DNA from: a virus
DNA length: 35,227 bases
Reading direction: 5' to 3' (one strand)
Virus record (IMG/VR): IMGVR_UViG_3300024517_000057
Coordinates: 1 to 35,227 of that record
Under the pieces are notes generated by a model that searched no databases, was not told the DNA's origin, and saw only the letters and a list, made by a program, of their open reading frames with translations. Position numbers and translations under genes: made by a program. Below, piece by piece: positions 1 through 35,227 of the stretch (positions within the stretch are counted from its first letter, which is position 1; each line of letters starts with the position of its first letter).

Positions 1-113
1 ATGCCAAAGATGGACACGATCAATACTTATTTGTCCAGAAAGAAAATCCCGTATGAAAATGACGAGGTAATTATTGAAAAATTCAGAATAAAACGTAAAA
101 CATATAAAAGATA
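1..113 (+). repeat. Terminal direct repeat, left copy
   Basis: Bases 1-113 match 34434-34546 with one substitution (A at 109, C at 34542). With the second matching block (118-300 against 35045-35227) this shows that the two ends of the window overlap on a circular or circularly permuted genome. Confidence 0.9.
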
Positions 114-114
114 A
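1..114 (+). CDS. 3' part of a small early protein gene (left-edge copy)
   Basis: The window opens inside this gene. The 37 codons up to TAA match residues 30-66 of the intact 66-residue gene at 34347-34547, and bases 1-113 differ from 34434-34546 at one position. The ATG at base 1 is an internal methionine of the full gene, so this is an edge fragment and not a separate gene. It lies three bases upstream of the recombinase gene, as expected in a tight operon. I do not recognise the family. Confidence 0.8.
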   Translation: MPKMDTINTYLSRKKIPYENDEVIIEKFRIKRKTYKR

Positions 115-117
115 ATT

Positions 118-888
118 ATGAGTAACGCAGAAAACAAATTGCAGCTTTATACTAAAGTTGCCGAGCTGACAGGCTACGAAAAAAACCAAGTCGCTGTTAT
201 CCAGCAGAATGTCGCAAAAGGAACAACAGCCTCTGAACTGGCTTATTTCCTCAACGTATGCCAGACGATGGAGCTAAATCCATTTAATAAGGAGGTCTGG
301 TGCTATAAGGATGGCAAAGGAAATTTATTAATCTTTGCTGGTCGGGATGGATTTCTTTCCAAAGCTCAAAAGAATCCAGCGTTTAACGGAATTAGATCGT
401 CAGAGATACGAGAAAATGACGAATGGGAGCTGGACATACCAAACGCACAGATAACGCATAAGATCACAGGAAAACAAGCCGAGAGAGGTGCAATCGTTGG
501 AGCTTATGCAATGATCTTTCGAAAAGGTGGAGAACCGACTATCGAATGGGCGGAGTTTGACACTTATAACAAACGATATTCCGCTTGGAAATCGCATCCA
601 GCGGAAATGATTAAAAAAGTGGCAGAGGCACACGCATTAAAAAAGGCTTTCGGGATCTCTGGCATACAATCAGAATACGACTGGGATGTTAAAAACGGAG
701 TAGCAAAACCAATTCACACAGAAAATGTCGAGGCAAAAATTGTAATGTCTGACGATGAAATGAAAGCCAAAATAAAAGCGATTAACGATCACGATGAACT
801 GGTTGATTTTGCTTTAAATAATGAGATTGACAAAGATCCAGAGCTGTCGGAACTTGTCAGAGGTCGCATAACAGAATTAAATCCATAA
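118..888 (+). CDS. bet: Bet/RecT-family single-strand annealing protein
   Basis: This 256-residue protein has the layout of the phage Bet/RecT annealases, which pair complementary single strands during phage recombination and replication. Visible family signatures are MELNPFNKEVW (residues 51-61), the GRDGFLSKAQKNPAFNG block (75-91) and the helix PAEMIKKVAEAHALKKAFGI (161-180). The acidic tail (about 205-256) resembles the C-terminal part that contacts partner proteins in this family. It starts three bases after the preceding stop. On the circle it lies downstream of the RecE-like nuclease operon (30565), its natural partner. The first 75 bases differ from the copy at 35045, while the next 110 or so are identical. 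Confidence 0.92.
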   Translation: MSNAENKLQLYTKVAELTGYEKNQVAVIQQNVAKGTTASELAYFLNVCQTMELNPFNKEVWCYKDGKGNLLIFAGRDGFLSKAQKNPAFNGIRSSEIRENDEWELDIPNAQITHKITGKQAERGAIVGAYAMIFRKGGEPTIEWAEFDTYNKRYSAWKSHPAEMIKKVAEAHALKKAFGISGIQSEYDWDVKNGVAKPIHTENVEAKIVMSDDEMKAKIKAINDHDELVDFALNNEIDKDPELSELVRGRITELNP

Positions 889-904
889 AAAAAACACAGA
901 AAAA

Positions 905-1180
905 ATGAAAGAATTTTACGAAAAACGAAGTGCCAGACAAGTGGCAGAAAAAGAGAGGCTCAGAAGAAAAATATTGGATATAAGGGAAGAAGTTTGGACT
1001 TTAGAACTAAAGCTGATTTCCCCGATTGACAGGGTTGACCTCATTTTAAAAAAGTTCGATTATTACACCGAATGTCCACAAACACAAGGCTATCTAAAAA
1101 CACAGCTGGAGAACATACAAACAGAGCTGGATCAAATAAAGCAGCTAAAAATCAACACCGAATATCTCGATCTGTTATGA
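905..1180 (+). CDS. Hypothetical early protein, helical
   Basis: A 91-residue, charged protein that is probably mostly helical or coiled coil (long Lys/Glu/Leu runs at residues 5-45 and 65-88). No family is recognised. It has the early-gene start context CACAG followed by As and ATG at 905. The stop overlaps the next start (ATGA at 1177-1180), so the two are probably translationally coupled. By position it belongs to the recombination/replication operon. Confidence 0.7.
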   Translation: MKEFYEKRSARQVAEKERLRRKILDIREEVWTLELKLISPIDRVDLILKKFDYYTECPQTQGYLKTQLENIQTELDQIKQLKINTEYLDLL

Positions 1181-1470
1181 AAATTCTAAAAAATAAGGAA
1201 ATTGTTAGAAAGATTTTAATCAAATTTCCAAAAACAAGGGATTGCGACAAAAAATTAATAGCTCGATTTTGGAGCTGGGAAAAACGGAAAAAAAACATCA
1301 CAGGCGATTTTCTGGAGGAATTTTACAAGGGCAAATTCGCCAATCCTGAAACAATCCGCAGAACTAGAGCAAAGCTCCAAGAGAACGAGCCAGAGCTAAG
1401 AGGCAAAAACTACAAAATCAGACAGGGAAAAGAACAGGAGGAAACGAGATCGGAAATGCGGAATAATTAA
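1177..1470 (+). CDS. Conserved phage hypothetical protein
   Basis: This 97-residue basic protein starts at the ATG that overlaps the upstream stop. A longer reading from 1072 is possible, but it overlaps the previous gene by over 100 bases and lacks a start context. The region NPETIRRTRAKLQE followed by ELRGKNY (about residues 57-77) resembles a short motif I associate with small proteins of phage replication regions, whose role is unknown. The high Lys/Arg content suggests nucleic-acid binding, but this is inference. Confidence 0.7.
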   Translation: MKILKNKEIVRKILIKFPKTRDCDKKLIARFWSWEKRKKNITGDFLEEFYKGKFANPETIRRTRAKLQENEPELRGKNYKIRQGKEQEETRSEMRNN

Positions 1471-1481
1471 AAACACAGAAA

Positions 1482-1724
1482 ATGACACAGAAACAAAATC
1501 ATTTGTCGCTAGACTACTGGATCGGCTATCTGGAAAATCTGCACGAATTTAAAGAGAACGGAAAAAAAGATTTCTGGAAACAATCGTCAGAACCGATCGA
1601 GCTGGTTTACAATGTTGAATCTGTATTAACACCAGTTGACGAGAGCAAAATTGACGCAGAAATAGATCGGTGCAAAGCCATTATTTCAATTCTTTCTTAT
1701 AAATTTGAGGTCTATGCAGATTGA
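1482..1724 (+). CDS. Hypothetical early protein
   Basis: An 80-residue protein starting directly after CACAGAAA. No recognised domain. The N-terminal half is aromatic and acidic (DYWIGYLENLHEF), and the C-terminal half is a predicted helix. Its stop lies 11 bases inside the next gene, as is usual for a packed operon. Confidence 0.65.
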   Translation: MTQKQNHLSLDYWIGYLENLHEFKENGKKDFWKQSSEPIELVYNVESVLTPVDESKIDAEIDRCKAIISILSYKFEVYAD

Positions 1725-2490
1725 CACAGAAAACCAAGAACAGCCACACGGAAACTGGATGGCTGTAATTCCAGCGACGATTTTATTTGATAATGAGCTT
1801 AACGACAGGGATAAAATTATCTATGCGATAATATCCAATTTGACACACGAAAGAGGCTATTGCTGGGCATCAAACAAATATCTGGCACAGAAACTCGATT
1901 GTAATGCTAAAACTATCTCCAGAGCCATTAAAAAGCTATCCGATAGAAATTACATTGACGTTGAAATGCTAACTAATCAATCTGGAACATCCAGAATTAT
2001 TCGTTTAGAGGGTGCAGTTTATTTTGCTAAATCTCAAATGCGGACAAAAATGTCCACAGGGGTATGGACAAATTTGTCTAGGGGTATGGACAAAAATGTC
2101 CAGCATAATAGTATAGTAAAATATAATAGTATTAATAAGAATATTAATACATCTGGAGTTAATGAAAAAACGACATCTAAGCTATTGAAATTTATAAATG
2201 ATAGATACAGCCGTAATTTTAGAAAGATCAACGCAAATCGCTTAAAAATGCGTTTAAAAACGTATTCGCTGGATGAAATTCTAATGGCAATCGAAAACGC
2301 ACACGCTGATAAATTTCATATTGATTCAAAATTCAAGTATCTTACTCCAGAGTATTTTACAAGGAATGACGATATTATCGATAAATGGCTGAACACAAAA
2401 CCACAGAAAAATGAAGAAACAGGAAAAACAACTTTCTCCGACTGGGCAAAATCAGTTAGCTCCGAGCTGGGATGGTCTGATACCGATTAG
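1714..2490 (+). CDS. Winged-helix replication initiator-like protein
   Basis: A 258-residue protein with two domains and a linker. Residues 50-85 form a helix-turn-helix of the HTH_36 type (CWASNKYLAQKL, then KTISRAIKKLSDRNYI). Residues 155-228 match the layout of the conserved phage C-terminal domain found in DnaD-like replication proteins (LLKFINDRYSRNFR, then KYLTPEYF and IIDKWLN). The Asn-rich linker (107-150) is encoded by three palindromic repeats and an AT-rich stretch that look like an origin. This is the arrangement of lambda gene O. The ATG at 1714 is preferred to an in-frame TTG at 1705. It probably recruits host replication proteins, since no phage polymerase is present. Confidence 0.8.
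   Translation: MQIDTENQEQPHGNWMAVIPATILFDNELNDRDKIIYAIISNLTHERGYCWASNKYLAQKLDCNAKTISRAIKKLSDRNYIDVEMLTNQSGTSRIIRLEGAVYFAKSQMRTKMSTGVWTNLSRGMDKNVQHNSIVKYNSINKNINTSGVNEKTTSKLLKFINDRYSRNFRKINANRLKMRLKTYSLDEILMAIENAHADKFHIDSKFKYLTPEYFTRNDDIIDKWLNTKPQKNEETGKTTFSDWAKSVSSELGWSDTD
2041..2152. other. Candidate replication origin: three iterons plus AT-rich stretch
   Basis: Three dyad repeats of the form GGACAAANNTGTCC lie at 2042-2055, 2066-2079 and 2088-2101, spaced 24 and 22 bases, about two helical turns. The middle one contains the perfect palindrome GACAAATTTGTC. They are followed at 2104-2152 by a stretch made almost only of A and T, suitable for duplex opening. All of it lies in the linker-coding part of the putative initiator gene, as in lambdoid origins. 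Function is inferred. Confidence 0.6.
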
Positions 2491-3091
2491 AAAAACTCAC
2501 GAGGCTGATATTCAGAAGGCAATTACATACGGTTGTATGCTAGTCGGATTAAAGCCAGAGCCGTTGGAAATTACAATCGTGAGCAAATTCGTAAAAGACA
2601 ATTTTAAAAATCTGACTATAAAAAATGTAATCAAAGCATTTGAGATAAACAGCTCTGGAAAGTATTGGGAAACAATCGAGCCATACGGAGTTTTAGACAC
2701 AATTTTTATCGGCAAGATCCTACGCAATTACACAGAGGAAAAAAGAAAATATCTGGTCAGACAAAAACAGAAAGCAAACCAAAAACGACTGGCAGAGGGA
2801 AAACCAGCGACAAATGAAACAGCAAAAAAATATTTGGATCTAATCAGAGCCGAAATAATAACCCATAACAAGCCACAGGAACAACAGCCAGAGAGCAAAG
2901 AAATCAATCGGAACACGCTGAAACAAGATGTGGAGGATTACGCAAAAATTCTTCCAGATATGTCCAAAGGCGATTTGAAAAATCTATTGCACAACTGCAA
3001 AAAATCCGTAACTTTCGGACTGGATGGAACTCGGTACAATCCATACAACGAACTAATAAATAAAATCGAGAACGAAATGAAAAAAAGATAA
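2411..3091 (+). CDS. Hypothetical replication-module protein, possible helicase loader
   Basis: A 226-residue protein whose gene overlaps the initiator gene by 80 bases in another frame. The start at 2411 is supported by the CACAGAAAA-ATG context. Residues 31-108 are a folded, mostly helical domain ending in IGKILRNYTEEKR. Residues 108-190 are basic, low-complexity and probably helical, and the C terminus is a second small helical domain. I see no Walker A motif, so it is not a DnaC-type ATPase. The lambda P-like loader role is inferred only from its position after the initiator. Confidence 0.6.
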   Translation: MKKQEKQLSPTGQNQLAPSWDGLIPIRKTHEADIQKAITYGCMLVGLKPEPLEITIVSKFVKDNFKNLTIKNVIKAFEINSSGKYWETIEPYGVLDTIFIGKILRNYTEEKRKYLVRQKQKANQKRLAEGKPATNETAKKYLDLIRAEIITHNKPQEQQPESKEINRNTLKQDVEDYAKILPDMSKGDLKNLLHNCKKSVTFGLDGTRYNPYNELINKIENEMKKR

Positions 3092-3301
3092 ATGAGTGAT
3101 TATAAAATAAAAGACGTTTGTTATCCGAAAAACTACAAAACAAACACAGGAGAGGAAAAAACCAGATGGCTGAAAATCGGCACATCGTTCGAAAAGGATG
3201 GTAAACAATCAATCGAAATTTCAGCATTTCCGCTGGATGCAATCGGCAAAGGAGAATTAAAACTCCAGATATTCGAAAGACCAGAAAAAAATCCAATATG
3301 A
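3092..3301 (+). CDS. Small conserved phage protein
   Basis: A 69-residue protein beginning one codon after the previous stop. Its layout (GEEKTRWLKIGTSFEKDGK, then a hydrophobic block, then KLQIFERPE) resembles short all-beta proteins common in phage and plasmid replication regions with no assigned function. The stop overlaps the next start (ATGA at 3298-3301). Confidence 0.65.
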   Translation: MSDYKIKDVCYPKNYKTNTGEEKTRWLKIGTSFEKDGKQSIEISAFPLDAIGKGELKLQIFERPEKNPI

Positions 3302-3456
3302 GAACAGCTATATCAATCGGTTTTGTTATCAGCTGGAATTTATCAACGTGGTGGAGCTGGTCGCTGGGAGGTCTGTTTATCGCTGTATGCGTTTTAATTG
3401 ATCTCTGGGTGTCATCAGACCAGATTAACGAATACAATGCCCGAAGATCTTCATAA
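3298..3456 (+). CDS. Small membrane protein
   Basis: A 52-residue ORF starting at an ATG that overlaps the upstream TGA. Residues 4-40 are strongly hydrophobic and Trp-rich (WNLSTWWSWSLGG, then FIAVCVLIDLWV), which could be one long or two short membrane segments. A charged tail follows. The coupling and the hydrophobic pattern support a real gene. Function unknown. Confidence 0.6.
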   Translation: MRTAISIGFVISWNLSTWWSWSLGGLFIAVCVLIDLWVSSDQINEYNARRSS

Positions 3457-3613
3457 GGAGCTGCAAAATCTGTTCAGCTGGAAACAGTTTTACCAATGGC
3501 AATATAACACAGCCAAAGCAAAGGAAATCCAGCAAAAAATCGATGTTGTTCAACACCTAATCGACACGAGTGAAAACTTTATAAAAAAAGATTCGTTTAA
3601 CATTAAAAAATAG
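3437..3613 (+). CDS. Hypothetical small protein
   Basis: A 58-residue helical, charged protein. I prefer the ATG at 3437, which overlaps the preceding gene by 20 bases, to an in-frame TTG at 3398. Repeated Gln/Lys residues suggest a coiled coil. It is the last gene before the late packaging genes. No homology is recognised. Confidence 0.6.
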   Translation: MPEDLHKELQNLFSWKQFYQWQYNTAKAKEIQQKIDVVQHLIDTSENFIKKDSFNIKK

Positions 3614-3618
3614 TTTCG

Positions 3619-3626
3619 TAAATTTA
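3619..3626 (+). promoter_or_regulatory. Late-type promoter box upstream of terS
   Basis: TAAATTTA (TAnnTTTR form of the Bacteroidota -7 box) ends exactly four bases before the small terminase ATG. A TTTA at 3597-3600, 18 bases upstream, can serve as the -33 element. Confidence 0.5.
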
Positions 3627-3630
3627 TACT

Positions 3631-4029
3631 ATGCCAACCGTTGAAATGAAAGCGAACAAAACGAACAACAACAAAAAGCTCGTTATCGAAGCTCTGCACA
3701 GTTCTCTCGGTGTTGTAACAGACGCATTGAAATCCACAAACCTATCGAGGACACAGTTTTATAAATGGATGAAAGACGATCAAGATTTCAGAGCCGAGGT
3801 CGATGACGTTAAAAATATTGCTCTGGATTTTGCAGAATCACAGCTATATTCTCTTATTACAGAAAAAAATCCGACAGCAGTTATTTTCTATCTAAAAACC
3901 AAAGGAAAAAACAGAGGCTACATCGAGAGAGTGGAAAACGTCAACAGCCAGAAAGATCCGTTTGCTGATATGTCAGACGATGAAATAAAAACCCGTTTAA
4001 ACGAACTCAGATCCAAACGTGATAACTAG
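3631..4029 (+). CDS. terS: Terminase small subunit
   Basis: A 132-residue protein located directly before the large terminase. Residues 15-52 form a helix-turn-helix of the terminase small subunit type (VIEALHSSLGVVTDAL, then NLSRTQFYKWMKDD). A helical oligomerisation region follows, with NPTAVIFYLKTKGKNRGY (about 81-98), a signature seen in phage small terminases. The tail DMSDDEIKTRLNELR is an acidic helix that probably contacts the large subunit. It would recognise the packaging site. The gene opens the late region and has its own TAAATTTA box. Confidence 0.85.
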   Translation: MPTVEMKANKTNNNKKLVIEALHSSLGVVTDALKSTNLSRTQFYKWMKDDQDFRAEVDDVKNIALDFAESQLYSLITEKNPTAVIFYLKTKGKNRGYIERVENVNSQKDPFADMSDDEIKTRLNELRSKRDN

Positions 4030-5434
4030 ATATGAGCTGGAGGAATTAAGGCTACTGGAGGAACTGGAGAGGCGTTCAGCAATAGATTCATTTATTGATT
4101 TTACTACGTACACGAAATCGGATTATTCAGTTCAATGGTTTCATAAATCTGTATGCGAACACATAGAGGCTTTCGAAAATAAGGAGATAAAAAAGCTGAT
4201 GATCTTTGTACCTCCACAGCACGGTAAATCGGAGCTTTCAACCAGACGTTATCCAGCGTGGACATTGGGCAGAAATCCAAATCAAAAACTGGGCGTAATA
4301 TCTTATAATCAGACAGTCGCATCCAAATTCGGAAAAGACATCCAAAGAATAATGGAGGACAGGACTTATAAAAACATTTTTCCAGACCTTAAACTGTCTG
4401 AAAATCTGCGACACGGCTACTTAAAAAACAGTACCGAATTTGAAATACCAGATTTCAGAGGCTCTTTAGTTTCCATCGGTGTCGGTGGAGCTTTGACATC
4501 CAGACAGATTGACAAACTTATTATTGACGATATTTACAAAGATTCAAAAGAGGCGTGGAGTCCGACAGTCCGAGCCTCTGTCTGGGATTGGTTTACATCC
4601 GTAGCGGAAACCAGATTGCACAACGACAGCCAGATTTTAGTTGTCTTTACCAGATGGCACGAATACGATTTAGCTGGGCGATTGTTACAGGATGAAGCAG
4701 ACGAGTGGGAAATTGTCAGCTTTCCATCAATCAAGATAGGCAGACCAACGAAAAAAGATCCAAGAAAAAACGGGGAGGCTCTCTGGGAAAACAGACACAG
4801 CAAAGAAAAACTAATGAAAGTTAAGCGGAAAAGTCCAGTCGTATTCGCTAATTTATATCAGCAAGATCCAAAGCCACAGGAGGGATTATTATACACTAGA
4901 TTTCAGACGTATAAAAAGCTCCCAGATGAATCAGAAAGAGGAATGATAAAAGCGTATTGCGACACAGCGGACACGGGTTCTGACTATCTTTGTTCGGTTG
5001 TTTATATGGAGTCTAATCAACGAGCTTTTGTTCTGGATGTTATTTACACACAAGATCCGATTGAAATCACAGAGGATCTAGTCGCTGACCAGTACACCAA
5101 ACACCAAGTTAACGAGGCTGTAATCGAGTCCAATGCTGGAGGTCGGAGCTTTGGCAGAAATGTCGAAAGACTTTTATCTGAAATGGGCAATATTAAAACG
5201 CATATTGTACCCTATTACCAATCCAAAAACAAAGTAACCAGAATTATAACAGAGGCATCAGCCGTTCAAAATGCTGTATATTTTCCCGAATATTGGCAGA
5301 CTAAATTCCCAGAGTTTTACGATGCTATGACGAAATACGGTCGCACAGGAAAGAACGAACACGATGACGCACCAGATACGATTACTGGAGTCGTTGAGGA
5401 ACTACAAAGAACTGAACAAGCCTTTATTTTATAG
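4019..5434 (+). CDS. terL: Terminase large subunit (packaging ATPase/nuclease)
   Basis: A 471-residue TerL. The Walker A motif is PPQHGKSE (65-72), and the Walker B is LIIDD (167-171) in the usual spacing. The TRWHEYD segment (211-217) is typical of this family. The C-terminal RNase H-like nuclease shows acidic positions in YCDTADTGSDY (313-323), ESNAGG (370-375) and HDDAPDT (448-454). It pumps DNA into the prohead and cuts it. The start is GTG at 4019, overlapping terS by 11 bases. No in-frame ATG lies nearby. Confidence 0.95.
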   Translation: MITRYELEELRLLEELERRSAIDSFIDFTTYTKSDYSVQWFHKSVCEHIEAFENKEIKKLMIFVPPQHGKSELSTRRYPAWTLGRNPNQKLGVISYNQTVASKFGKDIQRIMEDRTYKNIFPDLKLSENLRHGYLKNSTEFEIPDFRGSLVSIGVGGALTSRQIDKLIIDDIYKDSKEAWSPTVRASVWDWFTSVAETRLHNDSQILVVFTRWHEYDLAGRLLQDEADEWEIVSFPSIKIGRPTKKDPRKNGEALWENRHSKEKLMKVKRKSPVVFANLYQQDPKPQEGLLYTRFQTYKKLPDESERGMIKAYCDTADTGSDYLCSVVYMESNQRAFVLDVIYTQDPIEITEDLVADQYTKHQVNEAVIESNAGGRSFGRNVERLLSEMGNIKTHIVPYYQSKNKVTRIITEASAVQNAVYFPEYWQTKFPEFYDAMTKYGRTGKNEHDDAPDTITGVVEELQRTEQAFIL

Positions 5435-5447
5435 TTTGGAAAATCGT

Positions 5448-5455
5448 TATATTTG
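5448..5455 (+). promoter_or_regulatory. Late-type promoter box upstream of portal gene
   Basis: TATATTTG ends four bases before the portal ATG at 5460. A transcript from it would begin at or next to the start codon. The -33 element is not clear. Confidence 0.55.
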
Positions 5456-5459
5456 ACCT

Positions 5460-6743
5460 ATGAATCTGCTCCAAAAACTTTTAACAAGGGTTTCCATTCC
5501 GTTCGATAGATTAGATGGCAACAAGTATTTTACCTCAATTCTGCAATATGTTGGCTTTAATCGTCTGGTTTTTGATCCAGTAAACAAGACAAAATTAATC
5601 GCTGACGGCTATTCACAAACCAACGATGTTTATTCTATCGTCAGCAAAATAAGTCGATCCGCTGCGTCTGTTAAATGGTATGTGGAGGAAGTTTTTGACG
5701 ATGGCACAACAGAAAGAGTCTACGACTCCAGAGCAAACGAAATTTTAGCCTGTCCGAATCGTTTGGAAACTTGGTCGGAGTTCATCGAGGGGCATTTAAC
5801 ATATCGGCTAACTACTGGAGATTCATACGTTTACGGCTTACAGCCAGAGGGGTTTCCATACTTTGCAGAGCTGAACAATTTACAAGCTCAATATGTGGTT
5901 ATTGTAACAGGAAATGACATTGATCCGATTGCTGGTTATAGAATGGAGTGGGATAATTCAATGATAAAATTTTCAAATGACGAGGTACTGCATTTAAAAT
6001 ACATCAATCCAGCTGGTTATCAGTCAGATAGTTTATACGGTTTGAGTCCATTATCAGCAGCAATAAAGGTCTGGAAAACATCAAATGAACGCTGGGAGGC
6101 ATCCGCAAACGTTCTGGCAAACAAAGGTATTTCGGGCATCTTGTCGGATGAATCAGAAAGACCGATGCGACCAGATGAAGCAGCAGACCTCCAGACACAG
6201 GCTAACAGCGAAATGGGAGGTTCTAGCAAGTTCGGTCGGATAAGAGTTTCAAATAAAAAATTAAGGTTCTTACAGCTTGGATTATCGCCACAGGATTTAC
6301 AACTCTTGGAACAGGGCGTCATCGCTTTGCGTTCATTGTGTAATTCCTTTCACGTTGACAGCTCACTTTTCAATGATCCAGAAAACAAAACATATTCAAA
6401 TCGAAAAGAGGCTGAAAAATCATTTTGGACAGACGCTGTAATTCCAGAGCTTGAAAAGACAAAGCAAGGTTTAAACGATTGGCTGATGCAAGGCATATCC
6501 GAATTTGAAAACAGAACTTTGCGTTTAGGCTACGATACAAACCAAATCGAGGCATTACAGCCAGATATTCATTTGAGAGCTGACAGGCTATCTAAATTAA
6601 GGCTGTCGGGCATAATAACGGGCAACGATGCAAGACGAGAACTAGGATTACCAGAGATCGAAGCGGAGGAAATGAACGAGGTATTTATTCCAACCAGCCA
6701 ACAGCAAATCGACTTAACTGATAATCGGAACGCTGAAAATTAA
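5460..6743 (+). CDS. Portal protein, HK97 family
   Basis: A 427-residue portal that forms the dodecameric ring through which DNA enters and leaves the head. Family features are the block NDVYSIVSKISRSAASVKWY near residues 58-77 and the helical segment SLYGLSPLSAAIKVWKTSNE followed by an Ala-rich helix with GISGIL (about 190-228). The C-terminal part has LRADRLSKLRLSGIITGNDA, then REL and GLPE. Length is normal for HK97-type portals. It sits between terL and the protease, the standard order. Confidence 0.93.
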   Translation: MNLLQKLLTRVSIPFDRLDGNKYFTSILQYVGFNRLVFDPVNKTKLIADGYSQTNDVYSIVSKISRSAASVKWYVEEVFDDGTTERVYDSRANEILACPNRLETWSEFIEGHLTYRLTTGDSYVYGLQPEGFPYFAELNNLQAQYVVIVTGNDIDPIAGYRMEWDNSMIKFSNDEVLHLKYINPAGYQSDSLYGLSPLSAAIKVWKTSNERWEASANVLANKGISGILSDESERPMRPDEAADLQTQANSEMGGSSKFGRIRVSNKKLRFLQLGLSPQDLQLLEQGVIALRSLCNSFHVDSSLFNDPENKTYSNRKEAEKSFWTDAVIPELEKTKQGLNDWLMQGISEFENRTLRLGYDTNQIEALQPDIHLRADRLSKLRLSGIITGNDARRELGLPEIEAEEMNEVFIPTSQQQIDLTDNRNAEN

Positions 6744-6751
6744 TATATTTG
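6744..6751 (+). promoter_or_regulatory. Late-type promoter box upstream of protease gene
   Basis: TATATTTG ends four bases before the ATG at 6756, the same geometry as at 5448. It overlaps the end of the portal gene. No clear TTTG lies at -33. Confidence 0.5.
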
Positions 6752-6755
6752 TAAT

Positions 6756-7571
6756 ATGGCTCAAAAAAGTAAAACACACAATTATCGAAATATGGCTGAT
6801 AGTCTGGTCATTAAAGATGTTGATACTAAATCGGGAATAGTCGCTGGATATTTTTCAGCAACTGGGAACATCGACGCAGATGGCGATTTGATCGAGAAAG
6901 GTGCGTTTTCAAAATCCATACAAGAAAGGGGAGCAGACACAACGAGCAATCGTAAAATATCACATTTAGCGTTTCACGATGTCCGCAGACCAGTTGGCGA
7001 TATTCAAGTATTAAAAGAGGATGATCACGGTCTTTATTTCGAGTCGAAAATGGGCAGCCATACAGACGGACAGAATGCGTTGAAAATGTACGATTCTGGA
7101 ATTATCAGAGAACATTCAATCGGGTTTCAGTACATCGGAGATAAAACCAAGTGGATTGAGCTGGAGGATGGCTCGACTGATTTGCCGATGACTGAACAGG
7201 GCAAAGATTTTGTTTCATCAATGGCTGGTTATTACCAGATTTCAGAGGTCAAATTATGGGAGGGTTCATTCGTTACTTTTGGAGCAAACAGCGAAACACC
7301 GAGCTTTGGAGTTATCAAAAGTTTAGCACAGAAAAAAACAATGTTAGCAGAGATTAACGAGCGGATGAATTTGATCCGTAAAGAAATCTGCAATGGTACT
7401 TATTCGGATTCAGTATTTTCAATGCTCGACACCGAATTAGCATATGTCCAAGAGTGTTATAATTCACTTGTTACAATAGAGCCATCGGTCAAAGATACTC
7501 TATCAGCCGAGCCGATAAAAGACGAATCTGGGCGTTTATTTTTACTCAAATCATTAATTCAAAAACCATAA
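6756..7571 (+). CDS. Prohead maturation protease, S78 family
   Basis: A 271-residue serine protease of the HK97 prohead type. It has the N-terminal GYFSATGNIDADGDLIEKGAF block (31-51), the catalytic His in LAFHD (His74), the catalytic Ser in REHSIGF (Ser121) and the later WEGSFVTFGAN stretch typical of the family. It would cleave the capsid N-terminal scaffold and itself during head maturation. The C-terminal 80 residues form a helical extension. The capsid gene follows four bases later. Confidence 0.92.
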   Translation: MAQKSKTHNYRNMADSLVIKDVDTKSGIVAGYFSATGNIDADGDLIEKGAFSKSIQERGADTTSNRKISHLAFHDVRRPVGDIQVLKEDDHGLYFESKMGSHTDGQNALKMYDSGIIREHSIGFQYIGDKTKWIELEDGSTDLPMTEQGKDFVSSMAGYYQISEVKLWEGSFVTFGANSETPSFGVIKSLAQKKTMLAEINERMNLIRKEICNGTYSDSVFSMLDTELAYVQECYNSLVTIEPSVKDTLSAEPIKDESGRLFLLKSLIQKP

Positions 7572-7575
7572 TAAA

Positions 7576-8847
7576 ATGGCAGAATTTGTAACAAAATCGG
7601 CTGAAGAATTGTCTGTAATGGATGCGGAGGCTTTAGCTGGTTATTACAATGACCTGAATGCTCACAAAACAAACGAGCTGACAGAACTCATTGAAAGCAA
7701 AGCTGGTATGGAAGAAATAGAAGCTCTTAAAACGGAGCTTAACGATTCCAGAGATCAGCAAATGAAACAACTGAACGCAGTCTTGGAAACGCAAGGTTTA
7801 GCGATCAAAAAACTATCAAAATCAGAGAAAGTATTCAAACACCAAACTTTGGTTGAAAGCGTCAAAGAAGCTCTGGAGTCTAACAAAGAAAATCTAGACA
7901 ACCTAAAAGCGGAGAATAAATCAACTGCTGCTGGTAGTGGGTTCTCATTTAAGGCTGTCGGAACGATGTTGATTAGCTCGAATGTTACTGGTGGAAATGT
8001 ACCCGTAGAGCAAAGAGAATCTGGACTGAACAGGATCGCAAGACGAGAGCCGTTTGTTCTGGATCTTGTAAACAGAGGTACAGCGGTATCGAATGTTATC
8101 AGCTGGGTTGAACAACAGAATCCAGAAGGTGGAGCTGGTGGAACAGCAGAGGGCGATGAAAAAAATCAAGCGGATTTCGATTTGGTTGTTGTTAATGAGT
8201 CGGTTAAGAAAAGAACCGTATTCATAAAAATTTCAACTGAAATGCTAGACGATATTGATTTTATGGCATCTGAAATCAACAACGAACTGGTAGAGCTTTT
8301 ACTATTGGATGTTGACGATCAAGTATTGAACGGAAACGGAGTTGGAACAAACTTAACAGGAATCGTTTCACAGGCTACAGCATTCGCTGGTGGAACATTT
8401 GCTGGTACAGTTGACGAGGCGAACGACATCGATGTTTTGACCGTTGCAGCGAATCAAATCAGAATCGCACAGCACAATCCAAACTACATTTTAATGCATC
8501 CATCTGATGTAACTGCTTTGAAATTAATCAAAGTAAGCACAACGGACAGACGCTATGTAGATCGTTTGATAATGACAGCTGGACAGCTTAATTTGGATGG
8601 TACACCAATCATTCAAAATACTGGCGTTGCTGTTGGTACTTATGTAATCGGAGATTTCACGAAATCAACGGTGTTTGACAAAGGTGCGATGAACATTGAC
8701 ATCGGTCTTTCTGGCGATGATTTCACTAAAAACCTAAGAACCATCCTAGCGGAGTGGAGAGGCTTACAGCGAATCAAAGGAAACGACACGACTGCTTTTG
8801 TAACAGGAACATTCGTTACCGACGCAGCTGTATTGGAAACTCCTTAA
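7576..8847 (+). CDS. Major capsid protein, HK97 fold with N-terminal scaffold domain
   Basis: A 423-residue capsid protein. Residues 1-105 are charged, helical and coiled-coil-like, matching the delta scaffold domain that the upstream protease removes. The shell part follows, with LVNRGTAVSNVISWVEQ, KKRTVFIKISTEMLDDI (E-loop and spine helix region), LLLDVDDQVLNGNG and NPNYILMHPSDV, all characteristic of HK97-fold capsids. A terminator follows the gene, so the capsid closes the first late transcription unit. Confidence 0.95.
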   Translation: MAEFVTKSAEELSVMDAEALAGYYNDLNAHKTNELTELIESKAGMEEIEALKTELNDSRDQQMKQLNAVLETQGLAIKKLSKSEKVFKHQTLVESVKEALESNKENLDNLKAENKSTAAGSGFSFKAVGTMLISSNVTGGNVPVEQRESGLNRIARREPFVLDLVNRGTAVSNVISWVEQQNPEGGAGGTAEGDEKNQADFDLVVVNESVKKRTVFIKISTEMLDDIDFMASEINNELVELLLLDVDDQVLNGNGVGTNLTGIVSQATAFAGGTFAGTVDEANDIDVLTVAANQIRIAQHNPNYILMHPSDVTALKLIKVSTTDRRYVDRLIMTAGQLNLDGTPIIQNTGVAVGTYVIGDFTKSTVFDKGAMNIDIGLSGDDFTKNLRTILAEWRGLQRIKGNDTTAFVTGTFVTDAAVLETP

Positions 8848-8863
8848 TTTGGCATAAATTAAG
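8843..8863. repeat. AT-rich inverted repeat at the end of the capsid gene
   Basis: The arms CTTAATTT and AAATTAAG are perfect complements around a five-base centre, and the capsid stop codon lies in the left arm. It could be a protein-binding dyad or a weak RNA hairpin upstream of the terminator. Confidence 0.4.
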
Positions 8864-8886
8864 AGTATTTTATATGTTGATCAAAT

Positions 8887-8918
8887 AGCCTCTGGAGAAA
8901 TCTGGAGGCTTTTTTTTT
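8887..8918 (+). terminator. Intrinsic terminator after capsid gene
   Basis: The arms AGCCTC (8887-8892) and GAGGCT (8905-8910) form a stem, followed by a run of Ts to 8918. It separates the head genes from the accessory island. Confidence 0.8.
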
Positions 8919-8922
8919 GCTT

Positions 8923-9090
8923 ATGTATATAGTTTTAGTCATAACGAATTTGGGTAACGGAGAGATGATCGATTACCATTACGAGCCACGTTTGGATCTG
9001 GCTATAAGGACAGCAAAACGGCTAAAAGGAAAGGTAATTAACGAGGCTGATTTATTACCAGACGAAAAAAAAATGAAAAAAAAGCTTTGA
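8923..9090 (+). CDS. Small hypothetical protein, head-island gene 1
   Basis: A 55-residue ORF starting five bases after the terminator T-run. It has a beta-strand-like start (MYIVLVITNLGNGE) and a Lys-rich helical end. No family is recognised. Its own promoter is not clear, so it may be read by leak-through from the capsid unit. Its stop lies just before the first island promoter. Confidence 0.5.
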   Translation: MYIVLVITNLGNGEMIDYHYEPRLDLAIRTAKRLKGKVINEADLLPDEKKMKKKL

Positions 9091-9093
9091 GAA

Positions 9094-9124
9094 TTTGGAT
9101 TTACAGAAATAAGCACTATATTTG
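9094..9124 (+). promoter_or_regulatory. Early-type promoter 1
   Basis: TTTG (9094-9097), a 19-base spacer and TATATTTG (9117-9124). The spacer begins GATTTACAGAAATAA, shared with promoters at 10426 and 33924. The transcribed leader contains AAACACAGAAAAAC before the ATG at 9154. Confidence 0.75.
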
Positions 9125-9153
9125 ATTCATCAAACACAGAAAAACTAAACAAA

Positions 9154-9324
9154 ATGAAAACATTTAAAAACATATTCGGAACTAAAATTGAGCATAAACC
9201 ATTTTTTCAAACTTGCTTAAATACTTGGAGGGTGGCAAGATTTGAGGATGGAGAACTTGAAACGGTTTATGAAGGAAAAGCTTTTAAAACTTACGAGGAA
9301 TGTTTAAAAGAGTGTATTAAATAA
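9154..9324 (+). CDS. Small three-cysteine protein, copy A of a duplicated gene
   Basis: A 56-residue protein that is identical at 45 of 56 positions to the one at 10481-10651. Shared features are FFQTCLNTWRVARFE (17-31), then GEL and VYE, and the tail TYEECLKEC (46-54) with Cys21, Cys50 and Cys54. The Cys pattern could give a disulphide or a metal site. Its promoter and leader are conserved with copy B, so the whole cassette was duplicated. A hairpin with a short T-run follows. Function unknown. Confidence 0.75.
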   Translation: MKTFKNIFGTKIEHKPFFQTCLNTWRVARFEDGELETVYEGKAFKTYEECLKECIK

Positions 9325-9336
9325 CTAAACCAAAAC

Positions 9337-9357
9337 GGGGGCTAATAACCCCCTTTT
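9337..9357 (+). terminator. Hairpin, probable terminator or attenuator
   Basis: GGGGG (9337-9341), a seven-base loop and CCCCC (9349-9353), followed by only four Ts. Because the next gene (9372) has no promoter of its own, partial read-through is likely. Confidence 0.55.
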
Positions 9358-9371
9358 AAAACATAAACAAA

Positions 9372-9749
9372 ATGACACAGAAACTCAAACGAACAAACTC
9401 AAAAGATTACACAGATCGAATGGAGAGCTTTCTTCTGGAGGCAATCGACAACGGAAAGGAAACCAGCAAAGGGAAAATCAATCTGTTTTTTTTAACATTT
9501 GAAAAATGCACTAACTACGCTTATAATTTGCATCGTTATCTAACCAGACAAAATCGTCTGGCTGACTACTTACAAGGATTGCCCAGCGATTTCAGTATTC
9601 CGTTTTACAATTATGACATTTTGAATTTCGCAAAGGAGATACACGAGGTCGATTCTTTGACTGAAAAACAGGAGAAAACAATACTGGAAAATTACTGGTC
9701 GCATATAGCATTTCATTTGATCAGATTGCACGAAAAATTTAACAAGTAA
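9372..9749 (+). CDS. Hypothetical accessory protein
   Basis: A 125-residue, probably all-helical soluble protein, rich in aromatic residues and Leu (FFLTFEKCTNYAYNLHRYL, then NYWSHIAFHLIRLHEKF). No catalytic motif or known family is evident. It sits 18 bases behind the hairpin at 9337 and is followed by the CACAGGAAACA-ATG start of the next gene, so it belongs to the island transcript. Confidence 0.65.
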   Translation: MTQKLKRTNSKDYTDRMESFLLEAIDNGKETSKGKINLFFLTFEKCTNYAYNLHRYLTRQNRLADYLQGLPSDFSIPFYNYDILNFAKEIHEVDSLTEKQEKTILENYWSHIAFHLIRLHEKFNK

Positions 9750-9763
9750 AAACACAGGAAACA

Positions 9764-10027
9764 ATGAAAATTTACAAGACAGCAAAAACGCTCAAACGAG
9801 CAAAGGAGATAATAACGGATTCAGTAACGGAACAGCAGCTGGATGTCAACGATGGATTTTTTACAATGCGTTCAGCACAATGCGAGTGCGGAGAAACTCA
9901 ACTGATCCAATGGCGAGGACTAAGCAAAACACAGGATGTCGTTCACGATGTACAGGCAGCAATCTGCGAGAGCTGTGGAGATAATGACGCAGCTGGGATC
10001 GATATCGTAAAATCAACAATTATATAA
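9764..10027 (+). CDS. Small zinc-ribbon-like protein
   Basis: An 87-residue protein with two cysteine pairs, CEC (Cys40, Cys42) and CESC (Cys68, Cys71), separated by about 25 residues. This is suitable for one tetrahedral zinc site. The N-terminal 30 residues are basic and helical (KTAKTLKRAKEII). It starts after CACAGGAAACA. The role is unknown. DNA, RNA or protein binding is possible. Confidence 0.65.
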   Translation: MKIYKTAKTLKRAKEIITDSVTEQQLDVNDGFFTMRSAQCECGETQLIQWRGLSKTQDVVHDVQAAICESCGDNDAAGIDIVKSTII

Positions 10028-10028
10028 A

Positions 10029-10130
10029 ATGGAAAACCAGAAACCAGAACAGGATTCAACTGGAGCAGCTTTGCAGCTAATTGTCGGACTTATCGGAGTC
10101 GGATTGGGTTTGTACCTCCTATTCGGATAA
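10029..10130 (+). CDS. 33-residue single-pass membrane protein
   Basis: The ATG follows the preceding stop by one base. The N-terminal 12 residues are polar. The rest is one hydrophobic segment, LQLIVGLIGVGLGLYLLFG, with a glycine-zipper spacing. A terminator follows, so it ends a transcript. It could be a small holin-like or superinfection factor, but nothing in the sequence decides. Confidence 0.6.
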   Translation: MENQKPEQDSTGAALQLIVGLIGVGLGLYLLFG

Positions 10131-10152
10131 AAGTCGCTTAAAACGAAAATAC

Positions 10153-10179
10153 AGGAGGATCTCGGTTCTCCTTTTTTTT
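10153..10179 (+). terminator. Intrinsic terminator
   Basis: AGGAG (10153-10157) pairs with CTCCT (10168-10172), followed by a run of seven or eight Ts. It closes the 9154-10130 transcript. Confidence 0.7.
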
Positions 10180-10180
10180 A

Positions 10181-10188
10181 TACATTTA
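10181..10188 (+). promoter_or_regulatory. Promoter box close to a start codon
   Basis: TACATTTA five bases before the ATG at 10194 resembles the late-type TAnnTTTR boxes but with one extra base of spacing. The -33 element is not evident. Confidence 0.35.
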
Positions 10189-10193
10189 AGGCT

Positions 10194-10397
10194 ATGCAAA
10201 AACCAGAGATAATCGCAGACCGTAATCTGTTACGTTTAACGGTTTACTTTATGCTGCTGGATCAGATAGATCACAGGACTTGGAATCTCGATTTAGTATT
10301 CAATAAGCACCGAAAGACGAAGCTATCGTTTAACAAAAACAACTGGACAAAATATACAGCATATCCAGTAAATGAGAGTCCCGAGGATCTTAATTGA
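10194..10397 (+). CDS. Hypothetical accessory protein
   Basis: A 67-residue soluble protein (LLRLTVYFMLLDQIDHRTW at 12-30, basic middle, polar tail). It stands alone between a terminator and the second copy of the early promoter, as a separately transcribed accessory gene. No family is recognised. Confidence 0.6.
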   Translation: MQKPEIIADRNLLRLTVYFMLLDQIDHRTWNLDLVFNKHRKTKLSFNKNNWTKYTAYPVNESPEDLN

Positions 10398-10425
10398 AAA
10401 AAAAAAATAAAAAAAATTGAAAACG

Positions 10426-10456
10426 CTAGGATTTACAGAAATAAAATGTATATTTG
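10426..10456 (+). promoter_or_regulatory. Early-type promoter 2
   Basis: TATATTTG (10449-10456) is preceded by a 19-base spacer starting GATTTACAGAAATAA, nearly identical to promoter 1. The -33 position reads CTAG instead of TTTG, so this copy may be weaker. Confidence 0.65.
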
Positions 10457-10480
10457 TAATGAATCAAAAACACAGAAATT

Positions 10481-10651
10481 ATGAAAGCATTTACAAACGT
10501 ATTCGGAACTAAAATTGAAAACAGACCATTTTTTCAAACTTGTTTAAACACTTGGAGAGTTGCAAGATTTGAAAAAGGAGAACTTGAAAGAGTTTATGAA
10601 AATAAAAGCTTTGAAACTTATGAAGAATGTTTAAAAGAATGTACTAAGTAA
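10481..10651 (+). CDS. Small three-cysteine protein, copy B of a duplicated gene
   Basis: A 56-residue paralogue of the protein at 9154-9324 (45 of 56 residues identical), with Cys21, Cys50 and Cys54 and the FFQTCLNTWRVARFE core kept. The differences are mostly surface-type residues (Lys, Glu, Asn, Thr), so both copies look functional. It starts after CACAGAAATT, and its stop overlaps the start of the broken repressor-like gene (TAATG). Function unknown. Confidence 0.75.
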   Translation: MKAFTNVFGTKIENRPFFQTCLNTWRVARFEKGELERVYENKSFETYEECLKECTK

Positions 10652-10784
10652 TGAAAAAGAAGCTAATTGAAATACCAACCGATTTATTTAAAAGATAGTT
10701 CGGTTGGCTTCTGAAAACGATAGAAGCGTAAACAAAGAAATGTTGAAAATATTCAAAAAGTTAGACAAAAACAATTTAATTTAA
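10651..10784 (+). pseudogene. Arc-type ribbon-helix-helix gene with a frameshift
   Basis: Frame 1 gives MKKKLIEIPTDLFKR and a stop at 10696. Moving back one base at the four-A run (10690-10693) continues with IVRLASENDRSVNKEMLKIF to a TAA at 10782-10784. Together this is a complete Arc/MetJ-like ribbon-helix-helix of about 44 residues: beta strand with IP, helix A, then NDRSVNKEM as the turn and helix B. One missing A in the run explains it. It could be a pseudogene, a sequencing error, or a site of ribosomal slippage. When intact it would be a small DNA-binding repressor. Confidence 0.6.
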
Positions 10785-10794
10785 TATTCTAATC

Positions 10795-10812
10795 GGGAGG
10801 CGAAAGCCTCCC
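10795..10812 (+). promoter_or_regulatory. Leader hairpin without T-run
   Basis: GGGAGGC-GAAA-GCCTCCC is a perfect seven-base-pair stem with a GNRA-type loop, 16 bases before the ATG at 10829. The missing T-run argues against termination. It could be an mRNA-stabilising or processing element. Confidence 0.6.
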
Positions 10813-10828
10813 ACAACACACAGAAACA

Positions 10829-11227
10829 ATGACAAAAAAAATTACACTATTCGAAGATCTCGCAGAGATTATGAAACCAGAAATCGCTGGAATTGATTTC
10901 ACAAAGCCACAGCCAAAATTTAACGAGGCTCTTATTTACGATGTCAACAGCGAGGATAAATACACCAGCGGAACTGAGGTGGAATTTCAGCATAATGGCA
11001 AACCGTATTTAATCGATGTGCTTTCATACACGCCAAAGATCGACAGCCGTGAAGATATGATCACAGCGGACATTCACGAATGGAGAATATTTTACTCCGA
11101 GCTGGATATTGCAGAGGATTTTGTTTTGCTCGATCCGTCTATTATCAAGGTGGAAACGTTAAAGGAATTTGAACAAAAGTGCATCGAGTATTTATCGGAC
11201 ACTTTAGATCCCACAGAAATCGATTAA
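10829..11227 (+). CDS. Hypothetical acidic accessory protein
   Basis: A 132-residue acidic protein with mixed alpha/beta character (YTSGTEVEFQHNGKPYLIDV in the middle, WRIFYSELDIAEDFVLLDP later). No motif is recognised. Translation starts after CACAGAAACA. The leader carries the hairpin at 10795. A 57-residue gene follows after ten bases. Confidence 0.65.
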   Translation: MTKKITLFEDLAEIMKPEIAGIDFTKPQPKFNEALIYDVNSEDKYTSGTEVEFQHNGKPYLIDVLSYTPKIDSREDMITADIHEWRIFYSELDIAEDFVLLDPSIIKVETLKEFEQKCIEYLSDTLDPTEID

Positions 11228-11237
11228 ATTTATTCAG

Positions 11238-11411
11238 ATGGAAAACTATAACGAAAGAGAGATTAAAGCTCTTAAATCAAAGATAAACGAGTTTGAGAGC
11301 TATGTAATGGACATCCGCAACGGCATCGGATCAGTTGTAAACGAGCCAGACAGCAAGAAAGTCGGAGCAGTTTTAATTGATTTGCTGAATGTTAAAAAAC
11401 CGAGATTGTAA
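11238..11411 (+). CDS. Small helical hypothetical protein
   Basis: A 57-residue ORF: charged helix with NEREIKALKSKINEFESYV, a Gly-Asn turn, then VGAVLIDLLNVKK. It is probably a small coiled-coil protein and the last gene of the island, followed by a strong terminator. No family is recognised. Confidence 0.6.
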   Translation: MENYNEREIKALKSKINEFESYVMDIRNGIGSVVNEPDSKKVGAVLIDLLNVKKPRL

Positions 11412-11440
11412 ATTAAAACATAATTCGGACAAAATAAAGG

Positions 11441-11463
11441 GGAGGCAAAAGCCTCCTTTTTTT
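11441..11463 (+). terminator. Intrinsic terminator closing the head island
   Basis: GGAGGC (11441-11446), AAAA loop, GCCTCC (11451-11456), then seven Ts. The next late promoter box starts three bases later, so the island is insulated from the connector gene. Confidence 0.85.
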
Positions 11464-11465
11464 GT

Positions 11466-11473
11466 TATATTTG
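11466..11473 (+). promoter_or_regulatory. Late-type promoter box restarting the head-tail operon
   Basis: TATATTTG ends three bases before the ATG at 11477 and directly follows the terminator. It decides the start: an upstream in-frame TTG at 11462 lies in the terminator T-run. Confidence 0.55.
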
Positions 11474-11476
11474 CGT

Positions 11477-12208
11477 ATGGCATTTATTCAAACAACGGAC
11501 TTTCTAGGCGATATAAAAATCAGCCAAAATTCGAAAGAGTCCGCAGACCTCCAGAGCTACATTGACCAGACACAGGAAAGAGTATTACGCAATCTGTTAG
11601 GCGATTCGGAGTATAATTTATTTATCGCTGATCTGGTTGCTGGAGTTCCTCAAACTCAAAAATGGCTGAACTTTCTGAACGGCTTTACGTGGGTTGACGA
11701 TTCAGATTACGACAATAATTACACAGGGATAAAACAACTATTAAGATACTTTACATATTTTGAATTTGTCAGAAATCTCAACGCAAAAACAACGACCATC
11801 GGCATCCAATTTGCAGATGCTGAAAATTCTTTACAGGCTACGCAGATCCAGAGCAATGTCGTTACGGAACAGCGATATAACAAGGGTGTTGAACTTTACA
11901 AAGAGGCAACGAAAATGCTCCTGTACTACGAAAAGAGAACGGAGAGTTATACAACGATCACAGAGATCGGAGCTGGAACATATCAAACAGCATTGTCCAG
12001 AAACATTAATTTCCTCACGATATCCGATACTGTAACTATTCTGGCAACGGATTACACGGTTACGGGCGTTGATTATGGACTTTCAACTTTTAATTTTACA
12101 GCAGCAGCTGGATTAACTTTTGCGGACAATGGTCAAGTAACTTGGCAACCATTTCCAAAGCTCCAGAACGAACTCTATAACTGGTCTGTAATGGATGGTT
12201 TTTTATAA
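11477..12208 (+). CDS. Head-tail connector-like protein
   Basis: A 243-residue protein at the position of the head-completion/adaptor gene. The N-terminal half is helical (DLQSYIDQTQERVLRNLLGD at about 24-43, then WLNFLNGFTW) and resembles gp6/gp15-type adaptor proteins. The C-terminal third is beta-rich (TVTILATDYTVTGVDYG, then FNFTAAAGLTF). It probably joins the portal to the tail. The assignment is from layout and position, and the exact family is not certain. Confidence 0.65.
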   Translation: MAFIQTTDFLGDIKISQNSKESADLQSYIDQTQERVLRNLLGDSEYNLFIADLVAGVPQTQKWLNFLNGFTWVDDSDYDNNYTGIKQLLRYFTYFEFVRNLNAKTTTIGIQFADAENSLQATQIQSNVVTEQRYNKGVELYKEATKMLLYYEKRTESYTTITEIGAGTYQTALSRNINFLTISDTVTILATDYTVTGVDYGLSTFNFTAAAGLTFADNGQVTWQPFPKLQNELYNWSVMDGFL

Positions 12209-12211
12209 AAT

Positions 12212-12565
12212 ATGGTAATACCAGTCGACGACATATTCATTCCAAATCGGATCATTTACGATGTAGCTGACGGCAATACCGTTTTGAATCTCCAAAGCTA
12301 TGCTGGTTTTAAAGTTGGCATTTCGTTGGATTTAAACAGCCTGTCGGAAAATGGAATAACGTTTACGGCTATGCAGTCAAACGATGGCAGCTCGTGGACA
12401 TCGATTAAACTGGACACGGATGTTTTAGAGATCCAAAACACCACAGGACAAGACCATTTAACTTTAATGACAGACCTTTTTTATTTGCAGAATTTAGGAC
12501 TCAAAATAGATGGTTTAACAGGAGCAGCAACGGGAACGATTACGGTAACATTAAGCTATAAATAA
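12212..12565 (+). CDS. Structural hypothetical protein, beta-rich
   Basis: A 117-residue protein of alternating strands with few charged residues (FKVGISLDLNSLSENGITF, then ATGTITVTLSYK at the end). It resembles a small beta-sandwich virion or decoration protein. It lies three bases after the connector gene and three before the fibre-like gene. The function is inferred only from context. Confidence 0.6.
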   Translation: MVIPVDDIFIPNRIIYDVADGNTVLNLQSYAGFKVGISLDLNSLSENGITFTAMQSNDGSSWTSIKLDTDVLEIQNTTGQDHLTLMTDLFYLQNLGLKIDGLTGAATGTITVTLSYK

Positions 12566-12568
12566 CGG

Positions 12569-13267
12569 ATGGCAGAAAATTCAAAAACATTATTATCAAC
12601 GCAACAGCCATCTGGTAATGTTACCGATGTAACTGGAACGCTGCCAATAACATCCACAGGAGGCACAACGCCAGACGTTGGAATTAATGCTGCGACTCCA
12701 TCGGCTGCTGGTTCGATGTCAGCAGCGGATAAAACAAAGCTGGATGGTATTCCGACATCTACGCTTTACGGTTTGTATGCACAAACGGTTGTTAGTGCAA
12801 CGATAAACACAGCTCCAGAGCAATCAATCGTTGGAACAGGGATTGGCACATTATCTGTTCCAGCAAATGCGTTCGTGGTTGGCGATTCTTTTCACGGAAA
12901 AATAGGAGGTTTAATAAACGCTACTGGTGGAGGTGGGCGATCAGAATTAATTTTGAGAATAAAATCAGGGGCAACGATTTTGGCAACGACTGGAGTATTC
13001 GACTTAGACAACGCAACAAATCAAGGCTGGGAATGTGAGCTAGACTTTACAATTGCATCCATAGGAGCGACTGGAAGCATTTGTACCAATGGAAATTTTT
13101 GTTATACTAAAAATGGAAGTCGGCAAGTTTTTGGCTATATTTTTCAAGATGTTACGACCATAAATACAACCGTTTCCAACACTCTGGACATAACGGTTGA
13201 ATGGAACGTTATCAATGGGGGCGATGATATTTATTCGGCTAATTTTGTTTTATATAAAACTTTTTAA
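12569..13267 (+). CDS. Fibre-like virion protein
   Basis: A 232-residue Thr/Gly/Ala-rich protein. The N terminus has the collagen-free fibre repeat found in many phage fibres: TLPITSTGGTTPDVGIN, then AATPSAAGSMSAADKTKLDG (about 41-60). The C-terminal 160 residues form an all-beta domain (SVPANAFVVGDSFHGKIGG onward) like trimeric fibre heads. It probably decorates the head or neck and touches host surface glycans. Its last base is also the first base of the next ATG. Confidence 0.75.
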   Translation: MAENSKTLLSTQQPSGNVTDVTGTLPITSTGGTTPDVGINAATPSAAGSMSAADKTKLDGIPTSTLYGLYAQTVVSATINTAPEQSIVGTGIGTLSVPANAFVVGDSFHGKIGGLINATGGGGRSELILRIKSGATILATTGVFDLDNATNQGWECELDFTIASIGATGSICTNGNFCYTKNGSRQVFGYIFQDVTTINTTVSNTLDITVEWNVINGGDDIYSANFVLYKTF

Positions 13268-14784
13268 TGGCATCAATGTCGCAAAATATAGTTGATTTGA
13301 TTGGCATCTTTGTCGATGCTATGAGAACGACAGAAACCATTATTTCAGAGGTTGATAATGGCGATGGCTCTATTACCATAACAACGAATGTAGCTGCTTT
13401 AGACGAGAGTGACTATATCATTCTGGGTGGGAACAATTACAGCATTTATGACCTCAATACAATCGCTGGAACTTTCAAAATCAATGCGACATTTCCAACG
13501 GGCGAAACAGAATGGAAAACGGCTGCACCCTATTATTATCACGGAACGCCACAGACGGTAAATAAAGAGGTCGATACACAAAATGAAACGCTGGACAAAG
13601 CTCGTTATCCAGCTGTTATTCTTTGGGAAGTTATACGGCAAGATTTCGACAAAGATCCGATTTCAGTTGTGGGAAATACAGCCAGATTAACGATGTCATT
13701 TCTGGACACGACAAACAAAATCGACTGGACTATTGAGGAACATTACGATAATGTTATCGACAAAATGGAGGATCAAGCGGATCGTTTTATTTCTATCTGC
13801 AAAAACCATCCATACATTTCCAGATTTGACGATTACAGTTATATCAAACATTTCAACTGGGGAACGGTTGTAAGGGATAAAGGACACGTTAGATATATTC
13901 TGGATGAAAATTTATCTGGTTTAAATCTGGAAATTGCTTTACCGATCAAGAAAAACTGTCTGAATAAATATGCCAGACTTTTACCATCGGGCGTTCCTCC
14001 ATTGCCGACAGCGGATGGAACATACACAAATTCAGATAATTCGTTTACAAGGCTGATTGCTGGAGGTACAACTTTCACAGCTCCAGACATTTCGTTTACT
14101 GATTCGGATGGTACTATTATCCCGACACCAGCGAACACAGACATCGTGGCTACGCCTTGCGGAGCTGCTGGAACTATCTACGACAGACCAGCACCGCCAT
14201 TTGGTCAAACGACCAGCAATTTCACGTATGACGAGGGTTGGCATTATCAAGCTGGAACATACACAACTGGCTATGCTCAAATATCTGGGATTGTTCAACA
14301 ATTAGACGAGTCAGATTTAACACGAGAAACGCTAGTTTATAACAATATTCACGGCAACAAAAATCGGTTCACAGATTCCAACGGAAACCAAGATTGGCTA
14401 AGCGCAACCAATAGCGCAACGGATTTGCGTAACGGCACACAAGACCATCTAACGGGGCTAGAGTGGATAAATAGAAATGCGTTTTTTTTAGGGTTCAGCA
14501 ATTCAAGTTGGCTGAACAATTTAACCAACGTAAACGGGGCGACATTGTTAACCAAATCCGATTGGCGAGTGCCATCAATAGCGGAAATTAACACGATAAC
14601 AAATCAAGCCAATGATCCGTTTAATAACACTACCTATTTTAGGATAACATCTACTGTGCCCACTTGCTCAATTAGGCGAGATTTAGCAACGCAATATTAT
14701 AGGAGAGATAGTGCACAAAATATCAGTAGCACGGGAACGGGTAGCGGTTCAACGGTGGTGGCTTTATTTGTTCGAACAATGTAA
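13267..14784 (+). CDS. Neck/tail protein with C-terminal DUF1566 (C-type-lectin-like) domain
   Basis: A 505-residue protein. Residues 1-100 are beta-rich. Residues 113-245 form a mixed domain (PAVILWEVIRQDFDKDPISV, then YDNVIDKMEDQADRFISIC) in the position of a tail-terminator or completion protein. A Thr/Pro-rich linker follows. The last 150 residues carry DUF1566/Lcl signatures: DHLTGLEWINR (about 394-404), WRVPSIAEIN (434-443), FNNTTYFRITST and a closing VRTM. These domains have the C-type lectin fold used for receptor binding. The modular fusion looks like a structural protein with an added receptor-binding tip. Confidence 0.7.
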   Translation: MASMSQNIVDLIGIFVDAMRTTETIISEVDNGDGSITITTNVAALDESDYIILGGNNYSIYDLNTIAGTFKINATFPTGETEWKTAAPYYYHGTPQTVNKEVDTQNETLDKARYPAVILWEVIRQDFDKDPISVVGNTARLTMSFLDTTNKIDWTIEEHYDNVIDKMEDQADRFISICKNHPYISRFDDYSYIKHFNWGTVVRDKGHVRYILDENLSGLNLEIALPIKKNCLNKYARLLPSGVPPLPTADGTYTNSDNSFTRLIAGGTTFTAPDISFTDSDGTIIPTPANTDIVATPCGAAGTIYDRPAPPFGQTTSNFTYDEGWHYQAGTYTTGYAQISGIVQQLDESDLTRETLVYNNIHGNKNRFTDSNGNQDWLSATNSATDLRNGTQDHLTGLEWINRNAFFLGFSNSSWLNNLTNVNGATLLTKSDWRVPSIAEINTITNQANDPFNNTTYFRITSTVPTCSIRRDLATQYYRRDSAQNISSTGTGSGSTVVALFVRTM

Positions 14785-14795
14785 AATAAATAATA

Positions 14796-15104
14796 ATGGA
14801 AATTTTTTTTAAAGAAAACACAGGGTTAAAAACTCCACAGGAGCGAAATCTGGATTATTTCGTTATCGAGTTAATCGGCAACGACCATCAAACAAACAGC
14901 TCTGGAGCATCCATTATATTTTATGAATATCTGGAGGATGCACAGCAACAGAAAGTCGCACCAGCATCGAGAACGTTTCTTTGGCAGCCACAACTGGACT
15001 CCATTGTTTTGATTCAACAGACTTTATTCGAGAAAGAAAGTATAACGTCTACGGCTGGTGATGTTGTAAGTTTACACGATCCGACAGAGCAGCCAAATGA
15101 ATAA
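14796..15104 (+). CDS. Hypothetical structural protein
   Basis: A 102-residue protein between the lectin-like gene and the tail tube gene (DYFVIELIGND, then SIIFYEYLEDAQQ). No motif is recognised. Size and position fit a small neck or tail-terminator protein, but this is inference. The tail tube promoter box follows. Confidence 0.6.
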   Translation: MEIFFKENTGLKTPQERNLDYFVIELIGNDHQTNSSGASIIFYEYLEDAQQQKVAPASRTFLWQPQLDSIVLIQQTLFEKESITSTAGDVVSLHDPTEQPNE

Positions 15105-15117
15105 ACAAAACTTTTCG

Positions 15118-15125
15118 TATATTTG
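15118..15125 (+). promoter_or_regulatory. Promoter box upstream of tail tube gene
   Basis: TATATTTG lies 39 bases before the ATG at 15165. Unlike the other late boxes this gives an A-rich leader of about 35 bases, which suits a highly expressed gene. Confidence 0.55.
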
Positions 15126-15164
15126 AAACGCATACCAAAATTCAAAAAATAAACACTTTAAAAA

Positions 15165-16112
15165 ATGGCAATAGATTGCACGTGTAACAACACTCTGGCG
15201 AACTTAGGTACTCCAGATTGCCCATCGGTCGGACAGGTTGCAAAGAAATTTATCTTTGTTCCTCGTTTCGCTGCGGATGGATCAGTAAATAAAATACTGA
15301 AAACAGACATTACTGCTGCGAATATGACGTTGAAAATCAACGCAGCAAATCCAAAAGACAGATACTATCCAACGGCAGAATTTGAGAACGTCGAGGATGT
15401 TCGAGAGGATCCAGTAACTCAGGAATTTAACTCTGGGAAAATGATTACGGTTCGTGATGGCGTTCGAAAAAATGTCGGAATGATTCCATTGGGAACTTTC
15501 CAAGAGCTGGGAGCTTACAAGTCTTACGGCTGTGCCGAGTTTGGTGCATTCGTTATGGATGGCGGTGGAAACTTTATGTTCTACGAAGATCCAGCTGATC
15601 CATTGTACGCATATCCGATTTTAATCGATAACGAAACGTATCACGCCAGACTGGTCAAAGCTACTGATTCAGAGGTTCAAATGTTGGAAATTTCTTGGCA
15701 ATGGAAACAAAGCCAGAAAGACCAGAATCTTCGACTTATTCAGTCTGACGGTTTGGATTTTGACGCTGACGATTTGGAGGGCTTATTTGATGCTGATGCT
15801 GTTTATAGTTTGATCTTAGGAACTTTCGATGGAGCAACGGCAACAATTACCACAACATTATTTGGAGTTCCTGTAGAGGGATTAGTTCCAGCGGATTTTG
15901 TTTCGTCTGATTCTGGAGCTACATCGAATGTTTTCAATGTTACAACTGGACTGGATGTCGTTTTAACAGGAGCGACAGAAACATCGGCTGGAGTTTATAC
16001 ATTGAGCTGGACAGCAGCAGCGACAGGAAATGAAATCAGAGTGAAAGCTCTAAAGGATGGTTTTGATTTTTCTGCAATGGCTGACGGAACAAATGACATA
16101 ACTCTCCCATAA
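15165..16112 (+). CDS. Major tail tube-like protein with C-terminal Ig-like domain
   Basis: A 315-residue protein located before the tape measure, with a separate promoter and leader as expected for an abundant product. Residues 1-200 form a mixed domain (AAKKFIFVPRFAADG region, then MITVRDGVRKNVGMIPL and LEISWQWKQSQKDQNL). Residues 210-315 look like an immunoglobulin-type domain (FDGATATITTTLFGVPVEGL, then VVLTGATETSAGVYTLSW), common on siphovirus tail tubes. Assignment rests on position and layout. Confidence 0.7.
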   Translation: MAIDCTCNNTLANLGTPDCPSVGQVAKKFIFVPRFAADGSVNKILKTDITAANMTLKINAANPKDRYYPTAEFENVEDVREDPVTQEFNSGKMITVRDGVRKNVGMIPLGTFQELGAYKSYGCAEFGAFVMDGGGNFMFYEDPADPLYAYPILIDNETYHARLVKATDSEVQMLEISWQWKQSQKDQNLRLIQSDGLDFDADDLEGLFDADAVYSLILGTFDGATATITTTLFGVPVEGLVPADFVSSDSGATSNVFNVTTGLDVVLTGATETSAGVYTLSWTAAATGNEIRVKALKDGFDFSAMADGTNDITLP

Positions 16113-16113
16113 T

Positions 16114-16290
16114 ATGGCTGACAAGTGGATAACGGTTGGAAAGAGCCATTACAACGCAACAGCGTTGAAAGGCACGAGCAAAGCTGATTTTAAAAAGCAA
16201 TTTGGACATCTGCCAAGGTGGGAAGTAGCTTTTAAACAGATCAGCGGAGGAAAGAAAACAACCAAAAAAAGCAAATCCGCAGACGAATAA
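16114..16290 (+). CDS. Small basic hypothetical protein
   Basis: A 58-residue ORF one base after the tail tube stop: WITVGKSHYNATALKGTSK, a short helix with DFKKQFGHL, then a Lys/Ser tail. The pattern resembles small phage proteins with a short folded core and a charged tail. A terminator follows. No family is assigned. Confidence 0.6.
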   Translation: MADKWITVGKSHYNATALKGTSKADFKKQFGHLPRWEVAFKQISGGKKTTKKSKSADE

Positions 16291-16313
16291 ACGGTATGTA
16301 TTTCACAAAAAGG

Positions 16314-16348
16314 ATGGCAGCTCTGAAATAGGGCTGTCATTTTTTTTT
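16314..16348 (+). terminator. Intrinsic terminator after tail tube unit
   Basis: ATGGCAGCTC (16314-16323) pairs with GGGCTGTCAT (16331-16340) through ten base pairs including two G-U pairs, followed by eight Ts. Confidence 0.85.
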
Positions 16349-16367
16349 GCTTTTTTTTCTGAAAATG

Positions 16368-16398
16368 TTTGGTATTACAAATAAAAGCAGTATTATTG
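16368..16398 (+). promoter_or_regulatory. Early-type promoter 3
   Basis: TTTG (16368-16371), a 19-base spacer starting GTATTACAAATAA, and TATTATTG (16391-16398). The leader contains AAACACAGAAAAACACG before the ATG at 16426, as in the other early units. Confidence 0.65.
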
Positions 16399-16425
16399 TA
16401 AAACAAACACAGAAAAACACGAAAA

Positions 16426-17250
16426 ATGAACGCAACAGAAAACTATCAAAGAAGAACACTAAACGAGCTAACAGATAGCGACATCGAAAAAGCAAGAGAG
16501 ATCGTAAAAAAGCATAATGATATAGTTTGTCCAGATGGCAAATTTTGTGCTACTGGTCGAAGCGGTTACTGGATGATCGATACCACAGGAAAAAACCAAG
16601 TTTATTACACGCTTTATCGATATAACAATATGATTCCGAAAGGCTCTCCAGTAGATCCATTGAGATACTGCAAAAATCTATCTGTAAATATATTGGAGGC
16701 TGTAACTAAAATGGCTACTGGGAAAGGCTTACCGATTATATTAAACGAAAACGATAATTTCAATCCAGCGGATTACCAGCCGACTCTTATTACATTCGGA
16801 AAATATAAAAATCAACTGCTGGAGGATGTATATGCGAAAGACTCTGGTTATGTTATCTGGATTGCTAATAAGTTCGAAGCAAGAAACAAAGCTGGTCGTA
16901 AACTAGTGGAACACGCACAACTATTGAGAGAGGCACATTTTCAAATGATCACAGAGCAGAACCAAGAAACTTGCACCAGCGAATTTCAAGGTACACAAGG
17001 CGAGAGAGCAGAACACACGTTAACCATTTATTCTGCGTACAGAGGCGAAAGAACAGTTTTCGGAGTTACGGAAATGGATGAAAGCACAAAGTACAAAGCA
17101 ACTGATTCAGACGGGAATCTTTATTTGTTCTGGACGAAATTGAAATTCGAAAAGGATCAGACTGTTGAGGTTATCGGAACAGTCGCAGATCACAGAGAGA
17201 TTTTAGGTAAAAAATTTACCAGAATCAACAGAGTGAAACTTTGTAAATAA
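16426..17250 (+). CDS. Protein with DUF3820-like motif, isolated early-type gene
   Basis: A 274-residue protein. Residues 121-150 (LITFGKYKNQLLEDV, then YVIWIANKF) match the short DUF3820 motif, seen alone or attached to exonuclease domains. I see no exonuclease active site here. The C-terminal 80 residues (ERTVFGVTEMDE, then QTVEVIGTVADH and FTRINRVKL) look like an OB-type strand set. The gene is alone between a terminator and a terminator, with an early promoter inside the tail gene region, so it behaves as a separate accessory unit. A DNA-related role is plausible but unproven. Confidence 0.65.
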   Translation: MNATENYQRRTLNELTDSDIEKAREIVKKHNDIVCPDGKFCATGRSGYWMIDTTGKNQVYYTLYRYNNMIPKGSPVDPLRYCKNLSVNILEAVTKMATGKGLPIILNENDNFNPADYQPTLITFGKYKNQLLEDVYAKDSGYVIWIANKFEARNKAGRKLVEHAQLLREAHFQMITEQNQETCTSEFQGTQGERAEHTLTIYSAYRGERTVFGVTEMDESTKYKATDSDGNLYLFWTKLKFEKDQTVEVIGTVADHREILGKKFTRINRVKLCK

Positions 17251-17277
17251 TTAAGCAAAACACACACACACAACACA

Positions 17278-17301
17278 GGGGGCGAAAGCCTCCTTTTTTT
17301 T
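17278..17301 (+). terminator. Intrinsic terminator
   Basis: GGGGGC (17278-17283), GAAA loop, GCCTCC (17288-17293) with one G-U pair, then eight Ts. It insulates the accessory gene from the tail genes. Confidence 0.85.
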
Positions 17302-17304
17302 GCT

Positions 17305-17312
17305 TATTTTTA
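17305..17312 (+). promoter_or_regulatory. Late-type promoter box before a GTG start
   Basis: TATTTTTA ends four bases before GTG at 17317. The spacing equals that of the other late boxes and supports this GTG as the true start. Confidence 0.45.
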
Positions 17313-17316
17313 TTCT

Positions 17317-17784
17317 GTGGATGAATTATTACAATATCTGGAAGCGATTAAATCCAAAATGAATTTTCGGGATGTTATGTTTCGGATCGGAAACGACAGG
17401 GAAGTTTTAGAGTTTATAATTCGTATGAACACCAGAGAGCAATTATTTGATAAAGGAATAGATGCCACAGGAAGGCGTTTGGATGAAATCGGGGGTGGAT
17501 ATTCAGATTATACAATTCAGTTCTTTAAAATCCCTGAATCGCTGCCGTATGACCGTGTAACATTATATCAGACAGGAGAATTTTACGAATCTTTTGTTGC
17601 AAGGGTTATCGGAGCTGGAGATATTGAAATAACAGCCAATCCAATTAAAGAGGACACAAATCTGGAAACAGAGTGGGGTAACCAGATTATTGGATTAACA
17701 AAAGAATCGCTGGAAAAATTGACACAGAAACTCCATCTGGAGCTAGAAAAATACTTGATAAATGAAGTTTTTAAACTGGGCTAA
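17317..17784 (+). CDS. Tail completion-like protein
   Basis: A 155-residue protein two genes before the tape measure. The layout TLYQTGEFYESFVARVIGAG, then EWGNQIIGLTKESLEKLTQ, resembles tail-completion or minor tail proteins. No catalytic motif. The start is GTG; no ATG lies in this frame nearby, and the box at 17305 has the right spacing. The next gene overlaps its end by 23 bases. Confidence 0.6.
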   Translation: MDELLQYLEAIKSKMNFRDVMFRIGNDREVLEFIIRMNTREQLFDKGIDATGRRLDEIGGGYSDYTIQFFKIPESLPYDRVTLYQTGEFYESFVARVIGAGDIEITANPIKEDTNLETEWGNQIIGLTKESLEKLTQKLHLELEKYLINEVFKLG

Positions 17785-18319
17785 ACGAAAGAAAAAAACA
17801 AAGAATGTAGAAAAAAAAATTACAACGAGGGTTTATCAAACGCTAGATGAACTACCTTTGTATAATTGGAACAAGGTATATCAAACGCAAGACTTTCGTT
17901 TTATACTTGTCGGCTCGACACCTCAAAATATCGACACCTTGCCATTTCACGAATCGGATCTGATTTACGGCTGGGAAAAAATATACGATGAATATATGAC
18001 TCTTTTCGGTTTAACCAGCAATTATAAAAGAGTCTTAAAAGCCGAGAGAAAAATTGCGTTACTGACTTGTGAAATGCTGTTAAAACAGCGTAAACATCTG
18101 GCAACAAAAATCGCTATTGCCAGAAAACAGTTGGCAGAAATGCAAGTCAAAAAAAACGAGGTTGCCGATTTTGACAGGCAAATCGGATATGTTGAAAAAT
18201 GGATGGCTATAAGTATTGATCCAAAACAGATTTCAACGAAAAGATTTTACACGTATTTACAAATGTATGACGAAGAAGCAAAGCGAGTAAACAAAAAAAT
18301 GCAAGATGGCAAGAATTAA
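17762..18319 (+). CDS. Hypothetical tail-module protein before the tape measure
   Basis: A 185-residue basic protein that is mainly helical from residue 70 on (ERKIALLTCEMLLKQRKHLA, then ARKQLAEMQVKKNEVADFD). It overlaps the previous gene by 23 bases and the tape measure by 14, so all three are translationally linked. This is the position usually held by tail assembly chaperones, but no programmed frameshift joining the two ORFs is convincing. Confidence 0.6.
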   Translation: MKFLNWAKRKKKTKNVEKKITTRVYQTLDELPLYNWNKVYQTQDFRFILVGSTPQNIDTLPFHESDLIYGWEKIYDEYMTLFGLTSNYKRVLKAERKIALLTCEMLLKQRKHLATKIAIARKQLAEMQVKKNEVADFDRQIGYVEKWMAISIDPKQISTKRFYTYLQMYDEEAKRVNKKMQDGKN

Positions 18320-21300
18320 AAAGGAGGATGTTTTTGATCCGAAGTTATTCACAGGCACAACACAGGAAATAACTAAAATGATCGAGGTTGTCAAGGCTTT
18401 AAAACAGGAGCTTTTGGAGGTCTTAAAAGTTAGTCAACAGGCATTGAAAGGTAACAAGTCAATGACGAACGCAGAGGACATTAAAAAACAAGCCAACGCC
18501 ATTAACCAAGTAACACAAGCGGAGAAAAATTTAACGACTGTCGAGAAAGAAAGAATCAGATTGGAAAGCAGATTGGCACAGGCACGGAGCAAAGAAAGTC
18601 AAGATTCGGCAAGAATTAAGCTGTTAATACAGGAGGAAAACAGAGCCAAAAAAGAGAGAGCCAGAGAAACGACAAAGGAGCTGGGAGCGTATACGAATTT
18701 ATCTGCAAAGCTCAATCGATTACGTAGGTCTTATAAAAATTTAGCGGTACAGGAAAAGCAAAACACAGCGGAGGGAAAACGACTGCTGAAAAATATTCAA
18801 CAGCTAGATGCCAAACTGAAAAATGTTGATGCGTCTGTCGGGCAATTTCAACGTAGTGTTGGAAACTATGGATCTGCTTTAAAAGGTCTGGGAGGCCGTC
18901 TAAGGAACTTAGCTGGAGCATTTGGTGTTGGACTTGGAATCGCTGGTTTTGCCCGTTTAATGCGTTCCACAGTTAGCGTAATAACTGATTTTGATTCTGC
19001 TATTGCTAATTTAGGAGCAATCAGTCAAGCGACTGGAAAAGATTTACAGGATTTAGAAGATAATGCTCTGGAACTGGGCGAATCGACTAGGTTTACGGCA
19101 ACGGAGGTCGCTGGATTACAGACTGAATTGGCGAAACTTGGTTTTACGACTCCAGAAATAATTGCCTCAACAGAAAGTATTTTGAATCTGGCTGCTGCGA
19201 CTGGATCGGATTTGGCATCTGCGTCAAAATTAGCTGGTTCAACAATGAGGGCTTTCGGTCTGGAGGCAACGGAAATGGAACGGGTTACAGCGGTGCTGGG
19301 AGTTGCTACGACAAAATCTGGTTTGAATATGGAATTTCTGGAAACAGCGATGTCGAAAGTTGCACCAGTTTCCAAAGCAATGGGTTTCACTATTGAAGAC
19401 ACAACGGCATTACTTGGAACTTTATCGAATGCTGGATTTGATGCGTCATCTTCGGCCACAGCAACTAGAAATATTTTATTAAAATTAGCTGATTCGGGTG
19501 GAGATTTAGCAAAGGAACTTGGTAAACCTATTTCCTCATTAAACGATTTAGCTCCAGCATTGGCAGAGCTAGAGAAAAGAGGGATTGATGTCGGAGAGGC
19601 GTTGGAGATGACAGACAGAAGGTCAGTAGCAGCATTTTTAACAATGATTGAAGGTACTGATACAATGATAGATCTACGGGATGGCATAACGGATGTAGCT
19701 GATGAATTACAGGATATGTCTGACAAACAGTTGGACACGGTAAACGGGCAATTGGCTCTGTTAAATTCCAAGTGGCAAGGAATGATTTTGGGAACGTCAA
19801 AAAGTTCTGGAGCTGTCAACAAATTAAAAAATGGACTTAAATTTTTACGGGAGAATTTATCTGGCATTTTAAAAGTTTTGAAATATGTTATTATTGCTTT
19901 TGCTGGTTGGAAATTGGGAAGCGTTGTGGCTTTAATTGGACAAAGTGCCAGAGGCGTTGTAGCGTGGACTAGGGCGTTAATTGCCCAAAGATCGGCAACA
20001 GTTTCGGCAACGGTTTCAACCAGAGCATTAAACACAGCTATTAAATCGAATCCGATTGGTTTAGCCATTTCATTATTAACAACTTTAATCGCTTTAATCT
20101 GGGATTATGCAAGTGCAACGGATGAAGCTGCGAGTTCACAGGATCGGCTAAATGAGGCGGTGGATTACGCCAACAGAAAAGGGGAAATAACGAACAAAGT
20201 TCTGGATAAAAGACTGGAAAAAATAAGGCTGAAAAACGCAGAACTGATTAAAGCAGCAGAGGATGAAGGTAAAACAATAGAGGAAATTGATAAAATACGA
20301 AACGAGGGTGTCGAGCGAGAAAGTAAAGCGATTGACAAAGCGATTGAAGGTCTACAAAATCAAATTGACGAAAAACAAAGAATGGTGGATGTCAATAACG
20401 ATTTGATACAAATGCAGAAAAACGCATACACGACTGATTTAGCGTCTATAAAGTCATCGGAACAGCTTATCAACTCCGCTAAAGCAGAAATAAACGAATA
20501 TAAGCAACAAATCGATGCTCTCAAAGATAGACAGCGAGAGGCACAGTTAAATATAACAGCCAAAATAAAAGAAACAGACGTTACGGATAAATTAACGGAC
20601 GCAGAAAAAAGGAGAAACAAGGCGTTAAGCGATGCAAGAAAACGAGCCAGAGAACGAGCAGAGCAAAAACGTCTTGATGCTATAAAACGAGAGGCACAGA
20701 AACAAACGGATTTAGTTGATCAAATCAACGAGGAACTGTTCAAAAAAGCCATAACAAGTGCGGAGGATCTTGTCGATGAAGAAATAGCCATACAAGTTCG
20801 AAAAGGTCTGGCAGTTGAGGAGGTCAATGTCGAAGCAATGGAAAAACTAATTGACGAGGAATTTGAAATACGTATGAAAGCTCTGGTTTTTAGAGCGAAA
20901 GCGGAAACGATGAAAGAGGGCGTAACGGCTGACGAAAAATATTTGATTAATTTAAAATTATTAGCAGATTTAAAAGAGTTGGAAAAGGAAAAAGTAAGGG
21001 TTTTAAATGCTGCAAACGATGAAGTAATCGAGGCACAAATTAAGGGTGCAGAAAGGTTAAACAAAACAGCGGAGGAACTAGCGGAGGAAAGAATCGAACG
21101 CCAACAAGAACTGGCAGAAAGTTTAAACGCTACTTTGGACATTTTACAAGACAGAACCAGACAACGGACACAGGAGAGAATTGCGTTAATGGATGACGAA
21201 ATATCTGCTGCCAGAAAACGACAGGAGGAATTAAAAAGACTAGCGGAACAGGGTAATATTGACGCACAAAAATCTCTGGCTGTCGAAGAAGCAAGGGAAA

Positions 21301-21920
21301 AAGAATTACAACTAAAAAAGCTCAAAGCTCAACGCAGACAACAATATATCGATGCTGCTTTATCTGGGTTTAAAGCGTATGCCTCAAAGGTGGAACAGGG
21401 TTCAAAAACTCCGCTGCGAGATACTATAAAAGATTTGTCTGGATTAGCTGCTTTTATTAAGACCTTGCCAACATTCTACGAAGGAACAGAAAATGTCGGA
21501 GAGGCTCTCGGAACGCCTCATATGAGTGGAAAAGATGGTTACATCGTGCGAGTGGATGCAGCAGAAAGAATTGTCGATCCGACAACCAATAAAAAACTCG
21601 GTGGAATTTCAAATAATGATCTTGGCAGAATGGCAGAAAATTACAGGAACAGAGAAATGCGACCAATAGCATACAGCCAGATTTCAGATCGTGCTGCTGA
21701 TTTAATGAACAACGGCTGGAAAACAAACGAAGCTGTATTGCAAAAATTCGATAAATTAGAGCAATCGACAAAACAGATAACCAGAGCGATTAAAAATATG
21801 CCGTCAACAGAATGGAATTACGATCAAATGTCGGATGCAGTTGTTCAGAAAGTTAGAACGCTGGACAAGGTGGAGCAAAAACATTACAGAAACGGAGCAT
21901 TATTTTCAACTAAAAAATGA
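18306..21920 (+). CDS. Tail tape measure protein
   Basis: A 1204-residue protein, the longest in the window. The N terminus is coiled coil (15-195, Gln/Lys/Glu-rich). A conserved tape-measure domain follows at about 225-500 (DFDSAIANLGAISQATGK, then ESTRFTATEVAGLQTELAK and STMRAFGLEA). Two hydrophobic segments (VLKYVIIAFAGWKLGSVVAL and NPIGLAISLLTTLIALIW, about 520-600) could cross the host membrane during DNA ejection. Long charged coiled coils run from 600 to 1020. It sets tail length; at about 0.15 nm per residue the tail would be up to about 180 nm. Confidence 0.92.
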   Translation: MARIKKEDVFDPKLFTGTTQEITKMIEVVKALKQELLEVLKVSQQALKGNKSMTNAEDIKKQANAINQVTQAEKNLTTVEKERIRLESRLAQARSKESQDSARIKLLIQEENRAKKERARETTKELGAYTNLSAKLNRLRRSYKNLAVQEKQNTAEGKRLLKNIQQLDAKLKNVDASVGQFQRSVGNYGSALKGLGGRLRNLAGAFGVGLGIAGFARLMRSTVSVITDFDSAIANLGAISQATGKDLQDLEDNALELGESTRFTATEVAGLQTELAKLGFTTPEIIASTESILNLAAATGSDLASASKLAGSTMRAFGLEATEMERVTAVLGVATTKSGLNMEFLETAMSKVAPVSKAMGFTIEDTTALLGTLSNAGFDASSSATATRNILLKLADSGGDLAKELGKPISSLNDLAPALAELEKRGIDVGEALEMTDRRSVAAFLTMIEGTDTMIDLRDGITDVADELQDMSDKQLDTVNGQLALLNSKWQGMILGTSKSSGAVNKLKNGLKFLRENLSGILKVLKYVIIAFAGWKLGSVVALIGQSARGVVAWTRALIAQRSATVSATVSTRALNTAIKSNPIGLAISLLTTLIALIWDYASATDEAASSQDRLNEAVDYANRKGEITNKVLDKRLEKIRLKNAELIKAAEDEGKTIEEIDKIRNEGVERESKAIDKAIEGLQNQIDEKQRMVDVNNDLIQMQKNAYTTDLASIKSSEQLINSAKAEINEYKQQIDALKDRQREAQLNITAKIKETDVTDKLTDAEKRRNKALSDARKRARERAEQKRLDAIKREAQKQTDLVDQINEELFKKAITSAEDLVDEEIAIQVRKGLAVEEVNVEAMEKLIDEEFEIRMKALVFRAKAETMKEGVTADEKYLINLKLLADLKELEKEKVRVLNAANDEVIEAQIKGAERLNKTAEELAEERIERQQELAESLNATLDILQDRTRQRTQERIALMDDEISAARKRQEELKRLAEQGNIDAQKSLAVEEAREKELQLKKLKAQRRQQYIDAALSGFKAYASKVEQGSKTPLRDTIKDLSGLAAFIKTLPTFYEGTENVGEALGTPHMSGKDGYIVRVDAAERIVDPTTNKKLGGISNNDLGRMAENYRNREMRPIAYSQISDRAADLMNNGWKTNEAVLQKFDKLEQSTKQITRAIKNMPSTEWNYDQMSDAVVQKVRTLDKVEQKHYRNGALFSTKK

Positions 21921-23686
21921 GCGTTAACCCAGTTTTTAAATTAGACGGTGCAGTTACTATTCCTCCCAAAGATTGGGGAGGCATTTCGATACTTGCGACC
22001 TTTGACGATAACGGTGGACAGGCAAATATTTCAACAGAAGAATTTGTTTTTGTAAACGAAAACGCTGTCAAAATCCGTAATTACATTCTGGGAGGTCTGA
22101 CAGGAACATCGGTTGGAATCTTTGAGGGATTGCCGTTCTCGATTGAGCTACAAAACGGAACAAGCTACAATGCGTTTGAAGGGTTTCTGGATTTAAACGA
22201 ATTTGTTGAATTGGATCCAGTTCACGTAAAATGTAAAATCAAAAAAGATCAAGGTTTAAACGCATTATCTGATCGTGCTGCTGGGTTGACTTATAGATAC
22301 CTTTACAGCATCGGAGCATTGACACAGGGCGATTTTACGGACATTCCATACGTCAGAGAAAAACCAGCAAACCAGACCATTGCGGAGGCAAGTATTTTGG
22401 CTGTTACTTTGTTTCTGATGGCTAAACAATTAGCTGATATAGTAAAGGAAATTTCGAAGGATGTCGCTGCAATAATCGCCCATTTTACGGATTACCCTCC
22501 GAACCCGTTAGGCTCAATTATCTGGACTATTGCTGTGGCTTTAATCAATACGATTTACGCTGCGTTAATAACCATTTATTTGATTCAATTAACCATTGAT
22601 TTGATAGACTTGCTAATTCCTCCGACAAGGCTGTGGAGAGGGTGCAAAATCAAAACGCTAATTGAAAAGGCTCTGACATATTTAGGTTATAGTTATTCCA
22701 GTTCGATTTCGGAGCTGGATAATATGTACTATTTGCCCAGCAAAAATGACGAGGGCAGACGGTTTATTTTGAGTCCATCGACAACGGCTCTTGGTATTCC
22801 AGATACCGTTGATTTCGGTTATACATTGTCGGAAATGTTAGAACTTGTTAACAGGATGTTTTCTGCACAGTTAACAATTATCGGGAACACCGTACACCAA
22901 GAGCCATTGATAAACGATTCTTTCTGGTTGAGCTTGTCAACTTATCAACTGCCAGATGTTGAAAACGAAGTTAAACTGTACAATACAAAGGATTTGGAAG
23001 GTCGTTATCTGGTTTCATTTGATACGGATCTAACAGACGAATGGACTATAATAAATTTTCTGGGAACGAATTACGAAGTAGTAACGCAGCCGACAGTTAT
23101 TAACAATAAAAAACGGGTGTTAACAACTGGCTTTGGGGAAACAAGAATACCAATGGCATTACCGAATCGAAAGGATAAATTAAGTCTTTTGGAAGAAAGC
23201 GTATTGAAAGTGGCACAAGTTATCGACGGAGTTGTTAACTTTTTTGGAGGTTCATCAAATCAAGCTGCCAGAATAAAAAGCCGAGTCGGATTGTTGAAAG
23301 TAACAGGAGATAACACACAGACAGCAAAGCTGGTTTTAATGGATGCTGGAGGCTCGTTTGGTTATACCATTCCAACCAACCACAGAGATATATTAAATGC
23401 CAAATATTTGTGGCTAAATTATGTTTCTGATCGGTCTTTCGTTCTGCACGGCAAGAGAGGTCAAAAAAGATTATTCAAAGACTTGAAAATTCCGTTTGGA
23501 TTTGCTGATTTTTTACAACTTATTAACAACAGTTATTGCATTACGCACACAGGACAACGGGCAAAAATTGAAAAAATAGCGTGGAGTTTCGATCAAGATT
23601 TTGCAACGGTTGACGGCTGGATAAGAGAACCATACACAAACAATTTAACAGAATATGAGCATCAAGGATCAACAGACGCAGTTTAA
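21917..23686 (+). CDS. Tail tip/baseplate protein with hydrophobic segments
   Basis: A 589-residue protein directly after the tape measure (ATGA overlap), the place of distal tail and hub proteins. It is beta-rich, with an unusual hydrophobic block at about 155-235 (ILAVTLFLMAKQLADIV, then IIWTIAVALINTIYAALI and IYLIQLTIDLIDLLI) that could insert in a membrane. The C-terminal part (RVGLLKVTGDNTQTAKL, then KRLFKDLKIPFGF) is soluble-looking. No exact family is recognised. The structural role is inferred. Confidence 0.7.
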   Translation: MSVNPVFKLDGAVTIPPKDWGGISILATFDDNGGQANISTEEFVFVNENAVKIRNYILGGLTGTSVGIFEGLPFSIELQNGTSYNAFEGFLDLNEFVELDPVHVKCKIKKDQGLNALSDRAAGLTYRYLYSIGALTQGDFTDIPYVREKPANQTIAEASILAVTLFLMAKQLADIVKEISKDVAAIIAHFTDYPPNPLGSIIWTIAVALINTIYAALITIYLIQLTIDLIDLLIPPTRLWRGCKIKTLIEKALTYLGYSYSSSISELDNMYYLPSKNDEGRRFILSPSTTALGIPDTVDFGYTLSEMLELVNRMFSAQLTIIGNTVHQEPLINDSFWLSLSTYQLPDVENEVKLYNTKDLEGRYLVSFDTDLTDEWTIINFLGTNYEVVTQPTVINNKKRVLTTGFGETRIPMALPNRKDKLSLLEESVLKVAQVIDGVVNFFGGSSNQAARIKSRVGLLKVTGDNTQTAKLVLMDAGGSFGYTIPTNHRDILNAKYLWLNYVSDRSFVLHGKRGQKRLFKDLKIPFGFADFLQLINNSYCITHTGQRAKIEKIAWSFDQDFATVDGWIREPYTNNLTEYEHQGSTDAV

Positions 23687-23900
23687 TAATTTTGCAAACC
23701 AGATTCAAAAGGATCTAAAAAAGTACAAACAGATGTATAATAGCCAGATGTCAGAGCTGGAAAAATCGGTAAAAGATTTGAATCCAGAGCAGCAAAAAGT
23801 CTGGACAGAAAGACAGGAGGCAATAAAAATCCACACAAAAAATCAAAATACAAAAGGGTTACTTTCATTACTTGACGAGATAAAGTCGGAAATTGGTTAA
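23655..23900 (+). CDS. Small coiled-coil protein
   Basis: An 81-residue Gln/Lys/Glu-rich protein, helical throughout (FANQIQKDLKKYKQMYNSQM). It overlaps the previous gene by 32 bases. It ends just before the late-type box of the next gene. It is possibly a small tail or assembly helper. No homology is recognised. Confidence 0.6.
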   Translation: MSIKDQQTQFNNFANQIQKDLKKYKQMYNSQMSELEKSVKDLNPEQQKVWTERQEAIKIHTKNQNTKGLLSLLDEIKSEIG

Positions 23901-23905
23901 ATTTG
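23898..23905 (+). promoter_or_regulatory. Late-type promoter box upstream of the large tail-tip gene
   Basis: TAAATTTG ends four bases before the ATG at 23910 and overlaps the stop codon of the preceding gene. Confidence 0.5.
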
Positions 23906-23909
23906 AACA

Positions 23910-26378
23910 ATGTTAAGAGTTAGAATTTTAGAGCAAAAATTTTATTCCCAGATCAGAAATGGCGAAACATTTGCCTCGAATCTGACTGACTACACAGACT
24001 ATCTGGCTGGTAATGTTGGCGATAAAATAAAAGTAGTTACCAGCATCGACGTTGCTTGGTGGACATCGGCATCGACCTCAACAGTTATTACAATATCTGG
24101 CTCGTCAATGACACGAAGTTCTGGAGATTTTACAACGGAGGGCTGGGCGTTGGGCGATACGATTGTCTATGTTACAGCTGGAGGTGTTACGGTTGCGTCA
24201 AAGACCATAACATTTTTAGATCCAACCACAATAATAACGGACACAGCTTGGTTGACAGGAACGGTAACGGTTACGAGTGGTATTTTTTACGGTCGTACAC
24301 CGATGGAAGGTTGTATCTTTAAATATAACTTAATCGAGAACGCAGAGGTAACAAATTATAACAGCAAAATCGATGGCACGACACAGGAATTTTTCGCAGA
24401 TGGAATTGTTACGGCTGCTGGAACTCCCGTAACTTTGAATCCAGCTGGAATTTCAATACAGAAAGCGTGGTTAAATGGCTCTGTAACGTCAAAATTTGTC
24501 GGTCTTTCTCCAGATTCAAACATTCAGTATTTTGAAATCGAACACGAGTTTATAATTCTGCCCTATTATGTCGACGGATATTTGCCCAATTTACAAACAG
24601 GAACGAATCCATTATTATTCGATGGTGCAAATAGTCTAAAATACGTTATAGATGTTAGTTTTCGGGATGTCGTTTCTAATCCAAACACAAACAAAAATGT
24701 CGTGCTGGATGACAGGCTTGGAACAGTTGGATTTTTCAACGAGGCGTTTAACGGGTTTACAAATAATTATGCTTTAGGCTCTACGGCTTTGACAGATGGC
24801 TCTGGTGGAACTTTGGATGGTCTTTCGGTATCAAATACCACGAACGTCGAAATAAGGGTTAACAGCTTAACAAATAGCTTTGGCGTTACTGATCCAGTTA
24901 TGGTCGGAGTTTCTTATTTACCAGACTCGATTAATTATGTAAATCTGGAGGATTTCGAAACGAATTTTATTTACGATTCTAAGCGGACAATTTACGGAGC
25001 TGGAGCAGTTAATTCAACGGTTATACAGAATTTCACAGCAACGAGAATTTCAAGCTCTCAAATCGTTGTAAACTTTGAAACGGTGTTTACACCATTACAG
25101 CAAACCAAATTAAATGACACGAGATTTTTTGTTATCTGGGTTGATGTTGGCGATGGAACGCTGACAAATCAAACCGATGACAGGGTAAATATTTTGGCGA
25201 AAGTTGACCAATATGATTATTCCGCTGACGTTCCAGATTTGGCATTCATCAGAAGTTCAGACCACCAATTTTTTCCGCATCCTATCGACTATACTCTGGC
25301 TGGTTATACTGATTTCAAAGGTTGGATGGAAGATGGATATTTATGGAATCTGGAAAATTTCAATGTCCGATTTTATATCAATGACGCTGGGGATCCAGAG
25401 CTGCCAATTATTCAAAGTGGCTCGTTTTTGTTAGCTGCGTATAATGAATCAACTGGAGATCTTTTTGAGCTGGACAGATACGATTTTGATGTTTTAGGAA
25501 ATTCGGTTTTTGTGCCTGTTAGTGGATATTCATTTATAGAGCAAAAAATAGAGATAGACACAGAGCGAGGTTTCACATTATTAACGGGCGATCAGTTCAA
25601 TTTTGTTAAATGGACATCGTTGGGATTTTTTGACAATCAAACCAGATACGATATAAAAATTGCTTTCAAATTACGCTGGGAAAAATGGATAAATAATCCA
25701 GATGTAAACACTATTTTCTATGATCCAACAGAGCCGAATAATGGATTTAATATGGAGTCGTACAGATACTCTTTAAAAAATGGTTATGCAATTGTAACGG
25801 TGTTTGATGTTGATGTCCAGAGCGATACAAATGTTACACGTTACAGATGGATTTCGCCAGATGGAAATGTGCAGCTGTGGGATAAAAACGACACGGAAGA
25901 TCCGAAAACATATTGTGCTGAAATTAATACATACGACTCGATAGGTAATAACTTGAATGGAAACTATTTAACTGATGAAAATACATTTGTAAAAGCTCGT
26001 TTTACTCGGTGCGATGCTGGAGTTTTAACCGTTGACGATGAAACTATTTCTGGAGTTATCAGATTTGATATTGAAAATGGCGGTCTTTATTCAATTCACG
26101 AGTTATCAACATTCAGAGATCCAGAGGCTGGGAGTCCGCTGATTCCTTTGGCTGGAGAAACGCACACAAAAATAACAGTTGATCCAGCTCTTTTTTATGT
26201 CGATTTGGAATGTATGATAGATTATACACAACTAATAGCTGGGAGTACCTATTGCATTACTGGTCGTGTATGGTGGGAGGACAAAGATGGTGGAGGAGTA
26301 ATAATCGGAGAGGATGGAGTAGTAATCGGAGCAGAGGGCAAAGCTGGAAATCCAGAAATTCCATTTAAAGTCGAATAA
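23910..26378 (+). CDS. Large beta-rich tail fibre or baseplate protein
   Basis: An 822-residue, Thr/Asp/Asn-rich protein. Residues 40-130 contain Ser/Thr/Val repeats typical of beta-sandwich adhesion domains (STSTVITISGSSMTRSSGDF). The rest alternates predicted strands and turns (about 170-740), and the end is Gly-rich (GGGVIIGEDGVVIGAEGKAG). It follows the hub-like gene, as tail-tip fibres do. Receptor binding or baseplate wedge are both possible. No family is recognised. Confidence 0.7.
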   Translation: MLRVRILEQKFYSQIRNGETFASNLTDYTDYLAGNVGDKIKVVTSIDVAWWTSASTSTVITISGSSMTRSSGDFTTEGWALGDTIVYVTAGGVTVASKTITFLDPTTIITDTAWLTGTVTVTSGIFYGRTPMEGCIFKYNLIENAEVTNYNSKIDGTTQEFFADGIVTAAGTPVTLNPAGISIQKAWLNGSVTSKFVGLSPDSNIQYFEIEHEFIILPYYVDGYLPNLQTGTNPLLFDGANSLKYVIDVSFRDVVSNPNTNKNVVLDDRLGTVGFFNEAFNGFTNNYALGSTALTDGSGGTLDGLSVSNTTNVEIRVNSLTNSFGVTDPVMVGVSYLPDSINYVNLEDFETNFIYDSKRTIYGAGAVNSTVIQNFTATRISSSQIVVNFETVFTPLQQTKLNDTRFFVIWVDVGDGTLTNQTDDRVNILAKVDQYDYSADVPDLAFIRSSDHQFFPHPIDYTLAGYTDFKGWMEDGYLWNLENFNVRFYINDAGDPELPIIQSGSFLLAAYNESTGDLFELDRYDFDVLGNSVFVPVSGYSFIEQKIEIDTERGFTLLTGDQFNFVKWTSLGFFDNQTRYDIKIAFKLRWEKWINNPDVNTIFYDPTEPNNGFNMESYRYSLKNGYAIVTVFDVDVQSDTNVTRYRWISPDGNVQLWDKNDTEDPKTYCAEINTYDSIGNNLNGNYLTDENTFVKARFTRCDAGVLTVDDETISGVIRFDIENGGLYSIHELSTFRDPEAGSPLIPLAGETHTKITVDPALFYVDLECMIDYTQLIAGSTYCITGRVWWEDKDGGGVIIGEDGVVIGAEGKAGNPEIPFKVE

Positions 26379-26379
26379 A

Positions 26380-27300
26380 ATGATAGTTGAAAGATTAGGA
26401 AATAACAGCCCAGAAACGCTTGGAATAATGGCGGTCAGATCCTGTGGACAAGCGAAATCAACGGTTGACGCACAAGCTCTGTGCGATTGCCATTGCGAGG
26501 ACTGTTTACAGACCTTAAATGTTTTTGCGGATGTTGGCTCAAGTGATCCAAAAAGAAACGATAAAAGGGAATTTTTATTTCGGGTTCTGGATGTTGGCGA
26601 TACGGCTGTGATGAAGCTGTTTAAAAACGGCACAGAGGTCGCAACATTAAACACAGGAGCATACGGCACGTTTTACGATTTGGGAAGTTTAGGAACGGGC
26701 GATCAGCAGTATTACACAGGCTATTTAATCGAGTGGCAAAATGTCCTGTCAGCTCACGGAGTAGGCGATTATTATGTCAAAGCAGAATTAATCGTTTACG
26801 GTACAGCTATTGAGGTATTTTCGCAGATTTATACGCTGATGAATTACGACGAGGAAACAGTCGATGGAACGGTGCGAATAATTACCTATCAAAACGGAAA
26901 TATTGAAAGCTCTGATTTTGATTACACAGATTTAAACTGGTATCAAGAAATAAGAATCAAAGGCATTTTCTGGCAGAAAAGACCAGAGCTGACAACGGAC
27001 ACCTATTTTACAACGGCTCGAAAAGTAACACAAATTCAAGATTCTATTAAATACAAATACACGCTGGAAACCAGATTTATGACAGGGAAAACCAGCGATT
27101 ATTTAGTTAGCAACAAAATGTTAGCAAATGACATTTTAATTACAGACTATAATAAATGTAACACAGAGGCGTATTGCGACCTCCCAGTAACCATCGAGGA
27201 ATTTGACACGACCGAAGAATTATCGTACTTTAGAGGTCGATATCACGTTATAACTTTTGCGGATCGTACTCAAAATATAAGGAAAAGAAACTTTAAATAA
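26380..27300 (+). CDS. Tail-tip protein with N-terminal cysteine cluster
   Basis: A 306-residue protein starting one base after the previous stop. Residues 22-43 hold five cysteines (CGQ, then LCDCHCEDCLQ), an unusual cluster that could bind metal. The remainder is beta-rich with few motifs (LFRVLDVGDTAVMKLFKNG, then YLIEWQNVLSAHG). By position it is a tail-tip or fibre component. Its last base is the first base of the next ATG. Confidence 0.6.
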   Translation: MIVERLGNNSPETLGIMAVRSCGQAKSTVDAQALCDCHCEDCLQTLNVFADVGSSDPKRNDKREFLFRVLDVGDTAVMKLFKNGTEVATLNTGAYGTFYDLGSLGTGDQQYYTGYLIEWQNVLSAHGVGDYYVKAELIVYGTAIEVFSQIYTLMNYDEETVDGTVRIITYQNGNIESSDFDYTDLNWYQEIRIKGIFWQKRPELTTDTYFTTARKVTQIQDSIKYKYTLETRFMTGKTSDYLVSNKMLANDILITDYNKCNTEAYCDLPVTIEEFDTTEELSYFRGRYHVITFADRTQNIRKRNFK

Positions 27301-27860
27301 TGGCTATAAAAATTTCAGATTTAACGGATTTAGAAACAAGACAAGCGTGGGCAGACGAGGATCGAATTTTGCTGTCTGTAAAAGATCAGCCATTACCTAC
27401 GCAATGGGAATCCAGAGCTGTCGAAGGCTTGGTTTTAAAAGGAATGATGGCATCGGTCGTTACGACTACTATTGAACCAGCGAAAATTTTGCAGCTGGGA
27501 ACTGTTCCAGCATTGTTAACAGGCGAGAGCTTTGCAACGGCAAATAAATATATAGTTCCCGATGGTTTTGTTTTCAATCTTGATTATCAAGGCAACAAAT
27601 ACGAGGGTAACGTGAACATCGAAATCGGGTACACGAATGGAGCTGTATTTGTTCCAACGGATGCGGTCATAACATCGCAAACCATTCTTGACGCTACGCA
27701 AGACTATGTTTATGCCATACCTCCAGACCTTATAAAAGACAAGGCGTATGGCATCAAGCAAAATTTTAATTTGGGCATACAGGCAACGGGAGGAACGCAG
27801 CCCATTACAGGCGATTCACGAATGATTATACGTACTATTTATCGAGTATTTGAGGTTTAG
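27300..27860 (+). CDS. Hypothetical late structural protein
   Basis: A 186-residue protein starting with a short helical head (AIKISDLTDLETRQAWADED), then a beta-rich body (PDGFVFNLDYQGNKYEGNVN) that resembles a fibre or attachment domain. It is the last gene before the lysis cassette. No family is recognised. Confidence 0.6.
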   Translation: MAIKISDLTDLETRQAWADEDRILLSVKDQPLPTQWESRAVEGLVLKGMMASVVTTTIEPAKILQLGTVPALLTGESFATANKYIVPDGFVFNLDYQGNKYEGNVNIEIGYTNGAVFVPTDAVITSQTILDATQDYVYAIPPDLIKDKAYGIKQNFNLGIQATGGTQPITGDSRMIIRTIYRVFEV

Positions 27861-27862
27861 AA

Positions 27863-28297
27863 ATGTTGTGGAATTTGCTACAAATAGATGCAATGGCAGA
27901 GGCAACATTTAATTTGAAAGATGTCATTTACATAATGACTGGGGCGGTGGGAATTGGCAGCTACATTTTACGGGATAAAATCAAGTCCGAAAAAATGAGC
28001 CACACCATTGAACAAATGAAAACGGAATGTGCAAAGGACGTTCAAGATTTAAAGGAAAAACAACTCGGATATTCGGCAAGTAAAAAAGCAGCAATGAAGG
28101 AAATAAAAGCCTATATGGAAAAATCCGACAACGTTGTACACGCCAGAATCGATAAATTTAAGGACGATTTTGAAACTTACGTAAAAGAAAACCAAGCGGA
28201 AATGAAAGAAGTTACCAAAATGTTTAACGATCTCGATAAGAAAGTTGAAACGGGTTTTGCCCAGATACTTTCGGAGATCAAAAACTTGCAAAAATGA
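27863..28297 (+). CDS. Membrane-anchored coiled-coil protein, holin-associated type
   Basis: A 144-residue protein with one membrane segment (DVIYIMTGAVGIGSYIL, about 20-36) followed by a long charged coiled coil. This resembles XhlA-like proteins that assist holins. Start: ATG 27863 directly follows the previous stop, but ATG 27893 (MAEATF) would also serve and leaves only a short N terminus before the membrane segment. The stop overlaps the next gene by four bases. Confidence 0.65.
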   Translation: MLWNLLQIDAMAEATFNLKDVIYIMTGAVGIGSYILRDKIKSEKMSHTIEQMKTECAKDVQDLKEKQLGYSASKKAAMKEIKAYMEKSDNVVHARIDKFKDDFETYVKENQAEMKEVTKMFNDLDKKVETGFAQILSEIKNLQK

Positions 28298-28500
28298 ACC
28301 GTTTATTTAAAAATGGAATAGTAACTACCATAGTCGGACTAGTGTTAATCGCTGGAGCTGTTTATATGTATTTGTCAAAATCATTTTCAACGATGGAGGC
28401 TGGAGAATTAGCAGCTTTGTCGCTGTTATTTTTGCGGTCAAAAGATTCGCTGATCGGTCTGGCAAAAAAGGAGGAAAAACCAAAACTAACGAAGAAATAA
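28294..28500 (+). CDS. Holin candidate
   Basis: A 68-residue protein: hydrophobic segment 9-27 (GIVTTIVGLVLIAGAVYMY), a second weaker hydrophobic segment at 36-50, and a Lys-rich cytoplasmic-type tail. Small size, two membrane spans, a basic C terminus and a place immediately before the endolysin gene are classic holin features. The stop overlaps the endolysin start by one base. Confidence 0.7.
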   Translation: MNRLFKNGIVTTIVGLVLIAGAVYMYLSKSFSTMEAGELAALSLLFLRSKDSLIGLAKKEEKPKLTKK

Positions 28501-28889
28501 TGTCCAAGAGGCTGACTAAAAATTTTAACCAGTCGGAGTTCGATTGCTCTGACGGTTCAAAGATGCCAATTGATGTATATAATAATGTCGTGGAACTTGC
28601 GGAAAATCTGCAAGTTTTACGGGATTATGTAGACAGACCGATAAAGGTAAACTCTGGTTATCGATCTCCAGATTATAATGCTCTTGTCGGAGGTGCAACT
28701 AAAAGTCAACATTTGCTGGGCAAAGCTGGAGATATCGTTATCGGAAATCTCAAACCAGAAGAAGTCGCAGATATAATAATGGAGCTGATAACGTTGGGTA
28801 AAATGGAACAGGGCGGTATCGGAATTTATAACTCGTTTACGCATTACGACATACGAGGAACAGCAGCACGATGGGATTACCGAAAATAA
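28500..28889 (+). CDS. Endolysin, M15 family peptidase
   Basis: A 129-residue zinc peptidase of the M15 (peptidase M15_3/VanY-like) type that cuts peptidoglycan stem peptides. Visible signatures are VNSGYRSPDYN (50-60), the zinc motif SQHLLGKAGD (69-78, with His71 and Asp78) and the final ligand region FTHYDIRG (His115). Size is typical for this endolysin group. No signal peptide, so a holin is needed for export. Confidence 0.9.
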   Translation: MSKRLTKNFNQSEFDCSDGSKMPIDVYNNVVELAENLQVLRDYVDRPIKVNSGYRSPDYNALVGGATKSQHLLGKAGDIVIGNLKPEEVADIIMELITLGKMEQGGIGIYNSFTHYDIRGTAARWDYRK

Positions 28890-29194
28890 GACCAGTTTAC
28901 GTTTTGGGGTTTTTGTTTCTGGTCAGCTTTGGTCTAAACATTTATTTTGCCTCACAGAGCTATTTTAAAGGCTCTAGGCTGATTGAATATGAAAAGACAA
29001 TACAACATATCAATCAACAGGAGAAAGAAGCTAAAAAGCAAATTATTGAGCTTTCGGCAAAAGTGGATGAGTTAAACAGTTTAGAGGATGACGTTAAGAA
29101 TTTTTACGATAGTATTTCCGTTTCTGTTGGTACAGATTACAGGGTACAAGACAGCATTTTGTCAGCCATCCTCCACAGACACAATCTGCATTGA
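28871..29194 (+). CDS. Inner-membrane spanin candidate (Rz-like)
   Basis: A 107-residue protein with an N-terminal membrane anchor (VYVLGFLFLVSFGLNIYFA, 9-27) followed by a periplasmic coiled coil (residues 38-80). This matches i-spanins that help fuse inner and outer membranes. It overlaps the endolysin by 19 bases, and its 3' part is overlapped by the next gene in another frame, as in Rz/Rz1 pairs. Confidence 0.65.
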   Translation: MGLPKIRPVYVLGFLFLVSFGLNIYFASQSYFKGSRLIEYEKTIQHINQQEKEAKKQIIELSAKVDELNSLEDDVKNFYDSISVSVGTDYRVQDSILSAILHRHNLH

Positions 29195-29492
29195 TAAAGT
29201 AAAATACACAGCGATTGTAAACGGGTTGATCCAGTTGGATCTGAAAGACAGTCTGCTTACTATCTGCAATAAAAAAACGGATTATCTGGACTCCATAATC
29301 CAGTCAAAGGATGAAATAATATCTGGGCAAGAAATGAAATCGCTGGTATTTAAAGACCAGATTAACAGTCAAGAAAATACTATCAATTTACAGCTAAATC
29401 AAATCGGAAAATTGAAATTAACCAAAACGATTTATGGACTTGGTTTCTGTATTTCTGCTGGTGGATTGCTAACGATTTTGTTATTACAGTAA
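29088..29492 (+). CDS. Second spanin-like protein, u-spanin-type layout
   Basis: A 134-residue protein overlapping the Rz-like gene by 107 bases. It has an N-terminal signal-like segment (RIFTIVFPFLLVQITGY) ending near Cys25 (AFCQ), a charged middle region (60-105) and a C-terminal membrane segment (IYGLGFCISAGGLLTILLLQ). Lipid-type N terminus plus C-terminal span is the layout of unimolecular spanins, but Phe at the -1 position makes the lipobox imperfect. It is either the outer partner of the Rz-like protein or a u-spanin. Confidence 0.6.
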   Translation: MTLRIFTIVFPFLLVQITGYKTAFCQPSSTDTICIDKVKYTAIVNGLIQLDLKDSLLTICNKKTDYLDSIIQSKDEIISGQEMKSLVFKDQINSQENTINLQLNQIGKLKLTKTIYGLGFCISAGGLLTILLLQ

Positions 29493-29498
29493 AATCAC

Positions 29499-29506
29499 TA
29501 AATTTG
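29499..29506 (+). promoter_or_regulatory. Late-type promoter box with -33 element
   Basis: TAAATTTG ends four bases before the ATG at 29511, and TTTG (29477-29480) lies 18 bases upstream. This is the best-formed promoter of this class. Confidence 0.6.
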
Positions 29507-29510
29507 TATT

Positions 29511-29783
29511 ATGGCAACAGCAAAAAAACCAACAGCCTCAAAACCAAAGGCAACGGAAAGCAAACCAGAAACGTCTGAACCTAAAGCAGAAATAAAAGCT
29601 CCAAAGCGTAAAGCGATAACGACACCAAAAAAGGTTCTGGATGGTGTGCAGAGAGAAAATTACGTTACTGTTGAGTTTATTATTGATATGCCTAAACAAA
29701 AAATTAACAAAGGAGATCAGTATTCCGTTGGAAAATCAACGGCTGACAGCCTTGTAAAGCTCAAAAGAGCTAAGATTCTATAG
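29511..29783 (+). CDS. Lys/Pro/Ala-rich small protein
   Basis: A 90-residue protein with a disordered basic N terminus (repeats such as KPKATESKPETSEPKAE, residues 12-28) and a folded C-terminal 45 residues (YVTVEFIIDMPKQKINKGDQ, then a helix). It might bind DNA or be packaged in the head. It has its own late-type box and a terminator, so it is expressed as a single gene. No family is recognised. Confidence 0.6.
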   Translation: MATAKKPTASKPKATESKPETSEPKAEIKAPKRKAITTPKKVLDGVQRENYVTVEFIIDMPKQKINKGDQYSVGKSTADSLVKLKRAKIL

Positions 29784-29801
29784 GTCTGAACAAACAGACC
29801 T
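29782..29801 (+). terminator. First of two tandem terminator hairpins
   Basis: AGGTCTG (29782-29788) and CAGACCT (29795-29801) form a perfect seven-base-pair stem around AACAAA, followed by GTTTTC. It is weak alone because the T-run is short. Confidence 0.6.
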
Positions 29802-29817
29802 GTTTTCTGTGTAAAAG

Positions 29818-29850
29818 CCTCTCGGAGTTATGTCTGGGAGGTTTTTTTTT
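29818..29850 (+). terminator. Second terminator, end of the late region
   Basis: CCTCTC (29818-29823) pairs with GGGAGG (29836-29841), followed by nine Ts. It separates the late genes from the second early operon. Confidence 0.75.
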
Positions 29851-29869
29851 GCCTTTTTTTTTGGAATCG

Positions 29870-29901
29870 TTTGGTTTTTACAAAAATAATGCTTTTCTTT
29901 G
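29870..29901 (+). promoter_or_regulatory. Early-type promoter 4
   Basis: TTTG (29870-29873), a 20-base spacer starting GTTTTTACAAAAATAA, and TTTCTTTG (29894-29901), a weaker version of the -7 box. The transcribed leader GATTCATCAAACACAG equals that of promoter 1. Confidence 0.6.
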
Positions 29902-29931
29902 ATTCATCAAACACAGAAAAACACAGAAATT

Positions 29932-30279
29932 ATGAAAACAATGACACAAAAAGAGAGGGATGCAGTCAAGCGTCGAATAAAAAATGCTCAAGAATGGTAT
30001 AAACTTAGGCGAGTAATCGAAAGATGTGAGGTCGAGGCAAAAAAAATAGTTTTCGAGGGGCAAACACACAAGGAGCAAAACGAAACTAAAAAGCTATTTT
30101 GGAAGTTTATGGATACACCAACACACTTAACGATTCTATTGTCAATTAAACAAGCGACTCAAAAGCACGTGGAATATCTTGTAAATATTGGCGAGGTGGA
30201 ATCTAATCCAACAGTACAAAAATATTTATCTATGACTATGACTCATTGTTCTCACAAATACAAAAACAAAGTTATTTAA
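29932..30279 (+). CDS. Hypothetical early protein
   Basis: A 115-residue, basic, helical protein and first gene of the second early operon. The ATG at 29932 follows two CACAGAAA words in the leader; an upstream in-frame ATG at 29899 lies within the promoter and would be untranscribed. His and Cys occur late (MTMTHCSHKYK) but form no clear metal site. Function unknown. Confidence 0.65.
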   Translation: MKTMTQKERDAVKRRIKNAQEWYKLRRVIERCEVEAKKIVFEGQTHKEQNETKKLFWKFMDTPTHLTILLSIKQATQKHVEYLVNIGEVESNPTVQKYLSMTMTHCSHKYKNKVI

Positions 30280-30298
30280 TAATAAGCAATAACCAACA

Positions 30299-30317
30299 GG
30301 GGGAGCAATCCTCCTTT
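30299..30317 (+). terminator. Intergenic hairpin
   Basis: GGGGGA (30299-30304), GCAA loop, TCCTCC (30309-30314), with only three Ts. It belongs to the same hairpin family as 10795 and 17278. It may be partial termination or mRNA protection, since the following genes have no promoter of their own. Confidence 0.5.
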
Positions 30318-30330
30318 AAAACACAGAAAA

Positions 30331-30555
30331 ATGAAAGCAATTTTTTTAAAATGTAATGTCTGCGAGGAATCTCCAGAGGTAAAAATTCCAGATACAACGC
30401 ACGATGGCGATATGCTACTCTGTCCAAGCTGCGATAAACGAATGGCTTACTGCGAATCAGAGGCGTGGAACAAACCGAATTTAATCTGGCATCCTATTGA
30501 TACAGATTTCAATAAAGAGTGGGGAGGAATCCCAGTAACAATAATTAATAAATAA
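30331..30555 (+). CDS. Small zinc-ribbon protein
   Basis: A 74-residue protein with two CxxC pairs, CNVC (8-11) and CPSC (31-34), in the spacing of a rubredoxin-type zinc ribbon. The rest is short and acidic (FNKEWGGIPVTI). It starts after CACAGAAAA. It lies before the RecE-like nuclease and might act with it or in transcription, but nothing proves this. Confidence 0.7.
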   Translation: MKAIFLKCNVCEESPEVKIPDTTHDGDMLLCPSCDKRMAYCESEAWNKPNLIWHPIDTDFNKEWGGIPVTIINK

Positions 30556-30564
30556 CACAGAAAA

Positions 30565-31398
30565 ATGAAAAATTACTTACAAAGATTTGAGATCCAGAAA
30601 CCGAATCTGGAAAAGCGAAAATTAAGCTATTCATCACTAAAGCAATTCGCACGGAGTCCGATCCATTACATCCAATATTTGAACGAAAAATTTGAACCAA
30701 CAGACAGTATGGTTCTCGGCTCGGTTGTGGATTGTCTTTTATTAACTCCAGACGAGTTTGAAAATAAATATTTAGTAATTCCAAAAATCGACAGGAGATC
30801 CAAAGCTGGTAAAGAGGCTTATGCAGAGGCACAGAGCAGAGCAGCGGAAAACAATTTAACAATCGTTTCAGAGGTTCAATATAACACAGCACAAATAATG
30901 GTCGATCAAGTCTCGAACAATCCAGAGGCTAAAGCCATTTTAAACGGCACTACGGAAACGCAAAAGAAAATCGAGTGGAAACATAAGGAGTTGCCATTTG
31001 TGGGTTATCTGGATGGAGCTGGAGAGTTTCACGATGGAAAAAAATTCATCTTTGATTTGAAAACGACATCGGATGCGAGTTTGGATGCGTACACAAAGCA
31101 GTTGATCAACTTAAAATACGATTTGCAAATTGCTATGTATTATATCGCTTACCAGCGACAGCATTTCGAACAGCCATTGGCGTATCACATTGTAGTTGAA
31201 AATAAAGCTCCGTATTCCTGTAACGTATTCAAACTATCAGACACAGTTCTGGAGGCTGGAAAACGAGTTTATGACAGTCTATGCGATAAGTTCAAAGAAT
31301 GTATGGAGGATGAAAACTGGGGAGCTGGTTACGAATTTTTTCAACAGCCAAACCAGATTTTGGAGCTGCCAGAATGGTATATTAATAAACTAGTATAA
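30565..31398 (+). CDS. RecE/ExoVIII-like PD-(D/E)XK exonuclease
   Basis: A 277-residue nuclease of the RecE/exodeoxyribonuclease VIII-like group. It has an N-terminal YSSLKQFARSP (22-32), LGSVVDCLLL (51-60), then the active site with Asp150 (VGYLDGAG), Asp164 and Lys166 (FIFDLKT) and the QIAMYY motif (188-193). It would resect double-stranded ends and feed single strands to the Bet/RecT protein encoded 4 kb further along the circle. The start is supported by CACAGAAAA-ATG. Confidence 0.85.
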   Translation: MKNYLQRFEIQKPNLEKRKLSYSSLKQFARSPIHYIQYLNEKFEPTDSMVLGSVVDCLLLTPDEFENKYLVIPKIDRRSKAGKEAYAEAQSRAAENNLTIVSEVQYNTAQIMVDQVSNNPEAKAILNGTTETQKKIEWKHKELPFVGYLDGAGEFHDGKKFIFDLKTTSDASLDAYTKQLINLKYDLQIAMYYIAYQRQHFEQPLAYHIVVENKAPYSCNVFKLSDTVLEAGKRVYDSLCDKFKECMEDENWGAGYEFFQQPNQILELPEWYINKLV

Positions 31399-31463
31399 CG
31401 GTTTGACTAAAAAGATGATAAAGATTAGAATAGTAGAATTAGAAGAAGAAATAAAAGAAGAGG

Positions 31464-31592
31464 ATGACTGATAAACGAAAACTAATCAAGATGTTAGAAT
31501 ATTCATCTTTAAGGCTACAGAAAAAAATATCTAAAGCAAAAAAACAATTAACCCAAAACAAAGAAGATGAAAACATACCTACTAAAAAGTAA
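31464..31592 (+). CDS. Small basic helical protein
   Basis: A 42-residue ORF, Lys-rich coiled coil (LQKKISKAKKQL). A possible 18-codon ORF at 31415-31471 overlaps its start. It overlaps the next ORF by 26 bases. This stretch lacks the CACAGAAA start context of its neighbours. It is short, so I cannot exclude a chance ORF. Confidence 0.4.
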   Translation: MTDKRKLIKMLEYSSLRLQKKISKAKKQLTQNKEDENIPTKK

Positions 31593-31737
31593 ATTAAACA
31601 AAGGGCTAATATATGGTGCGTGGGAAGAAAACGGAAGCTGGGTTTATTTAGATAGGGATGGTTCTAAAGTTTATATGCCAAAAGAGTTGTATGAAATAAG
31701 TAGTGAATGGAACATTAAACCAAAACAAAGAAGATGA
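31567..31737 (+). CDS. Small hypothetical protein, SH3-like pattern
   Basis: A 56-residue ORF with an all-beta look (KGLIYGAWEENGSWVYLDRD, then SKVYMPKELYEI). It starts within AAAGAAG-ATGA, and its last four bases form the next start in the same kind of context. Compositional patterns and the regular Trp/Tyr spacing support a real protein. Function unknown. Confidence 0.55.
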   Translation: MKTYLLKSKLNKGLIYGAWEENGSWVYLDRDGSKVYMPKELYEISSEWNIKPKQRR

Positions 31738-31835
31738 GTGACCCAAGAAAAGATTTTATGCAAACATTAATTTATTGCTTTGGTGGTATGGCTTTATTAT
31801 GGGTTGTTCTATCAATCATATTTTATTGTTTATAA
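31734..31835 (+). CDS. 33-residue single-pass membrane protein
   Basis: The ATG overlaps the preceding TGA. A polar N terminus is followed by a hydrophobic segment (LIYCFGGMALLWVVLSIIFY, 12-31). It resembles the other tiny membrane proteins in the early regions (3298, 10029, 33795). Role unknown. Confidence 0.55.
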   Translation: MSDPRKDFMQTLIYCFGGMALLWVVLSIIFYCL

Positions 31836-31891
31836 CAAAAGTATAAAAGGAGTTTTAATGCCGTTTTATAAATAGTTAAAAAACACAGAAA

Positions 31892-32173
31892 ATGATAACA
31901 AGAAATGAATATTTAAAAGCTCTGGACATTGTGGAGGCATACCATAAACAACTAACTATAAATAAAATTCAGAGATTGAGAGAAAAATTGCCAGATGATA
32001 TGCAGAGAGGCGATTATGTCGAATATATTGGAGGATCAACCAGTAAATATTTGACGATAGGTAAAAAATATCGATTAAGATCTGCTCCCAGACGAGTTAT
32101 TATCAGCATATTAAACGACAAACCAAGTGCGATGCTGGTTGCACAAAAATTTTTTAAAGAATGCGAATATTAA
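31892..32173 (+). CDS. Hypothetical early protein
   Basis: A 93-residue basic protein: N-terminal helix (residues 1-36), then a small beta barrel-like region (GDYVEYIGGSTSKYLTIGKK) that resembles KOW or SH3 folds. It starts directly after CACAGAAA. No family is assigned. Confidence 0.65.
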   Translation: MITRNEYLKALDIVEAYHKQLTINKIQRLREKLPDDMQRGDYVEYIGGSTSKYLTIGKKYRLRSAPRRVIISILNDKPSAMLVAQKFFKECEY

Positions 32174-32185
32174 TCAACACAGAAA

Positions 32186-32605
32186 ATGAACATTCACACA
32201 ATCGAAAAACGGCTGATCCTACATTCAGAAATGACAGGGCAAACGCTGGTAGCAAAAAACATTTATTTGTTTGATCGCTGGGAGTCTGATGTATTAACTG
32301 TCAGCTACGATGACAGGACAACGGAAATCGAAATTAAAAGGAGTCGGAGCGACTTTCTGGCTGACTTTAAAAAGGAGGAAAAACACTATCAGACCTCAAA
32401 CGGTTACGGAGCAAACTATTTTTATTTTGCCTGTCCAGATAAATTGATTACTCTGGAGGAAATACCAGAATACGCTGGACTGATTTACGTCAATCCTAAA
32501 GGAGCTTGGATAAAAAAGAAAGCTCCACAGCTCCACAACGATTTGATGTCCTTTAAACAGCTTAAAAAGGTCGCAGAGCGCATTTATATAACTAAGCTCC
32601 GATAA
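32186..32605 (+). CDS. MmcB-like PD-(D/E)XK nuclease domain protein
   Basis: A 139-residue protein resembling the MmcB family of DNA-repair-associated restriction-endonuclease-like proteins. The core is SDVLTVSYDD (34-43) followed by EIEIKRSRSDFLADFKKEEK (47-66), with Asp35, Glu49 and Lys51 fitting a PD-(D/E)XK site. The strand NYFYFACPDKLI and then EYAGLIYV are typical of the group. It starts after CACAGAAA. It probably processes branched or damaged DNA together with the neighbouring recombination proteins. Confidence 0.7.
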   Translation: MNIHTIEKRLILHSEMTGQTLVAKNIYLFDRWESDVLTVSYDDRTTEIEIKRSRSDFLADFKKEEKHYQTSNGYGANYFYFACPDKLITLEEIPEYAGLIYVNPKGAWIKKKAPQLHNDLMSFKQLKKVAERIYITKLR

Positions 32606-32606
32606 T

Positions 32607-33011
32607 ATGAAAAACGAATATATCGGAGTTTTTAAAAAAGATGCCAGAGCCAACATAATCTGGAAAGACAGACACGATTTTGAAAAGCTGTTAAAAGATC
32701 TGCCAGAGGGCAGCTATTATTTTTCGATTTCAAAATACACAGGGAAGCGAACCATTGAACAGAATCGATTGTACTGGAAAATTCTGGCGATTGTATCGGA
32801 TTACACAGGCTACGAGAAAGACGAGCTGCACGAGATCTTTAAATACAAGTTTCTCAAACGAAGCAAACAAGACGAAAATACTGGAGAGATATTCGAATAC
32901 ATAAAGACCACAACGAAATTAAAAGTTCCAGAGTTTTCGGATTACATAGATAAAGTAAAGCGATATTGCACAATAAATCTGGGTTGTAAATTGCCCGAAA
33001 ATTTAACATAA
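32607..33011 (+). CDS. ninB: NinB-like recombination protein
   Basis: A 134-residue protein with the NinB layout (lambda Orf family, a recombination mediator that binds single-stranded DNA and SSB). The key block is KRTIEQNRLYWKILAIVSDY (47-66), then ELHEIFKYKFL (73-83). Size agrees with the family. It starts two bases after the MmcB-like gene, so both are probably made together. Confidence 0.75.
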   Translation: MKNEYIGVFKKDARANIIWKDRHDFEKLLKDLPEGSYYFSISKYTGKRTIEQNRLYWKILAIVSDYTGYEKDELHEIFKYKFLKRSKQDENTGEIFEYIKTTTKLKVPEFSDYIDKVKRYCTINLGCKLPENLT

Positions 33012-33196
33012 TGAGCAGACGAAAATACATATTAAAAAGACCAAAAAATAAAGAGCTGGAGGCAAAAGAAATAGAAGAAACTCTGTCCAGAATGAGAGGC
33101 TACGGATTAAAATTAACAAAATCCAGAGAGGTCGAAAGATATGGGAAAAACTATTTTAAAATGATTTTTGAAATACCAAATACCGATGACGAATGA
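33011..33196 (+). CDS. Small basic hypothetical protein
   Basis: A 61-residue protein rich in Lys/Arg at the N terminus (SRRKYILKRPKNK) with an acidic end. Its first base is the last base of the NinB-like stop, and its end overlaps the methyltransferase start by four bases. It is probably a nucleic-acid-binding accessory. No family is recognised. Confidence 0.55.
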   Translation: MSRRKYILKRPKNKELEAKEIEETLSRMRGYGLKLTKSREVERYGKNYFKMIFEIPNTDDE

Positions 33197-33858
33197 ACGT
33201 GTTGGAACTATTTGCTGGAAGTAGGTCGATCGGAAAAGTCTGCGACAAAATGGATGGTGTCAATGTTTTTAGTGTTGACATAGAGCCATTCGAAAAAATC
33301 AACTTGCAAGTTGATATTGAACAAATAAAAATAACAGACATTCCATTCAAACCAGCTGTTATCTGGGCATCAATTCCCTGTACAACGTACTCAATCGCAG
33401 CGATTTCGCACCATCGAGATATGGGAAAGCCAAAAACAGATTTTGCAGAAAAATCAGATCGATTGTGTTTGAAAGTTCTGGAGCTAATAAAATATTTTGA
33501 CTGTATTTATTACATTGAAAATCCACGAGGTTATTTACATAAAATGGATTTTATGAAATCACTACCAAGAGCAACAATTTGGTATTGTCAATATGGCGAT
33601 TTTAGAGCAAAACCGACAATGATTTTCAGTAATAACGTTTATAATCCAATGTTTAATCCAGACGGTTGGAAACCTAGACCAGAGTGCCACAATGGAAACA
33701 ATAATTGTCATCACGAGGCAGCTCCGAGAGGATCTAAGACAGGAACACAGGGATTAAAGGGAAATTACGAACGATCAAAAATACCGGAGTTATTATGTCG
33801 AGAAATAATCGAAAGCACAGCAAACAAATTAAAATTGAGCCAGACGATATTGCTATAA
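33193..33858 (+). CDS. Cytosine-C5 methyltransferase-like protein, short form
   Basis: A 221-residue protein with C5-methyltransferase motifs: motif I LELFAGSRSIGKV (4-16), acidic motif II SVDIEP (27-32), motif IV ASIPCTTYS with Cys63 after Pro62 (59-67), and motif VI YIENPRGYL (107-115). The C-terminal half is only about 100 residues and lacks an obvious target-recognition domain, so it is shorter than Dcm-like enzymes. It may methylate phage DNA broadly, protect it from host restriction, or act on another substrate. It overlaps its neighbours on both sides. Confidence 0.75.
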   Translation: MNVLELFAGSRSIGKVCDKMDGVNVFSVDIEPFEKINLQVDIEQIKITDIPFKPAVIWASIPCTTYSIAAISHHRDMGKPKTDFAEKSDRLCLKVLELIKYFDCIYYIENPRGYLHKMDFMKSLPRATIWYCQYGDFRAKPTMIFSNNVYNPMFNPDGWKPRPECHNGNNNCHHEAAPRGSKTGTQGLKGNYERSKIPELLCREIIESTANKLKLSQTILL

Positions 33859-33914
33859 TCTTTGTTTTTGTGATTTGTATAATTGCTTTTTTGGTTGAGG
33901 CAAACCAGATTTAA
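33795..33914 (+). CDS. 39-residue membrane protein overlapping the methyltransferase gene
   Basis: It starts inside the methyltransferase gene (64-base overlap). A basic N terminus (SRNNRKHSKQ) is followed by a hydrophobic segment (IAIIFVFVICIIAFLV, 19-34). The positive-inside arrangement and the placement before the next promoter support a real protein. Function unknown. Confidence 0.5.
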   Translation: MSRNNRKHSKQIKIEPDDIAIIFVFVICIIAFLVEANQI

Positions 33915-33923
33915 AAGAAAATA

Positions 33924-33954
33924 TTTGGATTTACCGAAATATTGTCTATATTTG
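33924..33954 (+). promoter_or_regulatory. Early-type promoter 5
   Basis: TTTG (33924-33927), a 19-base spacer starting GATTTACCGAAATA, and TATATTTG (33947-33954). It is the cleanest member of the family and should drive the operon that crosses the window end into the Bet and initiator genes. Confidence 0.75.
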
Positions 33955-33984
33955 TATCAACAAACACAGAAAAACACAGAAAAT

Positions 33985-34140
33985 ATGGCTACTATTGAAA
34001 ATACCATCGGAAAAATCGCAATCTGGGGATGCGATATTATAGAAATTTGCAGCATAACAGTAGATGATTGCATTATGATTAAAATACTCCATAATAATAA
34101 AATGGCAAAAGTTAATATAAATCAAATACAATTCATCTAA
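33985..34140 (+). CDS. Small hypothetical early protein
   Basis: A 51-residue, Ile-rich beta-type protein (IAIWGCDIIEICSITVDDC). The ATG at 33985 follows two CACAGAAA words in the leader; longer in-frame readings would start inside the promoter. Three cysteines are present but no clear metal site. First gene of the circle-crossing operon. Confidence 0.6.
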   Translation: MATIENTIGKIAIWGCDIIEICSITVDDCIMIKILHNNKMAKVNINQIQFI

Positions 34141-34155
34141 TTAATATCACAGAAA

Positions 34156-34350
34156 ATGGCAATACTTATACCGCAATCGGATAATGCAAAAGTTAAAATT
34201 ATCAAACATTTGCAATGTCAAAATTTAACTGATAATCAAGTCGATGAAATAATGATAATGATCAACGAAATGTCATTAGCATTAATTTGCGATCAGCAAA
34301 ACGCAATAGCAAAAACAATTTCATCAATTAAAAACGATTTAAAATTATGA
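34156..34350 (+). CDS. Small hypothetical early protein
   Basis: A 64-residue, mainly helical protein (DNQVDEIMIMINEMSLALI). It starts directly after CACAGAAA and overlaps the next gene by four bases (ATGA). No family is recognised. Confidence 0.6.
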   Translation: MAILIPQSDNAKVKIIKHLQCQNLTDNQVDEIMIMINEMSLALICDQQNAIAKTISSIKNDLKL

Positions 34351-34547
34351 AACACATACTTATAGTAACTTGGAAAAAACAGCATATTCGGGAGGCTTAC
34401 GCAACGCTTACAGCGGTTTGCGATAATCCGAATATGCCAAAGATGGACACGATCAATACTTATTTGTCCAGAAAGAAAATCCCGTATGAAAATGACGAGG
34501 TAATTATTGAAAAATTCAGAATAAAACGTAAAACATATAAACGATAG
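34347..34547 (+). CDS. Small basic early protein, intact copy
   Basis: A 66-residue protein (MKHILIVTWKKQHIREAYAT, then a basic C terminus with FRIKRKTYKR). The last 38 codons are the same as those at 1-114. In this copy it is followed by two extra small genes before the recombinase gene, which are absent at the left edge. No family is recognised. Confidence 0.65.
   Translation: MKHILIVTWKKQHIREAYATLTAVCDNPNMPKMDTINTYLSRKKIPYENDEVIIEKFRIKRKTYKR
34434..34546 (+). repeat. Terminal direct repeat, right copy
   Basis: It matches bases 1-113 with one substitution, which is silent (AGA or CGA for Arg). The match stops at the 34547 stop codon, where the extra genes begin. Confidence 0.9.
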
Positions 34548-34549
34548 CG

Positions 34550-34789
34550 ATGACAACTGCAAAAACTTTAAAACAAGTAAACCAAGCTATTAAAAAAGAA
34601 ATTGGAAACTTTGAATTACGCAAAGGAAATGGATATTTCTACGTAATCAGCGAAGATCCAAATATCGGACTAAAACTAGCCTCTTTATTTAGTACCTCAA
34701 TATTCGTATGCCATCTAAAACATCAATCAATTTACGAATGGATGCAGGATGTAAAACGAATCACAAACAATATAAACGATAAATTATGA
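34550..34789 (+). CDS. Variable-junction gene 1
   Basis: A 79-residue protein (LKQVNQAIKKEIGNFELRKG at 7-26, then YFYVISEDPNIGLKLASLF, then a basic helix). It is present in the right-hand allele only. It begins two bases after the previous stop and overlaps the next ORF by four bases. The fold looks alpha/beta. No family is recognised. Confidence 0.6.
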   Translation: MTTAKTLKQVNQAIKKEIGNFELRKGNGYFYVISEDPNIGLKLASLFSTSIFVCHLKHQSIYEWMQDVKRITNNINDKL

Positions 34790-35040
34790 GATTATCTGAA
34801 CAAATAATATCTGAACAAAACGCTTTAAATCCCATAATTCCGACTCCAGAAATGAGGGAAATCGGACAAGAAAATTTGGAAAAAATAGTTTATCAAAAGC
34901 AGCTATCAAAAGCAAAAAAAGTAATAAACAAAGCAATTAATTTAGCTCCAAAATATGGATGCACGAAACAGGATTTATTTAATATGAATTGCATTGTAAA
35001 ATTGATTGAAAAATATCCAGAATTAACAACTTTAAAATAA
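34786..35040 (+). CDS. Variable-junction gene 2
   Basis: An 84-residue helical protein (EQIISEQNALNPIIPTPEM, then KQLSKAKKVINKAINLAPKY and a basic helix). Also absent from the left-edge allele. The sequence around its start (ATAAACGATAAATTATGAG) closely resembles bases 103-121, suggesting how the shorter allele arose. Function unknown. Confidence 0.6.
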   Translation: MRLSEQIISEQNALNPIIPTPEMREIGQENLEKIVYQKQLSKAKKVINKAINLAPKYGCTKQDLFNMNCIVKLIEKYPELTTLK

Positions 35041-35044
35041 AATT

Positions 35045-35227
35045 ATGAATAACACAGAAAATAAATTGCAGCTATATACGAAAGTTGCCGAGCTGACAGG
35101 CTACGAAAAAAATCAAGTCGCTGTTATCCAGCAGAATGTCGCAAAAGGAACAACAGCCTCTGAACTGGCTTATTTCCTCAACGTATGCCAGACGATGGAG
35201 CTAAATCCATTTAATAAGGAGGTCTGG
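35045..35227 (+). CDS. bet: Bet/RecT-family annealing protein, 5' part at the right edge
   Basis: The first 61 codons of the recombinase gene, cut by the window end. Protein differences from the copy at 118 are limited to residues 2 and 4 (Ser to Asn, Ala to Thr). Nucleotide differences cluster in the first 75 bases, after which it is identical to 191-300. It confirms that the window ends overlap. Confidence 0.9.
   Translation, partial: MNNTENKLQLYTKVAELTGYEKNQVAVIQQNVAKGTTASELAYFLNVCQTMELNPFNKEVW

Follow-up and report, generated by a model that had tools for sequence, protein, structure and literature searches.

The window analysed here is the whole 35,227-nt record IMGVR_UViG_3300024517_000057 (positions 1 to 35,227), which comes from a phage of a Bacteroidota bacterium. 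The first-pass annotation had reported seven TA-rich boxes directly before its structural genes, and a literal sequence check found all seven in place. TAHHTTTR ends 4 nt before the starts at 3631, 5460, 6756, 17317, 23910 and 29511, and 3 nt before the ATG at 11477 (Table 1). Three further boxes were found, 5 nt before 10194 and 11238 and 6 nt before 1714. All the boxes near starts in the window fit TAHH. Five of the seven are full TAHHTTTG, and the two before 3631 and 17317 end in A where the consensus has G, making them weaker matches to it. The protease box opens on the base directly after the portal stop codon. The 23910 protein has homologs in Flavobacterium phages. Family searches gave no match for the 29511 protein, and a solved-structure search gave no credible match for the 17317 family.

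Table 1. Boxes, genes, hairpins and contrasting promoters in the window.
Feature	Position	Strand	Details
TAAATTTG box	1700..1707	+	6 nt before ATG 1714 (HTH protein)
TAAATTTA box	3619..3626	+	4 nt before TerS ATG 3631; TAAATTTA-TACT-ATG
Terminase small subunit, predicted leaderless start	3631..4029	+	phrog_309, E 6.8e-08
TATATTTG box	5448..5455	+	4 nt before portal ATG 5460; TATATTTG-ACCT-ATG
Portal protein, predicted leaderless start	5460..6743	+	PF04860, E 4.8e-50
TATATTTG box	6744..6751	+	4 nt before prohead protease ATG 6756; TATATTTG-TAAT-ATG
Prohead protease, predicted leaderless start	6756..7571	+	PF04586, E 3.3e-17
MCP	start 7576	+	PF05065; 4 nt past prohead protease stop
Contrast: ordinary -33/-7 promoter, TTTG-N19-TATATTTG	9094..9124	+	29-nt spacer to ATG 9154; CACAG motif in leader
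Weaker hairpin + T-run	10153..10179	+	dG -8.8, z -1.5; ends 1 nt before box
TACATTTA box	10181..10188	+	5 nt before ATG 10194; kept in L002 only
TAAATTTA box	11225..11232	+	5 nt before ATG 11238; kept in L002, not in L003
Hairpin + T-run, predicted intrinsic terminator	11436..11463	+	dG -15.4 kcal/mol, z -3.3; ends 2 nt before box
TATATTTG box	11466..11473	+	3 nt before ATG 11477; TATATTTG-CGT-ATG
DUF6712 protein, head-tail connector position, predicted leaderless start	11477..12208	+	PF20459, E 1.1e-05
Hairpin + T-run, predicted intrinsic terminator	17277..17301	+	dG -12.5, z -2.5; ends 3 nt before box
TATTTTTA box	17305..17312	+	4 nt before GTG 17317; TATTTTTA-TTCT-GTG; same in L350/L351
Tail protein of phrog_6195, predicted leaderless start	17317..17784	+	phrog_6195, E 4.2e-22
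TAAATTTG box	23898..23905	+	4 nt before ATG 23910; TAAATTTG-AACA-ATG
Large tail-region protein, predicted leaderless start	23910..26378	+	phrog_12056, E 3e-57
TAAATTTG box	29499..29506	+	4 nt before ATG 29511; TAAATTTG-TATT-ATG
Small protein, predicted leaderless start	29511..29783	+	open reading frame
Contrast: second ordinary -33/-7 promoter	33924..33954	+	CACAG repeats follow

The start codons were examined together with the boxes. Each of the starts at 3631, 5460, 6756, 17317, 23910 and 29511 is the first one after the upstream stop. The frame of 11477 could open at TTG 11462, and homolog alignments begin at the ATG. The 17317 start is GTG in the window; since the closest relative has ATG at the same codon, this start is considered sound. 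Three of the box-linked starts (11477, 17317 and 10194) directly follow a hairpin and T-run. The stable hairpin and U-run of an intrinsic terminator are found before 11477 and 17317, and in weaker form before 10194. A hairpin and T-run immediately 5' of a box was also seen in the loci G002, L006 and L012, in Flavobacterium phage 11b, before the start at 21116, and in Croceibacter phage P2559S, at 4961. This compact terminator, -7 box and AUG unit recurs in other Bacteroidota phages.

The first-pass annotation had named absence of the boxes from relatives as a refutation of leaderless transcripts, and comparison with relatives did not refute them. Spacing is retained in homologs of the portal, protease, 11477, 17317 and 23910 genes, and it is position-locked while the flanks change for the portal (50-52% amino acid identity), the 11477 family (34-38%), the protease and 23910. 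The portal box stands at spacing 4 in L002, L003 and the 50-52% identical L004/L006. Before 11477, both hairpin and box are kept in every homolog found, down to 34% amino acid identity, with spacings of 4 nt in L003, L435 and L006 and 7 nt in L432-434. Counterparts of the protease box in L003 (TATCTTTG) and of the 23910 box in L009 (TAAATTTA) both have spacing 4, and that of the 29511 box in L009/G002 (TACATTTG) has spacing 3. L002/L003, with diverged TerS alleles, do not conserve the TerS box. Conservation in relatives is poor or absent for the boxes before 11238 and 1714, and the HTH gene at 1714 is near-leaderless at best.

An initial broad survey of 80 TerL relatives gave only a faint signal, diluted by phages of other phyla. 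It was replaced by a set of 402 non-redundant genes from phage loci picked out through the tail, portal and 11477 proteins. TAHHTTTG was found 3 nt before the start in 3 of these genes, at 4 nt in 19 and at 5 nt in 3, with 4 in all at 6-13 nt and 21 at 14-25 nt, the last range corresponding to ordinary leaders. In the same genes, seven scrambled or altered motifs gave 0-5 matches at 3-5 nt. The leaderless-type matches are spread over 15 unrelated protein families. Among non-redundant homologs of the phrog_6195 tail gene, 18 of 49 carry the box at 3-6 nt, exactly 4 nt in 12 of them; for other genes of these loci the figure is 5 of 158. A scan of IMG/VR for the terminator, box and ATG pattern was likewise bimodal, with at least 21 partly redundant matches at 2-5 nt, at least 1 at 6-13 nt and at least 31 at 14-28 nt. 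Since boxes are nearly absent 6-13 nt from starts, leaders of about 2-9 nt appear to be selected against. Among the matches listed for Bacteroidota chromosomal loci, 4 of 27 box-ATG pairs have 4-nt spacing and most have 20-28 nt, redundant numbers that are too small for a firm phage-host contrast. The layout is not universal among flavophages, as FpV9, tant8-1 and phi18:1 scarcely use it.

The -7 element TAHHTTTG of F. johnsoniae occupies -12 to -5, leaving 4-5 nt to the start point (PMC6847099), and the F. psychrophilum element is placed likewise (PMC9723704). A 4-nt spacer would therefore set +1 on the A of the AUG, and a +1 fixed on the start codon is the pattern seen in the survey, with its peak at exactly 4 nt and its gap at 6-13 nt. 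Of the seven boxes, only that at 29499 has a -33 TTTG element (TTTG-N18), which in SigA-type promoters stands about 19 nt upstream; in F. johnsoniae promoters the -33 element is weak too (PMC6847099). The leaderless transcripts proposed by the first-pass annotation are thus strongly supported as a prediction for the first cistrons at structural genes, by the box spacing and its conservation, by the genome-wide histogram of spacings and by the terminators that adjoin the boxes. Very probably, the boxes are -7 elements for the host's primary sigma factor (SigA/SigABfr type) and are fused to the start codons of the genes that open the structural transcription units, giving leaderless mRNAs. RNA polymerase would start on the A of the AUG or within ~1 base, and by analogy with leaderless translation elsewhere, ribosomes would recognize the 5'-terminal AUG directly. 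At 11477, 17317 and probably 10194, the box would lie 1-3 nt after an intrinsic terminator that closes the unit upstream. Terminator, promoter and start codon, almost touching, would then be packed into a single element of ~50 bp that insulates adjacent transcription units. Late transcription is plausible because the genes encode terminase, portal, protease, connector and tail proteins.

Several other explanations were weighed against this one. With 62% A+T and 65 TAHHTTTR boxes on its two strands, the window could have produced the layout by chance or through start-annotation artefacts. A box at spacing 3-4 occurs in 7 of 55 genes, and column-preserving permutations gave a mean of 0.53 and a maximum of 4 in 20,000, a conservative null since the permuted columns already contain the motif. 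None of the 33 minus-strand boxes is followed within 0-19 nt by a start codon whose frame runs for at least 55 codons. Along with these controls, the conservation and the spacing histogram of the non-redundant survey already refute chance and artefact, to which we give virtually no credence. Another possible explanation is that the box is a translation signal, such as an S1 or AT-rich ribosome site, as Bacteroidota lack Shine-Dalgarno sequences and have AT-rich signals upstream of starts (PMC3160421). However, the same-composition motifs AAHHTTTG, TTHHTTTG, ATHHTTTG and TTHHATTG show no enrichment at 4 nt, and the boxes do not supply the A at -3 and -6 of the known Kozak-like determinant (PMC6847099). 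The gap in motif counts at 6-13 nt, with matches again at 14-25 nt, is also what would be expected of a promoter with or without a leader. A translation site was therefore rejected as extremely unlikely.

The boxes could also be promoters whose leaderless starts contribute little, translation of these genes drawing mainly on long late transcripts that antitermination lets read through. The structural genes all lie on the same strand with short gaps, and antitermination of late operons is common in tailed phages. Moreover, some homologs of the 17317 tail gene have a terminator just before the ATG and no canonical box, which suggests read-through there or another promoter type. On read-through RNA, however, a stable hairpin (to -15 kcal/mol) would sit ~15-25 nt before the start, and there would be no need for selection to keep the box at exactly 4 nt. 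We consider this unlikely as the main route, although read-through transcripts from upstream could be additional carriers of the box-headed genes. The first-pass annotation had further proposed two translation modes, with a possible global switch from leadered CACAG mRNAs early to leaderless mRNAs late. Two non-overlapping start contexts do exist at the sequence level: CACAG lies within 14 nt of the start in 14 genes, a box at 3-6 nt in 10, and both in none, and most leaderless starts are in structural genes. Nevertheless, neither signal precedes about two-thirds of the structural genes; these begin no more than ~11 nt after the preceding gene or overlap it, and must therefore start internally, within the same phase, on mRNA that carries a leader. 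The structural region also contains CACAG genes (9154, 9764, 10481, 10829 and 16426). Most late genes do not share one mode absent from early genes, and the phase-wide switch was rejected as very improbable. No translation factor favouring leaderless mRNA was recognized among the genes searched, which covered a minority of the small early genes. Under the preferred reading, leaderless starts would be confined to the gene that opens each late unit, with downstream genes starting internally. A broader version, in which the terminator, -7 box and AUG fusion is standard in many Bacteroidota phages and altered ribosomes or initiation factors favour leaderless structural mRNAs late, first cistrons escaping a block on leadered mRNAs, is speculative and unlikely.

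The lambda cI mRNA from PRM is a leaderless phage transcript that starts at the AUG of a phage gene, as predicted here. In contrast, cI is a repressor gene in a Shine-Dalgarno host, while the starts described here belong to structural genes with a Bacteroidota-type promoter. The AR9 paper also reports that phage transcripts are often leaderless. A fixed distance from promoter box to AUG is likewise the signature of Actinobacterial and Deinococcus leaderless genes, whose -10 box precedes the start by about 10 nt (PMC3160421), but box sequence and phylum differ from those of the window phage. That survey looked for Pribnow-type boxes, a limitation it names itself, and among 37 Bacteroidetes/Chlorobi genomes it identified leaderless genes in 1 (PMC3160421). 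Megablast of half of the window against named phages gave no match, and a TerL search of genome contigs found no relative, so no prophage or host was assigned. The layout was not found described for Bacteroidota phages in the literature covered, which excluded preprints and most subscription journals. In F. psychrophilum, 5.5% of the 890 mRNAs mapped are leaderless (PMC9723704), and in B. thetaiotaomicron about 3.7% of 5' UTRs are shorter than 10 nt (PMC7366714). These chromosomal mRNAs share the -7 element and start geometry with the phage, but they form a small fraction, and no tie to a particular class of genes is stated for them, whereas the predicted phage starts head several virion units and often adjoin a terminator. 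If the leaderless prediction is right, Bacteroidota phages repeatedly put leaderless first cistrons on virion genes, even though such mRNAs are rare in mapped hosts. Simple rules could then locate the true start codons and the transcription units of uncultured Bacteroidota phages, Bacteroides and Flavobacterium would gain compact parts for gene expression, and these genes would be a natural set in which to study initiation by SD-less ribosomes at a 5'-terminal AUG.

The first-pass annotation placed a -7-type promoter box (TAnnTTTR) four bases before six structural gene starts and three bases before a seventh, and proposed that these genes are transcribed as leaderless late mRNAs. On a literal check of the window, all seven boxes and spacings were as written (see table), and three additional boxes were found at 5, 5 and 6 nt from starts. 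A box at 3-4 nt precedes 7 of 55 window genes, compared to 0.53 in permutations. On the minus strand there are 33 boxes; none (0/33) has, within 19 nt, a start codon that begins a long frame.

The window is a virus record from IMG/VR, 35,227 bases long with 38% G+C; its gene content is of siphovirus type, with nearly all genes on the plus strand. The only named phages with homologs of 23910 are Flavobacterium phages, which points to a flavobacterium as the probable host.

Window features by gene start, with the spacing (nt) between box end and start codon for the seven first-pass boxes
Feature	Window start	Spacing
RecT	118	
HTH protein	1714	
TerS	3631	4
TerL	4019	
Portal	5460	4
Prohead protease	6756	4
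Major capsid	7576	
DUF6712 connector-position protein	11477	3
phrog_6195 tail protein	17317	4
Tape measure	18306	
Large tail-region proteins	21917, 23910, 26380	4 (23910)
M15 peptidase endolysin	28500	
Gene 29511	29511	4
Exonuclease VIII-like protein	30565	
Genes with CACAG(A/G)AAA 3-14 nt before the start	905, 1482, 2411, 9154, 9764, 10481, 10829, 16426, 30331, 30565, 31892, 32186, 34156	

The F. johnsoniae -7 element, TAHHTTTG, occupies -12 to -5, with the start point 4 or 5 nt on (PMC6847099), and the F. psychrophilum box has the identical position (PMC9723704). By this geometry, a 4-nt spacer would put +1 on the A of AUG. Judged from sequence, transcription of most of the seven genes very probably starts on the AUG or no more than about one base away from it. 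F. johnsoniae mRNAs are mostly leadered (PMC6847099), leaderless mRNAs make up 5.5% of 890 in F. psychrophilum (PMC9723704), and leaders under 10 nt account for ~3.7% in B. thetaiotaomicron (PMC7366714). Leaderless mRNAs are already known in Bacteroidota and in phages; no description of a conserved box-start arrangement in Bacteroidota phages was found in the literature searched.

In the nearest relatives the spacing is mostly kept, TerS excepted. One record (L002/L008/L010; TerL 98% identical) keeps 6/7 boxes. In L003/L009/L011 (TerL 93% identical), five boxes (portal, protease, 11477, 17317 and 23910) sit at 4 nt and that of 29511 at 3 nt, despite changed flanking bases and a switch of the protease and 11477 boxes to TATCTTTG. 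The portal and 11477 boxes are at 4 nt in L004/L006, at 50-52% (portal) and 34-35% (11477 family) identity. In L002/L003 the TerS box is absent; their TerS allele is a different one, with its nearest box ~21 nt away from the start. The terminase small subunit of L012 (G004) has TAAATTTG at 4 nt, like TerS of the window.

Among 49 homologs of the 17317 tail protein, all below 70% identity, 18 have a box at 3-6 nt (12 at exactly 4 nt), versus 5/158 other genes of those loci. A hairpin and T-run lie just upstream in 27/49, and hairpin and box occur together in 13/49. In homologs L356, L362, L371, L376, L386, L401, L403 and L428, the hairpin and T-run end 0-7 nt before the ATG without a TAHHTTTR box; these genes may either use another promoter type overlapping the hairpin or depend on read-through. 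In the 11477 family, hairpin and T-run are followed by a box at 3, 4 or 7 nt in 7/7 loci. Portal homologs (26 non-redundant) have the box at 4-6 nt in 5, at 15-21 nt in 9 and at 28 nt in 1. A promoter before portal is thus widespread, with predicted leaders of about zero to about 11-17 nt by lineage. The 15-21 nt boxes belong to more distant relatives (L451, L453, L460, L466, L467, L485, L497, L505 and L515).

In a pooled set of 402 non-redundant genes from loci recruited by protein, TAHHTTTG occurs 3 times at 3 nt, 19 times at 4 nt and 3 times at 5 nt, only four times in total at 6-13 nt, and as a broad class from 14 nt. Averaged across spacings 6-44, the motif occurs ~1.2 times per position (48 over 39), so a count of 19 at a single spacing lies far beyond chance expectation; scrambled motifs reached no more than 5 at 3-5 nt. 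Genes of the leaderless class spread over 15 unrelated families, and the peak does not rest on the tail family alone, which contributes 8/26 cases at 3-6 nt. Because the loci were recruited with structural genes, the survey rate is not a whole-phage-genome rate. No start of the leaderless-box type occurs in FpV9 or tant8-1, and a single one occurs in each of phi18:1 and 1/32.

Starts 11477 and 17317 each have a strong hairpin with T-run (-15.4 and -12.5 kcal/mol, respectively) whose end is 2-3 nt upstream of the box, and the gap from terminator to start codon is too small for any further promoter. A weaker hairpin with T-run (-8.8 kcal/mol) lies upstream of 10194. The hairpin, T-run and box layout also occurs in G002, L006, L012, Flavobacterium phage 11b and Croceibacter phage P2559S. 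An IMG/VR pattern scan (CTCC-T6, box, ATG; frames of at least 50 codons) gave at least 21 spacings of 2-5 nt, at least 1 of 6-13 nt and at least 31 of 14-28 nt, some loci being near-identical. Leaderless genes among the matches listed include two phrog_6195 tail proteins, one virion structural protein (phrog_14543), one MazG-like hydrolase and one gene matching Acb3, a CBASS inhibitor; given the latter two, leaderless genes are not all structural. The Pfam Acb3 match (E 5e-39) on an IMG/VR contig (L141:513-1331) stands 4 nt behind its -7 box, with a terminator directly before.

We propose that each structural unit has a -7 promoter, presumably read by the host sigma factor, fused to its first start codon and often preceded by the terminator of the unit before. 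Translation would begin at the 5' AUG, the structural units would be expressed late, and a phage activator may replace the missing -33 contact.

The first-pass annotation had also paired leaderless mRNAs with CACAG leaders of early genes as two translation modes, possibly switched between phases. Two start contexts do exist in the window: CACAG lies within 14 nt of 14 starts and a box at 3-6 nt from 10, never both on one gene. A phase switch does not follow, since most genes of 4019-29492 carry neither signal and closely follow or overlap the preceding gene, being internal cistrons initiated on RNA with upstream sequence, and CACAG genes lie inside the structural region (9154-10829 and 16426).

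The CACAG(A/G)AAA motif, 3-14 nt before many non-structural gene starts and also present in L002, L003 and L009, is not a Shine-Dalgarno sequence. Near-identical dispersed promoters, TTTGGATTTAC(A/C)GAAATA-N5-TATATTTG, followed by AAACACAGAAAAAC leaders, lie at 9094-9124 and 33924-33954, with a related box at 10449-10456; two of the dispersed promoters sit in islands within the structural region. On the minus strand, a -33/-7-like promoter at 29881-29911, TTTG-N19-TATTTTTG, faces the end of the 29511 unit and could possibly produce an antisense or leftward transcript.
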